Positions 1-64,000 of a stretch of 64,000 nt of DNA are shown piece by piece. Under the pieces are notes generated by a model. That model saw only the letters and a list, made by a program, of their open reading frames with translations. It was not told where the DNA came from and made no database searches. The position numbers were made by a program, and so were the translations under genes. Location: contig CH672374.1 of the NCBI GenBank assembly GCA_000153385.1, forward strand, positions 2,234,544-2,298,543. Direction: 5' to 3'. Each line of letters opens with the position of its first letter. Positions within the stretch are counted from its first letter, which is position 1. The stretch comes from Flavobacteria bacterium BBFL7 (GTDB lineage: Bacteria > Bacteroidota > Bacteroidia > Flavobacteriales > Flavobacteriaceae).

Positions 1-1121
1 GATCTAGCGAGGCTTTTAAGGTTTATGAAGGGCCATCACTGATTTTTAAAGCCTATATGACCGCTGCACTTACAGATATTTATGGTGATGTTCCTTATAA
101 TGAAGCGTTCCGTGGTTTAGACGGAATAGTGCAACCTCAATATGATTTACAAGAAGACATCTATCTTCAAGAGAATGGAATTCTAGACAATCTTGACAAA
201 GGGATTGCAGCCATTGAAAATTATACAGGATCTATTGCTTTAGATGGTGATGTGCTATATAATGGCGATTTACAGGCTTGGATAAGATTTGCAAATAGCC
301 TTAAGATAAAGGCAATGGTCAGAATCTCTGATAAAGAAAATACAAGTACTCGTTTACAAGAATTATATGATGACGGAAATTACATAGCAGACAACACTCA
401 AAATGCCATTTTTAACTTTACAGATAGTGAACCTAATAACTTCCGTATGGCACGATTGAGAGCTGGAGATTTCAATAATTTTGTGATGAGCGAGACGATG
501 GAAGAAATCTTAGAAGGATTAAATGATGCGCGTATCGATGTTCTTTTTAGACCTAGAGGAAATAATGGGAATGGAGATAATTATGAAGGTTTGTTAAATG
601 GTATTGACGCTTCATCAACCTCTGTAAGCCTTGCAGACTATTCACTTGCAGGAACAATCTTCAGAGAGAACACAGCAATGCTAGATGCAAATTATATGAC
701 CGCTTGGGAAACCAACTTTTTACTTGCTGAAGCTGCTGAAAAAGGATTGATAACAGCACCGGCACAAACCTTATATGAAACTGCGGTAACTCAAGCCTTT
801 GAATATTGGAATACAACATTGCCCGTGGATTATTTAACTACTACAGCCGCTTATGCCGCAAATGGAAATGATCCTATTGAGCAAATCATCACTCAAAAAT
901 GGATTGCAAGTGTCATTAACGGTTATGAAGGATGGATTGAATATAGAAGAACTGGTTTCCCAGCTTTAAAAAACATATCGGCTAGTTTAAATAATAATTT
1001 AATACCGGTAAGAATGCCTTATCCTGCAGAAGAAGCATCGCTTAATGCAGATAATTATAACAGTGCCGCTGCTGCAACCAACGATAACGATATTAATGTA
1101 CCTGTATGGTGGGATGAGTAG
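1..1121 (+). CDS. SusD-like outer-membrane lipoprotein, 3' part (5' end outside window)
   Basis: The frame is already open at the left edge (it reads SSEAFKVYEGPSLIF before the first Met at 57), so the N-terminus and lipobox are missing. The stretch AALTDIYGDVPYNEAF followed by a long helical TPR-like region, and a C-terminal tail with YRRTGFP and VPVWW, match the SusD/RagB superfamily, probably the SusD_2 branch. Such proteins sit on the cell surface and bind glycans or peptides for a SusC TonB-dependent channel. That partner would be expected just upstream, outside the window. The substrate cannot be told from the sequence. The next gene, a symporter, could import the released product (inference). 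Confidence 0.85.
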   Translation, partial: SSEAFKVYEGPSLIFKAYMTAALTDIYGDVPYNEAFRGLDGIVQPQYDLQEDIYLQENGILDNLDKGIAAIENYTGSIALDGDVLYNGDLQAWIRFANSLKIKAMVRISDKENTSTRLQELYDDGNYIADNTQNAIFNFTDSEPNNFRMARLRAGDFNNFVMSETMEEILEGLNDARIDVLFRPRGNNGNGDNYEGLLNGIDASSTSVSLADYSLAGTIFRENTAMLDANYMTAWETNFLLAEAAEKGLITAPAQTLYETAVTQAFEYWNTTLPVDYLTTTAAYAANGNDPIEQIITQKWIASVINGYEGWIEYRRTGFPALKNISASLNNNLIPVRMPYPAEEASLNADNYNSAAAATNDNDINVPVWWDE

Positions 1122-1197
1122 ATATTATAAATGAGAGATTTTTAATTAAGGAAAATTTACTCCATCTCTAAATTGAATAACTACTACCCAATAAAGG

Positions 1198-1216
1198 TTC
1201 CACATCAAGTGTGGAA
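1198..1216. other. Small hairpin after susD
   Basis: TTCCACA and TGTGGAA form a perfect 7-bp stem around a TCAAG loop. No T-run follows, so it is not a standard terminator. It lies in the 117-bp gap between the susD-like gene and the symporter. It could be an mRNA-stabilising hairpin or a small dispersed repeat; only one copy was noticed here. Confidence 0.35.
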
Positions 1217-1238
1217 TGACAAGAATTAAATGAATTGA

Positions 1239-2588
1239 ATGCTAGAATTTTTAAAAGAAACATCAACCTTACAATGGCTTCTTATCATAGCGAGTAGTGT
1301 GATATTTTTCATATTGGCACCATATGCTAAAGATGTAGAGACGTTTTTTAAAGCGCAGCATCGTGGTAAGAAACCTAGTATGGTAATGCTTACAGGTAGT
1401 TTGATTATTTCGTGGATTTTTGCAAAAAGCATTACCAATGCCGCAAATCTCGGACTGGCGTTTGGGCTAGTAGGTGGCGTTGCTTATGCTGGTTATTACC
1501 TGTCATTTGCGGTAGCAGGAATTGTAATTTATCAATTGAGAGTTCAAGGTGGATTTGAAAGCATCCATCATTTTTTGAGTTCTAAATTTGGTAAAAGTGC
1601 TGTAAATATATTTTCAATATTAATAAGTTTTAGACTATTTAATGAAGTCTGGTCTAACACGATGGTTATAGGAACCTATTTCGGTGATATAGGAACTACC
1701 GCTTATTATGCCGCCATAATTGTCTTTACATTGCTTACGCTAGCTTACACTTTAAAAGGTGGATTAAGTAGTTCTATATTTACTGATGCAATCCAAATGG
1801 TATTGTTCTCTATTTTACTGGTCATTATTTTAGGCGTTATTTTTACAGAACCAGATGTTCAGGTAGGGGAAATGTTTACCGGCGGAACTTGGTCTATGGA
1901 TCTAGGATTGAATTTGTTTTTTGCCGCCATTCTACAAAGCTTCAGTTACCCATTTCACGATCCTGTATTAACAGATCGTGGATTCATTAGCTCGCCTAGA
2001 ATCACTAGAAAAAGTTTTTTATGGGCAGCATTATTAGGTGGGATTTGTATTGTTCTTTTTAGTTTGGTAGGTGTGTATGCACAGCAAGCTGGATTACAAG
2101 GTCAAGCGGCCGTTGAGGTGGCAAAGAAATTAGGAGTAGTCTTATTATTGATTATCAATTTTATAATGATTACTAGTGCTGCCAGTACACTAGATAGTAC
2201 GTTCTCTAGTTTCTCAAAAATGCTGACTATCGATTTAAATTTGGGTAAAACGGTCAGTTTTGGTAGAATAATGATGGTTATTGTTGCGGTTCTAGGAACA
2301 ATTCCTGTCTTTCTGGATGCAGAAATTTTAAGTGCCACAACGATTAGTGGTACAATGGTTATAGGACTCACGCCAGTGTTTTTATTATGGAAAATGGACG
2401 CTCCTAAAATTAGTTATTTCCTATCTGTAATCGCAGGATTGGTTTTTGGTGTTTTATTAATTTTTGAGATTTTCCCAGAACAACTCATTCATACCAGCGG
2501 TAAATATTCTTTATTACTATGGATTAATTTCTATGGTATAATTATTAGTTTTATGCTCTTTTTAATTCCCATATGGTTCAAAAAGTAA
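1239..2588 (+). CDS. Sodium:solute symporter family (SSS) permease
   Basis: A 449-residue, very hydrophobic protein with about 12 predicted membrane segments. The SWIFAKSITNAANLG stretch near residues 59-73, the amphipathic FRLFNEVWSNTMV segment and SYPFHDPVLTDRGF near residue 240 suggest the SSS (proline/sialic-acid permease-like) fold, which couples solute uptake to Na+. It is somewhat shorter than typical 500-residue members. The substrate is unknown. Position behind a SusD-like gene suggests inner-membrane uptake of what the SusCD pair delivers (inference). The last 16 nt overlap the next gene, so translation is probably coupled. Confidence 0.75.
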   Translation: MLEFLKETSTLQWLLIIASSVIFFILAPYAKDVETFFKAQHRGKKPSMVMLTGSLIISWIFAKSITNAANLGLAFGLVGGVAYAGYYLSFAVAGIVIYQLRVQGGFESIHHFLSSKFGKSAVNIFSILISFRLFNEVWSNTMVIGTYFGDIGTTAYYAAIIVFTLLTLAYTLKGGLSSSIFTDAIQMVLFSILLVIILGVIFTEPDVQVGEMFTGGTWSMDLGLNLFFAAILQSFSYPFHDPVLTDRGFISSPRITRKSFLWAALLGGICIVLFSLVGVYAQQAGLQGQAAVEVAKKLGVVLLLIINFIMITSAASTLDSTFSSFSKMLTIDLNLGKTVSFGRIMMVIVAVLGTIPVFLDAEILSATTISGTMVIGLTPVFLLWKMDAPKISYFLSVIAGLVFGVLLIFEIFPEQLIHTSGKYSLLLWINFYGIIISFMLFLIPIWFKK

Positions 2589-3397
2589 AAGATTTAGGTC
2601 ATAAACGTGGTAAAATGCTCCTTTTTGGTGGCGTTTATAGTAATCTACAAGCATTGCAATCTGTGATGGAATTGGCTCGTCTGCACGATATAGAGCCAGA
2701 AAATTGTATTTGTACCGGTGACATTATAGGTTACTGTGGTCAACCGCAAGAAACTCTAGATACTTTTCAAAAATGGAACCCGTATAGTATTTTAGGTAAT
2801 GTTGAAATACAGTTACGTGATGATCAAGAAGATTGCGGTTGTGATTTTACAGAAGGATCTCGTTGTGATGGGTTTAGTGATGTTTGGTACGCTTTCGCGA
2901 AAGCGAACTTACACACCAACTCAAAAGAATATTTCAACACCTTACCAGACCACATCACTTTTGAATATGGTGGAAGAACTGTAGGAGTGGTTCATGGTAG
3001 CGCAGATTATGTATCACAATTCATATTCAAGTCCAGCGATTGGGCAGAGAAAATAGAAAGTTATCAAGATCTAGTAGTAGACACTATCATAGCTGGTCAT
3101 TGTGGATTGCCATTTAAAGATCAATATGAAAATTTATTATGGCTCAATCCAGGAGTTATAGGCATGCCAGCAAACGATGGTGAGACGCACACATGGGCTA
3201 TGATATTGGATGATGAAGATGGTTTCAACGCACAACACATTCCAGTGGTTTATGATCATCAAACAGCAATTGCTCAAATGAAAAAGCACAAATTGCCACA
3301 AGAATATGCACTAACACTAGAAACTGGAATATGGGATAATATGGAAATCCTACCAGATGAGGAACGACTATTGCAGGGGAAACCACAAGCGTTTTAA
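2573..3397 (+). CDS. Metallophosphoesterase-like protein with altered metal motifs
   Basis: 274 residues with the overall calcineurin-like phosphoesterase plan: a FGGVYSNLQAL start strand, TGDIIGYCGQP, LGNVE, VVHGS and AGHCG. In active members the first motif is DxH, the third GNH(D/E) and the last GHTH. Here these read GVY, GNVE and GHCG, so several metal ligands are absent, while GD and HG remain. A Cys pair (DCGCDF) follows GNVE. I recall bacterial relatives sharing this FGG-YSN / DCGC pattern, so the change may be family-wide. Start at 2573 is kept although it overlaps the symporter; Met at 2615 is the alternative. The 16-bp palindrome is inside it, reading AFAKA. The gene is 3 nt from the rhodanese gene, so probably cotranscribed. 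Confidence 0.7.
   Translation: MVQKVKDLGHKRGKMLLFGGVYSNLQALQSVMELARLHDIEPENCICTGDIIGYCGQPQETLDTFQKWNPYSILGNVEIQLRDDQEDCGCDFTEGSRCDGFSDVWYAFAKANLHTNSKEYFNTLPDHITFEYGGRTVGVVHGSADYVSQFIFKSSDWAEKIESYQDLVVDTIIAGHCGLPFKDQYENLLWLNPGVIGMPANDGETHTWAMILDDEDGFNAQHIPVVYDHQTAIAQMKKHKLPQEYALTLETGIWDNMEILPDEERLLQGKPQAF
2890..2905. repeat. 16-bp palindrome, exact copy 1
   Basis: CGCTTTCGCGAAAGCG, inside the phosphoesterase-like gene, reading Ala-Phe-Ala-Lys-Ala in frame. One of ten exact copies in the window. Confidence 0.95.
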
Positions 3398-3400
3398 TCT

Positions 3401-3883
3401 ATGAAAAAACTAATCCTATTCATTTCGTTTTTATGCATTTCTGTGAGTATTCAAGCTCAAGAAATGAATGATTTATTGCATCAATATAATAAGATGACTG
3501 TACCATACATAACGGTACAAACCTTAAAGATGGAGTACGAGAATTACACAATTCTAGACACACGTAAAAAACCTGAGTATGAGGTAAGTCATTTACCTGG
3601 TGCCATTTGGGTAGGTGAAAAGTTAGATCTAGAGTTGATCGATGACATTTCTACAGAAAAGCCTATTGTGGTTTACTGTTCAGTAGGTATACGTAGTGAA
3701 GATTATGGAGAGGAACTTCTTAATGCAGGTTTTGAAAACGTATATAATCTTTACGGTAGTATCTTCTCATGGAAGGATGCCGGATATAATGTAGTAGATC
3801 CAGAAGGTCATGATACAGATCAAGTCCACGTATTTTCTAAAGCATGGGAGAAGTATTTAAGGACCGGTGAGAAGGTTTATTGA
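3401..3883 (+). CDS. Exported rhodanese-like protein
   Basis: 160 residues. The N-terminus MKKLILFISFLCISVSIQAQ is a clear signal peptide, so the protein is periplasmic or exported. A single rhodanese domain follows, with ILDTRKKPEYEVSHLPGA near residues 51-68 and the active-site loop VYCSVGIRS with Cys93. Rhodaneses move sulfane sulfur via a Cys persulfide; the physiological acceptor here is unknown. It directly follows the phosphoesterase-like gene with a 3-nt gap and precedes a small membrane protein gene by another 3 nt, giving a tight operon. Confidence 0.85.
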   Translation: MKKLILFISFLCISVSIQAQEMNDLLHQYNKMTVPYITVQTLKMEYENYTILDTRKKPEYEVSHLPGAIWVGEKLDLELIDDISTEKPIVVYCSVGIRSEDYGEELLNAGFENVYNLYGSIFSWKDAGYNVVDPEGHDTDQVHVFSKAWEKYLRTGEKVY

Positions 3884-3886
3884 TAG

Positions 3887-4354
3887 ATGAAAGAATCTAT
3901 AGATTTGATTTGGAAGACTCTTAAAAACTATTATTGGTTGCTTGTTATTCCTATTTTTATGTTTCTTTATTTTAAAACGCTACAAAATGAAAGAGAGCTC
4001 GATAATTCATATAAATTTACTTTTGCTCGAGTAAATTATTCATCTTCAGTTTACAAGAAATATAGTAAGCGTTTTTATCACTATGAATTCTTTGAGGAAG
4101 GGAAAAAGTATTTAGGAAGTTCTAGCGCTTACATATCTGATGATATTAAAATAGGGAACTTTTATAAAGTGAAATTTGCTTCAAATGATCCTGGTAATAA
4201 TAAAATTGATTTTACAACTCAATACTATCAGATTATAAGCGGTTTTGAATCTAAGAAAATCGATACCTCATATATTGAAGTGTCAAAATATAAGGTTGAT
4301 TCAGTAGATTTAAAAAACCGATTTAATCGAGTGAAAGCATTAATTGAAAATTAG
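3887..4354 (+). CDS. Hypothetical membrane-anchored protein
   Basis: 155 residues, no family recognised. One hydrophobic segment at about residues 15-30 (YYWLLVIPIFMFLYF) anchors a C-terminal polar, beta-rich domain rich in Tyr, Lys and Ser. Its gene starts 3 nt after the rhodanese gene and is followed by a strong bidirectional terminator, so it is the last gene of the operon. Confidence 0.7.
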   Translation: MKESIDLIWKTLKNYYWLLVIPIFMFLYFKTLQNERELDNSYKFTFARVNYSSSVYKKYSKRFYHYEFFEEGKKYLGSSSAYISDDIKIGNFYKVKFASNDPGNNKIDFTTQYYQIISGFESKKIDTSYIEVSKYKVDSVDLKNRFNRVKALIEN

Positions 4355-4358
4355 GATC

Positions 4359-4399
4359 AAAAAAACAACGCCTCGTGATTTCACGAGGCGTTGTTTTTT
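4359..4399. terminator. Bidirectional rho-independent terminator
   Basis: Near-perfect hairpin (arms AACAACGCCTCGTGA and TCACGAGGCGTTGTT, 2-nt loop) with an A-run on the left and a T-run on the right. It serves both the plus-strand operon ending at 4354 and the convergent metK gene. Confidence 0.9.
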
Positions 4400-4423
4400 A
4401 AATACGTTTTAGTTTCTAGGATT

Positions 4424-5680
4424 CTATAAAGAAAAAGCTTTCTTTACTTCGTCCACATAATCTAATTTTTCCCATGTAAATAACTCTACGGTTTTTTCTA
4501 CACGACCATTATATGGCGATTCAAAAACCAGCGTTTCTGTACGTGGTTCACGTCCCATGTGGCCGTAAGCGGCCGTTTCAGAATAGATAGGGTTTCTTAA
4601 TTTTAATCTACTTTCTATAGCAGCAGGACGCATGTCAAAAATTTGAGCAACCTTTCTAGAGATTTCTCCATCGGTTAAATCTACAGTTGATGTACCATAA
4701 GTATCTACATGTATAGAAGTAGGTTCTACCACACCTATTGCATAGGAAACCTGCACTAAAACTTCAGTAGCTAGGCCAGCCGCAACTAGGTTTTTTGCCA
4801 CGTGACGTGAAGCATAAGCGGCACTACGATCTACCTTAGAAGGATCTTTACCAGAGAATGCTCCACCACCGTGAGCACCTTTACCACCATAAGTATCTAC
4901 TATAATCTTACGTCCAGTAAGTCCAGTATCTCCATGCGGTCCACCTATTACAAATTTACCAGTTGGGTTAATGTGGTAAGTGATTTGGTCATTAAAGAGC
5001 TTTTGAGCATATGCTGGTAATTGCTCAATAACTCTAGGAATTAAAATTTCAACAAGATCTTTTTTAATCTGTGCTAGCATCGCATCATCATCTTCATTAA
5101 AAGGATCGTGCTGTGTAGAGATGACAATAGCATCTATACGTTGCGGTATGTTATCATCATTATACTCAATAGTTACCTGTGATTTTGCATCTGGACGCAA
5201 GTAGGTAATCTGATCCATTTCACGACGCAATTTTGCCAGCTCGATAAGTATTTTATGAGAAATATCTAAGGCTAGTGGCATATAATTATCAGTCTCTGCC
5301 GTTGCATAACCGAACATCATTCCCTGATCTCCAGCACCTTGTTCTTCTTTGTTTTCACGATCAACACCTTGATTAATATCTTGTGATTGTTCATGGATTA
5401 AAGAAATTACACCACAAGAATCGCCGCTAAACTGGTAAGCACCTTTGGTATAACCTATCTTGTTAACCACTTCACGAGCAATGTGTTGTGCGTCTATATA
5501 AGTATTTGATTTTACCTCACCGGCAAGTATCACTTGACCAGTCGTAACCATAGTCTCACAGGCTACTTTTGATTCTGGATCAAAGGCTAAAAAATTATCT
5601 AATAAGGCATCACTGATTTGATCAGCAACTTTATCTGGATGTCCTTCACTTACGGACTCACTTGTAAATAAATATGGCAT
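4424..5680 (-). CDS. metK: S-adenosylmethionine synthetase
   Basis: 418 residues, full length for MetK. It makes SAM from methionine and ATP in the cytoplasm. Signatures: GHPDK at residues 13-17, [12 protein letters not shown] at 115-126, and the glycine-rich [19 protein letters not shown] loop. It is divergent from the metY-metX-hom cluster. Its leader of about 160 nt contains a candidate SAM-II riboswitch (5775-5841) behind a consensus promoter, plus one copy of the 16-bp palindrome just before the start codon. Feedback control by its own product SAM is therefore likely (inference). Confidence 0.97.
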
Positions 5681-5690
5681 TTAAATATTG

Positions 5691-5706
5691 CGCTTTCGCG
5701 AAAGCG
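5691..5706. repeat. 16-bp palindrome, exact copy 2
   Basis: CGCTTTCGCGAAAGCG in the metK leader, 11 nt upstream of the metK start codon. As RNA it could fold into a stem next to the start. Confidence 0.95.
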
Positions 5707-5774
5707 AACTAAAAAATCGCTCTCGACATTAATAATTATAGAAGATAAAAAGGACTGTAAGCTCGAGTGCGGTA

Positions 5775-5841
5775 CACTGTTTTAGCGTTTATGTTTTCGA
5801 ACATGAAAACGAGGTCGCAAGCAGCCAAATCTTTCCCCTAA
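5775..5841 (-). promoter_or_regulatory. Candidate SAM-II riboswitch before metK
   Basis: Read on the minus strand, this segment holds the SAM-II hallmarks in order: GATTT followed by GGCTGC, then TTGC, then GCTAAAA. Stem P1 can form between GGGG (5835-5838) and CCTC (5811-5814). A pseudoknot can form between GCTG (5822-5825) and CAGT (5776-5779) directly after GCTAAAA, as in known SAM-II RNAs. An extra small hairpin (ATGTT/AACAT) is inserted between P1 and GCTAAAA. Expected RNA start is a few nt upstream, next to the promoter box at 5850-5857. The distance to the start codon (about 95 nt) is longer than usual for SAM-II, which lowers confidence. Confidence 0.6.
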
Positions 5842-5849
5842 TTGAAGTG

Positions 5850-5857
5850 CAAATGTA
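5850..5857 (-). promoter_or_regulatory. -7 promoter box of metK
   Basis: TACATTTG on the minus strand fits the Bacteroidetes -7 consensus TAnnTTTG. It would start transcription at about 5843, immediately before the candidate SAM-II RNA. Confidence 0.55.
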
Positions 5858-6072
5858 ATAAAATGAGCGCTATGTGAGCATTGTTATTATAGCTTTATTA
5901 ACTATTCTCATAGAGTTTAGTGATCGCTTTTAATTTTAACGTTTGCTTTAATAATTTGTGATTCAGTTTATTATAGCTAATTCCTACTGTTTTAGTAGGA
6001 ATTTATTTTGTAAAAAGTTTGGTGTTCTCAAAAAGTTTTATGAATCTTTACACTCACGTTCATAACCATATT

Positions 6073-6183
6073 GAAATTATCAAGAAAGGACGAGGGAACA
6101 GACCCATCGACTCCTTAGCAACCCTTAACGCTCGTTAAGAAGGTGCTACATTCTGCCCATTTAATTGGGATGAGATGATACAC
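6073..6183 (+). promoter_or_regulatory. SAM-I (S-box) riboswitch before metY
   Basis: The segment has the S-box landmarks in order: TATCAAGA, GGACGAGGGA, GACCCATCGA, TTAGCAACC, AAGGTGCTA, CATTCTGCCC and a closing TGATA. P1 pairs TATCA (6078-6082) with TGATA (6176-6180). It lies 126 nt upstream of the metY start and should shut off metY-metX-hom when SAM is abundant. No clear intrinsic terminator follows. Instead a pyrimidine run at 6207-6217 (GTTTCTTTTTT) is complementary to AAAAAGAAAC at 6296-6305, just before the metY ATG, suggesting control of translation start (inference). Confidence 0.85.
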
Positions 6184-6308
6184 ATGTAAGTAGGTTATAC
6201 TAACAAGTTTCTTTTTTGATTTTCTATCTAGGCTTTAGGTCTGGACAGGAAGTGCTTTTTCAATTTGGTTTTGTTCTTAAATCAATTTTTAATTTAAAAA
6301 GAAACAAA

Positions 6309-7601
6309 ATGTCAGATCAAAAATTTTCAACAAACGCACTTCATGCAGGTCATGATTTTAAAAACAATGGTGGAACTAGAGCGGTGCCTTTGTACCAAAG
6401 CACAGCATATGTGTTCAAAGACAGTGACCATGCGGCAAACCTGTTCTCGTTATCAGAGCCTGGATACATTTACACCAGAATTAATAATCCTACGGTAGAT
6501 GTACTAGAACAACGACTTGCAGCACTAGAAGGCGGAATAGCAGCGGTGGCAACAGCATCAGGAACTAGTGCCATTTCAACAACTTTATTAACCTTGTTAA
6601 GGGCAGGAGATCATATTATAGCTAGCAGCTCTCTATACGGTGGTACTTACAATTTACTTTCGGTGACCTTACCGCGATTCGGTATTACCACCACTTTTGT
6701 AGATCCTAACCAGGATGATGCTTTTACAAATGCATTACAAGAAAACACAAGAGCTGTATTTGTAGAATCTCTAGGGAATCCTAAACTTGATGTGTTAGAT
6801 TTAAAAAAGATAAGTGCCCAAGCAACTAAAGCTCGTGTGCCATTTATTGTTGATAATACCGTAGCAACTCCTTATCTTTTAAATCCTATTGCTCATGGAG
6901 CAGATATAGTCATTCATTCGTTGACCAAATATATTAATGGAAACGGAACCGCTCTAGGTGGTGTGATTATCGATGCCGGAAAATTTGACTGGACTAATGG
7001 GAAATTTCCAGAATTTACAGAACCTAGTGCCGGTTATCATGGTCTAGTATATACAGAAGTATTGAAAGAAGCAAGTTTTATTGCCAAGGTACGTATAGAA
7101 GGATTGCGTGATCTAGGTGGAGCGATATCTCCATTTAATGCATGGCAAATAATTCAAGGTTTAGAAACTTTGAATTTAAGGATTGAGAAGCATAGTCAAA
7201 ATGCACTAGAATTAGCAAAATGGTTGAGAGATAGAGATGAAGTGGAATGGGTGAATTATCCAGGACTTGAAGATAATGCTTATTATAAACTCGCTCAACA
7301 ATACTTGCCAAATGGGCAAAGCGGAATTGTAACTTTTGGGGTGAAAGGTGGATATGAAAGTGCTAAAAAGATTGTAGATAGTGCTAAGGTTTTCTCTTTG
7401 TTAGCTAACATAGGTGATACTAAATCTTTAATTATTCATCCTGCGAGTACGACACACCAGCAACTTGATGATAAATCTCAATTAAGTACTGGAGTAACTA
7501 AAGATCTGATACGTCTATCTGTAGGACTAGAAGATATCTCAGATCTTAAAAAAGACCTAGAAGAAGCTTTTTCAACTATCGATAAATCAGTATTGATATA
7601 A
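6309..7601 (+). CDS. metY: O-acetylhomoserine sulfhydrylase (PLP enzyme)
   Basis: 430 residues from ATG 6309; an upstream TTG at 6216 would only add a non-conserved extension. The protein belongs to the Cys/Met-metabolism PLP family. It opens MSDQKFSTNALHAGHD, has YTRINNPT for cofactor phosphate binding, and HSLTKYINGNG with the PLP Lys at residue 207. It makes homocysteine from O-acetylhomoserine and sulfide. Length and the insert ending EFTEPSAGYHGLVYTEVL favour the sulfhydrylase over cystathionine gamma-synthase. It is first in metY-metX-hom, overlapping metX by one base, and is behind the SAM-I riboswitch. Confidence 0.92.
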   Translation: MSDQKFSTNALHAGHDFKNNGGTRAVPLYQSTAYVFKDSDHAANLFSLSEPGYIYTRINNPTVDVLEQRLAALEGGIAAVATASGTSAISTTLLTLLRAGDHIIASSSLYGGTYNLLSVTLPRFGITTTFVDPNQDDAFTNALQENTRAVFVESLGNPKLDVLDLKKISAQATKARVPFIVDNTVATPYLLNPIAHGADIVIHSLTKYINGNGTALGGVIIDAGKFDWTNGKFPEFTEPSAGYHGLVYTEVLKEASFIAKVRIEGLRDLGGAISPFNAWQIIQGLETLNLRIEKHSQNALELAKWLRDRDEVEWVNYPGLEDNAYYKLAQQYLPNGQSGIVTFGVKGGYESAKKIVDSAKVFSLLANIGDTKSLIIHPASTTHQQLDDKSQLSTGVTKDLIRLSVGLEDISDLKKDLEEAFSTIDKSVLI

Positions 7602-8590
7602 TGAGTGCTTCTTTATACCATATAGAATTACCAGGTTTTAAATTAAGTTATGGTAAAGTACAAACGGTTCATGTAAGTTATCAAATTTTCGGACGTCAAT
7701 TACATACTGCTCCTATTGTATTAGTTAATCATGCTTTAACGGGTAACTCTTCAGTAATGGATTGGTGGTCAGAAATTGTAGGTTCTAATAAAGCGGTAGA
7801 TACCAACCGGTATACAATCATTGTGATAGACATACCAGGTAACGGATTTGATGAAAATGTAGAGCATTTAATCTATAACTATCAAGATTGGCAACTTAGT
7901 GATGTCGCCAGAGTGTTTCAGCTGGTTTTAAGTGAATTACGTATTTGTTATGTACATGTTGGAATAGGAGGAAGTATTGGTGGATGTTTGCTTTGGGAAA
8001 TGGTCGTAGCTTATCCAGAATTATTTGGTACTATAATTCCTATCGCTGCAGATTGGAAAGCGACAGATTGGATTATAGCAAATTGTCATATTCAAGAACG
8101 ATTATTAAAACATTCTTCAAATCCTCTAGAAGATGCTCGCCAGCATGCTATGACATTATATAGAACACCTCAAAGTTTAAGATATAAATTCAATAGAGAA
8201 TTAGATACAGAATTTAAGGTTAAACAGTGGTTGAATCACCATGGAGTAGCACTGAAAAAACGCTTTACATTACCTGCCTATAAATTAGTAAATCATTTAT
8301 TGGCTACAGCAAATGCTGCAAGAAAGTACGAAGAAAATATCCTAAAGGCATTGTCTAATAGTAATGTAAAAATTAGAGTAGTAGCTATTAATAGTGATGG
8401 CTTTTTTACTGCTCAAGAAGATCGAGAAACAGTCAAGTTATTAAGTCGTTATATCAATATAACATATCAAGAGATAGACAGTATTCATGGTCACGATGCA
8501 TTTCTAATTGAACACTATCAAGTAAGGAAATTGCTTGAAAATTATCTAGCCGAAGTAGAATCTAAAGCACCTTTAAAAGAGTGTGTCTAA
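7601..8590 (+). CDS. metX: Homoserine O-acetyltransferase-like alpha/beta hydrolase
   Basis: 329 residues. NHALTGNSS near the N-terminus and the nucleophile elbow GIGGSIGG (Ser125) match MetX, with a later Asp (NSDGFF) and His (HGHDAFL) completing the triad. MetX transfers acetyl from acetyl-CoA to homoserine, giving the substrate for MetY. The protein is slightly shorter than typical 350-380-residue MetX, and the elbow reads GGSIGG rather than GGSMGG. Its start overlaps the metY stop (TAATG), so translation is coupled. SAM-I control is shared with metY. Confidence 0.85.
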   Translation: MSASLYHIELPGFKLSYGKVQTVHVSYQIFGRQLHTAPIVLVNHALTGNSSVMDWWSEIVGSNKAVDTNRYTIIVIDIPGNGFDENVEHLIYNYQDWQLSDVARVFQLVLSELRICYVHVGIGGSIGGCLLWEMVVAYPELFGTIIPIAADWKATDWIIANCHIQERLLKHSSNPLEDARQHAMTLYRTPQSLRYKFNRELDTEFKVKQWLNHHGVALKKRFTLPAYKLVNHLLATANAARKYEENILKALSNSNVKIRVVAINSDGFFTAQEDRETVKLLSRYINITYQEIDSIHGHDAFLIEHYQVRKLLENYLAEVESKAPLKECV

Positions 8591-8599
8591 AACATAACT

Positions 8600-9682
8600 A
8601 TGAATAACATACATATATATTTATTTGGTTTAGGAAATGTAGGAAGTACATTGATTAAACAGATATTAGAAAGTCAACGATTTTTCAAAGTCAGTCAAGG
8701 GTTAGATTTAAAAATAGTTGGATTGGCAAATAGCCGGAAAGTATTGACTGTAACCGATGGAATTGATGAGGATTGGGAACAGGTTTTTGTTGAACAATCT
8801 GTTACTAGACGACCTGATGCTTTTTATGAGTTTGCAACGATTGATGATGAGGTACGTATTGCGGTAGACGCAACAGCTAGCAAAGAGCTCTCACACTTCT
8901 ATCCAGAGCTTATAGAACAAGGTTTTCATGTAGTAACTGCAAATAAAATTGCTAATACATTATCACAAGAATTTTATGATGACTTAAGAAGATTATTAAA
9001 GCAAAAAGAACTGTCTTTTGAATATGAGACCAATGTAGGTGCCGGATTACCTATACTAGATACAATTCGTAATTTGCATAAAAGTGGAGAAGAAATTTTT
9101 GCTGTAAATGGTGTCTTCTCTGGATCGCTAGGTTATATTTTTAATAGGTTTTCTATAGAAAATCAACCTTTTAGTCAGATTGTAAAAGACGCTTTAAAGA
9201 ATGGTTTTACAGAGCCCGATCCTAGAGAAGATCTGAGCGGTAATGATGTGGCTAGAAAGTTATTAGTACTGGCTAGAGAAGCAGGTCTAAAAATAGAATT
9301 TTCAGATATTAGTATAGAGAATTTAGTGATACCTGATTTACAAACTGCATCAGCAAATCATTTTTTAGAACGGATTGGAGAATTGGATGCCGCGTTACAG
9401 AAATGTAAAAATGCGCTTCAGGAAGATGAAGTTTTAAGACACTTAGGGAAATTAGATGTGGTCAATAGGAGCTTAAAAGTGACTTTACAAGCCGTGAAAA
9501 AAGATAGTCCTGCTGGACAGCTACAAGGAAGCGATGGTTTTTTTGAGATATACTCAGAATCTTATGCTACCAATCCATTAATTATAAAAGGTGCTGGTGC
9601 AGGTAGAGAAGTGACAGCTCGCGGACTTTTAGCTGACATTATTAAAATTGCAAAATCTTGTCCCATCGTTATTTACAGATAA
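8600..9682 (+). CDS. hom: Homoserine dehydrogenase
   Basis: 360 residues, a stand-alone enzyme without an aspartokinase domain. The N-terminus IYLFGLGNVGSTLI is the dinucleotide-binding GxGxxG motif; VVTANKIANTLS, YETNVGAGLPIL and GYIFNRFS are classic homoserine dehydrogenase signatures. It reduces aspartate semialdehyde to homoserine. There is no C-terminal ACT domain, so Thr feedback is not expected. Third gene of the SAM-riboswitch cluster, 9 nt after metX, so homoserine made here is steered to methionine. Confidence 0.93.
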   Translation: MNNIHIYLFGLGNVGSTLIKQILESQRFFKVSQGLDLKIVGLANSRKVLTVTDGIDEDWEQVFVEQSVTRRPDAFYEFATIDDEVRIAVDATASKELSHFYPELIEQGFHVVTANKIANTLSQEFYDDLRRLLKQKELSFEYETNVGAGLPILDTIRNLHKSGEEIFAVNGVFSGSLGYIFNRFSIENQPFSQIVKDALKNGFTEPDPREDLSGNDVARKLLVLAREAGLKIEFSDISIENLVIPDLQTASANHFLERIGELDAALQKCKNALQEDEVLRHLGKLDVVNRSLKVTLQAVKKDSPAGQLQGSDGFFEIYSESYATNPLIIKGAGAGREVTARGLLADIIKIAKSCPIVIYR

Positions 9683-9702
9683 ATAGATCATCTATTAATT
9701 TT

Positions 9703-9754
9703 TGTACGTTTTCTAGAGATTAATCAAGTTATTTAATCTTTAGAAAACAGTACA
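9703..9754. promoter_or_regulatory. Long inverted repeat overlapping the rrf2 promoter
   Basis: The left arm 9703-9723 (TGTACGTTTTCTAGAGATTAA) and the right arm 9733-9754 are reverse complements except for one mismatch and one inserted base, around a 9-nt spacer. The right arm runs into the -7 box TACATTTG. No T-run follows on the plus strand, so a plain terminator for hom is unlikely. It could be the operator of the downstream regulator, or an RNA stem. Confidence 0.7.
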
Positions 9755-9758
9755 TTTG
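9751..9758 (+). promoter_or_regulatory. -7 promoter box of the Rrf2 gene
   Basis: TACATTTG matches TAnnTTTG exactly and ends 3 nt before the ATG at 9762. If used, the transcript would start at or near the start codon, giving a leaderless mRNA. No convincing -33 TTG was seen. Confidence 0.45.
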
Positions 9759-9761
9759 ATC

Positions 9762-10172
9762 ATGCTATCACGTAAAACTAAATATGGAATTAAAGCGTTA
9801 ACTTATCTAGCTAGATTAGATAATAACGAACCGGTATCTATCAGTACCATTGCAGATGCTGAGCAAATCCCACATAAATTTCTCGAGGCAATTTTATTAG
9901 AATTACGTAAAAATAGCATTCTAGGTTCCAGAAAAGGTAAAGGTGGTGGCTATTATTTAATGCAATCACCAGAGACAGTTCGTATGTCATCTATTCATCG
10001 TGTTTTAGAAGGTCCTATTGCTATGCTTCCATGCGTAAGTCTTAATTTCTATGAAAAATGTGAGGATTGTATAGATGAAGAAACTTGTGCTGTGAATAAA
10101 TTAATGATTCAGGTACGTGATAATACTCTTGCAATTCTTGAAAATCAGACACTTAAAGATTTGATTAAATAA
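9762..10172 (+). CDS. Rrf2-family transcriptional regulator with four Cys
   Basis: 136 residues from ATG 9762 (the frame also offers TTG 9756). MLSRKTKYGIKALTYLA and the winged helix with SRKGKGGGYYL are typical of Rrf2 proteins. The C-terminal part has Cys91, Cys100, Cys103 and Cys109 (C-x8-C-x2-C-x5-C), enough to hold an Fe-S cluster or act as a thiol sensor. Relatives include IscR, NsrR and CymR. Its place directly after the sulfur-assimilation genes suggests a CymR-like role (inference). An inverted repeat over its own promoter suggests autoregulation. Confidence 0.88.
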   Translation: MLSRKTKYGIKALTYLARLDNNEPVSISTIADAEQIPHKFLEAILLELRKNSILGSRKGKGGGYYLMQSPETVRMSSIHRVLEGPIAMLPCVSLNFYEKCEDCIDEETCAVNKLMIQVRDNTLAILENQTLKDLIK

Positions 10173-10187
10173 TTTTTTTAAATTTAT

Positions 10188-10210
10188 TACCCTATAAAGC
10201 TCATAGGGTA
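10188..10210 (+). terminator. Weak hairpin after the Rrf2 gene
   Basis: TACCCTAT and ATAGGGTA form an 8-bp stem with a 7-nt loop, 15 nt after the stop codon, followed by a T-rich but interrupted tract. Possible terminator. Confidence 0.4.
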
Positions 10211-10232
10211 TGTATTTTATTATATATTCGCC

Positions 10233-10260
10233 TTGTTATTTAATAATGACGTTAGTTTTG
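10233..10260 (+). promoter_or_regulatory. Promoter for the hairpin RNA
   Basis: TTG (10233-10235), a 17-nt spacer and TAGTTTTG (10253-10260) fit the Bacteroidetes -33/-7 pattern. The predicted start, about 10265, coincides with the first base of the hairpin at 10265-10339. Confidence 0.55.
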
Positions 10261-10264
10261 GATA

Positions 10265-10339
10265 GGTCGTATTAAGACACGAGTTTGAATTATTTGATTG
10301 GGCTGTTTTCAAATAATTATTATGACTCGTGTTGAGACC
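10265..10339 (+). ncRNA. Candidate structured RNA or leader hairpin
   Basis: One long imperfect hairpin of 75 nt. The outer stem is GGTC/GACC. After an internal bulge comes ACACGAGT/ACTCGTGT (8 bp), then a second internal loop, then AATTATTTGA/TCAAATAATT (10 bp) and an 11-nt apical loop. No T-run follows, so it is not a terminator. The 353-bp gap 10173-10525 otherwise holds only the weak terminator, a promoter and about 185 nt with no gene. It may be the 5' leader of the reductase gene or a separate small RNA; a long bulged hairpin also recalls 6S-type RNAs (speculative). Confidence 0.5.
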
Positions 10340-10525
10340 TTGCCAACATATTTCTTACCTGATAAATGTCATTGTGTGTTAACTTTTTTAGACACTACTT
10401 CTAGTAATGCTCTATTTCATCCATTTTCTATACTCAAATAATTGCCAACAACTTGGTTACAATCCAATTGATGACGACCTTTGCATTGGTCTATAATTTG
10501 GCCTTAATATTGGTAGTGTAAAGTT

Positions 10526-11590
10526 ATGATTGAAACAGATATTCTTATAATAGGAGCTGGCCCTACAGGTCTATTCACCGTGTTTGAAGCAGGATTATTA
10601 AAACTCAAGTGCCATTTAATAGACGCTTTACCGCAACCTGGTGGACAGTGTAGTGAGTTATATCCTAAAAAACCAATATATGATATCCCTGGTTTTCCAG
10701 AAGTTCTAGCTGGTGATTTGGTGGACAATCTTATGGAGCAAATAAAGCCGTTTCAACCTGGGTTTACACTAGGTGAACGTGCAGAAGATATAGATAAATT
10801 AGAAGATGGTACCTTTATAGTGACTACTAATAAAGGAACTAAACATCATGCAAATGCTGTAGCCATTGCAGGTGGATTAGGTTCTTTTGAGCCACGCAAG
10901 CCGCAGATTGTAGGGATTGAAAATTATGAAGATCGTGGTGTTGCCTATATGATTAAAGATCCGGAGGCATATAGAGATAAAAAAGTAGTTATAGCTGGTG
11001 GTGGTGATAGTGCATTAGACTGGTCTATATTTCTTGCAAATGTAGCTCAAGAAGTTACTTTAGTTCATAGGAGAGAAGAGTTCCGTGGCGCATTAGATAG
11101 TGTAGAGAAAGTACAAGAATTAGTTACCCAAAATAAAATCAACTTAATCACACCTGCTGAGGTGACAGATGTGAAAGGTACTGATAAGGTAGAGTCTGTA
11201 ACAATAACAATACACGATGAAGCAAAGCGTTTTCAAGAAATTGAATGCGATGCTTTTGTGCCGTTATTTGGCTTATCACCTAAGTTAGGACCTATTGCAA
11301 ATTGGGGTCTTGAAATAGAGAAAAACGCTATTAAAGTAGATAACACCTTAGACTACCAGACTAACATACCAGGGATTTATGCTATAGGAGATGTGAACAC
11401 TTACCCAGGAAAGTTAAAGTTGATTTTGTGTGGTTTTCACGAGGCAACTTTAATGTGTCAAAGCGTTTATCAGCGTATGAATCCTAATAAAAAATATGTG
11501 CTTAAATATACTACTGTAGGTGGTATCGATGGTTTTGATGGTTCTCGTAAAGAGGCAGAAAAAGCCGTTATTAAAAAAATCGGTTCTTAA
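10526..11590 (+). CDS. Ferredoxin/flavodoxin-NADP+ reductase, thioredoxin-reductase type
   Basis: 354 residues. FAD-binding GAGPTG (10-15), then QPGGQCSELYPKKPIYDIPG, a NADPH-binding GGGDSALDW loop and AIGDVNTYPGKLKLILCGFHE near the C-terminus. The redox CxxC of thioredoxin reductase is absent and the C-terminal tail is longer. This is the pattern of the Bacillus YumC / Chlorobium ferredoxin-NADP+ reductase group. It passes electrons between NADPH and ferredoxin in the cytoplasm. The partner ferredoxin gene overlaps its stop by one base, which supports the assignment. Confidence 0.9.
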   Translation: MIETDILIIGAGPTGLFTVFEAGLLKLKCHLIDALPQPGGQCSELYPKKPIYDIPGFPEVLAGDLVDNLMEQIKPFQPGFTLGERAEDIDKLEDGTFIVTTNKGTKHHANAVAIAGGLGSFEPRKPQIVGIENYEDRGVAYMIKDPEAYRDKKVVIAGGGDSALDWSIFLANVAQEVTLVHRREEFRGALDSVEKVQELVTQNKINLITPAEVTDVKGTDKVESVTITIHDEAKRFQEIECDAFVPLFGLSPKLGPIANWGLEIEKNAIKVDNTLDYQTNIPGIYAIGDVNTYPGKLKLILCGFHEATLMCQSVYQRMNPNKKYVLKYTTVGGIDGFDGSRKEAEKAVIKKIGS

Positions 11591-11913
11591 TGGATCAGGA
11601 TGTAAATATTACGATCATAGATAGAGAAGGTGTTGAGCATAAAGTTCAAGCACCTACTGATATGAATATGAATTTGATGGAAGTTTGTAAAGCATATGAA
11701 TTGCCGGTAGAAGCAGTCTGTGGTGGAATGGCTATGTGTGCCACTTGCCAGGTTTATGTTAAGAGCGACCATGATCTAGGTGAGCGCAATCCAGATGAAG
11801 AAGCTATGCTTTGGGAAGCATTACATGTACAGGATAATAGTCGGTTAGGATGTCAAATTCCGATATCTGACGATTTAGAAGGTCTGATTGTCGAATTAGC
11901 ACCAGAACAGTAA
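11590..11913 (+). CDS. [2Fe-2S] ferredoxin, adrenodoxin type
   Basis: 107 residues. Cluster ligands are Cys44, Cys50, Cys53 and Cys88 (C-x5-C-x2-C-x34-C) in AVCGGMAMCATC and GCQIP, the adrenodoxin/ISC-ferredoxin pattern. Small acidic electron carrier of the cytoplasm. Its start codon overlaps the stop of the ferredoxin-NADP+ reductase gene (TAATG), so the two should be made together and work as a pair. Confidence 0.92.
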   Translation: MDQDVNITIIDREGVEHKVQAPTDMNMNLMEVCKAYELPVEAVCGGMAMCATCQVYVKSDHDLGERNPDEEAMLWEALHVQDNSRLGCQIPISDDLEGLIVELAPEQ

Positions 11914-11935
11914 TCTATTTTCATACATTAGCACA

Positions 11936-13045
11936 ATGAAGAAATGGATCGTTGTGTTTTGTTATATCGCTTTCGCGAAAGCGTCATTTGCACAAGATTC
12001 TAGCAAGGAAACATTTCCATCTATTCATAATTTTGAAGCTTCTTATTTGTATGGGGCTATATTAGAACATAATCCAGATATCGCACATTTAATAAGTGAT
12101 CATCCCACAGGAATAATGTTGCGTTACAATCGAAAGACATTTGGTGAGAATGAGTGGGAATCTAGATATGGTTACCCAGATTGGGGAATTTCTGGAATCT
12201 ATCAAGATATGAAAAATAGGTTTTTAGGTGAGGCATATGGTGCTTATGGACATTATAACTTTTATTTTTTAAATCGTAATTTAAATCTAAGTATAGGTAC
12301 AGGACTTGCTTGGATGACCAAGCCATTTGATCCAGAAACTAATGCACGAAATAACGCTTATGGTTCTAGTATAACTAGTTCTACATATCTATTAACCACG
12401 TATAAAAGAGAAAATATATATAAAGGTCTTGGCCTACAGGCTGGATTTACTATTGTTCATTATTCAAACGCAAATGTAAAGGCGCCTAATAATTCTACAA
12501 ATTCGTGGTTATTTACAGCTGGTGTAAATTATACCTTGGATTATCAAAAAACTCCTGCATATAAAAAATGGGAAAAGACTCCTTACAAAGAGAAATTAAG
12601 ATTTAATGCAGTGGCAAGATTTGGTGTTAATGAAAGTGATGTTCGTGGTAGTGGGCAATACCCATTTTATACTTTTTCCTTTTATGTTGATAAGCGCATA
12701 GGATTTAAAAGTAGCCTGCATGCAGGAACAGAAATTATGATATCAGAGTTTCTAAGAGAATATAGGGATTATCAAGCAAATAGTTTTCCTGATAGCGGTA
12801 TTACTGGTGATGAAAACTTTCAAAGAATAGGTGTTTTTCTGGGGCATGAATTACACTTAGGAAAAACGAGTGTGATTACTCAGTTTGGGTATTATGTTTA
12901 TAGGCCTATTGCATTTGAAAAGCGTATCTATAATAGAATGGGTTTACAGCGTAGGTTAAATAAAAACCTTTTTGCTAGTTTATCATTAAAATCTCACGGT
13001 GCTGCTGCAGAAGGTGTTAGTCTTGGAATAGGATATAGAATTTAA
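11936..13045 (+). CDS. PagL-like lipid A deacylase / acyloxyacyl hydrolase family outer-membrane protein
   Basis: 369 residues with a signal peptide ending FAQ and many beta strands. The motif VHYSNANVKAPN holds His175 and Ser177, matching the H-x-S catalytic pair and following Asn/Pro of PagL, an outer-membrane barrel that removes a lipid A acyl chain. It is longer than PagL itself, as in many Bacteroidetes members; the extra C-terminal half (FYVDKRIGFKSSLHAGTE) looks like more barrel strands. The 16-bp palindrome encodes AFAKA within the signal peptide. The next gene starts 2 nt after its stop. Confidence 0.7.
   Translation: MKKWIVVFCYIAFAKASFAQDSSKETFPSIHNFEASYLYGAILEHNPDIAHLISDHPTGIMLRYNRKTFGENEWESRYGYPDWGISGIYQDMKNRFLGEAYGAYGHYNFYFLNRNLNLSIGTGLAWMTKPFDPETNARNNAYGSSITSSTYLLTTYKRENIYKGLGLQAGFTIVHYSNANVKAPNNSTNSWLFTAGVNYTLDYQKTPAYKKWEKTPYKEKLRFNAVARFGVNESDVRGSGQYPFYTFSFYVDKRIGFKSSLHAGTEIMISEFLREYRDYQANSFPDSGITGDENFQRIGVFLGHELHLGKTSVITQFGYYVYRPIAFEKRIYNRMGLQRRLNKNLFASLSLKSHGAAAEGVSLGIGYRI
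11968..11983. repeat. 16-bp palindrome, exact copy 3
   Basis: CGCTTTCGCGAAAGCG, inside the signal-peptide codons of the PagL-like gene, again reading Ala-Phe-Ala-Lys-Ala. It puts a Lys late in the hydrophobic region. Confidence 0.95.
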
Positions 13046-13047
13046 AA

Positions 13048-13809
13048 ATGAAAATATTAGGTAATTTAAGTGTGGCGTTATTGCTGTTTATTTTATTCAG
13101 TTGTGATTCTGAAAATGGACTGAACTGTACTCAAGCAGCAGGAGAGTTAGTACGTCAAGAAATTACCATGGAATCATTTGATAAAGTTCTAGTTTATGAA
13201 AGAACTAAGCTTTTATTAGAACAAGGTCCAGATCACAAAGTAATCATTGAGACTGGTGAGAATTTATTAAATGACATAGAGGTATCTGTAGAAAATGGTC
13301 AACTTATAATTGTTAATAATAATGGTTGTAATCTGGTAAGAGATTATGGTGTGACTACAGTTACTGTAATAACACCTAATCTAACAGAAGTGCGTTCAAG
13401 TACTGGAGAAGACACTAGGTCGATAGGTACTTTGAGCTTTCCTAATCTCACTTTATTATCTGAAGATTCAGAACTTGAAGACCAGTATCATACTACCGGT
13501 AATTTTTATCTTGATCTAGATGTAAATGATTTCAGAATTGTAACTAATAATTTAAGCAACTTTTATTTAACTGGCCAGGTAGATAATGCCGCTCTCGAAT
13601 GGTACTCTGGCGATGGTCAACTAATCGCAACAGATTTAGAAATTCAAAATGCGCAAATTTATCATCGTGGTACTCATAACTGGCAATTAGATGTTCAACA
13701 AAACATCGCCGGTAGCATACTAGGCTACGGCGATGTGGTATTAGAATCTGCTCCAGTTTCTATTAATGTTCAAGAAACTTGGGAAGGCAGGTTAATAATT
13801 AAAGATTAA
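13048..13809 (+). CDS. GIN-domain (DUF2807) lipoprotein
   Basis: 253 residues. The N-terminus ends in LFSC, a lipobox with Cys19, so it is a predicted lipoprotein. The rest is a repetitive beta-helix-like domain: FDKVLVYERTKLLLEQGPDHKVIIETGENLL leads into short strands, as in DUF2807 auto-transporter-like 'head GIN' proteins common in Bacteroidetes. The biochemical role is unknown; a surface or periplasmic adhesive or structural role is usual speculation. It follows the PagL-like gene with a 2-nt gap. Confidence 0.75.
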   Translation: MKILGNLSVALLLFILFSCDSENGLNCTQAAGELVRQEITMESFDKVLVYERTKLLLEQGPDHKVIIETGENLLNDIEVSVENGQLIIVNNNGCNLVRDYGVTTVTVITPNLTEVRSSTGEDTRSIGTLSFPNLTLLSEDSELEDQYHTTGNFYLDLDVNDFRIVTNNLSNFYLTGQVDNAALEWYSGDGQLIATDLEIQNAQIYHRGTHNWQLDVQQNIAGSILGYGDVVLESAPVSINVQETWEGRLIIKD

Positions 13810-14409
13810 CTATTGTAAAACGATAGGCATTTCTGCTCTATAAGTTCCCCAACCTATTTTTAGATGTACCGTATCATCGTTTTTAGGTGAGTACAATGCC
13901 ATACTTAACTGTTCAATGCTTTCAGAATCTTTAGTAACGGGAATTGTTACGGTTATAAGGTCAAGTTCTGGTTTATGGCTGTAATTTCCCCATCCGTCAT
14001 TTTCTGCATTAATGTGAACAGTCCATTCATTTTCACTAGGAGTGATTACTATAGAATAACGACCAGCCTTTATCATTTTCCCACCTATCACTGCATCTTT
14101 CATAAGTAATAATTCAGTGCTTTCATTTGCACCTACACGCCATGTTTCACCTAGTTTTGTGATCCCATCTTTACGATCATCTGTAGTACGGAATATATTA
14201 CGGTCATTTAATGATGGTCTACTATAAAGAACACGTATCATTGGTTCGAGAGCCATTTTTTGTTCTTCCGTTTTTGCAAATTGTCTTTTAGCAGCTTGTG
14301 ATGGGAAAAATGCAGCATCTAACGGGCTTTTATCCATTTTGACAAAATCTTGTGCATAAAGATTACCACTTAAGAAGGTAACCATTAATAGTAAAAGTAT
14401 CTTTTTCAT
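13810..14409 (-). CDS. Exported DUF2911 protein
   Basis: 199 residues with signal peptide (MKKILLLLMVTFLSGNLYAQ). The core LYSRPSLNDRNIF, WRVGANESTELLLMKDAVIGG, AGRYSIVITP and the C-terminal HLKIGWGTYRAEMPI match DUF2911, a Bacteroidetes-rich family of unknown function. It is convergent with the GIN lipoprotein gene, with stop codons touching, and no terminator was seen between them. Confidence 0.8.
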   Translation of the reverse strand: MKKILLLLMVTFLSGNLYAQDFVKMDKSPLDAAFFPSQAAKRQFAKTEEQKMALEPMIRVLYSRPSLNDRNIFRTTDDRKDGITKLGETWRVGANESTELLLMKDAVIGGKMIKAGRYSIVITPSENEWTVHINAENDGWGNYSHKPELDLITVTIPVTKDSESIEQLSMALYSPKNDDTVHLKIGWGTYRAEMPIVLQ

Positions 14410-14457
14410 AGTATTTATTTTATGAGATAAAGATAAATGTAAACCATCACTAAAATA

Positions 14458-15261
14458 TCACGATTCACTTTTACTTAACTCCATACGGTATAACATTAAT
14501 CCACTCGCTGGAGCAATATGTGATAAGTGTATTTTCTTGCTTCCATCTAATGTTGCTTTAAAATCTTCAAGAGTGATTTTATGCATTCCTAAATCAAATA
14601 AAGCTCCCATCATTAAACGGACTTGATGCCTTTTAAAACCCATTCCGGTTACTCTAAAAACAAAACTCTCTTCAGGAAAAAAGTTTGCAGTAAATAAATT
14701 ATTTTCTTCGATGTGACAACTATTTACAGTACTTACAGTATCTGTTGTGTCAGATGGTTTGTATGTATAAGACCAGAAGTTATGTGTCCCTTCAAAAAGT
14801 CTTGCAGCGGTTTTCATCAATTCAATATCTAGTTCAGTTTTCATGTACACCATTAAGGATGCGCAAAAAGGATGAAACTTCTCGCCATGGGAAAACAAAT
14901 AGATATATTCTTTCTCTTTGGGATGTTGAATGACATTAAATTGAGCGTTAGTTTCTTCTATGTCTAGTGCTCTAATATCGCTAGGTAAATTCAAATTAAA
15001 TTCTGCTAGAAAGGTATCTAGATTTAATGCTTCATCATCCAGAAATAACTCAATAATGGTTTCATTTACAGACACACGAGCATCGGTTCTACCAGCGGCA
15101 AGGACTTTAAAATTATGATGGTCTAATACAAAACGCAAGGTGCGTTTCACCATCTTTTCCACAGTAGGAACATCAGGCTGTTTTTGCCATCCATGAAAAC
15201 GGAATCCTAGATACTGTAACTTAATGAGGTAATAAAGACGTTGCGGTTTTTGCATGTGCAA
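14458..15261 (-). CDS. truA: tRNA pseudouridine synthase A (TruA family)
   Basis: 267 residues. YLGFRFHGWQKQPDVPTVE near the N-terminus and AAGRTDARVSV with the catalytic Asp are TruA signatures. The family converts uridine 38-40 in the anticodon stem of tRNA to pseudouridine. The usual GRTDAGVHA reads GRTDARVSV here, a divergent form, so this may be a paralogue with a different target. ATG 15255 is an alternative start. It is 12 nt downstream of gldA on the same strand and likely cotranscribed. Confidence 0.82.
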   Translation of the reverse strand: MHMQKPQRLYYLIKLQYLGFRFHGWQKQPDVPTVEKMVKRTLRFVLDHHNFKVLAAGRTDARVSVNETIIELFLDDEALNLDTFLAEFNLNLPSDIRALDIEETNAQFNVIQHPKEKEYIYLFSHGEKFHPFCASLMVYMKTELDIELMKTAARLFEGTHNFWSYTYKPSDTTDTVSTVNSCHIEENNLFTANFFPEESFVFRVTGMGFKRHQVRLMMGALFDLGMHKITLEDFKATLDGSKKIHLSHIAPASGLMLYRMELSKSES

Positions 15262-15273
15262 AGATGAGAATTT

Positions 15274-16176
15274 CTACTCACCAGTCAACTCTTGAAACAT
15301 TGCTTCAAGATTTTTATTCTTTTTATTTAAGGCTAGAATTTTTAATTCATTATCATGTGCAAAGTCAAATACTGCACTTCGCATATCTTCACTTGTTTCA
15401 AAGCGCAGTTCATAAGCAAATCCTGGTAATTGATTCACATCTCTAACTTTGAAAATTTGTTGTAGTAATTCTAATTCTACTCGATAGTCAAATTCTACTT
15501 CTATAACCTGAGCAGCATCACTTTTAAGATTTTTCAAATAATCGTCTGCGACTATTTTACCTTTATTGATAATGATTACTCGATCGCACATCGCTTCTAC
15601 TTCTTGCATGATGTGTGTCGATAATAAGATGGTCGTATGCTTACCTACTTTTTTAATAAGTTGACGTATTTCAACCAGTTGATTAGGATCTAATCCTGTA
15701 GTAGGCTCATCAAGGATAAGTACTTTAGGTTGATGTAATAACGCATTTGCAAGGCCTACACGTTGTTTGTATCCTTTGGATAGTTGACTTATTTTTTTGC
15801 CTACGTGAGAAGTCAGTCCAGTTTCTTCTATAACTTGAGTAATGCGATTTGCGGCATTTTTTAATTTGTATACTCCAGCACTAAAATCTAAATATTCACG
15901 CACATACATCTCAGGATATAAAGGATTGCTTTCAGGTAAATAACCGATAGATTCTTGAACTTCCTTTTGTGCGGTGTTGATGTTATGCCCATTTACCGTT
16001 GCACTACCTTCAGTAGGATTTAGGTAAGTGGTTAAAATACGCATCATGGTAGATTTTCCAGCTCCATTAGGACCTAAAAACCCCACAATTTCACCACTTT
16101 TTATGGAAAAACTTATTTCGTCCAGCGCCTTCTGGCTGCCGTAATACTTAGATATATTTTGAACTTCTATAGACAT
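15274..16176 (-). CDS. gldA: Gliding-motility ABC transporter ATP-binding protein GldA
   Basis: 300 residues. Walker A GPNGAGKST (35-43), the signature QLSKGYKQRV, Walker B VLILDEPTTGLD and switch STHIMQEVEAMCDR are complete. Among ABC ATPases the sequence and length fit GldA, which in flavobacteria works with the membrane proteins GldF and GldG in surface gliding. Those two genes are not in this window. It is divergent from the aromatic-biosynthesis operon and followed by truA. Confidence 0.82.
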   Translation of the reverse strand: MSIEVQNISKYYGSQKALDEISFSIKSGEIVGFLGPNGAGKSTMMRILTTYLNPTEGSATVNGHNINTAQKEVQESIGYLPESNPLYPEMYVREYLDFSAGVYKLKNAANRITQVIEETGLTSHVGKKISQLSKGYKQRVGLANALLHQPKVLILDEPTTGLDPNQLVEIRQLIKKVGKHTTILLSTHIMQEVEAMCDRVIIINKGKIVADDYLKNLKSDAAQVIEVEFDYRVELELLQQIFKVRDVNQLPGFAYELRFETSEDMRSAVFDFAHDNELKILALNKKNKNLEAMFQELTGE

Positions 16177-16204
16177 TAGGTAAAGATAAGGATTGTGTTT
16201 GTTA

Positions 16205-16220
16205 CGCTTCCGCGAAAGCG
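16205..16220. repeat. 16-bp palindrome, one mismatch
   Basis: CGCTTCCGCGAAAGCG, one base off the consensus, in the gap between gldA and the attenuator region. Confidence 0.8.
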
Positions 16221-16277
16221 TGAAAATTCCAGCTTCATTTAATGAAACGTGCCTAATTCTTAAAAATTTTAAAACGC

Positions 16278-16310
16278 TTGCTTCATATTTAAATTACTGC
16301 ACTACCTTTG
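16278..16310 (+). promoter_or_regulatory. Promoter of the leader peptide and attenuator
   Basis: TTG at 16278-16280 and TACCTTTG at 16303-16310 (exact TAnnTTTG), with a 22-nt spacer. The predicted start is only a few nt before the leader ATG at 16318. Confidence 0.6.
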
Positions 16311-16317
16311 AGCACTA

Positions 16318-16377
16318 ATGAAGAATCAATTAAAATTATGGCATAACTGGCACGTTTTGAGAAAAACGATCAGGTAG
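16318..16377 (+). CDS. Trp-containing leader peptide of the aromatic operon
   Basis: Short frame MKNQLKLWHNWHVLRKTIR followed by TAG. Two Trp in 19 residues (codons at 16339 and 16348), spaced three apart and flanked by His, is far above the normal Trp frequency. It sits right after a consensus promoter and before an intrinsic terminator and the DAHP synthase gene. This is the layout of ribosome-mediated attenuation: a ribosome stalled at the Trp codons would change folding of the downstream RNA. Two His codons might add His sensing. Too short for ordinary gene finders. Confidence 0.7.
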   Translation: MKNQLKLWHNWHVLRKTIR

Positions 16378-16432
16378 CCTATGTTTTAATTTAATTATAT
16401 AGAGTCCTGATTATTGTATCAGGACTTTTTTT
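16368..16432 (+). promoter_or_regulatory. Transcription attenuator (terminator with competing antiterminator)
   Basis: The terminator is AGTCCTGAT (16403-16411), a 6-nt loop, ATCAGGACT (16418-16426) and a T-run. ATCAGG at 16369-16374, the last leader codons, can instead pair with CCTGAT at 16406-16411, opening the terminator. A competing hairpin CGTTTT/AAAACG (16353-16368) covers the segment just before. Low charged tRNA-Trp should therefore allow read-through into the DAHP synthase gene. Confidence 0.75.
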
Positions 16433-16455
16433 ATGCGATAAAGTGTCCTGATTAC

Positions 16456-16484
16456 TTTGTTCACAGGGCTTTATGCTAAATTTG
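16456..16484 (+). promoter_or_regulatory. Second promoter downstream of the attenuator
   Basis: TTTG at 16456-16459 and TAAATTTG at 16477-16484 with a 17-nt spacer match the consensus. It would start RNA about 3 nt before the ATG at 16493, by-passing the attenuator and giving an almost leaderless message. Confidence 0.45.
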
Positions 16485-16492
16485 TAAAAATT

Positions 16493-17572
16493 ATGGAGAT
16501 TACAAGAGAAAATAGAAAATGGTTAGATGATTTACAATTGTCTCATCCGCTAGTTATCGCAGGTCCATGTAGTGCTGAGACTGAGGAGCAAGTTCTAGAA
16601 ACCGCACATGCGCTTAAAGATAGCGATGTGACCATGTTGCGTGCAGGTGTATGGAAACCGCGCACTAGACCAGGTAGTTTTGAAGGAGTAGGAGCTATTG
16701 CTTTACCATGGTTAATGCGAGCCAAAAAAGAAACAGGATTACAGATAGCTATTGAGGTAGGTAGTGCTATGCACGTAAAAATAGCACTGCAGTATGATAT
16801 TGATGTTTTATGGTTAGGAGCTCGTACTACGGTAAATCCATTTCTAGTTCAAGAAATTGCAGAGGCTTTAAATGGCACAGATAAAGTGGTTCTTATAAAA
16901 AATCCTGTCAATCCAGATTTGTCTCTTTGGTTAGGTGCCGTAGAGCGTTTGCAAGCGCAAGGGATAAAGAATTTAGGTGTGATTCATAGAGGTTTCTCAA
17001 CTTATAGAAAGACAGATTATAGAAATAATCCACAATGGCAAATACCGATTGACCTTAAGTCAAAACATCCAGATTTACCTCTTATTTGTGACCCATCTCA
17101 CATTACGGGTAATCGAGAAATGATTTTTGACGTTTGTCAGACGGCACTAGATTTGAGATTTGATGGGCTAATGGTGGAAACACACCCTACACCAGAACAA
17201 GCATGGAGTGATGCAGCACAGCAAATCACGCCGTCGACGATGATACAAATCATGGAGGATCTACGTATCAGGAAAAAAGACTTTTCTGATGCCAGCGCAA
17301 CAGAAAATCTAGAACATATCCGTACAGATATTAATAATCTAGACACAAAAATTATAGGATTGCTTAGTCAGCGCATGAAACTAGCAGAGGATATAGGAGC
17401 TTTGAAAAAGAAAGATAATGTTTCTATCTTGCAAAGTGAGATATGGAAACGTACTCTGTCCCGTATGAAAGAACAAGGTGCAAACGGTGGTTTAAGTGAT
17501 TCGTTTATTGATGCGTTTTATAAAGCTATACATCAAGAAAGTATTCACCATCAACAAAAAATGTTTGATTAA
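16493..17572 (+). CDS. Bifunctional DAHP synthase / chorismate mutase
   Basis: 359 residues from ATG 16493; an upstream TTG at 16457 lies in the regulatory region. The N-terminal two thirds is a type I-beta DAHP synthase (AGPCSAE, RAGVWKPRTRPGSFEG, GARTTVNP, CDPSHITGNR). It condenses erythrose 4-phosphate and phosphoenolpyruvate, the entry step of aromatic synthesis. From about residue 260 an AroQ-type chorismate mutase helix domain follows (IRTDINNLDTKIIGLLSQRMKLAEDIGALKK). Fused mutases often give feedback by prephenate or chorismate. A Trp-rich leader and attenuator lie upstream; rsgA and dtd follow on the same strand. Confidence 0.93.
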   Translation: MEITRENRKWLDDLQLSHPLVIAGPCSAETEEQVLETAHALKDSDVTMLRAGVWKPRTRPGSFEGVGAIALPWLMRAKKETGLQIAIEVGSAMHVKIALQYDIDVLWLGARTTVNPFLVQEIAEALNGTDKVVLIKNPVNPDLSLWLGAVERLQAQGIKNLGVIHRGFSTYRKTDYRNNPQWQIPIDLKSKHPDLPLICDPSHITGNREMIFDVCQTALDLRFDGLMVETHPTPEQAWSDAAQQITPSTMIQIMEDLRIRKKDFSDASATENLEHIRTDINNLDTKIIGLLSQRMKLAEDIGALKKKDNVSILQSEIWKRTLSRMKEQGANGGLSDSFIDAFYKAIHQESIHHQQKMFD

Positions 17573-17616
17573 CAATTTAAGAACTCAATTTTATGTCCAA
17601 ATTCGATTTTAATTAA

Positions 17617-18621
17617 ATGAAAGGTACCGTTTATAGATCTACAGGAAGTTGGTATGAAGTAAAGGGAACTGATGATGCGATGTATTCTTGTCGCATTAAA
17701 GGTAAATTTAGGCTTCAAGGAATTAAAAGTACTAATCCTGTTGCGGTAGGAGATCGTGTTGAATTTGAAATTGAGAAAAAAGGAGATGAAGAAATAGGTA
17801 TAATTAAAGAGATTGATGAACGTGATAACTACATTGTGCGTAAATCGGTCAACCTATCTAAGCAAACGCACATCATCGCTGCAAATGTCGATCAGGTTTT
17901 CTTAATAGTCACATTAAACAATCCACCAACATTCACATCATTTATCGACCGATTTTTAGTTAGTGCTGCAGCATATCATATTCCAGTTGTTTTATTATTT
18001 AATAAGGTAGATACTTATAATGATGATCAAGACGAGGTAGTCGTGGATCCTGTGACTGGTGAAGAGATGCTAGCCATGACAGAGCTAGATCAGGTAAGAG
18101 TATTGATGCAATTATATAAATCTATAGATTATGAATGTATAGCTATAAGTGCAGCAACAGGTAAAAATATTGATTTAGTTAAAGAGAGAATGCAAGGTAA
18201 AACCAGCATGTTTGCTGGTCATAGTGGTGCCGGAAAAAGCACTACTGCAAATGCTATACAGCCAGGACTTGAGTTAAAGACCAAAGCAATTAGTTCACAA
18301 CACAAACAAGGTCAACATACAACTACATTTGCAGAGATGTTTGACCTTGATTTTGATGCTCGTATTATCGATACACCAGGTATTAAAGGTTTTGGAGTAG
18401 TGGACCTTGAAAAAGAAGAGATAGGTGGATACTTTCCAGAGATTTTTGAACTTAAACAAGAATGTAAATTTCATAATTGCCTTCATATTGAGGAGCCTAA
18501 ATGTGCAGTTAAAAAAGCTGTAGAAACCGGAGAAATATATTTAAGCCGTTATGAAAGTTATGTACAGATAGTGAATGGTGATGAGGACAATTATCGAGTG
18601 GATAAATACACAACACCATGA
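17617..18621 (+). CDS. rsgA: Ribosome small-subunit GTPase RsgA
   Basis: 334 residues. N-terminal OB-fold, then a circularly permuted GTPase: NKVD (G4) precedes GHSGAGKST (G1) and DTPGIKGFG (G3). The C-terminal zinc knuckle has [14 protein letters not shown]. RsgA helps 30S maturation. It lies 44 nt after the DAHP synthase gene, and its stop overlaps the dtd start by 4 nt (ATGA). Confidence 0.95.
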
Positions 18622-19070
18622 AAGTAGTTTTACAACGTGTCAGTGAAGCAAGTGTTACTATAAATGGTCAAGTCCATGGAGCCATAGATCATGGGTTACT
18701 TGTTTTACTTGGTATTACTATAGAAGACACTCAAGAAGACATCGATTGGCTCGTAAACAAAATTGCCGGCATGCGTATTTTCTCAGATCAAGATGGCAAG
18801 ATGAATCTTAATGTAGTTGACGTAAGTGGAAACGCTTTAGTCATTTCTCAATTCACATTATTTGCAAGCACAAAAAAGGGTAATAGGCCTAGTTTTCTAA
18901 ATGCGGCAAGACCAGAAGTTGCTATTCCACTATATGAAAGTTTTGTAGAAACGCTTTCGCGAAAGCTGAATAAGACAATTCCTACGGGAAAATTTGGAGC
19001 AGATATGAAAGTCGCTCTCGTAAATGATGGTCCCGTGACAATTGTTGTCGATAGTAAAAATAAACTGTAA
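18618..19070 (+). CDS. dtd: D-aminoacyl-tRNA deacylase
   Basis: 150 residues, the family length. [18 protein letters not shown] at the start, SQFTLFAST (catalytic loop) and the cross-subunit [11 protein letters not shown] (Gly-cis-Pro type motif) are diagnostic. It removes D-amino acids wrongly attached to tRNA. Overlaps rsgA by 4 nt. A near-exact copy of the 16-bp palindrome lies inside it in a different reading frame (LSRK), unlike the AFAKA frame seen elsewhere. Confidence 0.95.
18952..18967. repeat. 16-bp palindrome, one mismatch
   Basis: CGCTTTCGCGAAAGCT, inside dtd; last base differs from consensus. Reads Leu-Ser-Arg-Lys. Confidence 0.85.
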
Positions 19071-19148
19071 AGCTTATTAAGTTTTATTTAACAGTTATTT
19101 CGTACAGTTTTGTTTTTTCACTCATTTTTTTTTCGGTAATTGTGATTT

Positions 19149-21059
19149 ATGAAAAATAAATTACTATTAAATAGTTTAACTCTAATATTGGGTTGGACTA
19201 TTTGTTTTGCTCAGCAAGGGCTTGATTTTAATAGCCATACTATATCAGATAACCTAAAACTAAATGCAAATGCTGTAATTAGACAAAATAATACGGTTAT
19301 AACTGTTGAAGATTATGATAAAGTAGAAGTTATAAAAGATAGAGTTGTAACGGTATTCAATAAAGCTGGGAATGATGCGGTTGATGCCATCGAATCATAT
19401 GATAGTAGTACAAAAATTAAAAAGATAGAAGCAATTGTTTATGACGCAAATGGCGAGAAAATAGATCGGTTTAAAAGTTCTGACTTTAAAGATGTAAGCT
19501 CTGTAGGTAGTGGAACTTTATACAGTGATAATCGAGTAAAATATCTAGACTACACTCCTCGTGATTTTCCATACACTATTCACTTTAAGTCTGTCGTTGT
19601 TTTAAATTCTACTGCTTTTTTACCAGTATGGATGCCATTGGAAAATTATTTTACGAGTACAGAGTTGTCGTCTTTTAAAGTGATTAATAAGTCTGATACT
19701 GAAATAAAATATAAAGAATCAAATTTAGAAGATTACTCGATTACAAAAAATGATTTCTTAGATTATACCGCGAGTAATTTATCAGCCATAGATTATCAGT
19801 CTTACAGCCCTAATTTCAACACTTACGGTCCATTAGTTAAAATTGCTTTGAAGCGATTTAAAATGCAAGGTGTAGATGGGAACAATAATGAGTGGTCAGA
19901 TTTTGGAAAATGGATGAATAATAAGTTGTTGTCAGATGTAGGAGTCCTTCCAGATGGTGTGAAACTGGAAATCAAAGAGCTTACTAGAAATGCGAAAACA
20001 GAAAAAGAGAAGGCAAAAATTGTATATGAGTTCATGCAAGATAGATCTCGTTATATAAGTGTGCAAGTTGGTATAGGAGGATGGAAGCCTATTAAAGCTG
20101 CTGAAGTTCATGATCTAGCTTATGGTGATTGTAAGGGATTATCAAACTATACTAAGGCTTTACTCAATGAGGTTGGTATCACATCTCATCATGCGGTCAT
20201 ATATGGCGGTAATAACATACGTGATATAGATAGGGATTTTTCCTCAACTCAGGGAAATCATATGATTTTATATATACCTCAACTCGATGATGAAGAGAAC
20301 GTATGGTTAGAATGTACTAGTAAAATAAATCCTTTTGGTTATATCGCTGGTTTTACAGATGATCGAGACGCACTGGTCATATCTGAAAATGGAGGAGAAA
20401 TTTTACATACTACTGTTTACGAGACAGAAGAAAATACTCAAGAATCTAATGCGGCAATTCAAATTTTAAAAGATGGTAGTGCATTAGCCAAAATTGAAAT
20501 GGTAACTAAAGGATATCAATACTCTTTCAGAGATCATTTAGAAAAGTATTCTAAAAAGGACTTGATTAAAAAGTATAAAAGTTATTGGAGTCATTTAAAC
20601 GGTCTTTCAATAACTGATGCGAGCGCAATGAACGATAAAGATAAAATTCAAGTAATTGAGAATGCAAATGTCATGGTAAGTCGATATGGGTCAAAAACTG
20701 GAGATTTATTGCTTATTCAACCTGTTTTCTTTAATCGTAATGAAAGTGAACCAACCAGATATAGAAACAGACAGTATGATCTTGAAATAGATCGAGGTTA
20801 TATCGATATAGATACATATGAAATTGAGCTTGAAAATGGGTTAATAGTAGAGGCACTTCCAGAGCCTGTTGAGATTGACTCAAAATTTGGAATTTATAAG
20901 TTAAGTATCATTGATGAAGGTGATGGTAAACTTAAAGTGAGTCGATACTTAAGGATAAATAAAGGGAGTTTTGAAAAGGAGGATTATGATGCTTACAGAG
21001 AGTTCAGAGCTACCTTAGTAAAACATGATAAATCTAAAGCAGTTTTAAAAATAAACTAA
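19149..21059 (+). CDS. Exported DUF3857 / transglutaminase-like protein
   Basis: 636 residues with a signal peptide ending CFAQ. DUF3857 N-terminal domain, then a transglutaminase-like core with AYGDCKGLSNYTKALLNEVG (Cys328), GNHMILYIP (His) and a Glu/Asp position (VWLECTS). The triad therefore looks intact, although GDC is usually followed by KD and the Asp is Glu here. Proteins of this type are common in Bacteroidetes; their substrates are unknown. Its stop overlaps the start of a degenerate paralogue, suggesting the two form a pair. Confidence 0.8.
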   Translation: MKNKLLLNSLTLILGWTICFAQQGLDFNSHTISDNLKLNANAVIRQNNTVITVEDYDKVEVIKDRVVTVFNKAGNDAVDAIESYDSSTKIKKIEAIVYDANGEKIDRFKSSDFKDVSSVGSGTLYSDNRVKYLDYTPRDFPYTIHFKSVVVLNSTAFLPVWMPLENYFTSTELSSFKVINKSDTEIKYKESNLEDYSITKNDFLDYTASNLSAIDYQSYSPNFNTYGPLVKIALKRFKMQGVDGNNNEWSDFGKWMNNKLLSDVGVLPDGVKLEIKELTRNAKTEKEKAKIVYEFMQDRSRYISVQVGIGGWKPIKAAEVHDLAYGDCKGLSNYTKALLNEVGITSHHAVIYGGNNIRDIDRDFSSTQGNHMILYIPQLDDEENVWLECTSKINPFGYIAGFTDDRDALVISENGGEILHTTVYETEENTQESNAAIQILKDGSALAKIEMVTKGYQYSFRDHLEKYSKKDLIKKYKSYWSHLNGLSITDASAMNDKDKIQVIENANVMVSRYGSKTGDLLLIQPVFFNRNESEPTRYRNRQYDLEIDRGYIDIDTYEIELENGLIVEALPEPVEIDSKFGIYKLSIIDEGDGKLKVSRYLRINKGSFEKEDYDAYREFRATLVKHDKSKAVLKIN

Positions 21060-23083
21060 TGAAAAAAATATTTATAGCCGTATCGTTAATATGCTGTATG
21101 ATTCTTAAGGTTTCAGCCCAAGCAGCTGAAAGTGAGTTGAACCTAGAATACGAAGGTGTTACTTTATTAGATTTTGAAGTAGAGACCACCGATATGAGTA
21201 ATGAATTTGATGCAATTTATATTCTTAACAAAGAAACAGTTAAATTTTATCCTAATGCAAAGTTTGGACAGTTACGATTAGTTCATCAAAGGATAAGAAT
21301 AGAAACTGAAGAAGGTCTTAAATATGCAACTAAACAATTCAACCTTTATAAAAAAGGGAATGCCAAAGAATACGTTGTTGATTTGACAGGAACAACTTAT
21401 AACTTATTAGATGGAGAAATAGTAAGTTCTGAATTAAATGAGGATGCGATTTTTGAGAAAGATATCAACGAGCTTTATAAGACTAAATCTTTTACCATGC
21501 CAGATGTTAGGGTAGGTTCTGTCATAGAGTATTCTTATTCTGTAGGGTCTGACACAGCTTATATAGATGATTTGCACCTGCAATATGAGATTCCAATATT
21601 AAATCTCCATGCAGGAGTTTTATTCCCTAAACAGTTTGTGTATAACGTAGTTTTCAATCCTCGTGCTGTTTATAAATTAGCCTTCAATGCTTCTGATTTT
21701 GGTAATGGGATTTCAGGTTCAAAAATTACTGCCGCAGAAGATGAGGAATTTGGTTCAGATATTGAAACCGAACAATTAAGAATTAGTGGTGAAAGTATAG
21801 GAATTGTGACTAAAAACATTCCTGCATTAGCTTCTGAGCCTATGTCTGGTGGAGCAAATAGATATCGTGCAAAATTAATTATGAATATTGCGGCAACTAG
21901 GTTTTCAAATGGTCAGGTCTCTAAAGAATATGCATCTACCTGGAATGATGTTGCAAAAACAATTTATGATAGTGATCGTTTTGGTGATGCTATTAAGAAA
22001 AGTAATTTCTATAAAAAAGATCTTCTAAGTGTAGTTCATGACTCGATGAATCAACTTGAGAAAACTGAAGCCATATATGAATTTGTAAAGACGAGAGTTA
22101 AATGGAACGGTCGTTATGGTGTATTTACTAGAAATGGATTAAAAAGCGCATATAAAGATGGATCAGGCTCTGTAGCCGATGTCAACTTGTTATTAGTTTC
22201 TATGTTGAAGAACGCAGGAGTAAATGCAAATCCAGTTTTAGTAAGTTCAGATAATAATGGAGTGCCTATTTTTCCAACACGAGAAGGTTTTGATTATGTT
22301 ATAGTACAAGTGGTAATTAATGGGGATAAAATGTTGTTAGATGCTACAGAAAAATTTGCAAGACCTAATTTAATTCCTTTACGCGCTGCAAACTGGAAAG
22401 GCAGAGTTATTTTAGAGAATGGAATGTCTGACTGGGTTAAGCTCACAGATAATCAAAAATCACAAGAAATAGTATTGCTCAATCTTTCATTAGATGAAGA
22501 AGGATTAATCACTGGTAAAGCAAAGAAAAGGCTATCACAATATATGGCTTTGAGATCCAGAAATGCAAACCAAAATGCAAACCAAGAAGATGTTGAAGAA
22601 TATTTAGTGAACGATAACGTAGGATTACAAGTTAGCGATGGTAAAGTAGATGACATGCATTCTACAAACCAATATTTAAATTATAGTTTTGATGTTGTTT
22701 ATAAAGATGCTATTGATGAAATAGGTGATAAACTTTACATAACTCCATTATTGTTTGAAGCAAATGAAGAAAACCCTTTTAGTTTACCTAGGCGTAACCT
22801 TCCTTTAGATTTATCTTTTCCAGTTGAAGTAAAAACACTCGTTAACTTAGAGATACCAGATGGCTATGAAGTAGAGTCTATGCCGCAAAGTGTTAATTAT
22901 GTGTATTTGAATAAAGGGTATTATAAATACATCACAAAATTTTCAAATAATATAATAACCACGGTGGCAACTTTTAATATGGATACATCGGTAGTTTTGT
23001 CTATTGATTATAAAGCTTTTCGAGATTTCTATGCATCTGTAGTAGAAAAGGATGCCGAAAAAATAGTCCTAAAGAAAATTTAA
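21059..23083 (+). CDS. DUF3857 / transglutaminase-like paralogue lacking the catalytic Cys and His
   Basis: 674 residues, signal peptide ending SAQA. Same DUF3857 plus transglutaminase layout as the gene it overlaps by one base. At the active-site strand the neighbour's GDCKGLSNY aligns with GSVADVNLL here, so Cys becomes Val372, and the His position reads FDYVIVQV. The final Asp (MLLDATEKF) remains. It therefore is probably a non-catalytic scaffold or partner of the upstream protein (inference). A 12-nt direct repeat at about 22563-22586 encodes NANQ twice, a minor slippage product. Confidence 0.78.
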   Translation: MKKIFIAVSLICCMILKVSAQAAESELNLEYEGVTLLDFEVETTDMSNEFDAIYILNKETVKFYPNAKFGQLRLVHQRIRIETEEGLKYATKQFNLYKKGNAKEYVVDLTGTTYNLLDGEIVSSELNEDAIFEKDINELYKTKSFTMPDVRVGSVIEYSYSVGSDTAYIDDLHLQYEIPILNLHAGVLFPKQFVYNVVFNPRAVYKLAFNASDFGNGISGSKITAAEDEEFGSDIETEQLRISGESIGIVTKNIPALASEPMSGGANRYRAKLIMNIAATRFSNGQVSKEYASTWNDVAKTIYDSDRFGDAIKKSNFYKKDLLSVVHDSMNQLEKTEAIYEFVKTRVKWNGRYGVFTRNGLKSAYKDGSGSVADVNLLLVSMLKNAGVNANPVLVSSDNNGVPIFPTREGFDYVIVQVVINGDKMLLDATEKFARPNLIPLRAANWKGRVILENGMSDWVKLTDNQKSQEIVLLNLSLDEEGLITGKAKKRLSQYMALRSRNANQNANQEDVEEYLVNDNVGLQVSDGKVDDMHSTNQYLNYSFDVVYKDAIDEIGDKLYITPLLFEANEENPFSLPRRNLPLDLSFPVEVKTLVNLEIPDGYEVESMPQSVNYVYLNKGYYKYITKFSNNIITTVATFNMDTSVVLSIDYKAFRDFYASVVEKDAEKIVLKKI

Positions 23084-23110
23084 GAATCCTCATTTCATAA
23101 AGATAGTCGT

Positions 23111-23118
23111 TAACTTTG
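23111..23118 (+). promoter_or_regulatory. -7 promoter box before the MazG-like gene
   Basis: TAACTTTG, exact match to TAnnTTTG, 17 nt before the ATG at 23136. It suggests that the MazG-like gene and aroA can be transcribed separately from the upstream operon. Confidence 0.5.
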
Positions 23119-23135
23119 AATTTCAAATTAAGACT

Positions 23136-23465
23136 ATGAGCCTCAAAGAATCACAACAGCAAGTTGACAACTGGATCAAAAATCATGGAGTGCGTTATTT
23201 TAACGAGCTTACTAACATGGCACAACTTACCGAAGAAGTAGGTGAAGTTGCTCGTATTATCGCAAGAAGATATGGAGAGCAAAGCGAGAAAGAAAGCGAT
23301 AAAAACAAAGATCTAGGAGAAGAACTCGCCGACGTTATGTTTGTAGTGCTATGTCTCGCAAATCAAACAGGAACTGATCTTGAAACCGCTTTTGCAAAAA
23401 AACTGCAAATTAAAACAGAGCGTGATCATGACAGGCATCACAATAATAATAAGCTCAAAGGCTAG
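23136..23465 (+). CDS. MazG-like nucleotide pyrophosphohydrolase
   Basis: 109 residues. EEVGEVARIIARRYGEQ and LGEELADVMFVVLCLAN hold the paired E-x-x-E and E-x-x-D metal ligands of the all-alpha NTP pyrophosphatase fold. The family hydrolyses nucleoside triphosphates to monophosphates, often as house-cleaning enzymes. The exact substrate is unknown. It is 2 nt upstream of aroA. Confidence 0.88.
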   Translation: MSLKESQQQVDNWIKNHGVRYFNELTNMAQLTEEVGEVARIIARRYGEQSEKESDKNKDLGEELADVMFVVLCLANQTGTDLETAFAKKLQIKTERDHDRHHNNNKLKG

Positions 23466-23467
23466 TC

Positions 23468-24745
23468 ATGGATTTATTATTAGAAAAGCCCCTAAACTCG
23501 TTAAGTAAAGAAGTTGTCTTTACCATAACAGGCTCAAAAAGTGAGAGTAATCGTTTGCTTATTCTCAAAGCCCTATATCCCGAATTAGAAATTGTCAATC
23601 TTTCTAATAGTGATGATACGGTGCATATGCAAGAAGCTTTACAGTCACAGCAAAGTAATGTCGATATAGGGCATGCTGGTACAGCAATGCGTTTTCTTAC
23701 TGCATATTATGCAAGTAAAGAAGGTCAGGTTTCAATAACTGGTAGCCAGCGCATGCAGCAAAGACCTATAGCAGTATTAGTAGATGCATTAAGGTCTATA
23801 GGTGCAAAAATTGAGTATGTAAATGAAGAAGGTTATCCACCTCTTCAAATTAACGGTGGACATATTGTAGGCACAACCGTTAAGTTAGATGCCAGTGTAT
23901 CTAGTCAATATATTACAGCTTTAATGCTTATAGCGCCATCACTAGATAAAGGATTAAAAATTGAGTTAATAGGTAAGTTAACCTCAAGGCCATATATAGA
24001 AATGACGGTACGTCACCTGCAATCTATAGGAGTGACTGTAAACTGGGCAAAACAAGATGTTGATTCTCAAAAAGATATTCAGACATCATCAGAATTTATC
24101 CAAATTAAACCTTTGGAAAAGATAATTAATAACTCACTAACAGTAGAGAGCGACTGGAGTAGTGCTGGCTATTGGTATAGTTGGGTAGCTTTACAGGACA
24201 TAGGTTATAAGTTGATTTTACAGTACTATTTTAAAGATTCAGTCCAAGGTGATAGTAAGTTAAGTGAATATTATGAGGCATTTGGAGTCCAAACTAGCTT
24301 TGACAATAATCAACTCATATTGATTAAGAGGTCTCATAAGGTAGCACAGCGCATTGTGATTAACCTCGTGAATGAGCCAGATCAAGCACAAACTATATTT
24401 GCTACCTGTTTAGCATTAGGTGTTGACGCTCATCTTACTGGACTTCATACCCTACGCATAAAAGAAACAGATCGTATTGCAGCCTTAAAAGATGTGGGAT
24501 CTCGCTTTCGCGAAAGCGTGATAGAAACCACCCAAGATACTATTACACTAACCTGTGTGCCTCTGGTACAGTATGACGATCCTGTTGTGATTGATACATT
24601 TGACGACCATAGAATGGCTATGGCATTTGCGCCCTTAGCAAGTAAAACATCGTTAATAATAAAAGATGCTGGAGTCGTATCAAAAAGCTATCCGCAGTTT
24701 TGGGATGATTTAAAACAGGTAAATGTCAATATCACAGAAATTTAA
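23468..24745 (+). CDS. aroA: 3-phosphoshikimate 1-carboxyvinyltransferase (EPSP synthase)
   Basis: 425 residues, full length. Substrate-binding GSKSESNRLLIL, GHAGTAMRFLTAYY, QRPIAVL, the late LRIKETDRIAAL and TFDDHRMAMAFAPLA are all present. It catalyses the sixth shikimate step in the cytoplasm. The 16-bp palindrome lies directly after the conserved ETDR region and reads RFRES, a third reading frame. The gene follows the MazG-like gene by 2 nt and precedes queA, which has its own promoter. Confidence 0.95.
   Translation: MDLLLEKPLNSLSKEVVFTITGSKSESNRLLILKALYPELEIVNLSNSDDTVHMQEALQSQQSNVDIGHAGTAMRFLTAYYASKEGQVSITGSQRMQQRPIAVLVDALRSIGAKIEYVNEEGYPPLQINGGHIVGTTVKLDASVSSQYITALMLIAPSLDKGLKIELIGKLTSRPYIEMTVRHLQSIGVTVNWAKQDVDSQKDIQTSSEFIQIKPLEKIINNSLTVESDWSSAGYWYSWVALQDIGYKLILQYYFKDSVQGDSKLSEYYEAFGVQTSFDNNQLILIKRSHKVAQRIVINLVNEPDQAQTIFATCLALGVDAHLTGLHTLRIKETDRIAALKDVGSRFRESVIETTQDTITLTCVPLVQYDDPVVIDTFDDHRMAMAFAPLASKTSLIIKDAGVVSKSYPQFWDDLKQVNVNITEI
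24503..24518. repeat. 16-bp palindrome, exact copy 4
   Basis: CGCTTTCGCGAAAGCG inside aroA, reading Arg-Phe-Arg-Glu-Ser. Confidence 0.95.
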
Positions 24746-24757
24746 GTGTCGATTTAC

Positions 24758-24789
24758 TTGACAACGCCTATTTCACAATCGTATATTTG
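24758..24789 (+). promoter_or_regulatory. Promoter of queA
   Basis: TTG at 24758-24760, a 21-nt spacer and TATATTTG at 24782-24789, an exact Bacteroidetes promoter, 23 nt before the queA ATG. Confidence 0.6.
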
Positions 24790-24812
24790 TATTCTCAATA
24801 TAAAATGAATAC

Positions 24813-25865
24813 ATGAAGCTATCTCAATTCGGTTACAAACTACCAGAAAATTTGATCGCGCAACATCCTGCAGAAAATAGAGATGAGTCGCGACTTATGG
24901 TACTCCATAAAAAAACGGGTGAAATTGAACACAAAATGTTCAAAGATGTTCTCGATTATTTTGAAGAAGATGATGTTTTTGTGACTAACAATACGCGTGT
25001 ATTTCCTGCTAGATTATACGGTAATAAAGAAAAAACAGGAGCTCGTATCGAGGTTTTTCTTTTAAGAGAATTAAACCCTACTACAAAACTGTGGGACGTA
25101 TTAGTAGATCCAGCTAGAAAAATAAGAATAGGAAATAAACTTTACTTTGGTGAAGATGAAAGTCTAGTGGCTGAGGTGATTGATAATACAACTTCTAGAG
25201 GAAGAACTTTAAGATTTTTATTTGACGGTAGCTATGAAGAGTTCCGTCAGAAATTGAAAGATCTAGGAGAAACTCCACTTCCTAGAGAACTAGGTCGCGA
25301 GGTTGAAGAGGAAGATGAAGAACGTTACCAAACTATCTATGCAACTAATGAAGGCGCTGTTGCAGCACCTGTAGCTGGATTACACTTTTCAAAACATTTA
25401 TTAAAACGTTTAGAAATTAAAGGTATACATAGAACGGCAATTACAATGCATATCGGTTTAGGTACTTTTGCACCAGTAGAAGTGGAGGATTTATCTAAAC
25501 ATAAGATGGATAGTGAACAGGCAGAGATTACTGAGGAAACTTGTGCTATTGTAAATAAAGCAATTGATACTAGAAAAAATGTATGTGCTGTAGGGACAAC
25601 TACTATGCGTACTTTAGAAAGTGCAGTAAGTAGCGATGGTCATCTCAATACATTTGATGGATGGACCAATAAGTTTATTTTTCCACCTTATGATTTTAGT
25701 ATTGCAAATGCTATGATTACCAATTTTCATCATCCTAAATCAACTTTGATGATGCAAGCAGCAGCTTTTGCAGGATATGATTTATTGAAAAAAGCTTACG
25801 ATGTAGCCATTAAAGAAGAGTATAAATTCTCTACTTATGGAGATGCAATGTTGATAGTCGATTAG
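24813..25865 (+). CDS. queA: S-adenosylmethionine:tRNA ribosyltransferase-isomerase
   Basis: 350 residues. [60 protein letters not shown] and [17 protein letters not shown] are the QueA signature blocks. It transfers the ribosyl part of SAM to preQ1-tRNA in queuosine synthesis. It has its own promoter and a strong terminator. Confidence 0.96.
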
Positions 25866-25890
25866 AGATTACGTTAATTCTATAATATTT

Positions 25891-25923
25891 AACCGCTTAG
25901 AGCCATTCTAAGCGGTTTTTTTA
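25891..25923 (+). terminator. Terminator of queA
   Basis: 11-bp perfect stem AACCGCTTAGA / TCTAAGCGGTT with a 5-nt loop and a run of T. Confidence 0.92.
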
Positions 25924-25970
25924 TGCTAATCTCGTATATTGCAGCTTATTAAACTCCCTAAAAATCAGTG

Positions 25971-27641
25971 ATGAAAAAAATATTACTAACGTTATTAATT
26001 TGTACTGTAGCTTTTAATTTAAATGCTCAAGTATCTAATCAAACTACACCACCTAGTTGGGCTTTCAATTTAAAAACTCAACCTACAGCTGAAATCATGC
26101 CTTCTTTTGACTTGCAATCTATGATTGCCGAAGATGCCATTGAAGCAACTCAAGTTATTAAAAAGCCTTACAGAATTGGTAAAAATATTGATGTAGAATT
26201 TGATTTATTTAATTCTGGTCAATGGACAGAATTAGAAAATGGAGATCGTATATGGAGGCTGAACGTAGTTTCACATGGAGCGCGAACCATGAATTTCATA
26301 CTAGACCGTTACAATTTACCTGAAGGTGCAGAAATGTATATCTATAATAGCGATCACACAGATAAAATAGGTCCATATACTCATAAAGAAAATCAAGAAG
26401 ATGGAGTATTAGGTACTTGGATTGTTTATGGGGACAATGTTATAGTTGAATATTATGAACCAGCATCTGTAAGAGGTTTAGGCCGTATTTCTATTAATGA
26501 AGTTGTACATGGCTATAGAGGATTTGGTGAAGCTGAAGAGAGCTTTTTAAAATTAAACGAGTCTGCAGCATGTAACGTAGATGTGATGTGTAATCCTAAT
26601 CAAGGATCTACAAATGGTCAAGACTGGACAACGATAAGAAATAATTACAGACATGCTGTAGCTAGAATTTTAATTAATATAAGTGGTCAAACTTTTCTTT
26701 GCACTGGTACTTTGGTTAATAATGTCAGAGAAGATGGTACACCTTATTTTTTAACAGCAGATCATTGTTTAGGAAACGCCAATGATGGAGCAGGAGCATC
26801 CTATCAATCTAATACATGGTCTTTCGGTTTTGACTGGTATACTAATACACCAGATTGTGCAACTAATGCTAATACAGTAGGTGCTCAAAACCCGACTAGA
26901 GTGATTGCTGGAGCAACGCTAAGAGCAAATAGAGGTGCTAGTGACGTGGCTCTTTTTGAATTGAACTCCACTCCGCCAGCATCATGGGATTTGTATTATG
27001 CAGGATGGTCTAGAGCAACATCTGGCGTGACTTCTCAATTGAGTATTCACCATCCTAGTGGTGATATTATGAAATTAGCAAGGAATGATCAAAGTGCATC
27101 TTTTGTAACTGTGTCTGGAGTATCTTGCTGGAATATAGCAGATTGGGATTATGGTGTTACAGAAGGTGGTTCTTCAGGTGGTTGTCTATTAAATCCACAA
27201 GGTCAGATTATAGGACAACTATTAGGTGGAAGTGCAGCTTGTTCAGGTACAAATGACAACGGCTCACCAGACTTTTATGGTAGATTTAATGTGAGTTGGA
27301 ATACAGGAGGAACTGCAGCGACACAATTAAAAGATTGGTTAGATCCAGATAATACTGGAGCAGCGTCTTATGATGGTGATTACTATTCTACACTAAGTAC
27401 AACAGAGAATCAAGTGCTCAATTTTAGTGTCTATCCTAATCCATCTCAAGATATTTTCAATTTTGACTTGACAGAAGAAGCCTCTTATGCGGTATATAAT
27501 CTGTCAGGAAAAATGATCGTATCTGGAACGTTTTCAAATAATAACAACAGTGTTAATCTTAGTGGCGTAGCAAATGGTGTTTACTTCATTAATGTGCAAA
27601 CAGCTAATGGTAAAGCAACAGCAAAATTAGTTAAGGAGTAA
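25971..27641 (+). CDS. Secreted trypsin-fold serine protease (lysyl endopeptidase-like) with type IX sorting domain
   Basis: 556 residues from ATG 25971. A signal peptide (FNLNAQ) is followed by a propeptide-like region, then the protease core: FLTADHC (His), ASDVALFEL (Asp) and TEGGSSGGCLL (Ser). Cys spacing (CNVDVMC, CLGN, CATN, SCWN, CSGT) fits the Achromobacter lysyl endopeptidase group, which cleaves after Lys. The last 80 residues, with NFSVYPNPSQD, GVYFINVQT and ATAKLVKE, are a type IX secretion type A sorting domain, so the enzyme is sent to the outer face or medium. Monocistronic between two terminators. Confidence 0.88.
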   Translation: MKKILLTLLICTVAFNLNAQVSNQTTPPSWAFNLKTQPTAEIMPSFDLQSMIAEDAIEATQVIKKPYRIGKNIDVEFDLFNSGQWTELENGDRIWRLNVVSHGARTMNFILDRYNLPEGAEMYIYNSDHTDKIGPYTHKENQEDGVLGTWIVYGDNVIVEYYEPASVRGLGRISINEVVHGYRGFGEAEESFLKLNESAACNVDVMCNPNQGSTNGQDWTTIRNNYRHAVARILINISGQTFLCTGTLVNNVREDGTPYFLTADHCLGNANDGAGASYQSNTWSFGFDWYTNTPDCATNANTVGAQNPTRVIAGATLRANRGASDVALFELNSTPPASWDLYYAGWSRATSGVTSQLSIHHPSGDIMKLARNDQSASFVTVSGVSCWNIADWDYGVTEGGSSGGCLLNPQGQIIGQLLGGSAACSGTNDNGSPDFYGRFNVSWNTGGTAATQLKDWLDPDNTGAASYDGDYYSTLSTTENQVLNFSVYPNPSQDIFNFDLTEEASYAVYNLSGKMIVSGTFSNNNNSVNLSGVANGVYFINVQTANGKATAKLVKE

Positions 27642-27660
27642 TATTTAACTCAACAACTTT

Positions 27661-27704
27661 AAAACGCGCTGCAAGATTGTCTAATTTTGCAGCGTGTTTT
27701 ATTT
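27661..27704 (+). terminator. Terminator of the protease gene
   Basis: AAAACGCGCTGCAA (27661-27674) pairs with TTGCAGCGTGTTTT (27687-27700) with one mismatch-type GT pair, followed by T-rich sequence. The next gene starts only 14 nt later. Confidence 0.85.
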
Positions 27705-27717
27705 ATAAAAAGTTCCA

Positions 27718-28758
27718 TTGAAAGAAACTAAGAAAGATATTAGATCCTATACTCAAGATCAATTAAGAGAATACTTTGTAGATCAAGGTCAACAAGCTTT
27801 TAGAGGTAATCAGGTATATGAATGGTTATGGAAAAAAGGTGCTCATCACTTTGATGATATGACTAATCTTTCAAAAGACACTAGAGCATTTCTTCAAGAG
27901 CATTTTGTGATCAATCACATAAGAGTAGATCACATGCAGCGTAGTAAGGATGGTACTATTAAAAACGCGGTCAAATTACATGATGGTCTTACAGTAGAGT
28001 CAGTTATGATTCCTACTCCAACTAGAACGACTGCTTGTGTGTCATCTCAAGTAGGTTGTAGTTTAAATTGCGAGTTTTGTGCCACGGCACGCTTGAAACG
28101 TATGCGTAATTTAAATCCTGATGAGATTTACGACCAAGTCGTGGCTATTGATCAACAAAGTAAAAATTACCATAACAGACCACTTTCAAACATCGTTTTT
28201 ATGGGAATGGGTGAGCCATTAATGAACTATAAAAATGTTATTAAATCTATTGATAAAATAACAGGCGATGATGGTTTAGGTATGTCTCCTAAACGCATCA
28301 CTTTATCCACTAGTGGTGTGCCCAAAATGATGAAAAAATTAGCAGACGATAGGCCTAGGTTTAATCTAGCACTTTCACTGCATAGCGCGATAGATGAAAA
28401 GCGTGTAAAAATCATGCCTTTCAATGAGCAATTTCCTCTAGAGGATATTAAAGAAGCTTTAAGATACTGGTATGATAAAACAGGAACTCGTGTAACCTAT
28501 GAATATGTAGTTTGGAAAGGAATCAATGACACTAAGGAAGATATTGACGCACTAATAGAATTTTGTAAAGTCATACCGTGCAAAGTAAATATTATAGAAT
28601 ATAATTCTATTGATGATGCACGTTTTGAACAAGCATCAAAACAAGCAGTAGATGCTTATGAGCGAGAACTTAACCGATATGGCTTTACTGTAAATGTAAG
28701 GCGTAGTAGAGGGAAGGACATTGACGCAGCTTGTGGACAACTGGCAAACAAAGAATAA
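27718..28758 (+). CDS. rlmN: 23S rRNA (adenine-2503-C2) methyltransferase
   Basis: 346 residues. Radical-SAM cluster Cys114, Cys118 and Cys121 (CSLNCEFC), GMGEPLMNYKNV, ITLSTSGVP and the late Cys in DAACGQL (methylated in the reaction) are all there. It methylates A2503 of 23S rRNA and the matching base of tRNAs. The start is TTG at 27718: no ATG lies near, and homologous N-terminal sequence (DIRSYTQDQLREYF) begins right after it. It is followed by a bidirectional terminator. Confidence 0.93.
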   Translation: MKETKKDIRSYTQDQLREYFVDQGQQAFRGNQVYEWLWKKGAHHFDDMTNLSKDTRAFLQEHFVINHIRVDHMQRSKDGTIKNAVKLHDGLTVESVMIPTPTRTTACVSSQVGCSLNCEFCATARLKRMRNLNPDEIYDQVVAIDQQSKNYHNRPLSNIVFMGMGEPLMNYKNVIKSIDKITGDDGLGMSPKRITLSTSGVPKMMKKLADDRPRFNLALSLHSAIDEKRVKIMPFNEQFPLEDIKEALRYWYDKTGTRVTYEYVVWKGINDTKEDIDALIEFCKVIPCKVNIIEYNSIDDARFEQASKQAVDAYERELNRYGFTVNVRRSRGKDIDAACGQLANKE

Positions 28759-28782
28759 GACTTTTTAAATTTATTGTACAAA

Positions 28783-28811
28783 AAAACGGCCTTCAATTTG
28801 AAGGCCGTTTT
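28783..28811. terminator. Bidirectional terminator
   Basis: AAAACGGCCTTC and GAAGGCCGTTTT with a short AT-rich loop, between convergent rlmN and the secreted repeat protein. Confidence 0.9.
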
Positions 28812-28835
28812 AAGTTTATAAAAGAAGTCTATCAA

Positions 28836-30299
28836 TTACTTCTTGATAAATTGTACAGTTTGAGAACCGTTATCCGTATCTAGTTTCAATAAATAAAGAC
28901 CAGCGCTTAATGTGTTGATGTTAATTTGATTGTTGTTAGATTTAACGTTTTCAGAAATAACTTGACCTAGACCATTATAAATTGTAGCATTAGTAATAAC
29001 CTCATCAATCTGGATGTTTAAAACATCTGTTGCTGGGTTAGGGCTCAAAGTAAATAGGTTTGCAATTTGATCATCTACAGATGCAGTACCTTCTGTAGTG
29101 AATTGCCATACTGGTCCAGTAGTATTCGTTCCTCCTACATTTCTAGGTTGTATTTGCCAGTAATATGTCGTACCTGTTAGCATACCTGTAATATTAACAG
29201 AAGCATTAGCAGTAGTACCTAATGTATTCAAAGTAGTAGGACTATCACCTAATAAGAAAACATAAGATTCTGGTGCGTCACCTGTAGTAGCGTCTGCCCA
29301 TGCAAAAGCAACAGCATCGCTATTAGCAGTATCGATTACAACGTTAGTTGCCATATCAGCTGGTGTAGGAGTCGTCACTGCATCTGGTGCGTTTATACTT
29401 CCTGCTTCCGTTGTAAAGCTCCATACTGGATTGTTAGCAGCAGATCCTGCTGTGTTTTTAGGAATAACTTGCCAGTAGTATGTTGTATTATATAAGAATC
29501 CATTAATTGAAATCGGAAGTGTTATTGTTGCTGGAGCAGTACCTAAAGAAACTAATGTTGTAGGAGAGTCTCCTAAAAGAATTTCATACTCATCTGGTGC
29601 TACAGATCCTAAAGAGTTGTCTGGAGCCCAAGCAAAAAGAATTGAATTATCAGGAGATCCATCAGCATCATTATCATTTGTGTCTACAATTACACCGGTA
29701 GCCATGTCAGCTGGTGTTGGAGTGGTTGCTGGTCCTGGTGCATTTGCAGCACCTTGTACTACTTCAACATTGTCAAAAGTAATTGCATCACCGTCATTTT
29801 GAACATGTACAAATGCGATGTATACGCTTTGATTAAGATAAGATGCAAGATTTACATTGAATGAAGTGAAAACTGCAGAAGCATTATTACCTAATTCTGC
29901 CTCAGTTAAATTTTCAACTTCTACAAATGATGTTGTGTCAGTTTGAGAAGTTGTTGAGATTCTAATTGAAAGTTCAGATCCAAAATCACCTTGATTCAAA
30001 TCTGTAGCATCAAAAAGTAAAACGTTTTGTGTTGAATTAATAGGGATTAATGGAGAGACAATCCAATCCTCTGCTGTTTGTCCAGCAGTTACCGCTTCCC
30101 AAAGACATTGAGCACGAAATTCTGGATCAGTACCAGCTTGTGCCCATTGTACTGTAGTTCCAAGTCCATTAGCCCCATTATAAACAGCCCATCCAGCTGG
30201 TGGGAACGCTGCACCTGTACCATTGAAATCTTCAAGATATTGGGCAGATCCAAAATTAAATGACACTAATGCCATTAAGATTAAAGTAATTTTTTTCAT
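28836..30299 (-). CDS. Secreted adhesin-like protein with two FN3-type repeats and type IX sorting domain
   Basis: 487 residues from the Met of MKKITLILMALVSFNFGSAQ; the frame runs further upstream but the signal peptide fixes this start. Domains: an N-terminal jelly-roll of choice-of-anchor / cleaved-adhesin type (EDFNGTGAAFPPAGW, AEDWIVSPLI, IAFVHVQNDGDAITFDNVEV). Two repeats follow, each opening TPTPADMAT and ending (N/G)PVW.FTTE, like fibronectin type III. A type A sorting domain comes last (FTLSPNPATD, GLYLLKLDT, VQFIKK). Exported by the type IX system to the surface; partner or ligand unknown. Confidence 0.82.
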   Translation of the reverse strand: MKKITLILMALVSFNFGSAQYLEDFNGTGAAFPPAGWAVYNGANGLGTTVQWAQAGTDPEFRAQCLWEAVTAGQTAEDWIVSPLIPINSTQNVLLFDATDLNQGDFGSELSIRISTTSQTDTTSFVEVENLTEAELGNNASAVFTSFNVNLASYLNQSVYIAFVHVQNDGDAITFDNVEVVQGAANAPGPATTPTPADMATGVIVDTNDNDADGSPDNSILFAWAPDNSLGSVAPDEYEILLGDSPTTLVSLGTAPATITLPISINGFLYNTTYYWQVIPKNTAGSAANNPVWSFTTEAGSINAPDAVTTPTPADMATNVVIDTANSDAVAFAWADATTGDAPESYVFLLGDSPTTLNTLGTTANASVNITGMLTGTTYYWQIQPRNVGGTNTTGPVWQFTTEGTASVDDQIANLFTLSPNPATDVLNIQIDEVITNATIYNGLGQVISENVKSNNNQININTLSAGLYLLKLDTDNGSQTVQFIKK

Positions 30300-30517
30300 G
30301 TCTAGTAATTTAATTATTTCGGCTAAATATAGCCATATCTCAAAAAATGGACTTGTCAATTGTTTAACAATTATCGACATTTTTAGGAATTCCTTTAAAA
30401 TTTAGATGTAATGCATTTTACTGGGTTGAAGTGTAAAAATCGACACGTTAAATATTTGGTAAATTATAATTTCATCCTTCATATTGGTAAAAGTCTATAA
30501 AAGGTTCGTTCTAGGGT

Positions 30518-30601
30518 AATTATTTATAGTCATCAAAATAGTTGAGTAAATAAAAGCACTTGTGGCACACCAAATGGAACTCTTAGAGAAAAAGTATCAA
30601 C
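30518..30601 (+). pseudogene. Decayed duplicate of the ispB promoter/5' end
   Basis: Aligns without gaps over about 70 nt (30531-30601) with 32054-32124, the start of ispB, with about 10 mismatches. Its start codon is ATC instead of ATG and the sixth codon is the stop TAA, so it is dead. The upstream TATATTTG box is also degraded. The intact ispB lies 1523 bp downstream, with one secreted-protein gene between. Confidence 0.8.
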
Positions 30602-30833
30602 TTTCTGTAACTTCTTCTTTTGACAACGTTAATTTTTTATAAGCAAAAAGGGAGAATAAAAGTGGCTGTGAGATGACTTCTTTTTTATGAATATGAATTA
30701 TATACTGACAAACATGAAACGATAACCTCACTTCATGAATTTTAATGTAGAGTGTTTTTGGTTTAAATTATACTTGTGCTCAACTTCAAATACTTTCCTG
30801 AAATTCTAAACTGGAGATAAATTGATTCTAATA

Positions 30834-30841
30834 TATATTTG
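30834..30841 (+). promoter_or_regulatory. -7 promoter box
   Basis: TATATTTG, exact consensus, 34 nt before the ATG at 30876. The -33 element is unclear. Confidence 0.45.
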
Positions 30842-30875
30842 GCTCGATTTTTAATTTTTCTTACAAAACCTAATT

Positions 30876-31922
30876 ATGAAGAAACCTATACTATTTACAT
30901 GTCTCATTTTTTTTGTTACACTAGCAAAAGCTCAAGTTTTCGAAAGCGAGGACTTTAGTACTTTCAATACTGGGAATATAGGTACTTCAATCTCGGGAAC
31001 CATTCCCGGACAAGGAGGTTTTTTTACGTCGGCCGTGAGTTTTAACGGTTCAACAACAACTAATAATAATAATAATAACTTTCAAATTGTTACCGACTTA
31101 CAAACTGGAAAAAAACTTCAGATAACTGGTCCAAATGGGACATCTGCGAGAAAGTCAATGTGGAAAGAAGGACTTCAAACAAAATGGAATAATAGAACTG
31201 TAGGTAATGATGTCGTTCAATTGAGTTTTACATTTAATACAGGATTTGCTACTACGAGTGAAAATTACTTTGGGATGCAATTATTTGATTCTAATCTCAA
31301 TTTTACTCTAGGGTATTCTTATAATACAATGACTAGAGAATTATTAGGTGTTGCTTATGTAAATATTGGAGGATCGCTTGTAAATTCAAGTTTTGTATTA
31401 GATACTAACGGATTGATTTTAGCCCAAAATACAACTTATACATTAAGATGTTCATACGACTTTAATACCGGTGAGGTTCTATGGAATCCGGATGCTAGAC
31501 CTATTAGCATAGGCTTACCTAATTCTTATTGGGTGCCTAATCAACAACTTGTAAGACTTGATTTCCTTGGTTCATCACTTCAGCCTGGTACAAGTCATGG
31601 AAATGTGGGTTCTGCATCTGTCTTTTTCGAAGATTATGAACTAAAAGCGGTTAATGTAAGTGAGTTATTAAGTAATGATGAGGTTGTTCAAAGTGAAATT
31701 ACTCTTTATCCTAACCCTTCAGATGATGTTTTGAATTTAACTATCGAGTCATTTAGACCTAGTAATTTAAAAATATATGACCTGAGTGGGCGAACAGTGA
31801 AATCTTTAAATTTAGATTCAGAAAAAATAATAATTGATGTTAGTGATCTTAACTCAGGGATATACATGTTAATGATTACTAATGATTTAGGTAGTGTGTC
31901 TAGTAAATTTATTAAGAATTAA
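30876..31922 (+). CDS. Secreted protein with type IX sorting domain, unknown function
   Basis: 348 residues. Signal peptide MKKPILFTCLIFFVTLAKAQ; a central beta-rich domain (FESEDFSTFNTGNIGTSISG; GGFFTSAVSFNGS) resembling lectin-like jelly-rolls, with a Thr/Asn run encoded by ACA/AAT triplets near 31050-31078; a C-terminal type A sorting domain (ITLYPNPSDDVLNL, SGIYMLMIT, SSKFIKN). The enzymatic or binding role is not recognisable. It is flanked by the dead and live copies of the ispB 5' end, so it may be a later arrival at this site (inference). Confidence 0.75.
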   Translation: MKKPILFTCLIFFVTLAKAQVFESEDFSTFNTGNIGTSISGTIPGQGGFFTSAVSFNGSTTTNNNNNNFQIVTDLQTGKKLQITGPNGTSARKSMWKEGLQTKWNNRTVGNDVVQLSFTFNTGFATTSENYFGMQLFDSNLNFTLGYSYNTMTRELLGVAYVNIGGSLVNSSFVLDTNGLILAQNTTYTLRCSYDFNTGEVLWNPDARPISIGLPNSYWVPNQQLVRLDFLGSSLQPGTSHGNVGSASVFFEDYELKAVNVSELLSNDEVVQSEITLYPNPSDDVLNLTIESFRPSNLKIYDLSGRTVKSLNLDSEKIIIDVSDLNSGIYMLMITNDLGSVSSKFIKN

Positions 31923-32041
31923 ACTTCTATTAATTGGAAAATTTAAAATGTTATTCTTAATATTTTAAAAGTAACATTTTTGAATGGTTAACCTTAAACT
32001 AATTCTTAAGGTAGTGTGTGCGGTTTGCATATTGCTATAGT

Positions 32042-32049
32042 TATATTTG
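32042..32049 (+). promoter_or_regulatory. -7 promoter box of ispB
   Basis: TATATTTG, exact consensus, ending 5 nt before the ispB ATG, which predicts a leaderless or nearly leaderless transcript. Confidence 0.5.
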
Positions 32050-32054
32050 TAGTC

Positions 32055-33032
32055 ATGAAAATAGTGGAGCAAATAAAAGCACCTGTGGCACACGAGATGG
32101 AACTCTTTGAAAAAAAGTTTCAATTAGCGATGGCGTCTCGTATAGCCTTACTCAATAGAATCACACATTTTATTGTGAATCGTAAAGGGAAACAAATGCG
32201 ACCTATGTTTGTTTTTCTAGTCGCTAAAATGATAGGAGATGGAGAAGTAAATGATCGTACCTATAGAGGTGCGTCTGTCATTGAATTAATTCATACCGCA
32301 ACATTAGTACATGATGACGTTGTAGATGACAGCCTTAAAAGGCGTGGTTTTTTCTCTGTAAACGCACTATGGAAAAATAAAATAGCAGTCCTAGTAGGCG
32401 ATTATTTATTATCTAAAGGTCTACTGTTAAGTATCGATAATGGCGATTTTGATTTATTACAAATCATAAGTGTTGCGGTACGAGAAATGAGCGAAGGCGA
32501 ATTATTACAAATCGAAAAAGCTCGCAGGCTAGATATTACAGAAGAGGTGTACTATGATATTATAAGAAAAAAAACAGCAACACTTATAGCGGCATGTTGT
32601 AGTCTTGGTGCCTGTGCCGTTTCTCCAGGATCTCAAGACGTTGAAAAGATGCGCGAATTTGGTGAGATGATAGGTATTGCTTTTCAAATTAAGGATGACC
32701 TTTTTGATTATGGAAATGAACGTATTGGAAAGCCTACTGGGATAGATATCAAGGAGCAAAAGATGACATTGCCTTTAATACATACATTACAAATCGCTAG
32801 CAAGAAAGACCGTAAGTGGTTGATCAACTCAGTTAAAAAACATAATCGTGATAAAAAACGGGTAAAAGAAGTTATTGACTTTGTTAAAAACAATGGTGGC
32901 TTAGAATACGCCGTAAAAGCGATGTATGACTATCGCGATAGGGCTATGAGCATTTTAAATACTTATCCAGATTCAGAATATAAGCGCTCATTAGAGCTTA
33001 TGGTCGAGTATGTCATAGACCGTAAAAAATAG
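32055..33032 (+). CDS. ispB: Polyprenyl diphosphate synthase (octaprenyl-type)
   Basis: 325 residues from ATG 32055. An in-frame GTG at 32016 would overlap the promoter. First Asp-rich motif HDDVVDD, second QIKDDLFDYGN, plus GKQMRPM (diphosphate binding). This trans-prenyltransferase builds the isoprenoid side chain of menaquinone by adding isopentenyl units. Chain length cannot be read reliably, so symbol is by family. The 16-bp palindrome follows 28 nt after its stop. Its 5' end has a decayed duplicate at 30518-30601. Confidence 0.88.
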   Translation: MKIVEQIKAPVAHEMELFEKKFQLAMASRIALLNRITHFIVNRKGKQMRPMFVFLVAKMIGDGEVNDRTYRGASVIELIHTATLVHDDVVDDSLKRRGFFSVNALWKNKIAVLVGDYLLSKGLLLSIDNGDFDLLQIISVAVREMSEGELLQIEKARRLDITEEVYYDIIRKKTATLIAACCSLGACAVSPGSQDVEKMREFGEMIGIAFQIKDDLFDYGNERIGKPTGIDIKEQKMTLPLIHTLQIASKKDRKWLINSVKKHNRDKKRVKEVIDFVKNNGGLEYAVKAMYDYRDRAMSILNTYPDSEYKRSLELMVEYVIDRKK

Positions 33033-33060
33033 TTGAATAAGTTTTAAAGATGTTCTGATA

Positions 33061-33076
33061 CGCTTTCGCGAAAGCG
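33061..33076. repeat. 16-bp palindrome, exact copy 5
   Basis: CGCTTTCGCGAAAGCG between ispB and der. No T-run follows, so it is not a typical terminator. Confidence 0.95.
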
Positions 33077-33123
33077 TCATAAAAACCTGCCCATTAACTA
33101 TACACTACCTCATAACAAAAACG

Positions 33124-33131
33124 TACCTTTG
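33124..33131 (+). promoter_or_regulatory. -7 promoter box of der
   Basis: TACCTTTG, exact consensus, 19 nt before the der ATG. Confidence 0.55.
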
Positions 33132-33150
33132 CAACCGCAAATAAAACAGC

Positions 33151-34452
33151 ATGAGCATAGTAGCAATAGTAGGACGACCTAACGTAGGAAAGTCCACACT
33201 TTTTAATAGATTGATCCAACGTAGAGAAGCCATTACCGATGCCGTAAGTGGTGTTACTAGAGATCGTCATTATGGTAAAAGTGACTGGAATGGTAAAGAG
33301 TTTTCTGTAATTGATACCGGTGGATACGTAGTAGGAAGTGATGATGTTTTTGAGGCAGAAATTGATCACCAGGTCGAGCTTGCTATAGATGAGGCCGATG
33401 TGATCGTTTTTATGGTAGATGCTGAAAGCGGTATTACAGGTATGGATGAGGATGTCGCAAAACTATTGCGCAAGGTGAAAAAACCTGTAATTCTAGCGGT
33501 TAATAAAGTGGATAATCCGCAAAGGGAACAAGATGCTTATGAATTCTATAATCTAGGTTTAAGTGAATACTTTACTTTATCTAGTACTAGTGGTAGTGGT
33601 ACAGGAGATCTATTAGATAGAATTGTAGAGCTACTGCCAGATACACCAGTAAGAGAAGATAGTGATTTACCTAGATTTGCTGTAGTAGGTAGGCCTAATG
33701 CAGGTAAATCTTCTTTTATCAATGCTTTAATAGGTGAAGAAAGATATATAGTTACAGATATTGCAGGAACTACTAGAGATTCTATCGATACTAAATATAA
33801 CCGATTTGGTTTTGAATTTAACTTAGTAGATACCGCAGGAATTAGAAGAAAGAAAAAGGTAAAAGAAGATCTTGAGTTCTATAGCGTGATGCGCAGTGTA
33901 CGTGCGATTGAACATGCAGATGTTTGTATTTTGATCCTAGACGCTACTCGTGGTTTTGATGGTCAGGTTCAAAATATCTTTTGGCTTGCAGAGCGTAATC
34001 GTAAAGGAATTGTTGTTCTTGTGAATAAATGGGACCTGGTTGATAAAGAGACTAATACGGCTAAAGAATATGAGGCGCAAATCAGAAAAGAAATGGAGCC
34101 TTTTACTGATGTGCCTATTGTTTTCATATCCGTTTTAAATAAACAACGAATTTTCAAGGCTATTGAAACAGCTGTTGATGTATTTAAAAATAGGTCTAAG
34201 CGTATTAAAACAAGTGAGCTTAATGAAGTGATGCTACCTATTATAGAGCATTATCCGCCGCCATCTTTAAAAGGTAAATTTGTGAAAATTAAGTTCGTGA
34301 CACAGTTACCTACACCGCAACCCCAGTTTGCCTTCTTTTGTAATTTACCTCAATATATCAGAGACCCATATAAAAGATACCTAGAGAATCAACTTAGAAA
34401 TAATTTTGATTTTAATGGTGTGCCGGTAAGTGTGTACATGCGTAAAAAGTAA
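33151..34452 (+). CDS. der: Ribosome-assembly GTPase Der (EngA)
   Basis: 433 residues. Two tandem GTPase domains: [12 protein letters not shown] with DTGGY and NKVD, then [12 protein letters not shown] with DTAGIRRK and NKWD, followed by the C-terminal KH-like domain ([16 protein letters not shown]). Der is essential for 50S subunit assembly. It has its own promoter and a strong terminator, so it is monocistronic. Confidence 0.97.
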
Positions 34453-34473
34453 TCGTTTATAGATCACATTTTA

Positions 34474-34501
34474 AAAAGAGCCAGCATTGCTGGCTCTTTT
34501 T
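34474..34501 (+). terminator. Terminator of der
   Basis: AAAAGAGCCAGC and GCTGGCTCTTTT with a 3-nt loop and T-rich tail. Confidence 0.9.
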
Positions 34502-34604
34502 ATTTTTAAAGATTCTTTACTAGAACCATTATTGCAATTTTCATATAATATTAACGTTTGCAGTTTGTGATGTAAGTACTTTCATCACACTAGCTAACTA
34601 AACT

Positions 34605-37367
34605 ATGAAAAGACTGATTTTAACCAGTATAGCATTATTTGCTATAGCAATCATGCATGCCCAAAAGTTTGAGATAAAAGGCGTGGTACAAGATTCTACA
34701 AATCTTGAATTATTACAAAGTGCAACAGTATTCCTTGAGAGTAAAACAGATTCTACATTAATATCTTATTCCATTACTGATGAGAATGGTGCTTTTAAAC
34801 TTGTAGGTAATACGGCTGTAAATGAGTTTAATTTTTTCACGTCATTCACAGGATATAAAGAATACAGTAAGACCATATCTTTTGATGAGGAAAGAGTCAT
34901 AGACCTAGGTACAATTAGCTTATCAAGTGATGTGGAATTTCTAGAAGGTATTGTGGTTAATGCACGCAAAGCGCCCGTTACTGTAAAGCAAGATACGTTA
35001 GAGTTTAATGCTAAGTCGTTTAATACAAAGGCTGATGCGAACTTAGAAGATGTTATAAAAGAATTGCCTGGTGTCCAGATTGATAAGGATGGGAAGATTA
35101 CTGTAAATGGCAAAGAGGTCACTAAGATTTTAGTAAATGGCAAAGAATTTTTTGGTAATGATCCACAAGTGGCTTTAAAGAATTTGCCTAAGGAAATCAT
35201 CGATAAAATACAGGTGACAGAATCAAAAACTGAGGAACAAAAGGCAAACGGCGAGGCTGGAGATGCAAATGCGAGTGAGATAAACATCACCATTGATGAA
35301 GATAAAAATAAAGGATGGTTTTCAAGATTAACCGCTGGTGCCGGAACTGATGAGCGTTATTCTATGAGTGGTATTGTAAATTATTTTAAAGACTCTTTTA
35401 GAGTTAGTGTATTGGGTAGCAGTAATAATATCAACAGTCCTGGTTTTTCTTTTGATGAAATCTATGACGCCATGGGTAGTAGTGCTTATTCTATCAATCG
35501 TAATTCAAACGGTAGTTTTGGTATTAATGGAATTAGTTTTGGTGGTTCTGGTGGTATTACTTCTAGTAGATCTGCCGGATTGAGTTTAGCAAACGACTGG
35601 GATGAAAAAGTGGAACTGTCTACTAGTTATTTTTATGGTAATAATGATACAGAATCATTCACAGATAATAGAACGACAACTTTTTTGCCAGATCGTGAAT
35701 TTACCACTACATCTTCGTCAAGAGGAAGAAGTATGGGTGATTCTCATAGGTTTAATACTCGTGTCGAAGTTAAATTAGATACACTAACCACAATTAGTAT
35801 AGAGCCCAGCTTTAATCAAAGCACTAATAATAATTTGAGTAATCGCGTTTCAAACACTAGTGATACTACAGGTCAAGAAATAGATCTAGAAACCTCTAAT
35901 AATTCAAATTCTGAGAATTATTCTGCTGGTGCAAATCTTTATTTCAGTCGTAGGTTTAAAAAGAAAGGAAATTCTGTTTCACTCTACACTACATTAAATG
36001 TCAGTGACTCAGAATCTATAAATGATTTTTTCTCTGAACGTGTTATTTCAGAAAATGGTGTCGTCGATGAAACAGAAATTCAAAATCAAGTAATTAATCA
36101 AGAAAGTAAAGGAACTAATTTTTCCATAACACCTACCTGGCGCAAATCCTTGAGTGACAAGTATAGACTGAATATTTCTTATCGGGTGTCTGCAAATAAA
36201 CAAGAGCAAAGTCGTAATGTTTTTGATAGAGATATGGTAACAGGAGAGGCTACTATTTTTAATGATGCGTTAAGTAACGATTTTAAAACAGATAATACCC
36301 AGCAACGACCTAGCGTCGGATTATCGTATAATAAAGATAAAACTAGATGGGAAGTTACTGCAGGCCTATTGTATCAGACCTTGAATACAGAAAATATAGC
36401 TCTAGATAGTTCTTTTGATAGATCCTTTTCTAATCCATATATAAGAGCGTATTTAAGCAAGCAATACGGGAAATTTGGAAGGATATATTTTAACTATAGT
36501 AATAATATTAATGTTCCTAGCACTAATCAATTACAACCCGTTGAGGATCGTACAAATCCTCAAAATATAGTAACTGGTAATCCTGATTTAAAGGCGACCA
36601 ATACACATAATTTATATTTGAACTTCAACAATTATAATTGGGAAGAAGGAAAAGGAATTTACTCTGGAGCAGGTTTTACCTATACAGATAATCAAGTAGT
36701 GGGAATCACTACAACTGATGATGATTTAGTCAGAAATACTACCTATACAAATGTAAATGGAACATATAACGGTTATCTTTATTCTGGTTACAGCATGCAG
36801 TTCAAAAAGGATAAGCGAGAGATAGATGTATCCCTAGGATTAGATGCAAATCTTTCCCTCAATAAAGGATTCACTAACGCCATTGCATTTGAAACGACTA
36901 ATATAAATCTTTCACCTAATTTAAGTGTAGAGTACAGCATCGATGATATTTTTGAACTTGAAACAGAATACAATATAGGCTTTAACTCTAGCAAGTTTTC
37001 ACTGGAAAGTATAGGTGATCAAGAATTTACTAATCATACCGCTTCAATTGATCTAACCACATCCTGGCCGCAAAATTTGATTATGGGATTACGTGGTGAG
37101 TACAATGTTTTCGGAAATGTTACTGAAGAGTTTGATAATGATTCCTTTGTACTAATAGGTAGTCTAGGATATAAATTTGCAAAAGATAAGGCTATAGTAA
37201 AGCTTAAAGCTTACGATATTCTAAATCAGGTTATAGACACTAGACGTACCATTTCTCAAGATTTCATATCAGATTCTAGTAGCTTAGTATTGCGTCAGTA
37301 CTTTATGTTGAGTTTTACGTATAAATTCTCAAAATTTGGTGGTAAGGATCCTAATAGAGGTAATTAA
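34605..37367 (+). CDS. Outer-membrane beta-barrel protein with carboxypeptidase-regulatory and plug-like domains
   Basis: 920 residues. Signal peptide ending MHAQ, then a carboxypeptidase-like regulatory domain (FEIKGVVQDSTNLELLQSATVFL). Next is a plug-like region (DVIKELPGVQIDKDGKITVNGKEVTKILVNGKEFFGNDPQVALKNLP in two parts) and a long series of amphipathic strands to the C-terminus, as in the TonB-receptor-related barrel family OMP_b-brl_3. No TonB box is obvious. These large barrels are common in Bacteroidetes and may transport or display unknown ligands. Stands alone, after the der terminator. A one-mismatch palindrome lies 14 nt after its stop. Confidence 0.8.
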   Translation: MKRLILTSIALFAIAIMHAQKFEIKGVVQDSTNLELLQSATVFLESKTDSTLISYSITDENGAFKLVGNTAVNEFNFFTSFTGYKEYSKTISFDEERVIDLGTISLSSDVEFLEGIVVNARKAPVTVKQDTLEFNAKSFNTKADANLEDVIKELPGVQIDKDGKITVNGKEVTKILVNGKEFFGNDPQVALKNLPKEIIDKIQVTESKTEEQKANGEAGDANASEINITIDEDKNKGWFSRLTAGAGTDERYSMSGIVNYFKDSFRVSVLGSSNNINSPGFSFDEIYDAMGSSAYSINRNSNGSFGINGISFGGSGGITSSRSAGLSLANDWDEKVELSTSYFYGNNDTESFTDNRTTTFLPDREFTTTSSSRGRSMGDSHRFNTRVEVKLDTLTTISIEPSFNQSTNNNLSNRVSNTSDTTGQEIDLETSNNSNSENYSAGANLYFSRRFKKKGNSVSLYTTLNVSDSESINDFFSERVISENGVVDETEIQNQVINQESKGTNFSITPTWRKSLSDKYRLNISYRVSANKQEQSRNVFDRDMVTGEATIFNDALSNDFKTDNTQQRPSVGLSYNKDKTRWEVTAGLLYQTLNTENIALDSSFDRSFSNPYIRAYLSKQYGKFGRIYFNYSNNINVPSTNQLQPVEDRTNPQNIVTGNPDLKATNTHNLYLNFNNYNWEEGKGIYSGAGFTYTDNQVVGITTTDDDLVRNTTYTNVNGTYNGYLYSGYSMQFKKDKREIDVSLGLDANLSLNKGFTNAIAFETTNINLSPNLSVEYSIDDIFELETEYNIGFNSSKFSLESIGDQEFTNHTASIDLTTSWPQNLIMGLRGEYNVFGNVTEEFDNDSFVLIGSLGYKFAKDKAIVKLKAYDILNQVIDTRRTISQDFISDSSSLVLRQYFMLSFTYKFSKFGGKDPNRGN

Positions 37368-37381
37368 AAGATTTTTAATGA

Positions 37382-37397
37382 CGCTTTCTCGAAAGCG
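37382..37397. repeat. 16-bp palindrome, one mismatch
   Basis: CGCTTTCTCGAAAGCG in the gap after the barrel gene; centre CG to CT change. Confidence 0.8.
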
Positions 37398-37540
37398 GAT
37401 TCCTGAAAATTAAACCATTCTAACTATTACATATTTCCTTTTGCATGTTATATCATTCCTGTTTAAGGAATCTTTTAAGGTTCTGTGAAGACTTTGTGAT
37501 GTAGAACAGGTTAATTTGCTGCAACCAAAGTAATTAATCG

Positions 37541-38029
37541 ATGAAGTTTTTAATAACGGTCATGCTATGCATCAATATAATATCGCCTTTTGTGTTGATG
37601 CAAAAAGAATACATAAAGCAGATTGACGATAACGGTAAATTGATAAGTGAAGGTTGGGTGTTAAATGGAGTAAAAGATGGTTACTGGAAGTTTTATGATC
37701 ATCAACAGCGCCTATTGAAAACCGGTCATTACAGCAAGGACTATAAAACAGGATACTGGTATTATTATCAATCTGGTTTATTAAGTTCTGAAGGTCATTA
37801 CAGCAAGGACTTAAAGACAGATTGGTGGACTTACTACAATAAAAATGGTTATCGCATAATTAAAAAACAATTTAAAAATGGTCTTGAGCATGGATATACC
37901 ATGTATTATAAAAAGAACTCATTGTCTATGGTTGAGGAATATGTAAATAGTAAAAAAGTAGGTGCATGGACTAGCTATTTTAAATTTAAAAAAGATCATC
38001 CAGGTTTTTCAATGAACGACCTGCATTAA
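37541..38029 (+). CDS. MORN/YwqK-like repeat protein
   Basis: 162 residues, hydrophobic N-terminus that may act as signal peptide. The rest is a chain of about five 23-residue units of the form G.W..G...GYW.YY, as in MORN_2/YwqK antitoxin-like proteins of Bacteroidetes. Two units contain the identical stretch GHYSKD, and the DNA there (37724 and 37793) repeats 18 nt exactly, 69 bp apart, so recent internal duplication is likely. Function unknown; no toxin gene is next to it. Start ATG is fixed by the adjacent hydrophobic leader. Confidence 0.68.
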   Translation: MKFLITVMLCINIISPFVLMQKEYIKQIDDNGKLISEGWVLNGVKDGYWKFYDHQQRLLKTGHYSKDYKTGYWYYYQSGLLSSEGHYSKDLKTDWWTYYNKNGYRIIKKQFKNGLEHGYTMYYKKNSLSMVEEYVNSKKVGAWTSYFKFKKDHPGFSMNDLH

Positions 38030-38084
38030 CCGATGTTATATATCAGCCTGATATTTCTTAACTTTCCACCTTTAAAATTCCCTA

Positions 38085-38789
38085 TTGCAATCCAATAATC
38101 CTATCATTAGAGTAATCATACCTGCCTATAATGAAGCAGACTCTATACCGCTGGTCATAAAAGATATTCCATCCATCGTTACAGAAACAATTGTAGTAAG
38201 CAACAATTCTGATGATGATACCATAATTAACGCACAAAACGCTGGAGCTACCGTTCTAGAAGAACTGCGTCGCGGCTACGGTTATGCTTGTTTAAAAGGA
38301 ATGGATTATGTAGCTCAATTAAATGACTCCACAGATATTATCGTATTTCTAGATGGTGACTATAGTGACTATCCAGAACAATTACTAGAATTAATACAAC
38401 CTATTGTTCAAGAAAATGTAGATTTTGTGATAGGTGCTCGAGTAAAATCACTGAGAGAAAAGGGCTCTATGACGGCACCCCAAATCTTCGGTAACTGGCT
38501 AGCAACTACACTTATGTCTATACTCTTTAAATCTCGATTTACTGACTTGGGACCATTTAGAGCTATAAAATATGATAAATTACTAGAGCTAGATATGCAA
38601 GATAAAACCTATGGATGGACCGTAGAGATGCAACTAAAAGCTTTACGTAAAAAATATTCTTATGTTGAAAAACCTATGAAATACCGCAATAGAATAGGTG
38701 TTTCTAAGGTTTCGGGTACTGTTAAAGGTGCTATATTTGCAGGCGTTAAAATATTAACTTGGATATTTAAATACGGCTTTAAAAAATGA
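38085..38789 (+). CDS. Glycosyltransferase family 2 (dolichyl-phosphate-mannose-synthase-like)
   Basis: 234 residues. RVIIPAYNEADSIPLVIKDI, VSNNSDDDT, RRGYGYACLKGM and FLDGDYSDYP (DxD) are the GT-A fold signatures of the DPM1/UDP-Glc-like GT2 subgroup. No ATG lies near; the conserved strand starts 8 codons after TTG 38085, so a TTG start is inferred. It ends in a basic, weakly amphipathic tail, not in membrane segments. It overlaps the next glycosyltransferase by 4 nt (ATGA). The cluster probably builds a lipid-linked or cell-surface glycan. Confidence 0.85.
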   Translation: MQSNNPIIRVIIPAYNEADSIPLVIKDIPSIVTETIVVSNNSDDDTIINAQNAGATVLEELRRGYGYACLKGMDYVAQLNDSTDIIVFLDGDYSDYPEQLLELIQPIVQENVDFVIGARVKSLREKGSMTAPQIFGNWLATTLMSILFKSRFTDLGPFRAIKYDKLLELDMQDKTYGWTVEMQLKALRKKYSYVEKPMKYRNRIGVSKVSGTVKGAIFAGVKILTWIFKYGFKK

Positions 38790-40276
38790 TTTTAGAATGG
38801 ATTTGCATCATAATATACTCAACATCACTTGTGATGATTTTGTTCTATGCATTTGCTCAACTCAACTTACTGTTTAATTATCTCGCAGCTCGCAAGAATT
38901 CAGTCGAAGGACCAACTTTTAATCTAGACAACCCAACAGAAGTGCCATATGTCACCATACAATTACCCGTTTTTAACGAGGCGTATGTTATGGAACGACT
39001 TCTAGATAACATCGTTTTGTTAGATTATCCACAAGACAAATTAGAAATTCAAGTTTTAGATGACTCTACAGATGAGACTGTTGCTACAACTAAAGCTCAT
39101 GTTGAAAAATTAGCTGCCACAGGTTTAGATATTAAACATGTTACTAGAGAAAATCGTGTGGGATTTAAAGCTGGAGCGCTTAAAGAAGGACTGGTGGACG
39201 CAAAAGGAGAGTTGATTGCCATATTTGATGCTGACTTCTTACCGCAGTCCGACTGGTTAAAGAAAACGGTAATTCATTTTAAAGAACCAGAAATAGGTGT
39301 TGTTCAAACACGTTGGGGACATTTAAATAGGGATTATTCTATTCTTACACAGATACAGGCCTTTGCATTAGATGCTCATTTTACCTTAGAACAAGTAGGG
39401 CGCAACTCAAAAGGACACTTCATCAACTTTAATGGAACTGCAGGAATATGGCGTAAAGAAACAATAATTGATGCAGGTAATTGGGAAGGTGATACACTAA
39501 CGGAAGATTTAGATTTAAGCTATAGAGCGCAGCTCAAAAACTGGAAGTTTAAATACCTAGAAGATGTAACTACTCCGGCAGAACTTCCTATTGTTATTAG
39601 TGCAGCGCGTTCACAACAATTCAGATGGAATAAAGGTGGAGCAGAAAATTTTAGAAAAATGTTTAAACGTGTGATAAGCAGTTCAAACATTGATTTTAAA
39701 ACAAAGTTGCACGGTGTCTTACATTTATTAAACAGTACCATGTTTTTAAACGTATTGATTGTTGGGTTACTTAGCATACCTATGCTTTATATTAAGAATG
39801 AATACGCTCACTTAAGAGTGTACTTCATTGTCATGAGCTTTTTTGTAATTAGTACCATAATTTTCTTTATCTGTTACTGGTACATGTATAAGAATACATA
39901 CGGTGGCGGTTTTAAAAACTTCATTAGTTATATAGGTATGTTTTTTACCTTTTTCTCTATTGCAATGGGCTTTTCATTACATAACTCTATAGCAGTGATT
40001 GAAGGACATATAGGTAAGCGCAGTGAGTTTGTGCGTACACCTAAATTTAATCTGGCAGCAGTTGGAGGCAATTGGAAAACCAATAAATACCTCAAGAAAA
40101 AAATAAGTCGCAACGTGATTTTAGAAGGTATATTAATGCTCTACTTTGGGTTCGGAATGTACTCGGCATTTATAGTTGGTGATCAAGGTGGTGATTTTGG
40201 ACTCTTTCCTTTTCACTTAATGCTATTTATTGGGTTTGGTTTTGTGTTCTTCCGTAGTATCACAGATAAGCAATAA
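38786..40276 (+). CDS. Membrane glycosyltransferase family 2, cellulose-synthase-like
   Basis: 496 residues. A short N-terminal membrane helix precedes the GT2 domain with LDDSTDET, FDADF, EDLDLSYR and QQFRWNKGG (the D, D, D, Q-x-x-RW set of processive enzymes). It then has about four C-terminal membrane helices. In such enzymes the domain polymerises or transfers sugar across the membrane. The product is unknown. It overlaps both neighbours, so the three glycosyltransferase genes form one unit. Confidence 0.85.
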   Translation: MILEWICIIIYSTSLVMILFYAFAQLNLLFNYLAARKNSVEGPTFNLDNPTEVPYVTIQLPVFNEAYVMERLLDNIVLLDYPQDKLEIQVLDDSTDETVATTKAHVEKLAATGLDIKHVTRENRVGFKAGALKEGLVDAKGELIAIFDADFLPQSDWLKKTVIHFKEPEIGVVQTRWGHLNRDYSILTQIQAFALDAHFTLEQVGRNSKGHFINFNGTAGIWRKETIIDAGNWEGDTLTEDLDLSYRAQLKNWKFKYLEDVTTPAELPIVISAARSQQFRWNKGGAENFRKMFKRVISSSNIDFKTKLHGVLHLLNSTMFLNVLIVGLLSIPMLYIKNEYAHLRVYFIVMSFFVISTIIFFICYWYMYKNTYGGGFKNFISYIGMFFTFFSIAMGFSLHNSIAVIEGHIGKRSEFVRTPKFNLAAVGGNWKTNKYLKKKISRNVILEGILMLYFGFGMYSAFIVGDQGGDFGLFPFHLMLFIGFGFVFFRSITDKQ

Positions 40277-41685
40277 TGGAACGCAGGTTAACAAATGCCT
40301 TCGGTATCTTAACCATAATTAGTGCTATTTTATATGGATGGTTTTTCTCGCTTGCGCGAAAAGATTTTTCAAACCTACTCGTAATTTATATATTACTATT
40401 CATTGCTTTTCTAGGTTATAATTATATCTCTAAAAAAGGAACTCAAGAAAATTTAAAACTGTTTCCTAACTTTCTGGGTAAGTGGTTCTATGGATCGTCA
40501 CTCATTGGTGGTATATTTTTTATTGGTCTTATTTTAAGATTATTATTGATAGATAATACACCACATCTATCCCAAGACTTTTTCAGATTTATATGGGATG
40601 GACACCAGTTATTAAATGGTTATAATCCCTATCTGTACTTGCCAGATGATGTTATTAAATCTGGAGTAAGTCATATTCCTAACGCAACATTTATCCATAC
40701 GTCTATGGGTGAATTATCAAGTGGACACTACACTAACTATCCACCTTTAAATCAACTATTTTTTGCAATTGCGGCTTGGTTAGGTGATGAAAGTATTCTT
40801 GCTACTATAATCTGGATGAGATTGTTCTTAATCCTAGCAGATATTGGTATTTTCATTTATAGTATAAAACTATTAAAGTTGCTAGGTAAGCCGATGTGGT
40901 TAATCGCTTTATATTTTTTAAATCCTTTCGTTATTATAGAGCTTACAGGTAATCTCCATTGGGAAGGTATGATGGCATTCCTTTTACTTGCTTCTATATA
41001 TTATTTGTTCAGTCTTAAGAAATGGCAAAGTGTTCTTTCCATGAGTTATGGTATTTTACTGAAGCTGTTGCCAGTTATCGCGTTGCCCTTATTATTCAGA
41101 AGATTAAAATTTAAAAAGGCCATACTATATTACCTTGCTGTAGCTATTGTGGTGATGATTGGTTTTGCACCATTTGTTTCACAAGATCTATTGAATAAAT
41201 ATGCCTCTTCTGTAGGATTGTGGTTTGGCAATTTTGAATTTAATGCTAGTATATATTATATCATTAGGGCTATAGGTTATCAAGTAACAGGTTATAATAT
41301 TATACAAACCGTAGGAAAGATTTTACCTGTAATCACTTTAGTAATTATTTTAGGAATATCTTTTATAAGAAAGAATGAATTTCCTGAAATACTTTTATCC
41401 AGTATCGTGTTTTCATTCTTCACATATTTATTATTATCCACTACTGTACATCCATGGTATCTCGTTATTCCATTGTTATTTTCGATATTCACTAGATATC
41501 GTTTTATGTTAGTCTGGAGTTTTACCATCTTTCTTAGTTATTCGGCCTATTCCAGTGAAAATTTTACAGAGAACAATTGGTTTATTGCTATTGAATACAT
41601 TTTAGTGCTATTTATATTTATTTTTGAACTGTTTTTAACCAAAACAATACTACCAGAAAGTAAAGGGGAAATAACTAACCATTAA
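40276..41685 (+). CDS. Multi-spanning glycosyltransferase (mannosyltransferase-like)
   Basis: 469 residues with about 12 membrane helices. A short loop with LSQDFFRFIWDGHQLLNGYNPY between helices recalls the Asp-rich first loop of GT-C enzymes using polyprenyl-phosphate sugars (PIG-M/DUF2029-like). That fits with the DPM-like enzyme two genes upstream providing the donor (inference). Start overlaps the previous stop by one base. The DNA near 40349-40364 (CGCTTGCGCGAAAAGA) looks like a decayed palindrome copy. Confidence 0.65.
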   Translation: MERRLTNAFGILTIISAILYGWFFSLARKDFSNLLVIYILLFIAFLGYNYISKKGTQENLKLFPNFLGKWFYGSSLIGGIFFIGLILRLLLIDNTPHLSQDFFRFIWDGHQLLNGYNPYLYLPDDVIKSGVSHIPNATFIHTSMGELSSGHYTNYPPLNQLFFAIAAWLGDESILATIIWMRLFLILADIGIFIYSIKLLKLLGKPMWLIALYFLNPFVIIELTGNLHWEGMMAFLLLASIYYLFSLKKWQSVLSMSYGILLKLLPVIALPLLFRRLKFKKAILYYLAVAIVVMIGFAPFVSQDLLNKYASSVGLWFGNFEFNASIYYIIRAIGYQVTGYNIIQTVGKILPVITLVIILGISFIRKNEFPEILLSSIVFSFFTYLLLSTTVHPWYLVIPLLFSIFTRYRFMLVWSFTIFLSYSAYSSENFTENNWFIAIEYILVLFIFIFELFLTKTILPESKGEITNH

Positions 41686-41695
41686 ACCACCTGCC

Positions 41696-42352
41696 ATGAA
41701 GCAATTAATTATTTTCATCCTGATAATCATATTAGGATTTATTGTCTATGATTTCTATAAAGACTGGGATCGATTTCATGCACCAGAATATCATTACTCT
41801 ACAGAAACGATAATTGATCAAGAATATCATAATCAAGATGTAGTCATGATGTATCACGATGCTATTACCGATTTAAATAGCTTTATTAAGCTACAATGGA
41901 CAGCAAATGATATAGATGTAAGATTACCAGAAGATGACGATTTAGAAACAACACTTGCTGTAGAAGAGTACGCTCAAAAATTATCGCGTGTTACTTATCT
42001 AGAGCAAAAACTAGCGCAGTCTGCAAGTTATAAATCTAATGGATGGAACAATCAACAGATTATCGATTTTGAAAATAATCATAGCAATCCTGAAGAAATC
42101 AAAGCTTTTGAACAAAAGAGTTTAATGAAGGAACTCTATAATAATCATTGGGAAAATAGTCAACGTATAGGAGCAAAAAACGTGCTGATTTTTGAGATAC
42201 AAAAAATTCTCATAGCACGAGGTTATGATATATCTCTAGACGGTGTTTTTGCAAAAGCTACTATGGAAGCTCTAGCTAATTTTGAATCAAAAAACAACCT
42301 TTTCCCAGATGGGAAAATAGATGTGCTAACTTTTGCGGCATTATTAAAGTAG
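41696..42352 (+). CDS. Membrane-anchored peptidoglycan-binding-domain protein
   Basis: 218 residues. An N-terminal signal anchor (LIIFILIIILGFIVYDFY) is followed by a charged helical region and a C-terminal PG_binding_1-type domain of about 60 residues (FEIQKILIARGYDISLDGVFAKATMEALANFESKNNL). It may tether to the wall. It is 10 nt after the membrane glycosyltransferase and may belong to its operon. The spacer domain is not recognised. Confidence 0.78.
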   Translation: MKQLIIFILIIILGFIVYDFYKDWDRFHAPEYHYSTETIIDQEYHNQDVVMMYHDAITDLNSFIKLQWTANDIDVRLPEDDDLETTLAVEEYAQKLSRVTYLEQKLAQSASYKSNGWNNQQIIDFENNHSNPEEIKAFEQKSLMKELYNNHWENSQRIGAKNVLIFEIQKILIARGYDISLDGVFAKATMEALANFESKNNLFPDGKIDVLTFAALLK

Positions 42353-42450
42353 GTTTTTAATATATTGTATATCAGTATCTTGACGTGATTGTCATAAGAG
42401 TGACGTAAACAAGTCAGCACTGTAATTTGTTCTTCAAATGACTTCGTTCT

Positions 42451-42458
42451 TAGGTTTG
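42451..42458 (+). promoter_or_regulatory. -7 promoter box of the XRE gene
   Basis: TAGGTTTG, exact TAnnTTTG match, 18 nt before the ATG at 42477. Confidence 0.5.
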
Positions 42459-42476
42459 TTTCACTAATTTTAAATC

Positions 42477-43058
42477 ATGAAACAGATGAATCCAGTAGGG
42501 ACTAAAATCAAAGAAATACGTCTCAAAAAAGGTATGTCTCAAGAAGAGCTAGCAACACAATCGCAAGTGAGTTTGAGAACCATTCAGCGTATCGAGAACA
42601 ATGAAAATGAACCTCGTGGTAAAACCTTGCAGCTTATTTGTGAAACGTGTGATATTAACATTGAAGAGTTGCTTGATTACGGTAAGCATGAAGATCATCA
42701 GTTTTTAATGTTTTTTCATTTATCTGTTTTAGCAGGAATTTTTATTCCAGTAGGTAATATTATTTTGCCACTAGTATTATGGCTAACCAAAAAAGATAAA
42801 ATTCAAGGCTTGCAAAAAATAGGAGCGAGGTTGCTTAATTTTCAGATTTTTTGGACTTTACTCTCATATCTATTGCCTGTAGTTATAGTCGGCTCGCAAT
42901 TCTTCAATAAAGAGTTTATACCGTTAAGTGTGCGTTCTGTGGTGTATATTTATTTCATAATTAGCCTTATAAATTATGTCTTTTCCATAATTTTTGCTAT
43001 CGCAAATCGAAGTGATAAACAAATTACCTACCCTAGTATCATTCCTATGATTAAATAA
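42477..43058 (+). CDS. XRE-type HTH protein with DUF4870 membrane domain
   Basis: 193 residues. Residues 8-65 form a canonical helix-turn-helix (IKEIRLKKGMSQEELATQSQVSLRTIQRIENN). The rest is hydrophobic with about four membrane segments, matching DUF4870 (GIFIPVGNIILPLVLWLTKKDK). It therefore is a membrane-tethered DNA-binding regulator, a fusion found in several flavobacteria. Targets are unknown. Alone between its promoter and a bidirectional terminator. Confidence 0.85.
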   Translation: MKQMNPVGTKIKEIRLKKGMSQEELATQSQVSLRTIQRIENNENEPRGKTLQLICETCDINIEELLDYGKHEDHQFLMFFHLSVLAGIFIPVGNIILPLVLWLTKKDKIQGLQKIGARLLNFQIFWTLLSYLLPVVIVGSQFFNKEFIPLSVRSVVYIYFIISLINYVFSIIFAIANRSDKQITYPSIIPMIK

Positions 43059-43059
43059 A

Positions 43060-43094
43060 AAAAGGGTTTCTTATTCTTTATAAGAAACCCTTTT
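43060..43094. terminator. Bidirectional terminator
   Basis: AAAAGGGTTTCTTAT pairs with ATAAGAAACCCTTTT around a 5-nt loop, between convergent genes at 42477 and 43118. Confidence 0.93.
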
Positions 43095-43117
43095 ACAATT
43101 TTAATTCTAGGCAAAGC

Positions 43118-44653
43118 TTACTTTTTACTCACTTCATACAAATCTGTTCTGCGGTCTTTTAAATTTTTTACAGCGCCGTAATTGTGCAATTCTTTTAATA
43201 AATCTAGATCCACATCTGCCACCAAGATCATTTCTGTGTTTGCTGTAGCTTCTGCCTTTACACCATTTGACGGGAACGCAAAATCACAAGGCGTGAATAC
43301 CGCACTTTGTGCATAAGAAATATCCATATTCTCAACTGCCGGTAAATTACCTACGCTTCCGGCAATGGCTACATAACATTCGTTCTCTACCGCTCGCGCT
43401 TGTGAACATAAACGTACACGTGCATAAGCATTTTGTGTATCTGTCAAGAATGGTACAAAAAGAATTTGCATGCCTTCTTGTGCCATAATACGACTCAATT
43501 CTGGAAACTCGCTGTCATAACAAATCAAGATTCCTATTTTACCACAATCGGTGTTAAAAGTCTGGATTTTATTTCCACCTTGTAATCCCCATACTTTTTG
43601 CTCGTCTGGAGTGACGTGTATTTTTTCATAACGTTCTATCGTTCCATCGCGACGGCATAAATTCCCAACATTGTACAATTGTCCATCAATAATTTCAGGC
43701 ATGGAACCTGTAATAATGTTGATATTATATTTTATGGATAATTCAGAAAACTTGTTTCTTATCATCTCAGTATATTTTGCTAGTTCTCTAATAGAATCAC
43801 TTACACTCAACTTATTGTAAGCAGCCATTAAAGGCGCGTTAAAATATTCAGGGAATAAAGCAAAATCAGATCTATAAGCTGCAACTGCATCCACAAAATA
43901 TTCTACTTGTTGCATCAACTCATCAAAACCTGAGTAAGGTCTCATTTGCCACTGAATTAAACCTAGTCGTACCGTGCTTTTTAATGCGGTGGTTTCTGTA
44001 ACTGGCTTTGTATAATAAATATTATCCCATTCTAGTAATACGGCAAACTCCATAGAGGCTTTATCTCCATCTAGATAGTTTTTAAGGACACGAGAGACAT
44101 GGAAGTCATTAGAAAGTTGAAAGTTCAGTACAGAGTCTGTAATCTCTTTATTGCGCACTTTTTCGATGTATTCCTTAGGCGTCATGTCACTGGCATGATT
44201 ATGATAATTAGGAATCCTACCGCCAAATGCGATACCTCTTAAATTCAAATTCTCACACAGCTCTTTACGGTAATCATATAAACGACGACCTAATCGCATA
44301 CCGCGATATTGAGGTTTTATAAATACCTCTATACCATAAAGTACATCACCTTCATCATCGTGCGTGGTGAACTGGTAATTACCAGTCACTTGCTCATAGG
44401 TGTATTGACCACTGAAATCGTCATACTTTACAACTATAGAAAGCGCACAAGCTACGATCTCTTCATTCACTTTGAGCACCACTTGACCTTCTGGGAATTT
44501 ATCTATAAGCGTTTTAATTTGCTCTTCTCTCCAATAAGAATCTGGTAGATTGCTATAAGAATCTATCATCGCATGTTTCAACTCTTCATAATCTTTAAGC
44601 TGTAAAAACTCCAGATTTAAGTTGTCAATCTTACTCATATTAATATCACTCAT
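43118..44653 (-). CDS. GNAT acetyltransferase fused to a carbon-nitrogen hydrolase
   Basis: 511 residues. The N-terminal ~200 residues are a GNAT domain (FIKPQYRGMRLGRRLYDYRKEL, the acetyl-CoA loop). The second half is a nitrilase-superfamily amidase with FPEYFNAP (Glu), EKIHVTPDEQ (Lys) and ILICYDSEFPE (Cys). The fused architecture is a recognised family of unknown substrate. Downstream of speA-agmatinase-deoxyhypusine synthase-like genes on the same strand, it might act on acylated or carbamoyl polyamines (inference). A terminator and one palindrome copy separate it from them. Confidence 0.85.
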   Translation of the reverse strand: MSDINMSKIDNLNLEFLQLKDYEELKHAMIDSYSNLPDSYWREEQIKTLIDKFPEGQVVLKVNEEIVACALSIVVKYDDFSGQYTYEQVTGNYQFTTHDDEGDVLYGIEVFIKPQYRGMRLGRRLYDYRKELCENLNLRGIAFGGRIPNYHNHASDMTPKEYIEKVRNKEITDSVLNFQLSNDFHVSRVLKNYLDGDKASMEFAVLLEWDNIYYTKPVTETTALKSTVRLGLIQWQMRPYSGFDELMQQVEYFVDAVAAYRSDFALFPEYFNAPLMAAYNKLSVSDSIRELAKYTEMIRNKFSELSIKYNINIITGSMPEIIDGQLYNVGNLCRRDGTIERYEKIHVTPDEQKVWGLQGGNKIQTFNTDCGKIGILICYDSEFPELSRIMAQEGMQILFVPFLTDTQNAYARVRLCSQARAVENECYVAIAGSVGNLPAVENMDISYAQSAVFTPCDFAFPSNGVKAEATANTEMILVADVDLDLLKELHNYGAVKNLKDRRTDLYEVSKK

Positions 44654-44724
44654 GGTGTCTTAGTTGTATCTAAATGTAATAGGAATTCAATTATTTTATG
44701 CTGTGTAAAAGTTAATTTATCAAG

Positions 44725-44768
44725 CATAAAAAATCCTGTAAACCGCTATGTGTTGAGCAACTTACAGG
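44725..44768 (-). terminator. Minus-strand terminator after the deoxyhypusine-synthase-like gene
   Basis: On the minus strand CCTGTAA (44768-44762) pairs with TTACAGG (44741-44735), then ATTTTTT. It would end or reduce transcription before the GNAT-amidase gene. Confidence 0.7.
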
Positions 44769-44780
44769 TTGTGTTTTAGT

Positions 44781-44800
44781 TCCGCTTTCGCGAAAGCGGA
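44781..44800. repeat. 16-bp palindrome, exact copy 6, extended to 20 bp
   Basis: TCCGCTTTCGCGAAAGCGGA is perfectly symmetric over 20 bp, with the core at 44783-44798. It lies just past the stop of the deoxyhypusine-synthase-like gene. Confidence 0.95.
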
Positions 44801-44809
44801 ATTATTAAA

Positions 44810-45778
44810 TTACATCTCTAATAAATAAGCAAAAATCAGCGGCGCCACGATAGTCGCATCGCTTTCTACAATAAATTTAGGTGTGTCTTGATCTAGTTTT
44901 CCCCAAGTGATTTTTTCATTAGGTACGGCTCCAGAATAACTTCCATAACTAGTCGTAGAGTCAGATATCTGACAGAAATAACTCCAGAATGGCGTGTCGG
45001 TACGCTCCATATCTTGATACAACATAGGCACTACACAAATAGGGAAATCACCAGCGATTCCACCACCTATCTGGAAGAAACCGATTCCTTTCTGTGAGTT
45101 GTCAGTATACCAGTCTGCAAGGAAAGTCATGTACTCGATACCGTTTTTTACAGTACTTGCTTTTAACTCGCCTTTTAATACATAACTGGCAAAAATATTA
45201 CCCATCGTACTGTCTTCCCAGCCTGGAACGACGATTGGAAGATTAGCTTTGGCAGCCGCATACATCCATGAGTTCTCTATAGGGATTTCATAATACTGTT
45301 CTAGGACACCACTTAAAAGTAGTTTGTACATATATTCATGCGGGAAATAACGCTCGCCTTTTGCCTCTGCATCTTTCCATATTTTCACGATGTGTTCTTG
45401 TAGTCTTCTAAAAGCCTCTTCTTCTGGAATACATGTGTCGGTTACACGGTTGAGTCCTTTTTCTAGTAAATCCCATTCGTCCTGCGGTGTTAAGTCACGA
45501 TAATTAGGCACTCTTTTATAGTGGCTGTGCGCCACTAGATTCATCAAGTCTTCTTCTAGGTTTGCACCTGTACAAGAAATGATATGTACTTTATCCTGAC
45601 GAATCATCTCGCCAAAAATCTTTCCAATCTCTGCAGTACTCATTGCTCCAGCAAGTGAAACTAGCATTTTAGAGCCTTGGTTTAATTGAGCTTCATAACC
45701 TTTTGCGGCGTCTACTAGTGCAGCGCTGTTAAAGTGTAAGAAGTAGTTTTCTATAAAATCAGTAATAGGTTTTCCCAT
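44810..45778 (-). CDS. Deoxyhypusine-synthase-like protein
   Basis: 322 residues. The C-terminal EKITWGKLDQD matches the catalytic-Lys region of deoxyhypusine synthase (AVSWGKI), and SCTGANLEEDL matches the NAD-binding N-terminal part. Bacteria have no eIF5A substrate, so relatives are thought to use the same chemistry to make homospermidine or related polyamines from spermidine or putrescine. It lies 14 nt after the agmatinase-like gene, which supports a polyamine role. Confidence 0.88.
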   Translation of the reverse strand: MGKPITDFIENYFLHFNSAALVDAAKGYEAQLNQGSKMLVSLAGAMSTAEIGKIFGEMIRQDKVHIISCTGANLEEDLMNLVAHSHYKRVPNYRDLTPQDEWDLLEKGLNRVTDTCIPEEEAFRRLQEHIVKIWKDAEAKGERYFPHEYMYKLLLSGVLEQYYEIPIENSWMYAAAKANLPIVVPGWEDSTMGNIFASYVLKGELKASTVKNGIEYMTFLADWYTDNSQKGIGFFQIGGGIAGDFPICVVPMLYQDMERTDTPFWSYFCQISDSTTSYGSYSGAVPNEKITWGKLDQDTPKFIVESDATIVAPLIFAYLLEM

Positions 45779-45792
45779 GATGTTTTTGAAGA

Positions 45793-46728
45793 TTAATCTT
45801 CTATGTTTTTCATTTTTTTTAATCCAGATTTGGTAAAAGCATTATTTGCTTCATAGCCATCTTCTCCTTCTAGAGCAATGTCTTTAAATTTATAGCTCAG
45901 CATTTTATAATACAGTTTTGCAGCAAGAAAATCTGATGATTTCTCTGATGGATTAGGACATAATTCAACAATGTCAAAACCTACCACGTTCTTCTCTGCA
46001 AATACCATTTTTAAGAAATCTAATGTTTCATACCAGAAAAGCCCACCAGGTTCAGGCGTGCCAGTAGATGGACATATCGATGGGTCAAAAGCATCTAAGT
46101 CGATGGTGATAAATACATTTTCTGTAAGTGCTTCAGTAGCTTTTTCTTGCCAGTAGTCATCTTGAACCATTTCATGAGCCAAAAATATTTTATCGTCATC
46201 ATTAATACCTACTTCTATACTATCCATAGAGCGTATTCCTACTTGAACTAGGTTTGTTTTCTGACTTGCTTCATAAACGGCGCAGGCGTGATTACAACTA
46301 CTACCATCATATTCCTTTCTCAAATCTGCATGAGCATCGATTTGAAGTACACTCAGGTTCTCATACATTTCATTAAAAGCGCGTATACTTCCTATAGAAA
46401 TAGAATGTTCTCCACCGAAAAGAGTTACAAACTTATTTTTTTTAATATACTTTTTAGTAGTAGCGTGAACGGCATCTACCATTGCTTCTGGCGAGCTGTT
46501 TTCTGTAACAGCATCTGCAAGAAAGACTCCATGATGATACACTTCTGTATCTGTTTCAATATCGTATAATTCCATATTTGCACTAGCGTCTAGAAAAGCT
46601 TCTGGACCTTTATCTGCGCCTTTTTGCCAGGTGCTTGTTCCGTCATAAGGAACTGGAATTAAAACAATTGATGCATTATCTAATCCAGCATATTCATCTG
46701 GAATTCCTGCATAGTTTGAATTGCTCAT
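45793..46728 (-). CDS. speB: Agmatinase/arginase-family ureohydrolase
   Basis: 311 residues. Manganese ligands are in FGGEHSIS (His), QIDAHADLR (Asp-His-Asp) and TIDLDAFDPS (Asp, Asp). The arrangement after speA makes agmatine ureohydrolase, giving putrescine and urea, more likely than arginase. It lies 47 nt downstream of speA and 14 nt upstream of the deoxyhypusine-synthase-like gene, forming one transcription unit. Confidence 0.87.
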   Translation of the reverse strand: MSNSNYAGIPDEYAGLDNASIVLIPVPYDGTSTWQKGADKGPEAFLDASANMELYDIETDTEVYHHGVFLADAVTENSSPEAMVDAVHATTKKYIKKNKFVTLFGGEHSISIGSIRAFNEMYENLSVLQIDAHADLRKEYDGSSCNHACAVYEASQKTNLVQVGIRSMDSIEVGINDDDKIFLAHEMVQDDYWQEKATEALTENVFITIDLDAFDPSICPSTGTPEPGGLFWYETLDFLKMVFAEKNVVGFDIVELCPNPSEKSSDFLAAKLYYKMLSYKFKDIALEGEDGYEANNAFTKSGLKKMKNIED

Positions 46729-46775
46729 GTCTTGAAATTAAAGATTGTTTAAAGTTAATCGGTTTATATAAAATA

Positions 46776-48167
46776 TTAATATCCTAAAATATCGAGCATT
46801 TGTTCTGAGCTTTGTTGCTCTTTAAAAACTCTAGTTTGTATAGCGCCATTTTCATCGCGGTCTATTAAAATATGTTTAGGTGCTGGTATTAAACAGTGTT
46901 GTATACCGCCATATCCACCTATGCTTTCTTGATATGCTCCAGTATTAAAAAAGCCTATGTAAAGCGGTTTATCTTTATGATATTTGGGTAAATAGATAGC
47001 GTTAACGTTTTGCTCGCTGTTGTAATAGTCATCACTATCGCAAGTTAGTCCACCTAATAATACACGTTCATATTCTTCATTCCAGCGGTTTAAGGCTAGC
47101 ATGATAAAGCGTTTACTTATTGCCCACGAGTCTGGTAAGGTTGTGATAAATGAACTGTTGATCATATTCCACTTTTCACGATCGTTTTGTTGTTTTTGAT
47201 ACAACACTTTGTAGATCGCGCCACCACTTTCACCTACTGTAAATGAACCGAATTCTGTAAAAATATGTGGAACGTCCACGTCTGCCTCATCACATACTTG
47301 CTTAATTTGATTCACAATCTCATTGATCATGTACTCATAGTCAAACTCAAATGCAAGCGAGTTCTTAATCGGGAAACCACCACCTATATTCAAACTGTCT
47401 AAGGATGGGCATATTTTCTTAAGGCTGATGTAAACCTTAAGACATTTGTGCAACTCATTCCAGTAGTAAGCATTATCACGTATACCAGTATTGATAAAAA
47501 AGTGCAGCATCTTAAGGGATACCTGTTGGTTCTCCTGAATCTGATTTTTATAGAAAGAAAGAATGTTTTTATAACCTATTCCTAGACGACTGGTGTAAAA
47601 TTCAAACTTTGGCTCTTCTTCACTGGCAATGCGTATTCCTACTTTAAACTTCTTATCAGTAACATTAGTTAGTAAGTTCAGTTCTTCATAGTTGTCAATG
47701 ATAGGAATACAGTTCTTGTGACCAGAGTTGATCAAATCTGCAATATTGTCTATATACTTTTCACGTTTAAAACCATTGCTTATGATATAGGTATCGTCTT
47801 TAATTTTACCTTCAGCTTTTAGTTTTTTGATGATATCTATATCAAAAGCACTGCTGGTTTCTAGATGTATATCATTACTTAATGCCGTATCGAGTACATG
47901 CTTAAAGTGTGAGCTTTTTGTACAATAGCAATAGTGATATTTTGCTTTGTAATCCGCTTTCGCGAAAGCGTCATTAAACCATTTCTGTGCACGCTGAATA
48001 TTATCAGAAATCTTAGGTAAGTAGGTGAATTTTAATGGAGATCCATATTTTTCCACCAGTTCCATCAGATCGATGTCGTGAAAATGAAGAGTTTTGTCTT
48101 CTAGTTTGAACTCTTCCGTCGGGAAGAAGTACGTTTGATCAATGAGATCAATGTATTTAGTATTCAA
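46776..48167 (-). CDS. speA: Arginine decarboxylase, PLP type III fold
   Basis: 463 residues, shorter than the 650-residue enterobacterial SpeA but in line with Bacteroidetes forms. CYCTKSSHFKHV holds the PLP Lys84; HFFINTGIRDN, GGGFPIKNS and the late GLTCDSDDYYN complete the alanine-racemase-type fold. It converts arginine to agmatine, the first step of the polyamine block. One exact palindrome copy encodes AFAKA at residues 67-71. Confidence 0.9.
   Translation of the reverse strand: MNTKYIDLIDQTYFFPTEEFKLEDKTLHFHDIDLMELVEKYGSPLKFTYLPKISDNIQRAQKWFNDAFAKADYKAKYHYCYCTKSSHFKHVLDTALSNDIHLETSSAFDIDIIKKLKAEGKIKDDTYIISNGFKREKYIDNIADLINSGHKNCIPIIDNYEELNLLTNVTDKKFKVGIRIASEEEPKFEFYTSRLGIGYKNILSFYKNQIQENQQVSLKMLHFFINTGIRDNAYYWNELHKCLKVYISLKKICPSLDSLNIGGGFPIKNSLAFEFDYEYMINEIVNQIKQVCDEADVDVPHIFTEFGSFTVGESGGAIYKVLYQKQQNDREKWNMINSSFITTLPDSWAISKRFIMLALNRWNEEYERVLLGGLTCDSDDYYNSEQNVNAIYLPKYHKDKPLYIGFFNTGAYQESIGGYGGIQHCLIPAPKHILIDRDENGAIQTRVFKEQQSSEQMLDILGY
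47955..47970. repeat. 16-bp palindrome, exact copy 7
   Basis: CGCTTTCGCGAAAGCG inside speA (minus strand), reading Ala-Phe-Ala-Lys-Ala. Confidence 0.95.
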
Positions 48168-48309
48168 TAGCGATAGGTTAAGTGTAGTTTAAAGTGAACT
48201 ACAAGCTAAACAATAAAAGATTAATAATAGAAAGAAGTGTGTTACCTAAATATTAAAATTGAATGGCGATAAGAAGGGACAATAATATTCCTTTTTTTGA
48301 AATAATTGC

Positions 48310-48347
48310 AAAAAAAATAGCGTTGCCTAAAAATTTAGACAACGCTA
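48310..48347 (-). terminator. Terminator of the pseudouridine synthase gene
   Basis: On the minus strand TAGCGTTG and CAACGCTA, with inner CTAAA/TTTAG pairing, followed by eight T. Confidence 0.9.
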
Positions 48348-48368
48348 GTGTTTATAAGTGATTGTAGC

Positions 48369-49349
48369 TTATATCATCTTTAAATTGATGATTTCTTGCT
48401 CTGTTAAAGCACGGTAGTGACCACGTGGAAGGTCTTTTTTAGTCAATCCACCTAGGACAACGCGATCTAAAACTTTAATTTCATATTTAACTGCCTCAAA
48501 TAAAGCCTGAACGATATTGTCTTTTCCACTATGTATTTCAATTCCGATTTCATTGTTACGTCCATCTTCTACATAGTTAATTTCTTTTACATCAATGACT
48601 TCGCCGTTGATAGCGATACCATTACGTAATTGCATTAAATCCTCGTGCTTAAAACTACGGTCTAGGGCAACTTGATAAATCTTGCGCATTTCTAGATTTG
48701 GGTTGTTGAGCTTGTTAGCCATCTCTAGGTCGTTAGTAAATAACATTAAACCTACAGATTGTCTTCCTAGACGACCTACATAATGCAAATTAGCAACACC
48801 AGCACTTTGCATCAGATCTAGTACAGTTTTACTAGCACGTTCTCCTTTGCGAGGTGCAATAAAACCTTTAGGTTTATTAAGTAGTAAATACTGCTTTTGA
48901 TATGGTTGTATGTTCTGTCCGTCAAATTTCACTTCGTCAGTTAATTTAACACGATAACCCATTTCAGACACAGGTTTACCATTTACGGTTACACTACCAG
49001 CTTTGATATATATATCTGCATCGCGACGACTGCATATACCAGAATTTGAAATATATTTATTCAATCGTATTGTTCCATCATCAGGCTTAGACTTAGCGCC
49101 TTCAGATTTTTTACGCATGATATATTCTTTCTTTGTTACTGGATTACCGGTGCGTGATGTTCCTACTACTTGATTTTTACCACCTCGAGTTGTTGGTTTT
49201 CCGGTAGGTGCATTTCCTCTAGCTTGAGATTTTCCTCTATGGTCTGTGCTTCCAGCATTACGTCTGTTGCCACCTTTTGAGCTAGAAGAATCTCTGCCGC
49301 CTTGGCGACCAGTTCCTTTTCCTCTTGCTCCATCATTACCTCTTCCCAT
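48369..49349 (-). CDS. RsuA/RluB-type pseudouridine synthase with Gly in place of the catalytic Asp
   Basis: 326 residues. The first ~90 residues are a low-complexity, Gly/Arg/Ser/Lys-rich tail (RGKGTGRQGGRDSSSSKGG). An S4 RNA-binding domain (about 95-140: RLNKYISNSGICSRRDAD) and a pseudouridine-synthase domain follow. The active-site motif is normally GRLD; here it reads YVGRLGRQSVGL with Gly195 (codon GGA) in the Asp position. A single-base change from an Asp codon could not give GGA. It may bind rRNA without catalysing, or use another residue. Promoter box TATCTTTG at 49366-49373 on the minus strand supports the start. Confidence 0.85.
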   Translation of the reverse strand: MGRGNDGARGKGTGRQGGRDSSSSKGGNRRNAGSTDHRGKSQARGNAPTGKPTTRGGKNQVVGTSRTGNPVTKKEYIMRKKSEGAKSKPDDGTIRLNKYISNSGICSRRDADIYIKAGSVTVNGKPVSEMGYRVKLTDEVKFDGQNIQPYQKQYLLLNKPKGFIAPRKGERASKTVLDLMQSAGVANLHYVGRLGRQSVGLMLFTNDLEMANKLNNPNLEMRKIYQVALDRSFKHEDLMQLRNGIAINGEVIDVKEINYVEDGRNNEIGIEIHSGKDNIVQALFEAVKYEIKVLDRVVLGGLTKKDLPRGHYRALTEQEIINLKMI

Positions 49350-49365
49350 GGTATTAAATTTTTTG

Positions 49366-49373
49366 CAAAGATA
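49366..49373 (-). promoter_or_regulatory. -7 promoter box of the pseudouridine synthase gene
   Basis: TATCTTTG on the minus strand, exact consensus, 16 nt before the ATG. Confidence 0.5.
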
Positions 49374-49492
49374 AGTTTTTAAAAATGTGATGTTGCAAAA
49401 AGAATTCTAAAGTATTTACTTCCTCAATTAGAATAATTTAGAGGAGTTACTCGAGCACTTTAAAGTGTCATTTTTAAAGATTTATATATTCA

Positions 49493-50443
49493 TCAATCTT
49501 TAAATCTCACTGTAGATTGTCGCTCTCGATTCACATGCAGTTGCGTCACATCAGGTCGTGAATAATGACCTACTGTATCAAAGTTCTGTCGCTCTTCTAG
49601 CACTCGATTAAAATCTAGAGTAGCTGTAATTATTTCTTCTTTTCCTATCTGTGGTTCTATGATCCATTCACCATCGGGACCAGCGATGCAGCTGCCACCA
49701 TTAGCAAGTACATCTGGGCATTTATCTAGAATCGCTTCTAGATGAGGCGTGTTTGCCGGGAAGTCTTCTTTAAACATCATGCTTGAAACAGATAATACAT
49801 AAGTGCGTCCTTCACGAGCTATAAATCTTGTAATATCTTTTGTGTTATGATCACTTCCTGGCCAGCAGGCTACATGAAGATTAGTTCCTTGTGCATACAT
49901 GGCCGCACGTGGTAATGGCATCCAGTTTTCCCAGCAGTTCAAACCGCTTACGGTAAAATCTTTGAGTTTATGTGTCACTAAACCGTTTCCATCGCCTGGT
50001 GACCATGTCAAGCGCTCGTCATAGGTAGGTTGTAATTTACGGTGTACACTTTCTATACTTCCATTCTGGTTGATGTATACCATGCTGGCATAAACACTAT
50101 GACCACCACGATCTTGAGGTCTTTCTATAATACCTAAATAAATGGCTATGGAGTTTGCTTTCGCGAAAGCGCATACCGCATCCAGCTCGCCGTCCTCGAT
50201 ACGTATGCTATTGAGCACATAATGTCTGTGCAGTTCCTTTACCTCTTTTTTATTCCAAGCAGCGCCATCAGTTAGCGCAAGCCAAAAAGGATAACCTGGC
50301 AATAATCCTTCTCCAAAAACAACTAATTCAGCATCTTGCTTTTTAGCCTCTTCTAGCGTGGAAAGTATTTTGTCTAATGTCGCTTTCTTATCCAGCCATA
50401 CTGGAGAGATTTGAGCAAGTTCTACGTTGATGAGGTGTTGCAT
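49493..50443 (-). CDS. Nitrilase-family carbon-nitrogen hydrolase
   Basis: 316 residues. Catalytic set Glu45 (VFGEGLLPGYP), Lys136 (HRKLQPTYDERLTW) and Cys170 (GLNCWENWMPL). The CWEN and GYP motifs place it with true nitrilases and nitrile/cyanide-active relatives rather than N-carbamoyl amidases. Such enzymes turn nitriles to acids and ammonia. Its start overlaps the UbiA-type prenyltransferase gene by one base, so expression is coupled with isoprenoid genes. One near-exact palindrome lies inside, reading AFAKA. Confidence 0.88.
   Translation of the reverse strand: MQHLINVELAQISPVWLDKKATLDKILSTLEEAKKQDAELVVFGEGLLPGYPFWLALTDGAAWNKKEVKELHRHYVLNSIRIEDGELDAVCAFAKANSIAIYLGIIERPQDRGGHSVYASMVYINQNGSIESVHRKLQPTYDERLTWSPGDGNGLVTHKLKDFTVSGLNCWENWMPLPRAAMYAQGTNLHVACWPGSDHNTKDITRFIAREGRTYVLSVSSMMFKEDFPANTPHLEAILDKCPDVLANGGSCIAGPDGEWIIEPQIGKEEIITATLDFNRVLEERQNFDTVGHYSRPDVTQLHVNRERQSTVRFKD
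50156..50171. repeat. 16-bp palindrome, one mismatch
   Basis: TGCTTTCGCGAAAGCG inside the nitrilase gene (minus strand), reading Ala-Phe-Ala-Lys-Ala. Confidence 0.85.
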
Positions 50444-51384
50444 TAAAAGAAATTTTGAAGTCGTTGGACGATGGCAGGTAAATCAATTAATAATATAGAA
50501 AGTACGCCAGCTACAATGACTATTTTAAGTATAAAATGTATTAACAGATATTCTCTTTTACGTCGCGAACTCCATAATAATGGTAAGCATACTAGTAAGG
50601 CACCGCCTATTAAGGCAAAGTAATAACGCATATGTCCTATATTAAAATAGAGTATCAATGCTGTAATAGGTATAATAGTAAGCAATGTTAGTAAGGTGTA
50701 AAAACGCTTGCTTGCTTTTTCTCCTAGTACCACTGGTATGGTATGGTAATTTTGAGCGAGATCACCTCTTAAGTTTTCGAGATCTTTAATGAGCTCGCGC
50801 ATCGCAAGTATTAGAAATAAGAAACTACCATGTACAAATACGACTAGATATAAATTACGGTAATACATGAATAGCACAAAAAATGGAGTAATAGCCAGTA
50901 GGGCTGCAGTAAGATTACCAACAAAAAGGACTCGTTTAATTTTATGTGAGTAGAGCCACATGGCAAAAATATAAGCTGCAAAAAATAATCCTGCTCGCCA
51001 CGATACAATAAGTCCTAAGATAAAAGCAATAGCATTAACCGTAAAATAAACCGTCCATAAGGTAGAGCGACTTACTTGATTTTCTAGCATGGTTTTTTGC
51101 GGTCTATTAATAAGGTCTTTTTCACGATCGTAAAAATTATTAATGATGTAGCCACCTGCTATAGCTGCGGCACTAGCCAGAATAATCAACCACAACTTAT
51201 AATCCAGCACAATCTCCTTAACAGATAATTCTGGAGCGATAATAAAAACAGCCGCTAATAATTGCGCTATCGCTATTATAGAGATGTTATAAAGTCTTAC
51301 CGTTGAAAAAAGACTCAACGCTTTAATGACTAGCGTTTTTACACTAGCCTTTGTGCTCATGGTATATGTTTGCTCTTGATTCAC
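50443..51384 (-). CDS. UbiA-family prenyltransferase
   Basis: 313 residues with about 8-9 membrane helices. Asp-rich motifs INNFYDREKDLINRP and DLENLRGDLAQNY are the two metal/diphosphate-binding sites of UbiA enzymes. The flavobacterial neighbours resemble geranylgeranylglyceryl-phosphate transferases, though the substrate cannot be fixed here. Neighbouring mvaD and mevalonate kinase supply isoprenoid precursors. Confidence 0.85.
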   Translation of the reverse strand: MNQEQTYTMSTKASVKTLVIKALSLFSTVRLYNISIIAIAQLLAAVFIIAPELSVKEIVLDYKLWLIILASAAAIAGGYIINNFYDREKDLINRPQKTMLENQVSRSTLWTVYFTVNAIAFILGLIVSWRAGLFFAAYIFAMWLYSHKIKRVLFVGNLTAALLAITPFFVLFMYYRNLYLVVFVHGSFLFLILAMRELIKDLENLRGDLAQNYHTIPVVLGEKASKRFYTLLTLLTIIPITALILYFNIGHMRYYFALIGGALLVCLPLLWSSRRKREYLLIHFILKIVIVAGVLSILLIDLPAIVQRLQNFF

Positions 51385-51597
51385 CCGACTAAGTTAAGTA
51401 GTTTCTGTTTTTTAAATGATAATGGTATGTAAAAAGTATCTATTGTGATAGTTTTAAAAATTATTAAAGATATAAATTGGACTTTTCTACAATATGGTTT
51501 TTAGAAAAGCATTAATTTTAAACCTTTATAAGGTGTACAGGTTTATTGTGAATAGATTATGCGCCGTGAGGCGAATGGTAATTACAAAATAATTTAA

Positions 51598-51822
51598 ATG
51601 AAAAATTACATTTCTATATCCTTATTGACAGGTTTTATTATTATTTCAATCGCCACTTTGTTTTCATATAATATACACTTGAATCAAATGGAGTTTATTG
51701 GGACAGAATCGGAATGGAAATATGATTATTCTAAAATAGGTTTTATAATCTTTTTGATAATGTTAGTCTTAAATATTCTAGGAATTGGATTCTTTTACTT
51801 CATGAAAAAGAAAATAGACTAA
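51598..51822 (+). CDS. Small two-helix membrane protein, hypothetical
   Basis: 74 residues, plus strand, with two strong membrane segments (about 5-25 and 50-68) and a KKKID end. No family recognised. It lies between two minus-strand isoprenoid genes; the strong terminator 5 nt after the stop, shared with the mevalonate kinase gene, supports it being real. Confidence 0.6.
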   Translation: MKNYISISLLTGFIIISIATLFSYNIHLNQMEFIGTESEWKYDYSKIGFIIFLIMLVLNILGIGFFYFMKKKID

Positions 51823-51826
51823 AACC

Positions 51827-51860
51827 AAAAAGTCCCATCACAAAAATGATGGGACTTTTT
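51827..51860. terminator. Bidirectional terminator
   Basis: AAAAAGTCCCATCA and TGATGGGACTTTTT, a 14-bp perfect stem with a 6-nt loop, serving both converging genes. Confidence 0.93.
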
Positions 51861-51880
51861 CAATATATCTTAATGAGTTT

Positions 51881-52819
51881 CTAAAAATTATAAACCACTT
51901 CCAGTTTATAATCTTTCAAGCTTTGTTCTGCTTTTTCTAGGTCTTCAGTAAATCCTAAGATGTAGCCACCACCACCAGATCCACAAAGTTTCAAGTAGTA
52001 ATCACCGGTATCCAGTCCTTTTTTCCATAAGCCGTGGAATTGCGCAGGAATCATTGGTTTAAAATTATCGAGAACGATATGTGATAATTTTTTTACATTA
52101 CCAAAAAGTCCTTTCACATCGCCACTCAAGAAATCTTCTACACACATGTCTGTGTATTTCACAAACTTGTTCTTCAACATACTACGGAAACCTTCTTGCT
52201 TCATGTTTTCCATAAAGATATTTACCATAGGAGCTGTTTCTCCTACAATTCCACTATCCAGTAAAAAGACAGCGCCTTTTCCAGTAGTCGATTGTGATGG
52301 GATACCAGCTGGTTCGATATCTTCTTTACTATTAATAAGAATAGGTAAACTTAAGTAAGAGTTTAATGGATCTAGACCCGAACTTTTACCATGGAAAAAG
52401 CTTTCGATTTTTCCGAATATATCTTTTAAAATCAGCAGTTTTTCTCGAGTTAAATTCTCAAGAACCGTGATTTTTTCAATCGCATATTTATCATAGATAG
52501 ATGCCACAAGAGCACCGCTACTTCCTACACCATAACCTTGTGGTATACTAGAGTCAAAATACATTCCAGCTGCAACATCTGCCTTTAAAGTATCAACATC
52601 AAATCTTGGGAAATCACTATCTTCTTTCATCAACTGCTCAATATGACCAGTAAGACGAGATAAATTGCCGTTTGATTTAATTTGTTCTTCGGTAGGTTGA
52701 TCACTTATCTGAAGTGCGCCTTTATAGAAGTTATAGGGTATAGAAAGACCTTTTGAATCTTTAATAATCCCATACTCACCGAAGAGTAAAATCTTTGAAT
52801 AAAAAAGTGGTCCTTTCAT
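51881..52819 (-). CDS. Mevalonate kinase-like GHMP kinase
   Basis: 312 residues from the Met of MKGPLFYSKILLFGEYG; the frame extends 27 nt upstream, which would overlap mvaD. The ATP loop IPQGYGVGSSGALVAS and the C-terminal KLCGSGGGGYILGF are GHMP kinase signatures. By position after mvaD it is the mevalonate kinase (or phosphomevalonate kinase) of the pathway. The start lies 10 nt after mvaD, forming an operon. Confidence 0.85.
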   Translation of the reverse strand: MKGPLFYSKILLFGEYGIIKDSKGLSIPYNFYKGALQISDQPTEEQIKSNGNLSRLTGHIEQLMKEDSDFPRFDVDTLKADVAAGMYFDSSIPQGYGVGSSGALVASIYDKYAIEKITVLENLTREKLLILKDIFGKIESFFHGKSSGLDPLNSYLSLPILINSKEDIEPAGIPSQSTTGKGAVFLLDSGIVGETAPMVNIFMENMKQEGFRSMLKNKFVKYTDMCVEDFLSGDVKGLFGNVKKLSHIVLDNFKPMIPAQFHGLWKKGLDTGDYYLKLCGSGGGGYILGFTEDLEKAEQSLKDYKLEVVYNF

Positions 52820-52829
52820 AGCGTTAAAG

Positions 52830-53885
52830 TTAGCACTTTTTTGCACCTGTGCCTACTTGATCACAAATATAGTGACCATTTTGACAATAACCAGCTAATT
52901 TGCTGTTAATCAATCCTTGCACAGCCTCATTATTTTCATTTGGATATAGCATGTGTACGTTAGCACCAGCATCTAGTGTAAAACACACAGGTATGCCAGT
53001 CTCTTTTCTGAACGCCCATATTTCCTCGATAATCGACAGTGTTTTGGGCTTCATTAATATAAAATAGGGATGTGAGGTCATCATCATAGCATGTAATGTG
53101 AGCGCTTCACTTTCAGTAATTTTGATAAAGGTCTCTAGGTCGCCGTCTTGTAAGGCTATTTTGAGAGTAGATAGATTCTCATGGGCTTGTTCAAATCTCG
53201 CTTTCGCGAAAGCGTGTCCATTCATCAACTCATGTCCTACCGTAGAACTCACCACTTTTTCACCTTTATCTACCAGCAAAATCGTGTCCTGAAAATCCTG
53301 AAAAACAGGATGTAAATAATCGCTTTTATCAATACCGAAGTATTGTGAACTGCCGTCCACCTCATCATGCGTGCCCCAAACTACGGCGCTACCTTTCAAG
53401 CTACGACAAGCACTTCCAGATCCCAATCGAGCCAGAAAAGAAGCTTTATGAAAATCCATTTCCTGACCAGTAAGCGTGCTCTCAAAATCCATCATGCAAA
53501 CCGACATCGCCGCCATACTACTCGCACTACTAGCTATTCCCGAACTATGCGGAAACGTATTGTGTGTGTCTATATCAAAATGATAGTTTGCAATCCATGG
53601 GCAATAGTCAGCAATGCGCTTGAAATAAGCTTCAATTTTAGGAGCAAACTCTGGCTTGGGCTCACCATCATAAGAAATGTTGAAACCGTGAGTTCCTTTA
53701 CTAGCAGTTACTGTAGTAATGGTTCTACAAGCATTTAAAGTAAAACTTATCGACGGATTTGCAGGTAACTGCATACCGTATTTACCCCAATATTTTACGA
53801 GCGCAATATTAGATGGCGCTTGCCATTTTGTAGATAAATGATCCATTAAAGTAAAATCGCCTTCTAACTTAAACTGAGTTTCCAA
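52830..53885 (-). CDS. mvaD: Diphosphomevalonate decarboxylase
   Basis: 351 residues. QAPSNIALVKYWGK at the N-terminus, the phosphate loop SSGIASSASSMAA and the late CFTLDAGANVHMLYP are diagnostic. It makes isopentenyl diphosphate by ATP-driven decarboxylation. Promoter box on the minus strand at 53904-53911 fits the start. One exact palindrome copy reads AFAKA in a helix after HELMNGH. Confidence 0.94.
   Translation of the reverse strand: METQFKLEGDFTLMDHLSTKWQAPSNIALVKYWGKYGMQLPANPSISFTLNACRTITTVTASKGTHGFNISYDGEPKPEFAPKIEAYFKRIADYCPWIANYHFDIDTHNTFPHSSGIASSASSMAAMSVCMMDFESTLTGQEMDFHKASFLARLGSGSACRSLKGSAVVWGTHDEVDGSSQYFGIDKSDYLHPVFQDFQDTILLVDKGEKVVSSTVGHELMNGHAFAKARFEQAHENLSTLKIALQDGDLETFIKITESEALTLHAMMMTSHPYFILMKPKTLSIIEEIWAFRKETGIPVCFTLDAGANVHMLYPNENNEAVQGLINSKLAGYCQNGHYICDQVGTGAKKC
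53199..53214. repeat. 16-bp palindrome, exact copy 8
   Basis: CGCTTTCGCGAAAGCG inside mvaD (minus strand), reading Ala-Phe-Ala-Lys-Ala. Confidence 0.95.
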
Positions 53886-53903
53886 TAGCCTTGAATTAAG
53901 CTA

Positions 53904-53911
53904 CAAAGGTA
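53904..53911 (-). promoter_or_regulatory. -7 promoter box of mvaD
   Basis: TACCTTTG on the minus strand, exact consensus, 18 nt before the ATG. Confidence 0.55.
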
Positions 53912-54029
53912 AATATTTAAGAGCAGCCATTGAACCTGTCATTCCGAATTAATTTCTAAATCTGCTAGTGACGAAAATTGAAGTCATATTTGAACTTAAA
54001 AACAATGATGGTTTTGTAAAATAATACTT

Positions 54030-54704
54030 CTAAACCAACAACTGCTCAAAAAAACCACCAATTTCTCTAGCTCTATCTGCAAAGTGAATTTCTAGAATCC
54101 ATTCTCTTTTATTTCCGTTTCCATCGGGTGCAAAAAGATTTTTGTCATTCTCGGGATGGATGTAATTTAGTTTGTTTTCGCTTTCTAAATTCTCATGAGG
54201 GAAATGACCTATCAAGTGTCCAGCAATAGGACCACCAAATTCCCAGCCATATTCCGTTGCTTTTTGAACGCAATAATCATAAAAAGCCGCACCAGTCAGA
54301 TCAGTTTGTGAGAAGTAGTAATCTCTACATTCTTGCCAGGCGGTTTCTATGTCTTTTTTTAATTTTATTTTCAGTGGATCCGTTCCTATCACATAAGTAC
54401 GTCCGTAGTCTGCTTCCCATTCTTCCAGTATCGGGCCGAAGTCTAAAAACACAATATCGTCCTCCTGAATCATCAAGTCCGGCGGATTCTCATCATAAGG
54501 ATATAAAGTGTTTGATCCTGCTCTGACGATGCGTTTGTGCCAGTATTTTTTAATCCCAAATAGCTCATCTGCTAGCTGAAATACTTCAGTGTTTATTTCT
54601 TTTTCGGTTTTACCAGCCGCAATGATATTTCTGTTTTCTATTTCTTGAAACAGTTGTGCTGCTTTAGCTTCGGCAGCGATGAGGTTTTTTAAAACTTCGT
54701 TCAT
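54030..54704 (-). CDS. M24-family metallopeptidase (aminopeptidase P/methionine aminopeptidase fold)
   Basis: 224 residues. The pita-bread metal ligands appear in order: FLDFGP (Asp), ADYGRTY (Asp), GHLIGHFPHE (His) and the last EIHFAD (Glu). There is no N-terminal creatinase domain, and the Glu that usually ends the set reads differently, so exact specificity is unknown. Its start overlaps a small membrane protein gene by 4 nt. Confidence 0.8.
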   Translation of the reverse strand: MNEVLKNLIAAEAKAAQLFQEIENRNIIAAGKTEKEINTEVFQLADELFGIKKYWHKRIVRAGSNTLYPYDENPPDLMIQEDDIVFLDFGPILEEWEADYGRTYVIGTDPLKIKLKKDIETAWQECRDYYFSQTDLTGAAFYDYCVQKATEYGWEFGGPIAGHLIGHFPHENLESENKLNYIHPENDKNLFAPDGNGNKREWILEIHFADRAREIGGFFEQLLV

Positions 54705-54985
54705 TTTTTAGAATACTTTTTTAATAAAAATGTCATGAATACAACCGTTAGCCAAGTCGAACAACAATCTAGCAATAGATTCTTTAAATTCCAACCAGTG
54801 TTAGGAATAGAATGGTCATCTAACCGGAACTCGTAATAGTAGGTAAAAGGAAAACCAATAGTAAACTCTTTACTTAAGTCTATATCACCTAGTGGAGAGT
54901 GAATATCATTAAACAATGTAAAAAATGAGATGCTGAAGAAAATCAACATAGAAAGTAATGTATAACGTATTAGACTCTTAATCAT
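54701..54985 (-). CDS. Small membrane protein, hypothetical
   Basis: 94 residues with two hydrophobic segments (about 7-24 and 74-88) and a short periplasmic-type loop between. No family recognised. The ATGA overlap with the M24 peptidase gene supports it being translated. Confidence 0.6.
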   Translation of the reverse strand: MIKSLIRYTLLSMLIFFSISFFTLFNDIHSPLGDIDLSKEFTIGFPFTYYYEFRLDDHSIPNTGWNLKNLLLDCCSTWLTVVFMTFLLKKYSKK

Positions 54986-55096
54986 TATTACTTTTTGTGA
55001 TTTTTACAACATTGCTACCAAATCTCATAGTCAATTTAAATGATCAATTAGAGTTCAATAAATAACACATAAAACTGTAGACTAAAAGCCTAAGCG

Positions 55097-56449
55097 TTAT
55101 AATACATTTTTTAATTCCTCAAAGTCCAATCCGCCATAATTACCACTGCTCATCATTAAAACCGCTGTGTTATTAAAATCCTGAGTGAATAACCATTTTT
55201 TAAAGTCGGCTGGATCTGTTTTTACGATGAGGTCATCTCTATCAAAAGATTCAAAAATTTGTTGCTCACTAATAGGTTCTAGTTTCTTAATCTCCACCGC
55301 ATGTGGACTGTAAAACACCACAGCAACATCTGCTGCATCGAGTGTGTTTTTATACTGAGCTAGAAATTCGGGATTCAAACTAGAATAGGTATGTAGTTCT
55401 AGACAAGCGATAAGCTTGCGTTCTGAATATTGATTATGAACCGCTCTGGTCGTTGCTTGCACCTTGCTAGGTGAATGTGCAAAATCCTTATAGATAACAC
55501 AGTTTTCACTTTCCGTAATTTTTTCTAATCGTTTAGAAGCGCCTTTAAAAGAAGCGATCGCCTCATAAAAATCATCTTCATCGATACCCATATGCTGACA
55601 TATCCATTTTGCACCAGCAAGATTAGAAAGATTATGCTTCCCAAAAATCTCTATAGGCATATCACCTTCTGGTGTTTCTAGGTAAGTTGTTCCATTAATG
55701 ATGGAATGAGCAGGAATAGAGTAGGCGTGTTTACGAGTAGGTTTGGTCGCAGCCTCGGCAATGGTTTTTACGGCTTCATCGTCCTCATTGTAAACAAGGA
55801 TACTTCCATCTCGCATACATTCTACAAACTCTGAAAACTGACTTAAGTAATTTTCCCAAGTTGGAAATACATTAATGTGATCCCAGGCAATTCCAGAGAT
55901 CAGAGCGATATTAGGCTGGTATAAATGAAATTTAGGTCTACGATCTATAGGACTTGATAAATACTCATCACCTTCTAGAATCATAAATTCATTATCATCT
56001 GTAAGATGCACCATGGTTTCAAAACCTTCCAATTGTGCTCCTACCATATAATCTACCTTACGATCATGATAGTGCATCACGTGCAGTATCATAGAAGTAA
56101 TCGTTGTTTTTCCATGAGAACCACCTATAACAACACGTGTTTTATTTTTAGACTGCTCATATAAATACTCCGGATAGCTATATATTTTTAAACCTAAATC
56201 TTGAGCCTTCAATAACTCAGGATTATCAGCCTTTGCATGCATGCCTAAAATGACTGCATCTAGGTCAGCATTAATGTTTTCTGGATTCCATCCCATTTGT
56301 TCTGGTAGTAAGCCATATCTATCTAATCTAGATTTACTAGGTTCAAAAATGGTATCGTCACTACCAGTAACCTGGTAACCTTTATGATGTAACGCAAGAG
56401 CGAGATTGTGCATGGCACTGCCGCCTATTGCGATAAAATGTACGCGCAT
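55097..56449 (-). CDS. mpl: UDP-N-acetylmuramate ligase Mpl-type (Mur ligase family)
   Basis: 450 residues. RVHFIAIGGSAMHNLALAL (nucleotide fold), VIGGSHGKTTITSMIL (ATP loop), LEGDEYLSSPIDRRPKF and ISGIAWDHINVFPT are typical of Mpl. Mpl reattaches recycled murein tripeptide L-Ala-gamma-D-Glu-mDap to UDP-MurNAc. Length matches Mpl better than MurC (about 480). It is separated by 74 nt from the TPR gene upstream on the same strand. Confidence 0.88.
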   Translation of the reverse strand: MRVHFIAIGGSAMHNLALALHHKGYQVTGSDDTIFEPSKSRLDRYGLLPEQMGWNPENINADLDAVILGMHAKADNPELLKAQDLGLKIYSYPEYLYEQSKNKTRVVIGGSHGKTTITSMILHVMHYHDRKVDYMVGAQLEGFETMVHLTDDNEFMILEGDEYLSSPIDRRPKFHLYQPNIALISGIAWDHINVFPTWENYLSQFSEFVECMRDGSILVYNEDDEAVKTIAEAATKPTRKHAYSIPAHSIINGTTYLETPEGDMPIEIFGKHNLSNLAGAKWICQHMGIDEDDFYEAIASFKGASKRLEKITESENCVIYKDFAHSPSKVQATTRAVHNQYSERKLIACLELHTYSSLNPEFLAQYKNTLDAADVAVVFYSPHAVEIKKLEPISEQQIFESFDRDDLIVKTDPADFKKWLFTQDFNNTAVLMMSSGNYGGLDFEELKNVL

Positions 56450-56523
56450 AATAAGTAACTTTATAAGACGTAAAGCTACTAATAAAAGGCTGGAATGACT
56501 AAGGAATGGAGTGCTTTATGAGC

Positions 56524-57282
56524 TTAATCACCTACTAGATCATGATCTTTCTTAAGTCTAGAGATTTCTTCTAATAAATAAGGTTCTTTGTGAGCTGCAT
56601 AGGCATCTTGTAAAGTGATTAAAGCCTTGAGGTACTCTTTTGTTTTTTGCTCATAAAGAGATGCTAGTTTTTTATAAGTGGTAAGAGAACCACCTATTTC
56701 TATGGCTTTTTTATAACATTTCTCTGCAGCGCGATATTCTTTATCATATTCTTCAATATAGCCTTGAGCTAGATGACCATCTACTGGAGATATTTTTAAA
56801 AGCTCATCGGCATATTTACGACTGGTTCTTAAGGATCCACCTACGATTCCAGGCAACTCACAATATAATTGCACCAGTGCCCATCTAGCCTCTATATGGT
56901 TTGGGTCTAAACTAGCCGCTTTTTTAAGATGAAATTTAATGTCGTCCAGATAACCTAAAGCCTCAAGTTTTGAACTTTCTTTAGCATGTAGGCCTAATGT
57001 GCCACCATATAAAAAATGGTAATCTGCATTAGAGTCATCTAGATCTAATAATCTTTTATAGTATGGAAATGCTTTTTTATAACGTTGAGCATATGATTCA
57101 ATATCGCCTAGTCTGCGCAATATTATGGGGTCTTTTTTGTTGTCTTGCAGTAAGGATTTATATATGGGCTTTGCTGCTTCATATTGCTCAGAGTTAAATA
57201 ATGATTCCGCTTTCGCGAAAGCGTCCTGACTCCAACCCATTGCACTGCACAACAGTAATATGATAAAAAACATTTTTTTCAT
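56524..57282 (-). CDS. Exported TPR-repeat protein
   Basis: 252 residues. Signal peptide ending SAMGWSQDAF region, then at least five tetratricopeptide units (FNSEQYEAAKPIYKSLLQDN, KRLLDLDDSNADYHFLYGGTLG, LKKAASLDPNHIEARWALVQLY, CYKKAIEIGGS). It is a likely scaffold in the periplasm; partners unknown. An exact palindrome reads AFAKA at the junction after the signal peptide. Confidence 0.8.
   Translation of the reverse strand: MKKMFFIILLLCSAMGWSQDAFAKAESLFNSEQYEAAKPIYKSLLQDNKKDPIILRRLGDIESYAQRYKKAFPYYKRLLDLDDSNADYHFLYGGTLGLHAKESSKLEALGYLDDIKFHLKKAASLDPNHIEARWALVQLYCELPGIVGGSLRTSRKYADELLKISPVDGHLAQGYIEEYDKEYRAAEKCYKKAIEIGGSLTTYKKLASLYEQKTKEYLKALITLQDAYAAHKEPYLLEEISRLKKDHDLVGD
57208..57223. repeat. 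16-bp palindrome, exact copy 9
   Basis: CGCTTTCGCGAAAGCG inside the TPR gene (minus strand), reading Ala-Phe-Ala-Lys-Ala right after the signal peptide. Confidence 0.95.
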
Positions 57283-57424
57283 GCTCTAAATTTATCAAAA
57301 AGTGAGCCAATGCCATCAATAGAGTTGTTAAAAAGGAATTCCCTAATTCAAAAGGCTATTTCCCTCATTATAGATTGTAGAATGGTATGAACTATGTGTA
57401 GATTTATACAAGAATTAAAGAATT

Positions 57425-60400
57425 ATGAGACCTAACCACTATATCACTGCTATTTTAATATTGTTTGCGATGCAACAAGGTATTGCACAAAATTTTTATA
57501 TCGATAAATGGCGCGAGGTAGAGCAATTTGAATTACAAGATAGAATTGAAGATGCTACTCAAGTAGTAGATGAGATTTATACATATGCTAGACGTAAAAA
57601 AGACCATGATCAATATATCAAAGTCTTTCTATTTAAGTCAAAATACCAATTGATTAATGAAGAAGAAGCGCAGTATAAAATTATCGCTGAGCTAGATAAA
57701 ATGGTCGTAAAAGCTCAATTCCCTAATAAGAATATTTATAACGGAATAAGAGCTAAATTATTAGATGATTATGCTCGCGCAAATCAATGGAAAATTAGAC
57801 AAAGAACAGCCGTAGATACTGATAATGTAGATTTTAAAACATGGGATGCAACACGTTTTTATAGCGAGATTCATAATAGCTATCAGGCTTCTCTGGATCA
57901 GCCAGAGAAATTAGTTAAGATTCCGCTTAGTGATTACAGTGCTATCATAGGACCTATGGCGCCAGCACGTTTTTTAAGACCTAGCTTACTGGACATATTA
58001 TCGCACCAGGCTTTAAACTTTTATAAAAGTGGCTATTTCAATCTAACAAAACCCAAAGAAGAGTTTGTAATAACTAAAGAAAATGCTTTTCTCAACACAG
58101 CACATTTATTGAAGTTAAAGCGACCAGCTGGTGACACTGTTTTTTCAAAATATGATGTGATGCAGCAGTATGCACAATTAGAAGCCATGCATTTAAAATC
58201 AAATAATGACGCTGCTTTTATTCATGTCATTACAGATCGATTATGGTATGCGCAAAATCAGACAGGACATTATCAGGTTTATGAAGACTTTGAAAAACAA
58301 CTGCAAAGTATAATAACCTCTTATGATGCTAATCCAGCCGTTACTGAGGCTTATTATTATCTAGCTTTATATCATCAAAACTTAAGTAATCAATTAAGTA
58401 AAGTACAGCAACTTGATCATAGACAGAAGGCTATCCAATTAGTGAATAAAGCTATTGAATTATATCCTAAATCCTATGGAGCTGCGTTGTGCGAGCAGTT
58501 GAAAAATCAGATGTATCAATCGAGCATCAATGTTCAGGTTGAAGATTTAATTATTCCTAATAGACCACATCGTGGAGTAGTCAATTATAGAAATGTAGAA
58601 CAGATTGATTTATTCTACATTAAAGTCTCTGTAGATGAAGATTTGCGAGATTTGAGATTTGCAGACAGTTTATATCAACAGTTTATCGATAAAGCTATTG
58701 ATTCTCAAAATATTGCTCACCAAGAATCTATTCAACTACCTAAAGGCGACGACACCTTTAATCATACCTATGAATATATTGCGCCAGCTATTGAAAAAGG
58801 TCGTTATGTGGTGATGGCAAAAACCGATAAAGCTGATGAAGTGAAATACGCACATACTTTCATAACAGTGACTAATCTGACCTTGTTTAAAAAGAATAAT
58901 AGCATGGGAACAGAACTACTAGTAAAAGATAGAAGTACTGGTAAGCCTATAGAAGGAGCTGTTATTCAAGTAGCTTATAATAAAAAATCAAGGAATTTTA
59001 AAACAGATCGTGACGGCATAGCGATGTATAATATAAAAAGCATTAGAGGTCGTCAAGAAGTTTTAATTAGCAAAAATGGAGATAGTTTATCTACAAACTA
59101 CTATGGATATTATCGCGATAAAAATGATGTAGCTGTAAATCAAGAACTTTTTGATGTGAAAACTTTCACTTATCTAGACCGAGCGATTTATAGACCAGGA
59201 CAAACGGTTTATTTTAAATCGATTCTATTAAAGAAAAAAGAAAGTGATCAGCATTCGAGTGTTGTGTCTAATGAACTTCTAGAAATCTATGCCGAAGATG
59301 TCAATGGCACAGAGATTTATAGAACTAAGTTAAAGACCAATGAGTTTGGTAGTATCCATGGATCTTTCGAGATTCCACAAGATGTACTTACAGGAGAATT
59401 TACATTATATATAGAAGAACCAGATGAAGAAACGGCATTTTCCAATACTGTAGATGATTGGGAAGATGGTGAAATCAACTTTAAAGTAGAGGAGTATAAA
59501 CGTCCTACTTTTGAAGTAGATTTTGAGGATATTACTGCCGCCTACAAGCTAGGTGATAGTGTTACGGTTTCAGGATTTGGGAAAGCCTTTTTAGGTAGCA
59601 ATGTAACAAATGCAACAGTAACCTATAAAGTGTTGAGAAGCTATAATTACTCAAGATGGCGCAGTGGTTATTATGGGAATAATGAAAAAGTAATCTTTCA
59701 AGGAGATACGACCACAAACGATAAAGGTGTTTTTGAAATAAAATTCCTAGCTGAAAACGATATAGACGCAGACGCAAAATATCAACCAGTTTACACCTAT
59801 AAAATAGTAGCAGAGGTTACTGATCTTAATGGAGAAACTAGAAGTTCTAGCACATCCATGCGAGTAGGAACAAATGCTATTCAAATAGCTTCTCAATTGC
59901 CTTATCAATTTAGTATAGAGCAAAACAGTTTTAAAGTAGGCGTTAAAAATTTAAACGGTCAGTTTATCAATGGTAAACTTATCGTTGAATTGCGTAAAAA
60001 ACAGCAAGCGTCTCATGTTATTATCCCATCAGGATTGCCACAAACAGAGTTTCAGGAAATTGATAATATAACTTACCGCAAGACATTCCCGTATGCCGAA
60101 TTAAGAACCGACGAAATAGAAACAGACTGGAAAAAAGCACCTATTGTTTTCAAAAAAGAGCTCACTACAGATTCGTTAACAACTGTAGAGCTTCCAATAA
60201 CAGAGAACTGGGATAATGGTGCTTATTATGTTTACATAAGAGCTGTAGAATCGGATCAAAGTTTTGGTAATGAAGATGATGTGGCGGATTCTAGAGTAGA
60301 AAAAAGTCTTTGGGCAAATCTAGACCTACCATTACAACCAGAACTTATTTCTATTCATGGTGAGTTTACCAAAGAAGCTGCGGTGTTCAATATGTATACT

Positions 60401-63400
60401 TCTATGAATGGTATTTATGCAACTCTTACCTTATGGACGGATAAAGAGTTGATAGAAGAAAAACTCATTTTCCTTAAAAAAGGAAAAACAGAATTAACAT
60501 ATTCATGGTCTCAAATTAACGGAAAGCAAATAAGTATTCAATTACAAGTTCAAAAAGAAAATGGATTTGAACAAACTAATACGGCTACAGTAGAAAAACC
60601 AGTAGATCCAGTAGCTCAATATCAAATCATAACACAAAGCTTTAGAAATAAATTACAACCTGGCAGTGAAGAAACTTGGTCATTTACCATAAAAGATGAT
60701 AATCAAATTCCTATGCAGGCTGAGGTGCTAGCGAGTATGTATGATAAGAGTCTGGATGAGTTTGCAACGGCAAATTGGAGTGCGCCATTTATAAGTAATA
60801 ATGAGTATTCTTTTTCTCCTAATTTTTATCAAAACACTTCTTATAATCGAGTGCAATCGCTGTATGTTCAATTTCCACGAATCAACTTCAATACTTCTTT
60901 AAAATATGATGACTTGTTCTATTTCGGTTTATCCTTTAATGATAATCGATATAAAAGACAATCTTATAAAAACACGCTGTTGAATAAAATAATCACAGCT
61001 GGTAAAGAAGATGGTTTTGTAACAGGTAAAATTACTGATATAAATGGCAATCCGTTATATGGAACTTTAGTTGTTGTTAAAGGCACAAAAATTGGCGCGC
61101 TAGTTGGAGCAAATGGTCTTTACAAAATAAAAGCCGACATTAATGATGTACTAGTTTTTAACCATGAGTTTCACAAACCTGTAGAAATTAAAATTAAAAA
61201 AGCAGGAATTATTAATGCTGTTTTAGCTGCTGATTTAAACAGCTCGAATGATTATATCAATAATGATGTTTTCTTCACTATAAATAGAAGCAGTCGCGGT
61301 TATGGTGATTTCAACGACTTCAATTATTATCGAGGTAATGCTTATACTAAAAGCAAAATTGGCTCTGACGGAATGATATCAGTAATTGATGAACTTGGAA
61401 TTGTTTATGATACTTTAGCAAATGGTAAAACAATTGCGCGAGCGCTTCCTATTGGAATAGAGTCTGGTGATTTAGATGCTGTAACTGTAATAGGCTATAG
61501 GTCAGATAGAAAAGCAAATTCTAATGTGTCTTCTGTCACAATATCAAGTGAATATATAGTGGATAGACCCAACGCTAGCACAATACAAAGACTTCAAGGT
61601 CAGGTTCCTGGATTAATGGTCCAAACTAACACTGGTCAGCCTGGTGCTAATTCTTTAATTCAATTAAGAGGAATTGCTTCAGTAAATGGTGGTACTGAAC
61701 CATTAATTATAGTCGATGGAGTACCAGTAGATGAAGATTTTTTTAGTGGATTGAATCCTAATAATATTTTTGAAACTGCTATATTAAAAGATGCCGCCGC
61801 AACATCAATTTACGGTAGTCGTGGAGCAAATGGCGTTATCATCATTTCCACAAAAGATGGTGTAACTGCAAATGATTTAGTGCTACGGGAAATGAATCTC
61901 AACAATGTTCAAGCCCGTAAAAACCTCCAAGAAACGGCATTTTTCTTACCAGAACTACGTACTGATGAAAACGGAAATCTCAAATTCTCATTCACATCTC
62001 CAGAGGCATTAACCCAATGGAAATTGAGATTACTAGCGCACGACAAAAAAGGAAAAACAGCACAATTAGAACAACTGGTGGTGACTCAAAAGGAACTCAA
62101 CGTTATACCTAATGCACCACGTTTTTTAAGAGAAACAGACACCATACGTTTCTCTACAAAAATCGCAAACCTGTCAGACGCTGCTATGGATGGAACGGCA
62201 CGTTTACAGCTTTTTGATGCTATGACTATGAAAGCAATTGATGCTGAGCTAGGCAACGTAAATAACAACAGAGATTTTACCATAGAAAAAGGTGGCAACA
62301 CCTCAGTAAACTGGACTTTTAGAATTCCGCTAGGGACGCAAGCGGTAACTTATCGTGTGGTGGCTGCTGCAGGAAACTTTTCTGATGGTGAGGAGAATAC
62401 CTTGCCGGTACTTTCTAACCGCATGCTAGTGAGTGAGTCGAGAGCGCTTTGGGTACGTGCAGGTGAAACCCAAACTGCTGTTATGGACAACTTGTTAGAG
62501 AGCGATTCTGGTACAATGGCACATCATCAAATGGTGTTTGAGTACACTTCAAATCCATCGTGGTATGCGATTAAATCGTTGCCTTATTTAATGGAATATG
62601 AGCATGAATGTGCAGAGCAAACTTTTTCTCGCTACTATGCAAACGCTATGGCGCATCATATTTTAACGAGTAGTCCTAAGGTAAAAACCGTTTTTGATAG
62701 TTGGGCACAAAACGGTACTAATGTGAGTGCACTTGAGAAAAATGAAGAATTAAAAACAGTAATGCTATCGCACACGCCATGGCTGCGTGATGCACAAAGT
62801 GAAGCGCAAAAACAACAGCGACTCGCCACATTATTTGATCTGGCCGAAACTGCTAAACAGAAAAAGAAGACACTTGCAAAATTAGAAAAACTACAAGGTG
62901 ATTCTGGTGGTTTTCCATGGTTTACTGGTGGATATACTAATGAGTATATCACGCGTCACATTGCCGCTGGATTAGGTCATATGAAAAAATTGGGTATTAA
63001 AAATGATGACACGCCACAGACCGATCGCATGTATCAAAATGCGATAGATGCATTGGATAAAGAATGGCTCAAACGTTTTAACAAGTATTTAGAAAGAAAC
63101 AAATCGCTAGAGAACTACAGCTATAGTAATGCTTTTTGGCATTATCTATATGCGAGAAGTTTTGATGTTGTTAGTATTGAGAAGAATGATCAATTGTTGC
63201 AGGAAGCTGTAGGGTACGCTTTCGCGAAAGCGGAAAAATCACATTCCTCACAGCCACTATATACAAAGTTGCTTATGGCCATCACACTGCACCGCAACGG
63301 AAAAACTAAGCTCGCCAGCTCGATCATGGAAGGATTGAAACAAACCGCCGTTAAAAGCGATGAAAATGGCATGTACTGGAAAGAAAATAAGAATAGCTGG

Positions 63401-64000
63401 TACTGGTACAGTAGCGATATCGAGACACAAGCTCTTGCCATCGAAGCATTTCAAGAAGTCGCTGCCGATTTAACTAGTGTAGAAGAGCTCAAAATATGGT
63501 TGCTTAAAAATAAAAGAACCAATCAGTGGAAATCCACAAAAGCCACTGCCGATGCTACATATGCCTTATTGCTGCAAGGCGGCAAATGGCTGGACGTAGA
63601 AGAAAATAACAAAATCACTTGGGGAAACAAGCCTGTACCTGCAGATAAGATGAAAGCAGTAGAGAAAGAAGCTGGAACTGGTTACTTTAAAATCACCATG
63701 AATGCGCCCGAGGTTTATAAAGAACTAGCAACGGTAACGGTAAAAAACAAGAGTGAAGTAACAGGTTATGGTGCGCTGTACTGGCAATATTTTGAGGATT
63801 TAGATAAAATAAAAGTGGATGATGATTTGCCATTATCTGTAAAGAAAAAACTTTTCAAAAAAGTAATGACCGATAGTGGTGAGAAGCTAGAGGAAATAAC
63901 TAGTGAAGATCCTTTAAAAATAGGCGATTTAATCACGGTCAGACTCATCATTAAAACAAATGCAGATATGGATTTTGTCCATTTAAAAGACATGCGCGCT
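57425..64000 (+). CDS. Alpha-2-macroglobulin-like protein with embedded SusC-type TonB plug domain (3' end outside window)
   Basis: Open from ATG 57425 to the right edge (2192 codons) with no stop in the stretches I read. Signal peptide ends QGIAQ. Near residue 587 YRPGQTVYF marks the first macroglobulin domains. Around residues 1200-1475 a carboxypeptidase-regulatory fold and a TonB plug (LQGQVPGLMV, QLRGIASVNGGTEPLIIVDGVPV, YGSRGANGVIIISTK) are inserted. The A2M domain (FFLPELRTDENGNLKF) starts about 35 residues later. The thioester CAEQ is Cys1729-Gln1732. The A2M family traps proteases. An exact palindrome reads AFAKA at 63217. Confidence 0.85.
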   Translation, partial: MRPNHYITAILILFAMQQGIAQNFYIDKWREVEQFELQDRIEDATQVVDEIYTYARRKKDHDQYIKVFLFKSKYQLINEEEAQYKIIAELDKMVVKAQFPNKNIYNGIRAKLLDDYARANQWKIRQRTAVDTDNVDFKTWDATRFYSEIHNSYQASLDQPEKLVKIPLSDYSAIIGPMAPARFLRPSLLDILSHQALNFYKSGYFNLTKPKEEFVITKENAFLNTAHLLKLKRPAGDTVFSKYDVMQQYAQLEAMHLKSNNDAAFIHVITDRLWYAQNQTGHYQVYEDFEKQLQSIITSYDANPAVTEAYYYLALYHQNLSNQLSKVQQLDHRQKAIQLVNKAIELYPKSYGAALCEQLKNQMYQSSINVQVEDLIIPNRPHRGVVNYRNVEQIDLFYIKVSVDEDLRDLRFADSLYQQFIDKAIDSQNIAHQESIQLPKGDDTFNHTYEYIAPAIEKGRYVVMAKTDKADEVKYAHTFITVTNLTLFKKNNSMGTELLVKDRSTGKPIEGAVIQVAYNKKSRNFKTDRDGIAMYNIKSIRGRQEVLISKNGDSLSTNYYGYYRDKNDVAVNQELFDVKTFTYLDRAIYRPGQTVYFKSILLKKKESDQHSSVVSNELLEIYAEDVNGTEIYRTKLKTNEFGSIHGSFEIPQDVLTGEFTLYIEEPDEETAFSNTVDDWEDGEINFKVEEYKRPTFEVDFEDITAAYKLGDSVTVSGFGKAFLGSNVTNATVTYKVLRSYNYSRWRSGYYGNNEKVIFQGDTTTNDKGVFEIKFLAENDIDADAKYQPVYTYKIVAEVTDLNGETRSSSTSMRVGTNAIQIASQLPYQFSIEQNSFKVGVKNLNGQFINGKLIVELRKKQQASHVIIPSGLPQTEFQEIDNITYRKTFPYAELRTDEIETDWKKAPIVFKKELTTDSLTTVELPITENWDNGAYYVYIRAVESDQSFGNEDDVADSRVEKSLWANLDLPLQPELISIHGEFTKEAAVFNMYTSMNGIYATLTLWTDKELIEEKLIFLKKGKTELTYSWSQINGKQISIQLQVQKENGFEQTNTATVEKPVDPVAQYQIITQSFRNKLQPGSEETWSFTIKDDNQIPMQAEVLASMYDKSLDEFATANWSAPFISNNEYSFSPNFYQNTSYNRVQSLYVQFPRINFNTSLKYDDLFYFGLSFNDNRYKRQSYKNTLLNKIITAGKEDGFVTGKITDINGNPLYGTLVVVKGTKIGALVGANGLYKIKADINDVLVFNHEFHKPVEIKIKKAGIINAVLAADLNSSNDYINNDVFFTINRSSRGYGDFNDFNYYRGNAYTKSKIGSDGMISVIDELGIVYDTLANGKTIARALPIGIESGDLDAVTVIGYRSDRKANSNVSSVTISSEYIVDRPNASTIQRLQGQVPGLMVQTNTGQPGANSLIQLRGIASVNGGTEPLIIVDGVPVDEDFFSGLNPNNIFETAILKDAAATSIYGSRGANGVIIISTKDGVTANDLVLREMNLNNVQARKNLQETAFFLPELRTDENGNLKFSFTSPEALTQWKLRLLAHDKKGKTAQLEQLVVTQKELNVIPNAPRFLRETDTIRFSTKIANLSDAAMDGTARLQLFDAMTMKAIDAELGNVNNNRDFTIEKGGNTSVNWTFRIPLGTQAVTYRVVAAAGNFSDGEENTLPVLSNRMLVSESRALWVRAGETQTAVMDNLLESDSGTMAHHQMVFEYTSNPSWYAIKSLPYLMEYEHECAEQTFSRYYANAMAHHILTSSPKVKTVFDSWAQNGTNVSALEKNEELKTVMLSHTPWLRDAQSEAQKQQRLATLFDLAETAKQKKKTLAKLEKLQGDSGGFPWFTGGYTNEYITRHIAAGLGHMKKLGIKNDDTPQTDRMYQNAIDALDKEWLKRFNKYLERNKSLENYSYSNAFWHYLYARSFDVVSIEKNDQLLQEAVGYAFAKAEKSHSSQPLYTKLLMAITLHRNGKTKLASSIMEGLKQTAVKSDENGMYWKENKNSWYWYSSDIETQALAIEAFQEVAADLTSVEELKIWLLKNKRTNQWKSTKATADATYALLLQGGKWLDVEENNKITWGNKPVPADKMKAVEKEAGTGYFKITMNAPEVYKELATVTVKNKSEVTGYGALYWQYFEDLDKIKVDDDLPLSVKKKLFKKVMTDSGEKLEEITSEDPLKIGDLITVRLIIKTNADMDFVHLKDMRA
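63217..63232. repeat. 16-bp palindrome, exact copy 10
   Basis: CGCTTTCGCGAAAGCG inside the macroglobulin-like gene, reading Ala-Phe-Ala-Lys-Ala. Confidence 0.95.

Follow-up and report, generated by a model that had tools for sequence, protein, structure and literature searches.

A perfect 16-bp palindrome iterated through Nonlabens chromosomes marks candidate sites of a symmetric DNA-binding protein

What keeps one and the same 16-bp palindrome standing again and again in a flavobacterial chromosome, inside genes as well as between them? The stretch analysed here (the window, 64 kb from a genome of the genus Nonlabens) holds ten exact and four one-mismatch copies where none is expected, and 100 dinucleotide shuffles of it gave no match, in agreement with a sequence-only reading which had held that the word should be absent by chance. 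The 14 positions given by that reading were all correct on recount and its nine genic copies agree with the reading frames, seven being read as AFAKA, one as LSRK (18952) and one as RFRES (24503); by the ORF list the other five are intergenic. The copies are as follows (no strand is assigned to the palindrome itself, signs are those of the ORFs):

2890..2905, exact, inside a metallophosphoesterase-like gene, 2573-3397 (+), frame AFAKA
5691..5706, exact, intergenic, directly upstream of the ORF 4424-5680 (-)
11968..11983, exact, inside a PagL-family gene, 11936-13045 (+), frame AFAKA
16205..16220, one mismatch, intergenic, between the divergent ORFs 15274-16176 (-) and 16457-17572 (+)
18952..18967, one mismatch, inside dtd (D-Tyr-tRNA deacylase), 18618-19070 (+), frame LSRK
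24503..24518, exact, inside aroA (EPSP synthase), 23468-24745 (+), frame RFRES
33061..33076, exact, with the ORFs 32016-33032 and 33151-34452 on either side
37382..37397, one mismatch, shortly past the end (37367) of the preceding ORF
44783..44798, exact, intergenic, between the ORFs 43118-44653 and 44810-45778
47955..47970, exact, inside an Orn/Arg-type decarboxylase gene, 46776-48167 (-), frame AFAKA
50156..50171, one mismatch, inside a carbon-nitrogen hydrolase gene, 49493-50443 (-), frame AFAKA
53199..53214, exact, inside an mvaD-type gene, 52830-53885 (-), frame AFAKA
57208..57223, exact, inside a TPR gene, 56524-57282 (-), frame AFAKA
63217..63232, exact, inside a long open frame, 57419-64000 (+), frame AFAKA

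The whole genome contains 423 exact copies, and 612 when up to one mismatch is allowed, against none of the reversed pattern in either count, so that both a chance origin, for which the shuffled window had also given nothing, and a feature limited to the window were rejected. In the part of the genome that was read, sorting by mismatches gives 272 exact copies, then 127, 28 and 21, followed after a gap in the distribution by the chance tail, and the density along this part is even. The 22 other Nonlabens genomes carry 180-737 exact copies each, whereas outside the genus 35 of the 36 genomes of the same draw have none. Two further genera, represented by one genome each, are rich in the 16-mer (G250 with 641 and G234 with 170 copies), and the ten named Dokdonia loci, fetched by mvaD, all carry it; the remaining genomes of the family with any match have 1-14 copies. 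High density is thus confined to a few genera, other genera show sparse related variants, and in motif-poor genera clustered copies lie in apparent mobile islands. A search of the available literature found no paper containing the 16-mer, and the only other repeated palindromes in single motif-free named loci were AT-rich 12-mers with two copies each.

Comparison of orthologous stretches showed that the 16-mer is maintained at the DNA level while the surrounding DNA diverges. At a flank identity of at least 85%, 58 of 64 site pairs were identical as compared to 168 of 570 control 16-mers; between 75 and 85% these numbers were 53/74 and 34/960, and below 75% they were 32/45 and 4/569. The site pairs are not independent, as they share descent and each was entered once per direction. 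Alignments were kept for this comparison only if they ran past the 16-mer by at least 26 bp on either side, and self hits were dropped. Among 183 site pairs only three were gapped. Of the site-bearing genes we picked mvaD for a separate alignment (at least 21 bp beyond both ends), whose output gives those sites that lie in the own region, in L005 or in L017; among the loci compared, the mvaD site at 53199 is exact in 8 of the 11 from Nonlabens and in 8 of the 10 from Dokdonia, the latter despite a flank identity of 69-74%, and the four loci without the site carry substitutions in register. Nine sites were alignable between Dokdonia and Nonlabens, eight of them being the mvaD site because the loci had been fetched by mvaD, and the remaining one lies in a gap with two mismatches. 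Island sites in motif-poor genera were identical in 34 of 77 cases at 75-85% flank identity, compared to 59 of 2274 controls. For the last two comparisons the same end limits applied and alignments with <40 and <60 flank positions were also dropped; one HSP per pair was used for the mvaD alignment, the site pairs and the Dokdonia-Nonlabens sharing. The earlier proposal that the word is kept or spread at the DNA level therefore holds for the keeping, also within the conserved genes said to tolerate it, and fails for a spread by insertion, as the rare gaps and the in-register losses at mvaD show substitution instead. Such letter-for-letter preservation amid changing flanks points to a chromosome-wide signal.

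The copies also keep their distance from each other. None of the 269 intervals in the own genome is shorter than 1500 bp, while 51.6 were expected with the mix of genic and intergenic positions preserved; the pair correlation amounts to 0.00, 0.19 and 0.42 in the first three kb and to about 1 from there on, and the dispersion index is 0.42 (38 windows of 50 kb). Five other Nonlabens, 80 kb each, gave 2 such short intervals among 73, against 18.3 expected, and across the genus the mutual avoidance extends over about 2-3 kb and is aperiodic. The exclusion is imperfect, with pairs 768 and 996 bp apart in G003 and 609-bp pairs in two Dokdonia loci, and in the pieces from Dokdonia, G250 and G234 (related loci counted separately) 6 of 29 intervals fall below 1500 bp.

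An A-rich, G-poor flank, the same on both sides, reaches about 25 bp from the centre, its information being symmetric for about 17 bases past the core, and it recurs in other Nonlabens, in Dokdonia plus G250 and in the islands. It had been suggested that the flanks extend the palindrome, but over 20 flank positions of the 272 exact sites the two arms match about as well as shuffled partners, the first flank base showing the sole clear excess (0.438 vs 0.359); the symmetry is one of A-rich composition read outwards. In the power spectrum of the flanks G and A show an excess at 9.8-11.2 bp in most own-genome rows, but the strongest own-genome period for A is 17.0-19.7 bp and was not seen in other Nonlabens (232 half-sites), and no flank period is put forward. 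Regarding placement, 166 of the 272 exact copies are genic, 105 intergenic and one lies on an edge, although gaps make up only about 8% of the DNA by the ORF calls. The gaps used (58 tandem, 29 divergent and 18 convergent) are as expected from their length, with no promoter or terminator bias (P 0.25).

Taking these results together, we see about an even chance that the 16-mer copies are sites of a candidate symmetric DNA-binding protein acting chromosome-wide. The 16-mer would be the core of a two-fold symmetric binding site of about 50 bp, and we infer as its putative reader one sequence-specific, probably dimeric protein which would serve the whole chromosome, in architecture or genome maintenance, and not single genes. 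Ordinary substitutions would create and destroy sites, which would be tolerated where the cost is lowest, in intergenic gaps or as AFAKA in genes, and upkeep would settle at about one site per 5 kb because a second one within 2-3 kb presumably adds little. Copy number, high density in only a few genera, even density in the part read, DNA-level conservation, change by substitution and rarely by gaps, flanks that are symmetric but do not pair, the exclusion zone and the lack of promoter or terminator bias are all consistent with such a protein, but most of these features are also expected of uptake signals and the exclusion is not absolute. The conservation of the island sites also exceeds a simple decay without reader, unless the host was left recently. 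A nucleoid, segregation or repair protein, as the sequence-only reading had proposed, is possible as reader, though no reader protein was found: PF02195 (ParB) has a single match in 15 of 16 genomes, motif-poor G033 having two, so that no Noc-like paralogue was found and a Noc-type ParB was rejected. Canonical parS occurs in the 2.06 Mb read with no copy at up to one mismatch and one copy at two.

Close to the DNA-binding protein stands the possibility, in our estimate a lesser one, of a DNA-uptake or recombination signal. Molecular drive has been proposed for the uptake sequences DUS and USS, and fragments with the 16-mer might likewise be preferentially taken up or recombined and so accumulate, the exclusion zone then reflecting the length of the exchanged fragments. 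The aperiodic exclusion, permissive placement, substitution origin, AT-rich flanks and sparse variants in other genera fit this, as does the absence of any site at up to three mismatches from a pair of very similar phages of Nonlabens (71 kb). For DUS, the spacing is reported to correspond to conversion fragments, and newly formed copies to stand in many cases opposite alleles with numerous mismatches (PMC2397512). USS are described as products of point mutation that are seldom found in segments acquired recently (PMC7811141), and DUES as common outside coding DNA (PMC1939737). The same papers describe DUS and USS as not palindromic (PMC1939737), whereas the 16-mer is a perfect palindrome, and they disagree on the evenness of spacing, which is even according to Karlin as cited, less even than that of a compaction site in PMC1939737, and uneven in PMC7811141. 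They also describe DUS-near regions as more divergent (PMC2397512); in contrast, identity within 500 bp of our sites was nominally slightly higher in two of four comparisons (0.882 vs 0.867, P 0.018; 0.893 vs 0.873, P 0.036) and unchanged in the others (P 0.35 and 0.20), the test being confounded by gene conservation and G001 and L002 being one contig. ComEC (PF03772) is present in 16/16 genomes but non-discriminating because motif-poor genera have it too. The pilus-type uptake ATPase (PF00437) is above the cut-off in none of the 16, with partial sub-threshold matches in all, therefore the known pilus-type route was not seen, and a search of the available literature gave no paper joining Nonlabens and natural competence.

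An improbable reading is a HIP1-like site of an orphan DNA methyltransferase or lost restriction system, with part of the core, e.g. the central TCGCGA, being methylated. This palindromic hexamer is presumably usable by a type II enzyme, but the 16-bp core with its symmetric flanks is to our knowledge longer than any methyltransferase site. The 16-mer shares with HIP1 that it is palindromic, very highly iterated and both genic and intergenic, and PMC4390886 names two orphan methyltransferases for HIP1. However, the C5, N4/N6 and D12 families (PF00145, PF01555, PF02086) are each patchy among the 19 Nonlabens searched, and G006, G007 and G009 match none of the three yet carry 579, 680 and 427 copies, so a genus-wide enzyme of these families was rejected. 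The likeness to HIP1 drawn in the sequence-only reading stands for the phenomenon, as do the iteration and the DNA-level upkeep in conserved genes; a link to a genus-wide methyltransferase of the three families is not supported.

We regard an operator of gene regulation, a terminator or a hairpin/RNA element as very improbable, since the surplus in gaps is offset by gap types that simply follow length and by a genic majority, and a hairpin or cruciform by arms without pairing past the core and by two-mismatch copies being compensated in just 2 of 28 cases (a raw count without chance level). Least credible of all is a mobile or REP/RAYT-type repeat, which hundreds of copies and the island clusters might suggest, but whose insertions are contradicted by the scarcity of gapped pairs, the in-register mvaD loci and copies that repel instead of clustering.

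We lean slightly towards an undescribed chromosome-wide system in Nonlabens and Dokdonia. It would be either a nucleoid protein whose dispersed anchors are hundreds of sites spaced from one another, or a recognition of self DNA built on a symmetric signal rather than a type IV pilus, and the site would have its sparse relatives elsewhere in the Flavobacteriaceae. The clustered copies elsewhere suggest that the 16-mer may tag DNA derived from motif-rich genera.

Among known systems, parS has a 16-bp palindromic core, and the parS/Noc sites of the ParB family share with the 16-mer this core and dimer-type half-sites; the 16-mer differs by its hundreds of dispersed copies, its half-site and the single ParB in 15/16 genomes with no extra reader. 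A spread by insertion as in REP/RAYT or MITE elements was not seen at the mvaD loci or in the site pairs, apart from the three gapped ones. Chi is short and directional, whereas the 16-mer is a palindrome with flanks. The density of Chi (GCTGGTGG, E. coli), with 1008 copies in 4.64 Mb according to a table in PMC1939737, is similar. The 16-mer resembles HIP1 and DUS/USS and is assigned to neither. With the DUS of Neisseriaceae and the USS of Pasteurellaceae it shares lineage-specific over-representation, a near-perfect core, substitution origin, permissive placement, variants in other lineages and, with USS, AT-rich flanks; it lacks their non-palindromic, orientation-bearing core, being two-fold symmetric, longer and strongly exclusive at short range, and it belongs to Bacteroidota, where no PF00437 ATPase passed the cut-off in 16 genomes. 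Iterated genomic words such as HIP1 of cyanobacteria have been known for years, their function being unsettled. HIP1 (GCGATCGC) differs in sequence and length (8 bp vs 16 bp) and likewise is a short palindrome, present in great number both within and between genes of restricted lineages (the HIP1 side in part after PMC4390886), while the 16-mer adds symmetric A-rich flanks and a mutual exclusion over 2-3 kb, and none of the three methyltransferase families is genus-wide in the 19 Nonlabens searched. The Nonlabens 16-mer offers an independent case of an iterated word: its core is longer, its flanks are symmetric, it is strongly conserved and its exclusion zone has been measured.

The 16-bp palindrome that the sequence-only reading had reported from the window was found at all 14 places named there, ten times exactly and four times with one mismatch, and 100 shuffles of the sequence gave no copy. 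As had also been read, nine of the 14 sit within reading frames, with AFAKA as the translation in seven. The motif is not limited to the window, as the genome that holds it (3,103,424 bases in seven contigs) carries 423 exact copies and 612 with at most one mismatch. Within the 2.06 Mb read from this genome, about two thirds, the classes with zero to three mismatches hold 272, 127, 28 and 21 copies and higher classes climb in a chance-like manner, with 83 of the 127 one-mismatch changes falling on the outermost positions 1 and 16. In a set of 59 genomes the other 22 of the same genus possess 180–737 exact copies each, and 35 of 36 genomes from other genera possess none, the exception (G033) having four. 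Across the family at least one match to a pattern with one degenerate pair was seen in 69 of 397 genomes; beyond four same-genus genomes, high density is limited to G250 (641) and G234 (170), with 1–14 copies in the remaining 63. In named Dokdonia the count covered ten loci, all of which have at least one exact copy, and a draw from the phylum gave matches in 11 of 395 genomes, namely the own genome and ten others with one or two copies.

Maintenance was analyzed by comparing orthologs between the window and five other genomes of the genus (80 kb per genome), with random 16-mers as control, the site pairs being counted in both directions and related by descent, thus not independent. As flank identity drops from at least 85% to below 75%, the site 16-mers are identical in 58/64, 53/74 and 32/45 pairs and the controls in 168/570, 34/960 and 4/569. 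A gap is present in 3 of 183 site pairs. From the earlier proposal that the palindrome is kept or spread at the DNA level, the first half is therefore borne out (32/45 vs 4/569 below 75%) and spread by insertion is not (3/183 gapped). The mvaD protein of the window has two N. ulvanivorans records (96%) as best named matches, and the genus of the genome is taken as Nonlabens. Exact copies of the site in mvaD are present in 8 of 11 Nonlabens loci and in 8 of 10 from Dokdonia, with a single mismatch in one further Dokdonia locus; the four loci without the site differ in register at 7–9 positions.

From both core edges an A-rich, G-poor profile runs outward, which is marked as far as about position 17 and still weakly present up to about 30. 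The idea that the flanks extend the palindrome did not hold, as the arms match above the shuffled expectation at the first base only. Among the 28 copies with two mismatches, 2 show compensation. Together this favours two independent half-sites over a hairpin. The 3' half of each 16-mer, GCGAAAGC, resembles d(GCGAAAGC), a very stable DNA mini-hairpin, with no sign here of relevance.

The 272 exact copies read in the own genome comprise 166 genic (AFAKA 107, RFRES 39, LSRK 20), 105 intergenic and one on an edge, while the gaps between called ORFs take up about 8% of the DNA. The types of gap occupied match the background (P 0.25). Within tandem gaps, the copies are shifted towards the end of the upstream gene (n=80 with at most one mismatch, KS P 1.3e-5); an operator or terminator role was thus rejected, and the placement fits a site that avoids harm.

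None of the 269 exact intervals in the own genome is shorter than 1500 bp vs 51.6 expected with the genic/intergenic mix preserved, and with one-mismatch copies included 7 of 396 are (105.6 expected). Within the first, second and third kb the pair correlation amounts to 0.00, 0.19 and 0.42; farther out it is about 1 without a periodic peak. Site numbers in 50-kb windows give a dispersion index of 0.42, and site density shows no trend along the contigs read. Five other Nonlabens regions gave 2 of 73 exact intervals below 1500 bp (18.3 expected). The exclusion is not absolute, with pairs at 768 and 996 bp in genome G003, and pieces from Dokdonia, G250 and G234 show 6 of 29 such intervals. The start of contig C2 of the own genome (L086:1-20000) holds an integron- or cassette-like array of mostly single genes in one orientation, separated by related repeats, about ten in number and several hundred bases long, and neither exact nor one-mismatch copies of the 16-mer occur there. 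The largest gap between sites contains masked bases and was left aside.

Other genera carry small numbers of dispersed copies of a variant palindrome, CGCTTCCGCGGAAGCG (L221-L227, L032). All seven copies fetched as L221-L227 encode ASAEA in a long reading frame, and several of the genes look like housekeeping enzymes. Of 299 genomes from the family, 29 have its 14-mer core, at 1–3 copies each except for 9 and 13 in genus g72, and the reversed control matched once per strand in a single genome. Its flanks follow a similar A-rich, G-poor outward profile (16 half-sites only), and CGCTTCCGCGGAAGCG is possibly a sparse dialect of the 16-mer.

Several low-count genomes carry clustered copies (16 loci fetched, L051-L066), with spacings of 933 and about 2446–2481 bp recurring between genera. 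A scan of nine proteins from four of these loci revealed an integrase (L058), two P-type ATPases, a multicopper oxidase, a FUR-family protein, two ACR_tran efflux pumps, an outer-membrane efflux protein and a TonB-dependent receptor. We infer that these loci are mobile metal-resistance islands that gained the motif in a motif-rich host, and clustered copies could be a tag of DNA origin. Island sites are identical between genomes in 8/8, 27/35, 34/77 and 0/14 pairs as flank identity drops from at least 95% to below 75%; in the last two classes, 75–85% and below 75%, Nonlabens reaches 53/74 and 32/45. Island controls at 75–85% (59/2274) are far under the island sites, and 4 of the 14 pairs below 75% differ by one mismatch only. 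These sequence comparisons are no more than suggestive of a weaker upkeep outside a motif-rich host. Among 2.9 million viral contigs 30 gave 41 matching stretches. The virus-labelled 37-kb contig IMGVR_UViG_3300040781_000495 (L248, L265, L268) holds six exact copies; some of the virus-labelled matches, this contig included, may stem from host DNA or from phages that infect motif-rich hosts. In the 71 kb of two Nonlabens phages with much alike gene order, no site with up to three mismatches is present, where host density predicts about 14.

Two-fold symmetry, sequence conservation, a density of about one per 5 kb and local exclusion together suggest a putative dimeric protein that would read the site and act over a few kb on each side. 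Our preferred reading, that this reader is a chromosome-wide architectural or maintenance protein, we hold about as probable as its opposite. The close rival, an uptake or recombination drive as for the DUS and USS of Neisseriaceae and Pasteurellaceae, seems rather unlikely to us. In its favour, DUS and USS as described in PMC2397512, PMC7811141 and PMC1939737 share many traits with the 16-mer. Against it speak the palindromic form, the PF00437 ATPase being over the cut-off in none of 16 genomes, and the conflicting accounts that these papers give of DUS/USS spacing; ComEC is present in all 16 genomes and does not discriminate. A further point against it is that DNA near DUS is reportedly more divergent (PMC2397512), whereas DNA near the 16-mer is slightly less or equally divergent.

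As for candidate proteins, a Noc-like reader was not found, with one ParB per genome in 15 of 16, and no genus-wide methyltransferase emerged among the three families PF00145, PF01555 and PF02086. The own genome has a single ParB gene (C2:330998-331276), and canonical parS with up to one mismatch is absent from the 2.06 Mb read. G033 has another reading frame with a ParB domain (616 aa, G033:C18:76088-76363), which lies on the same contig as its clustered 16-mers.

The 16-mer sequence was not found in the literature searched; the titles and abstract beginnings on palindromes in Nonlabens and Dokdonia name no such motif, and the main text of Elhai 2015 (PMC4390886) does not mention Nonlabens, Bacteroidetes or 'other bacteria'. 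We call the 16-mer a new case of a known class, the 'highly iterated genomic word'.
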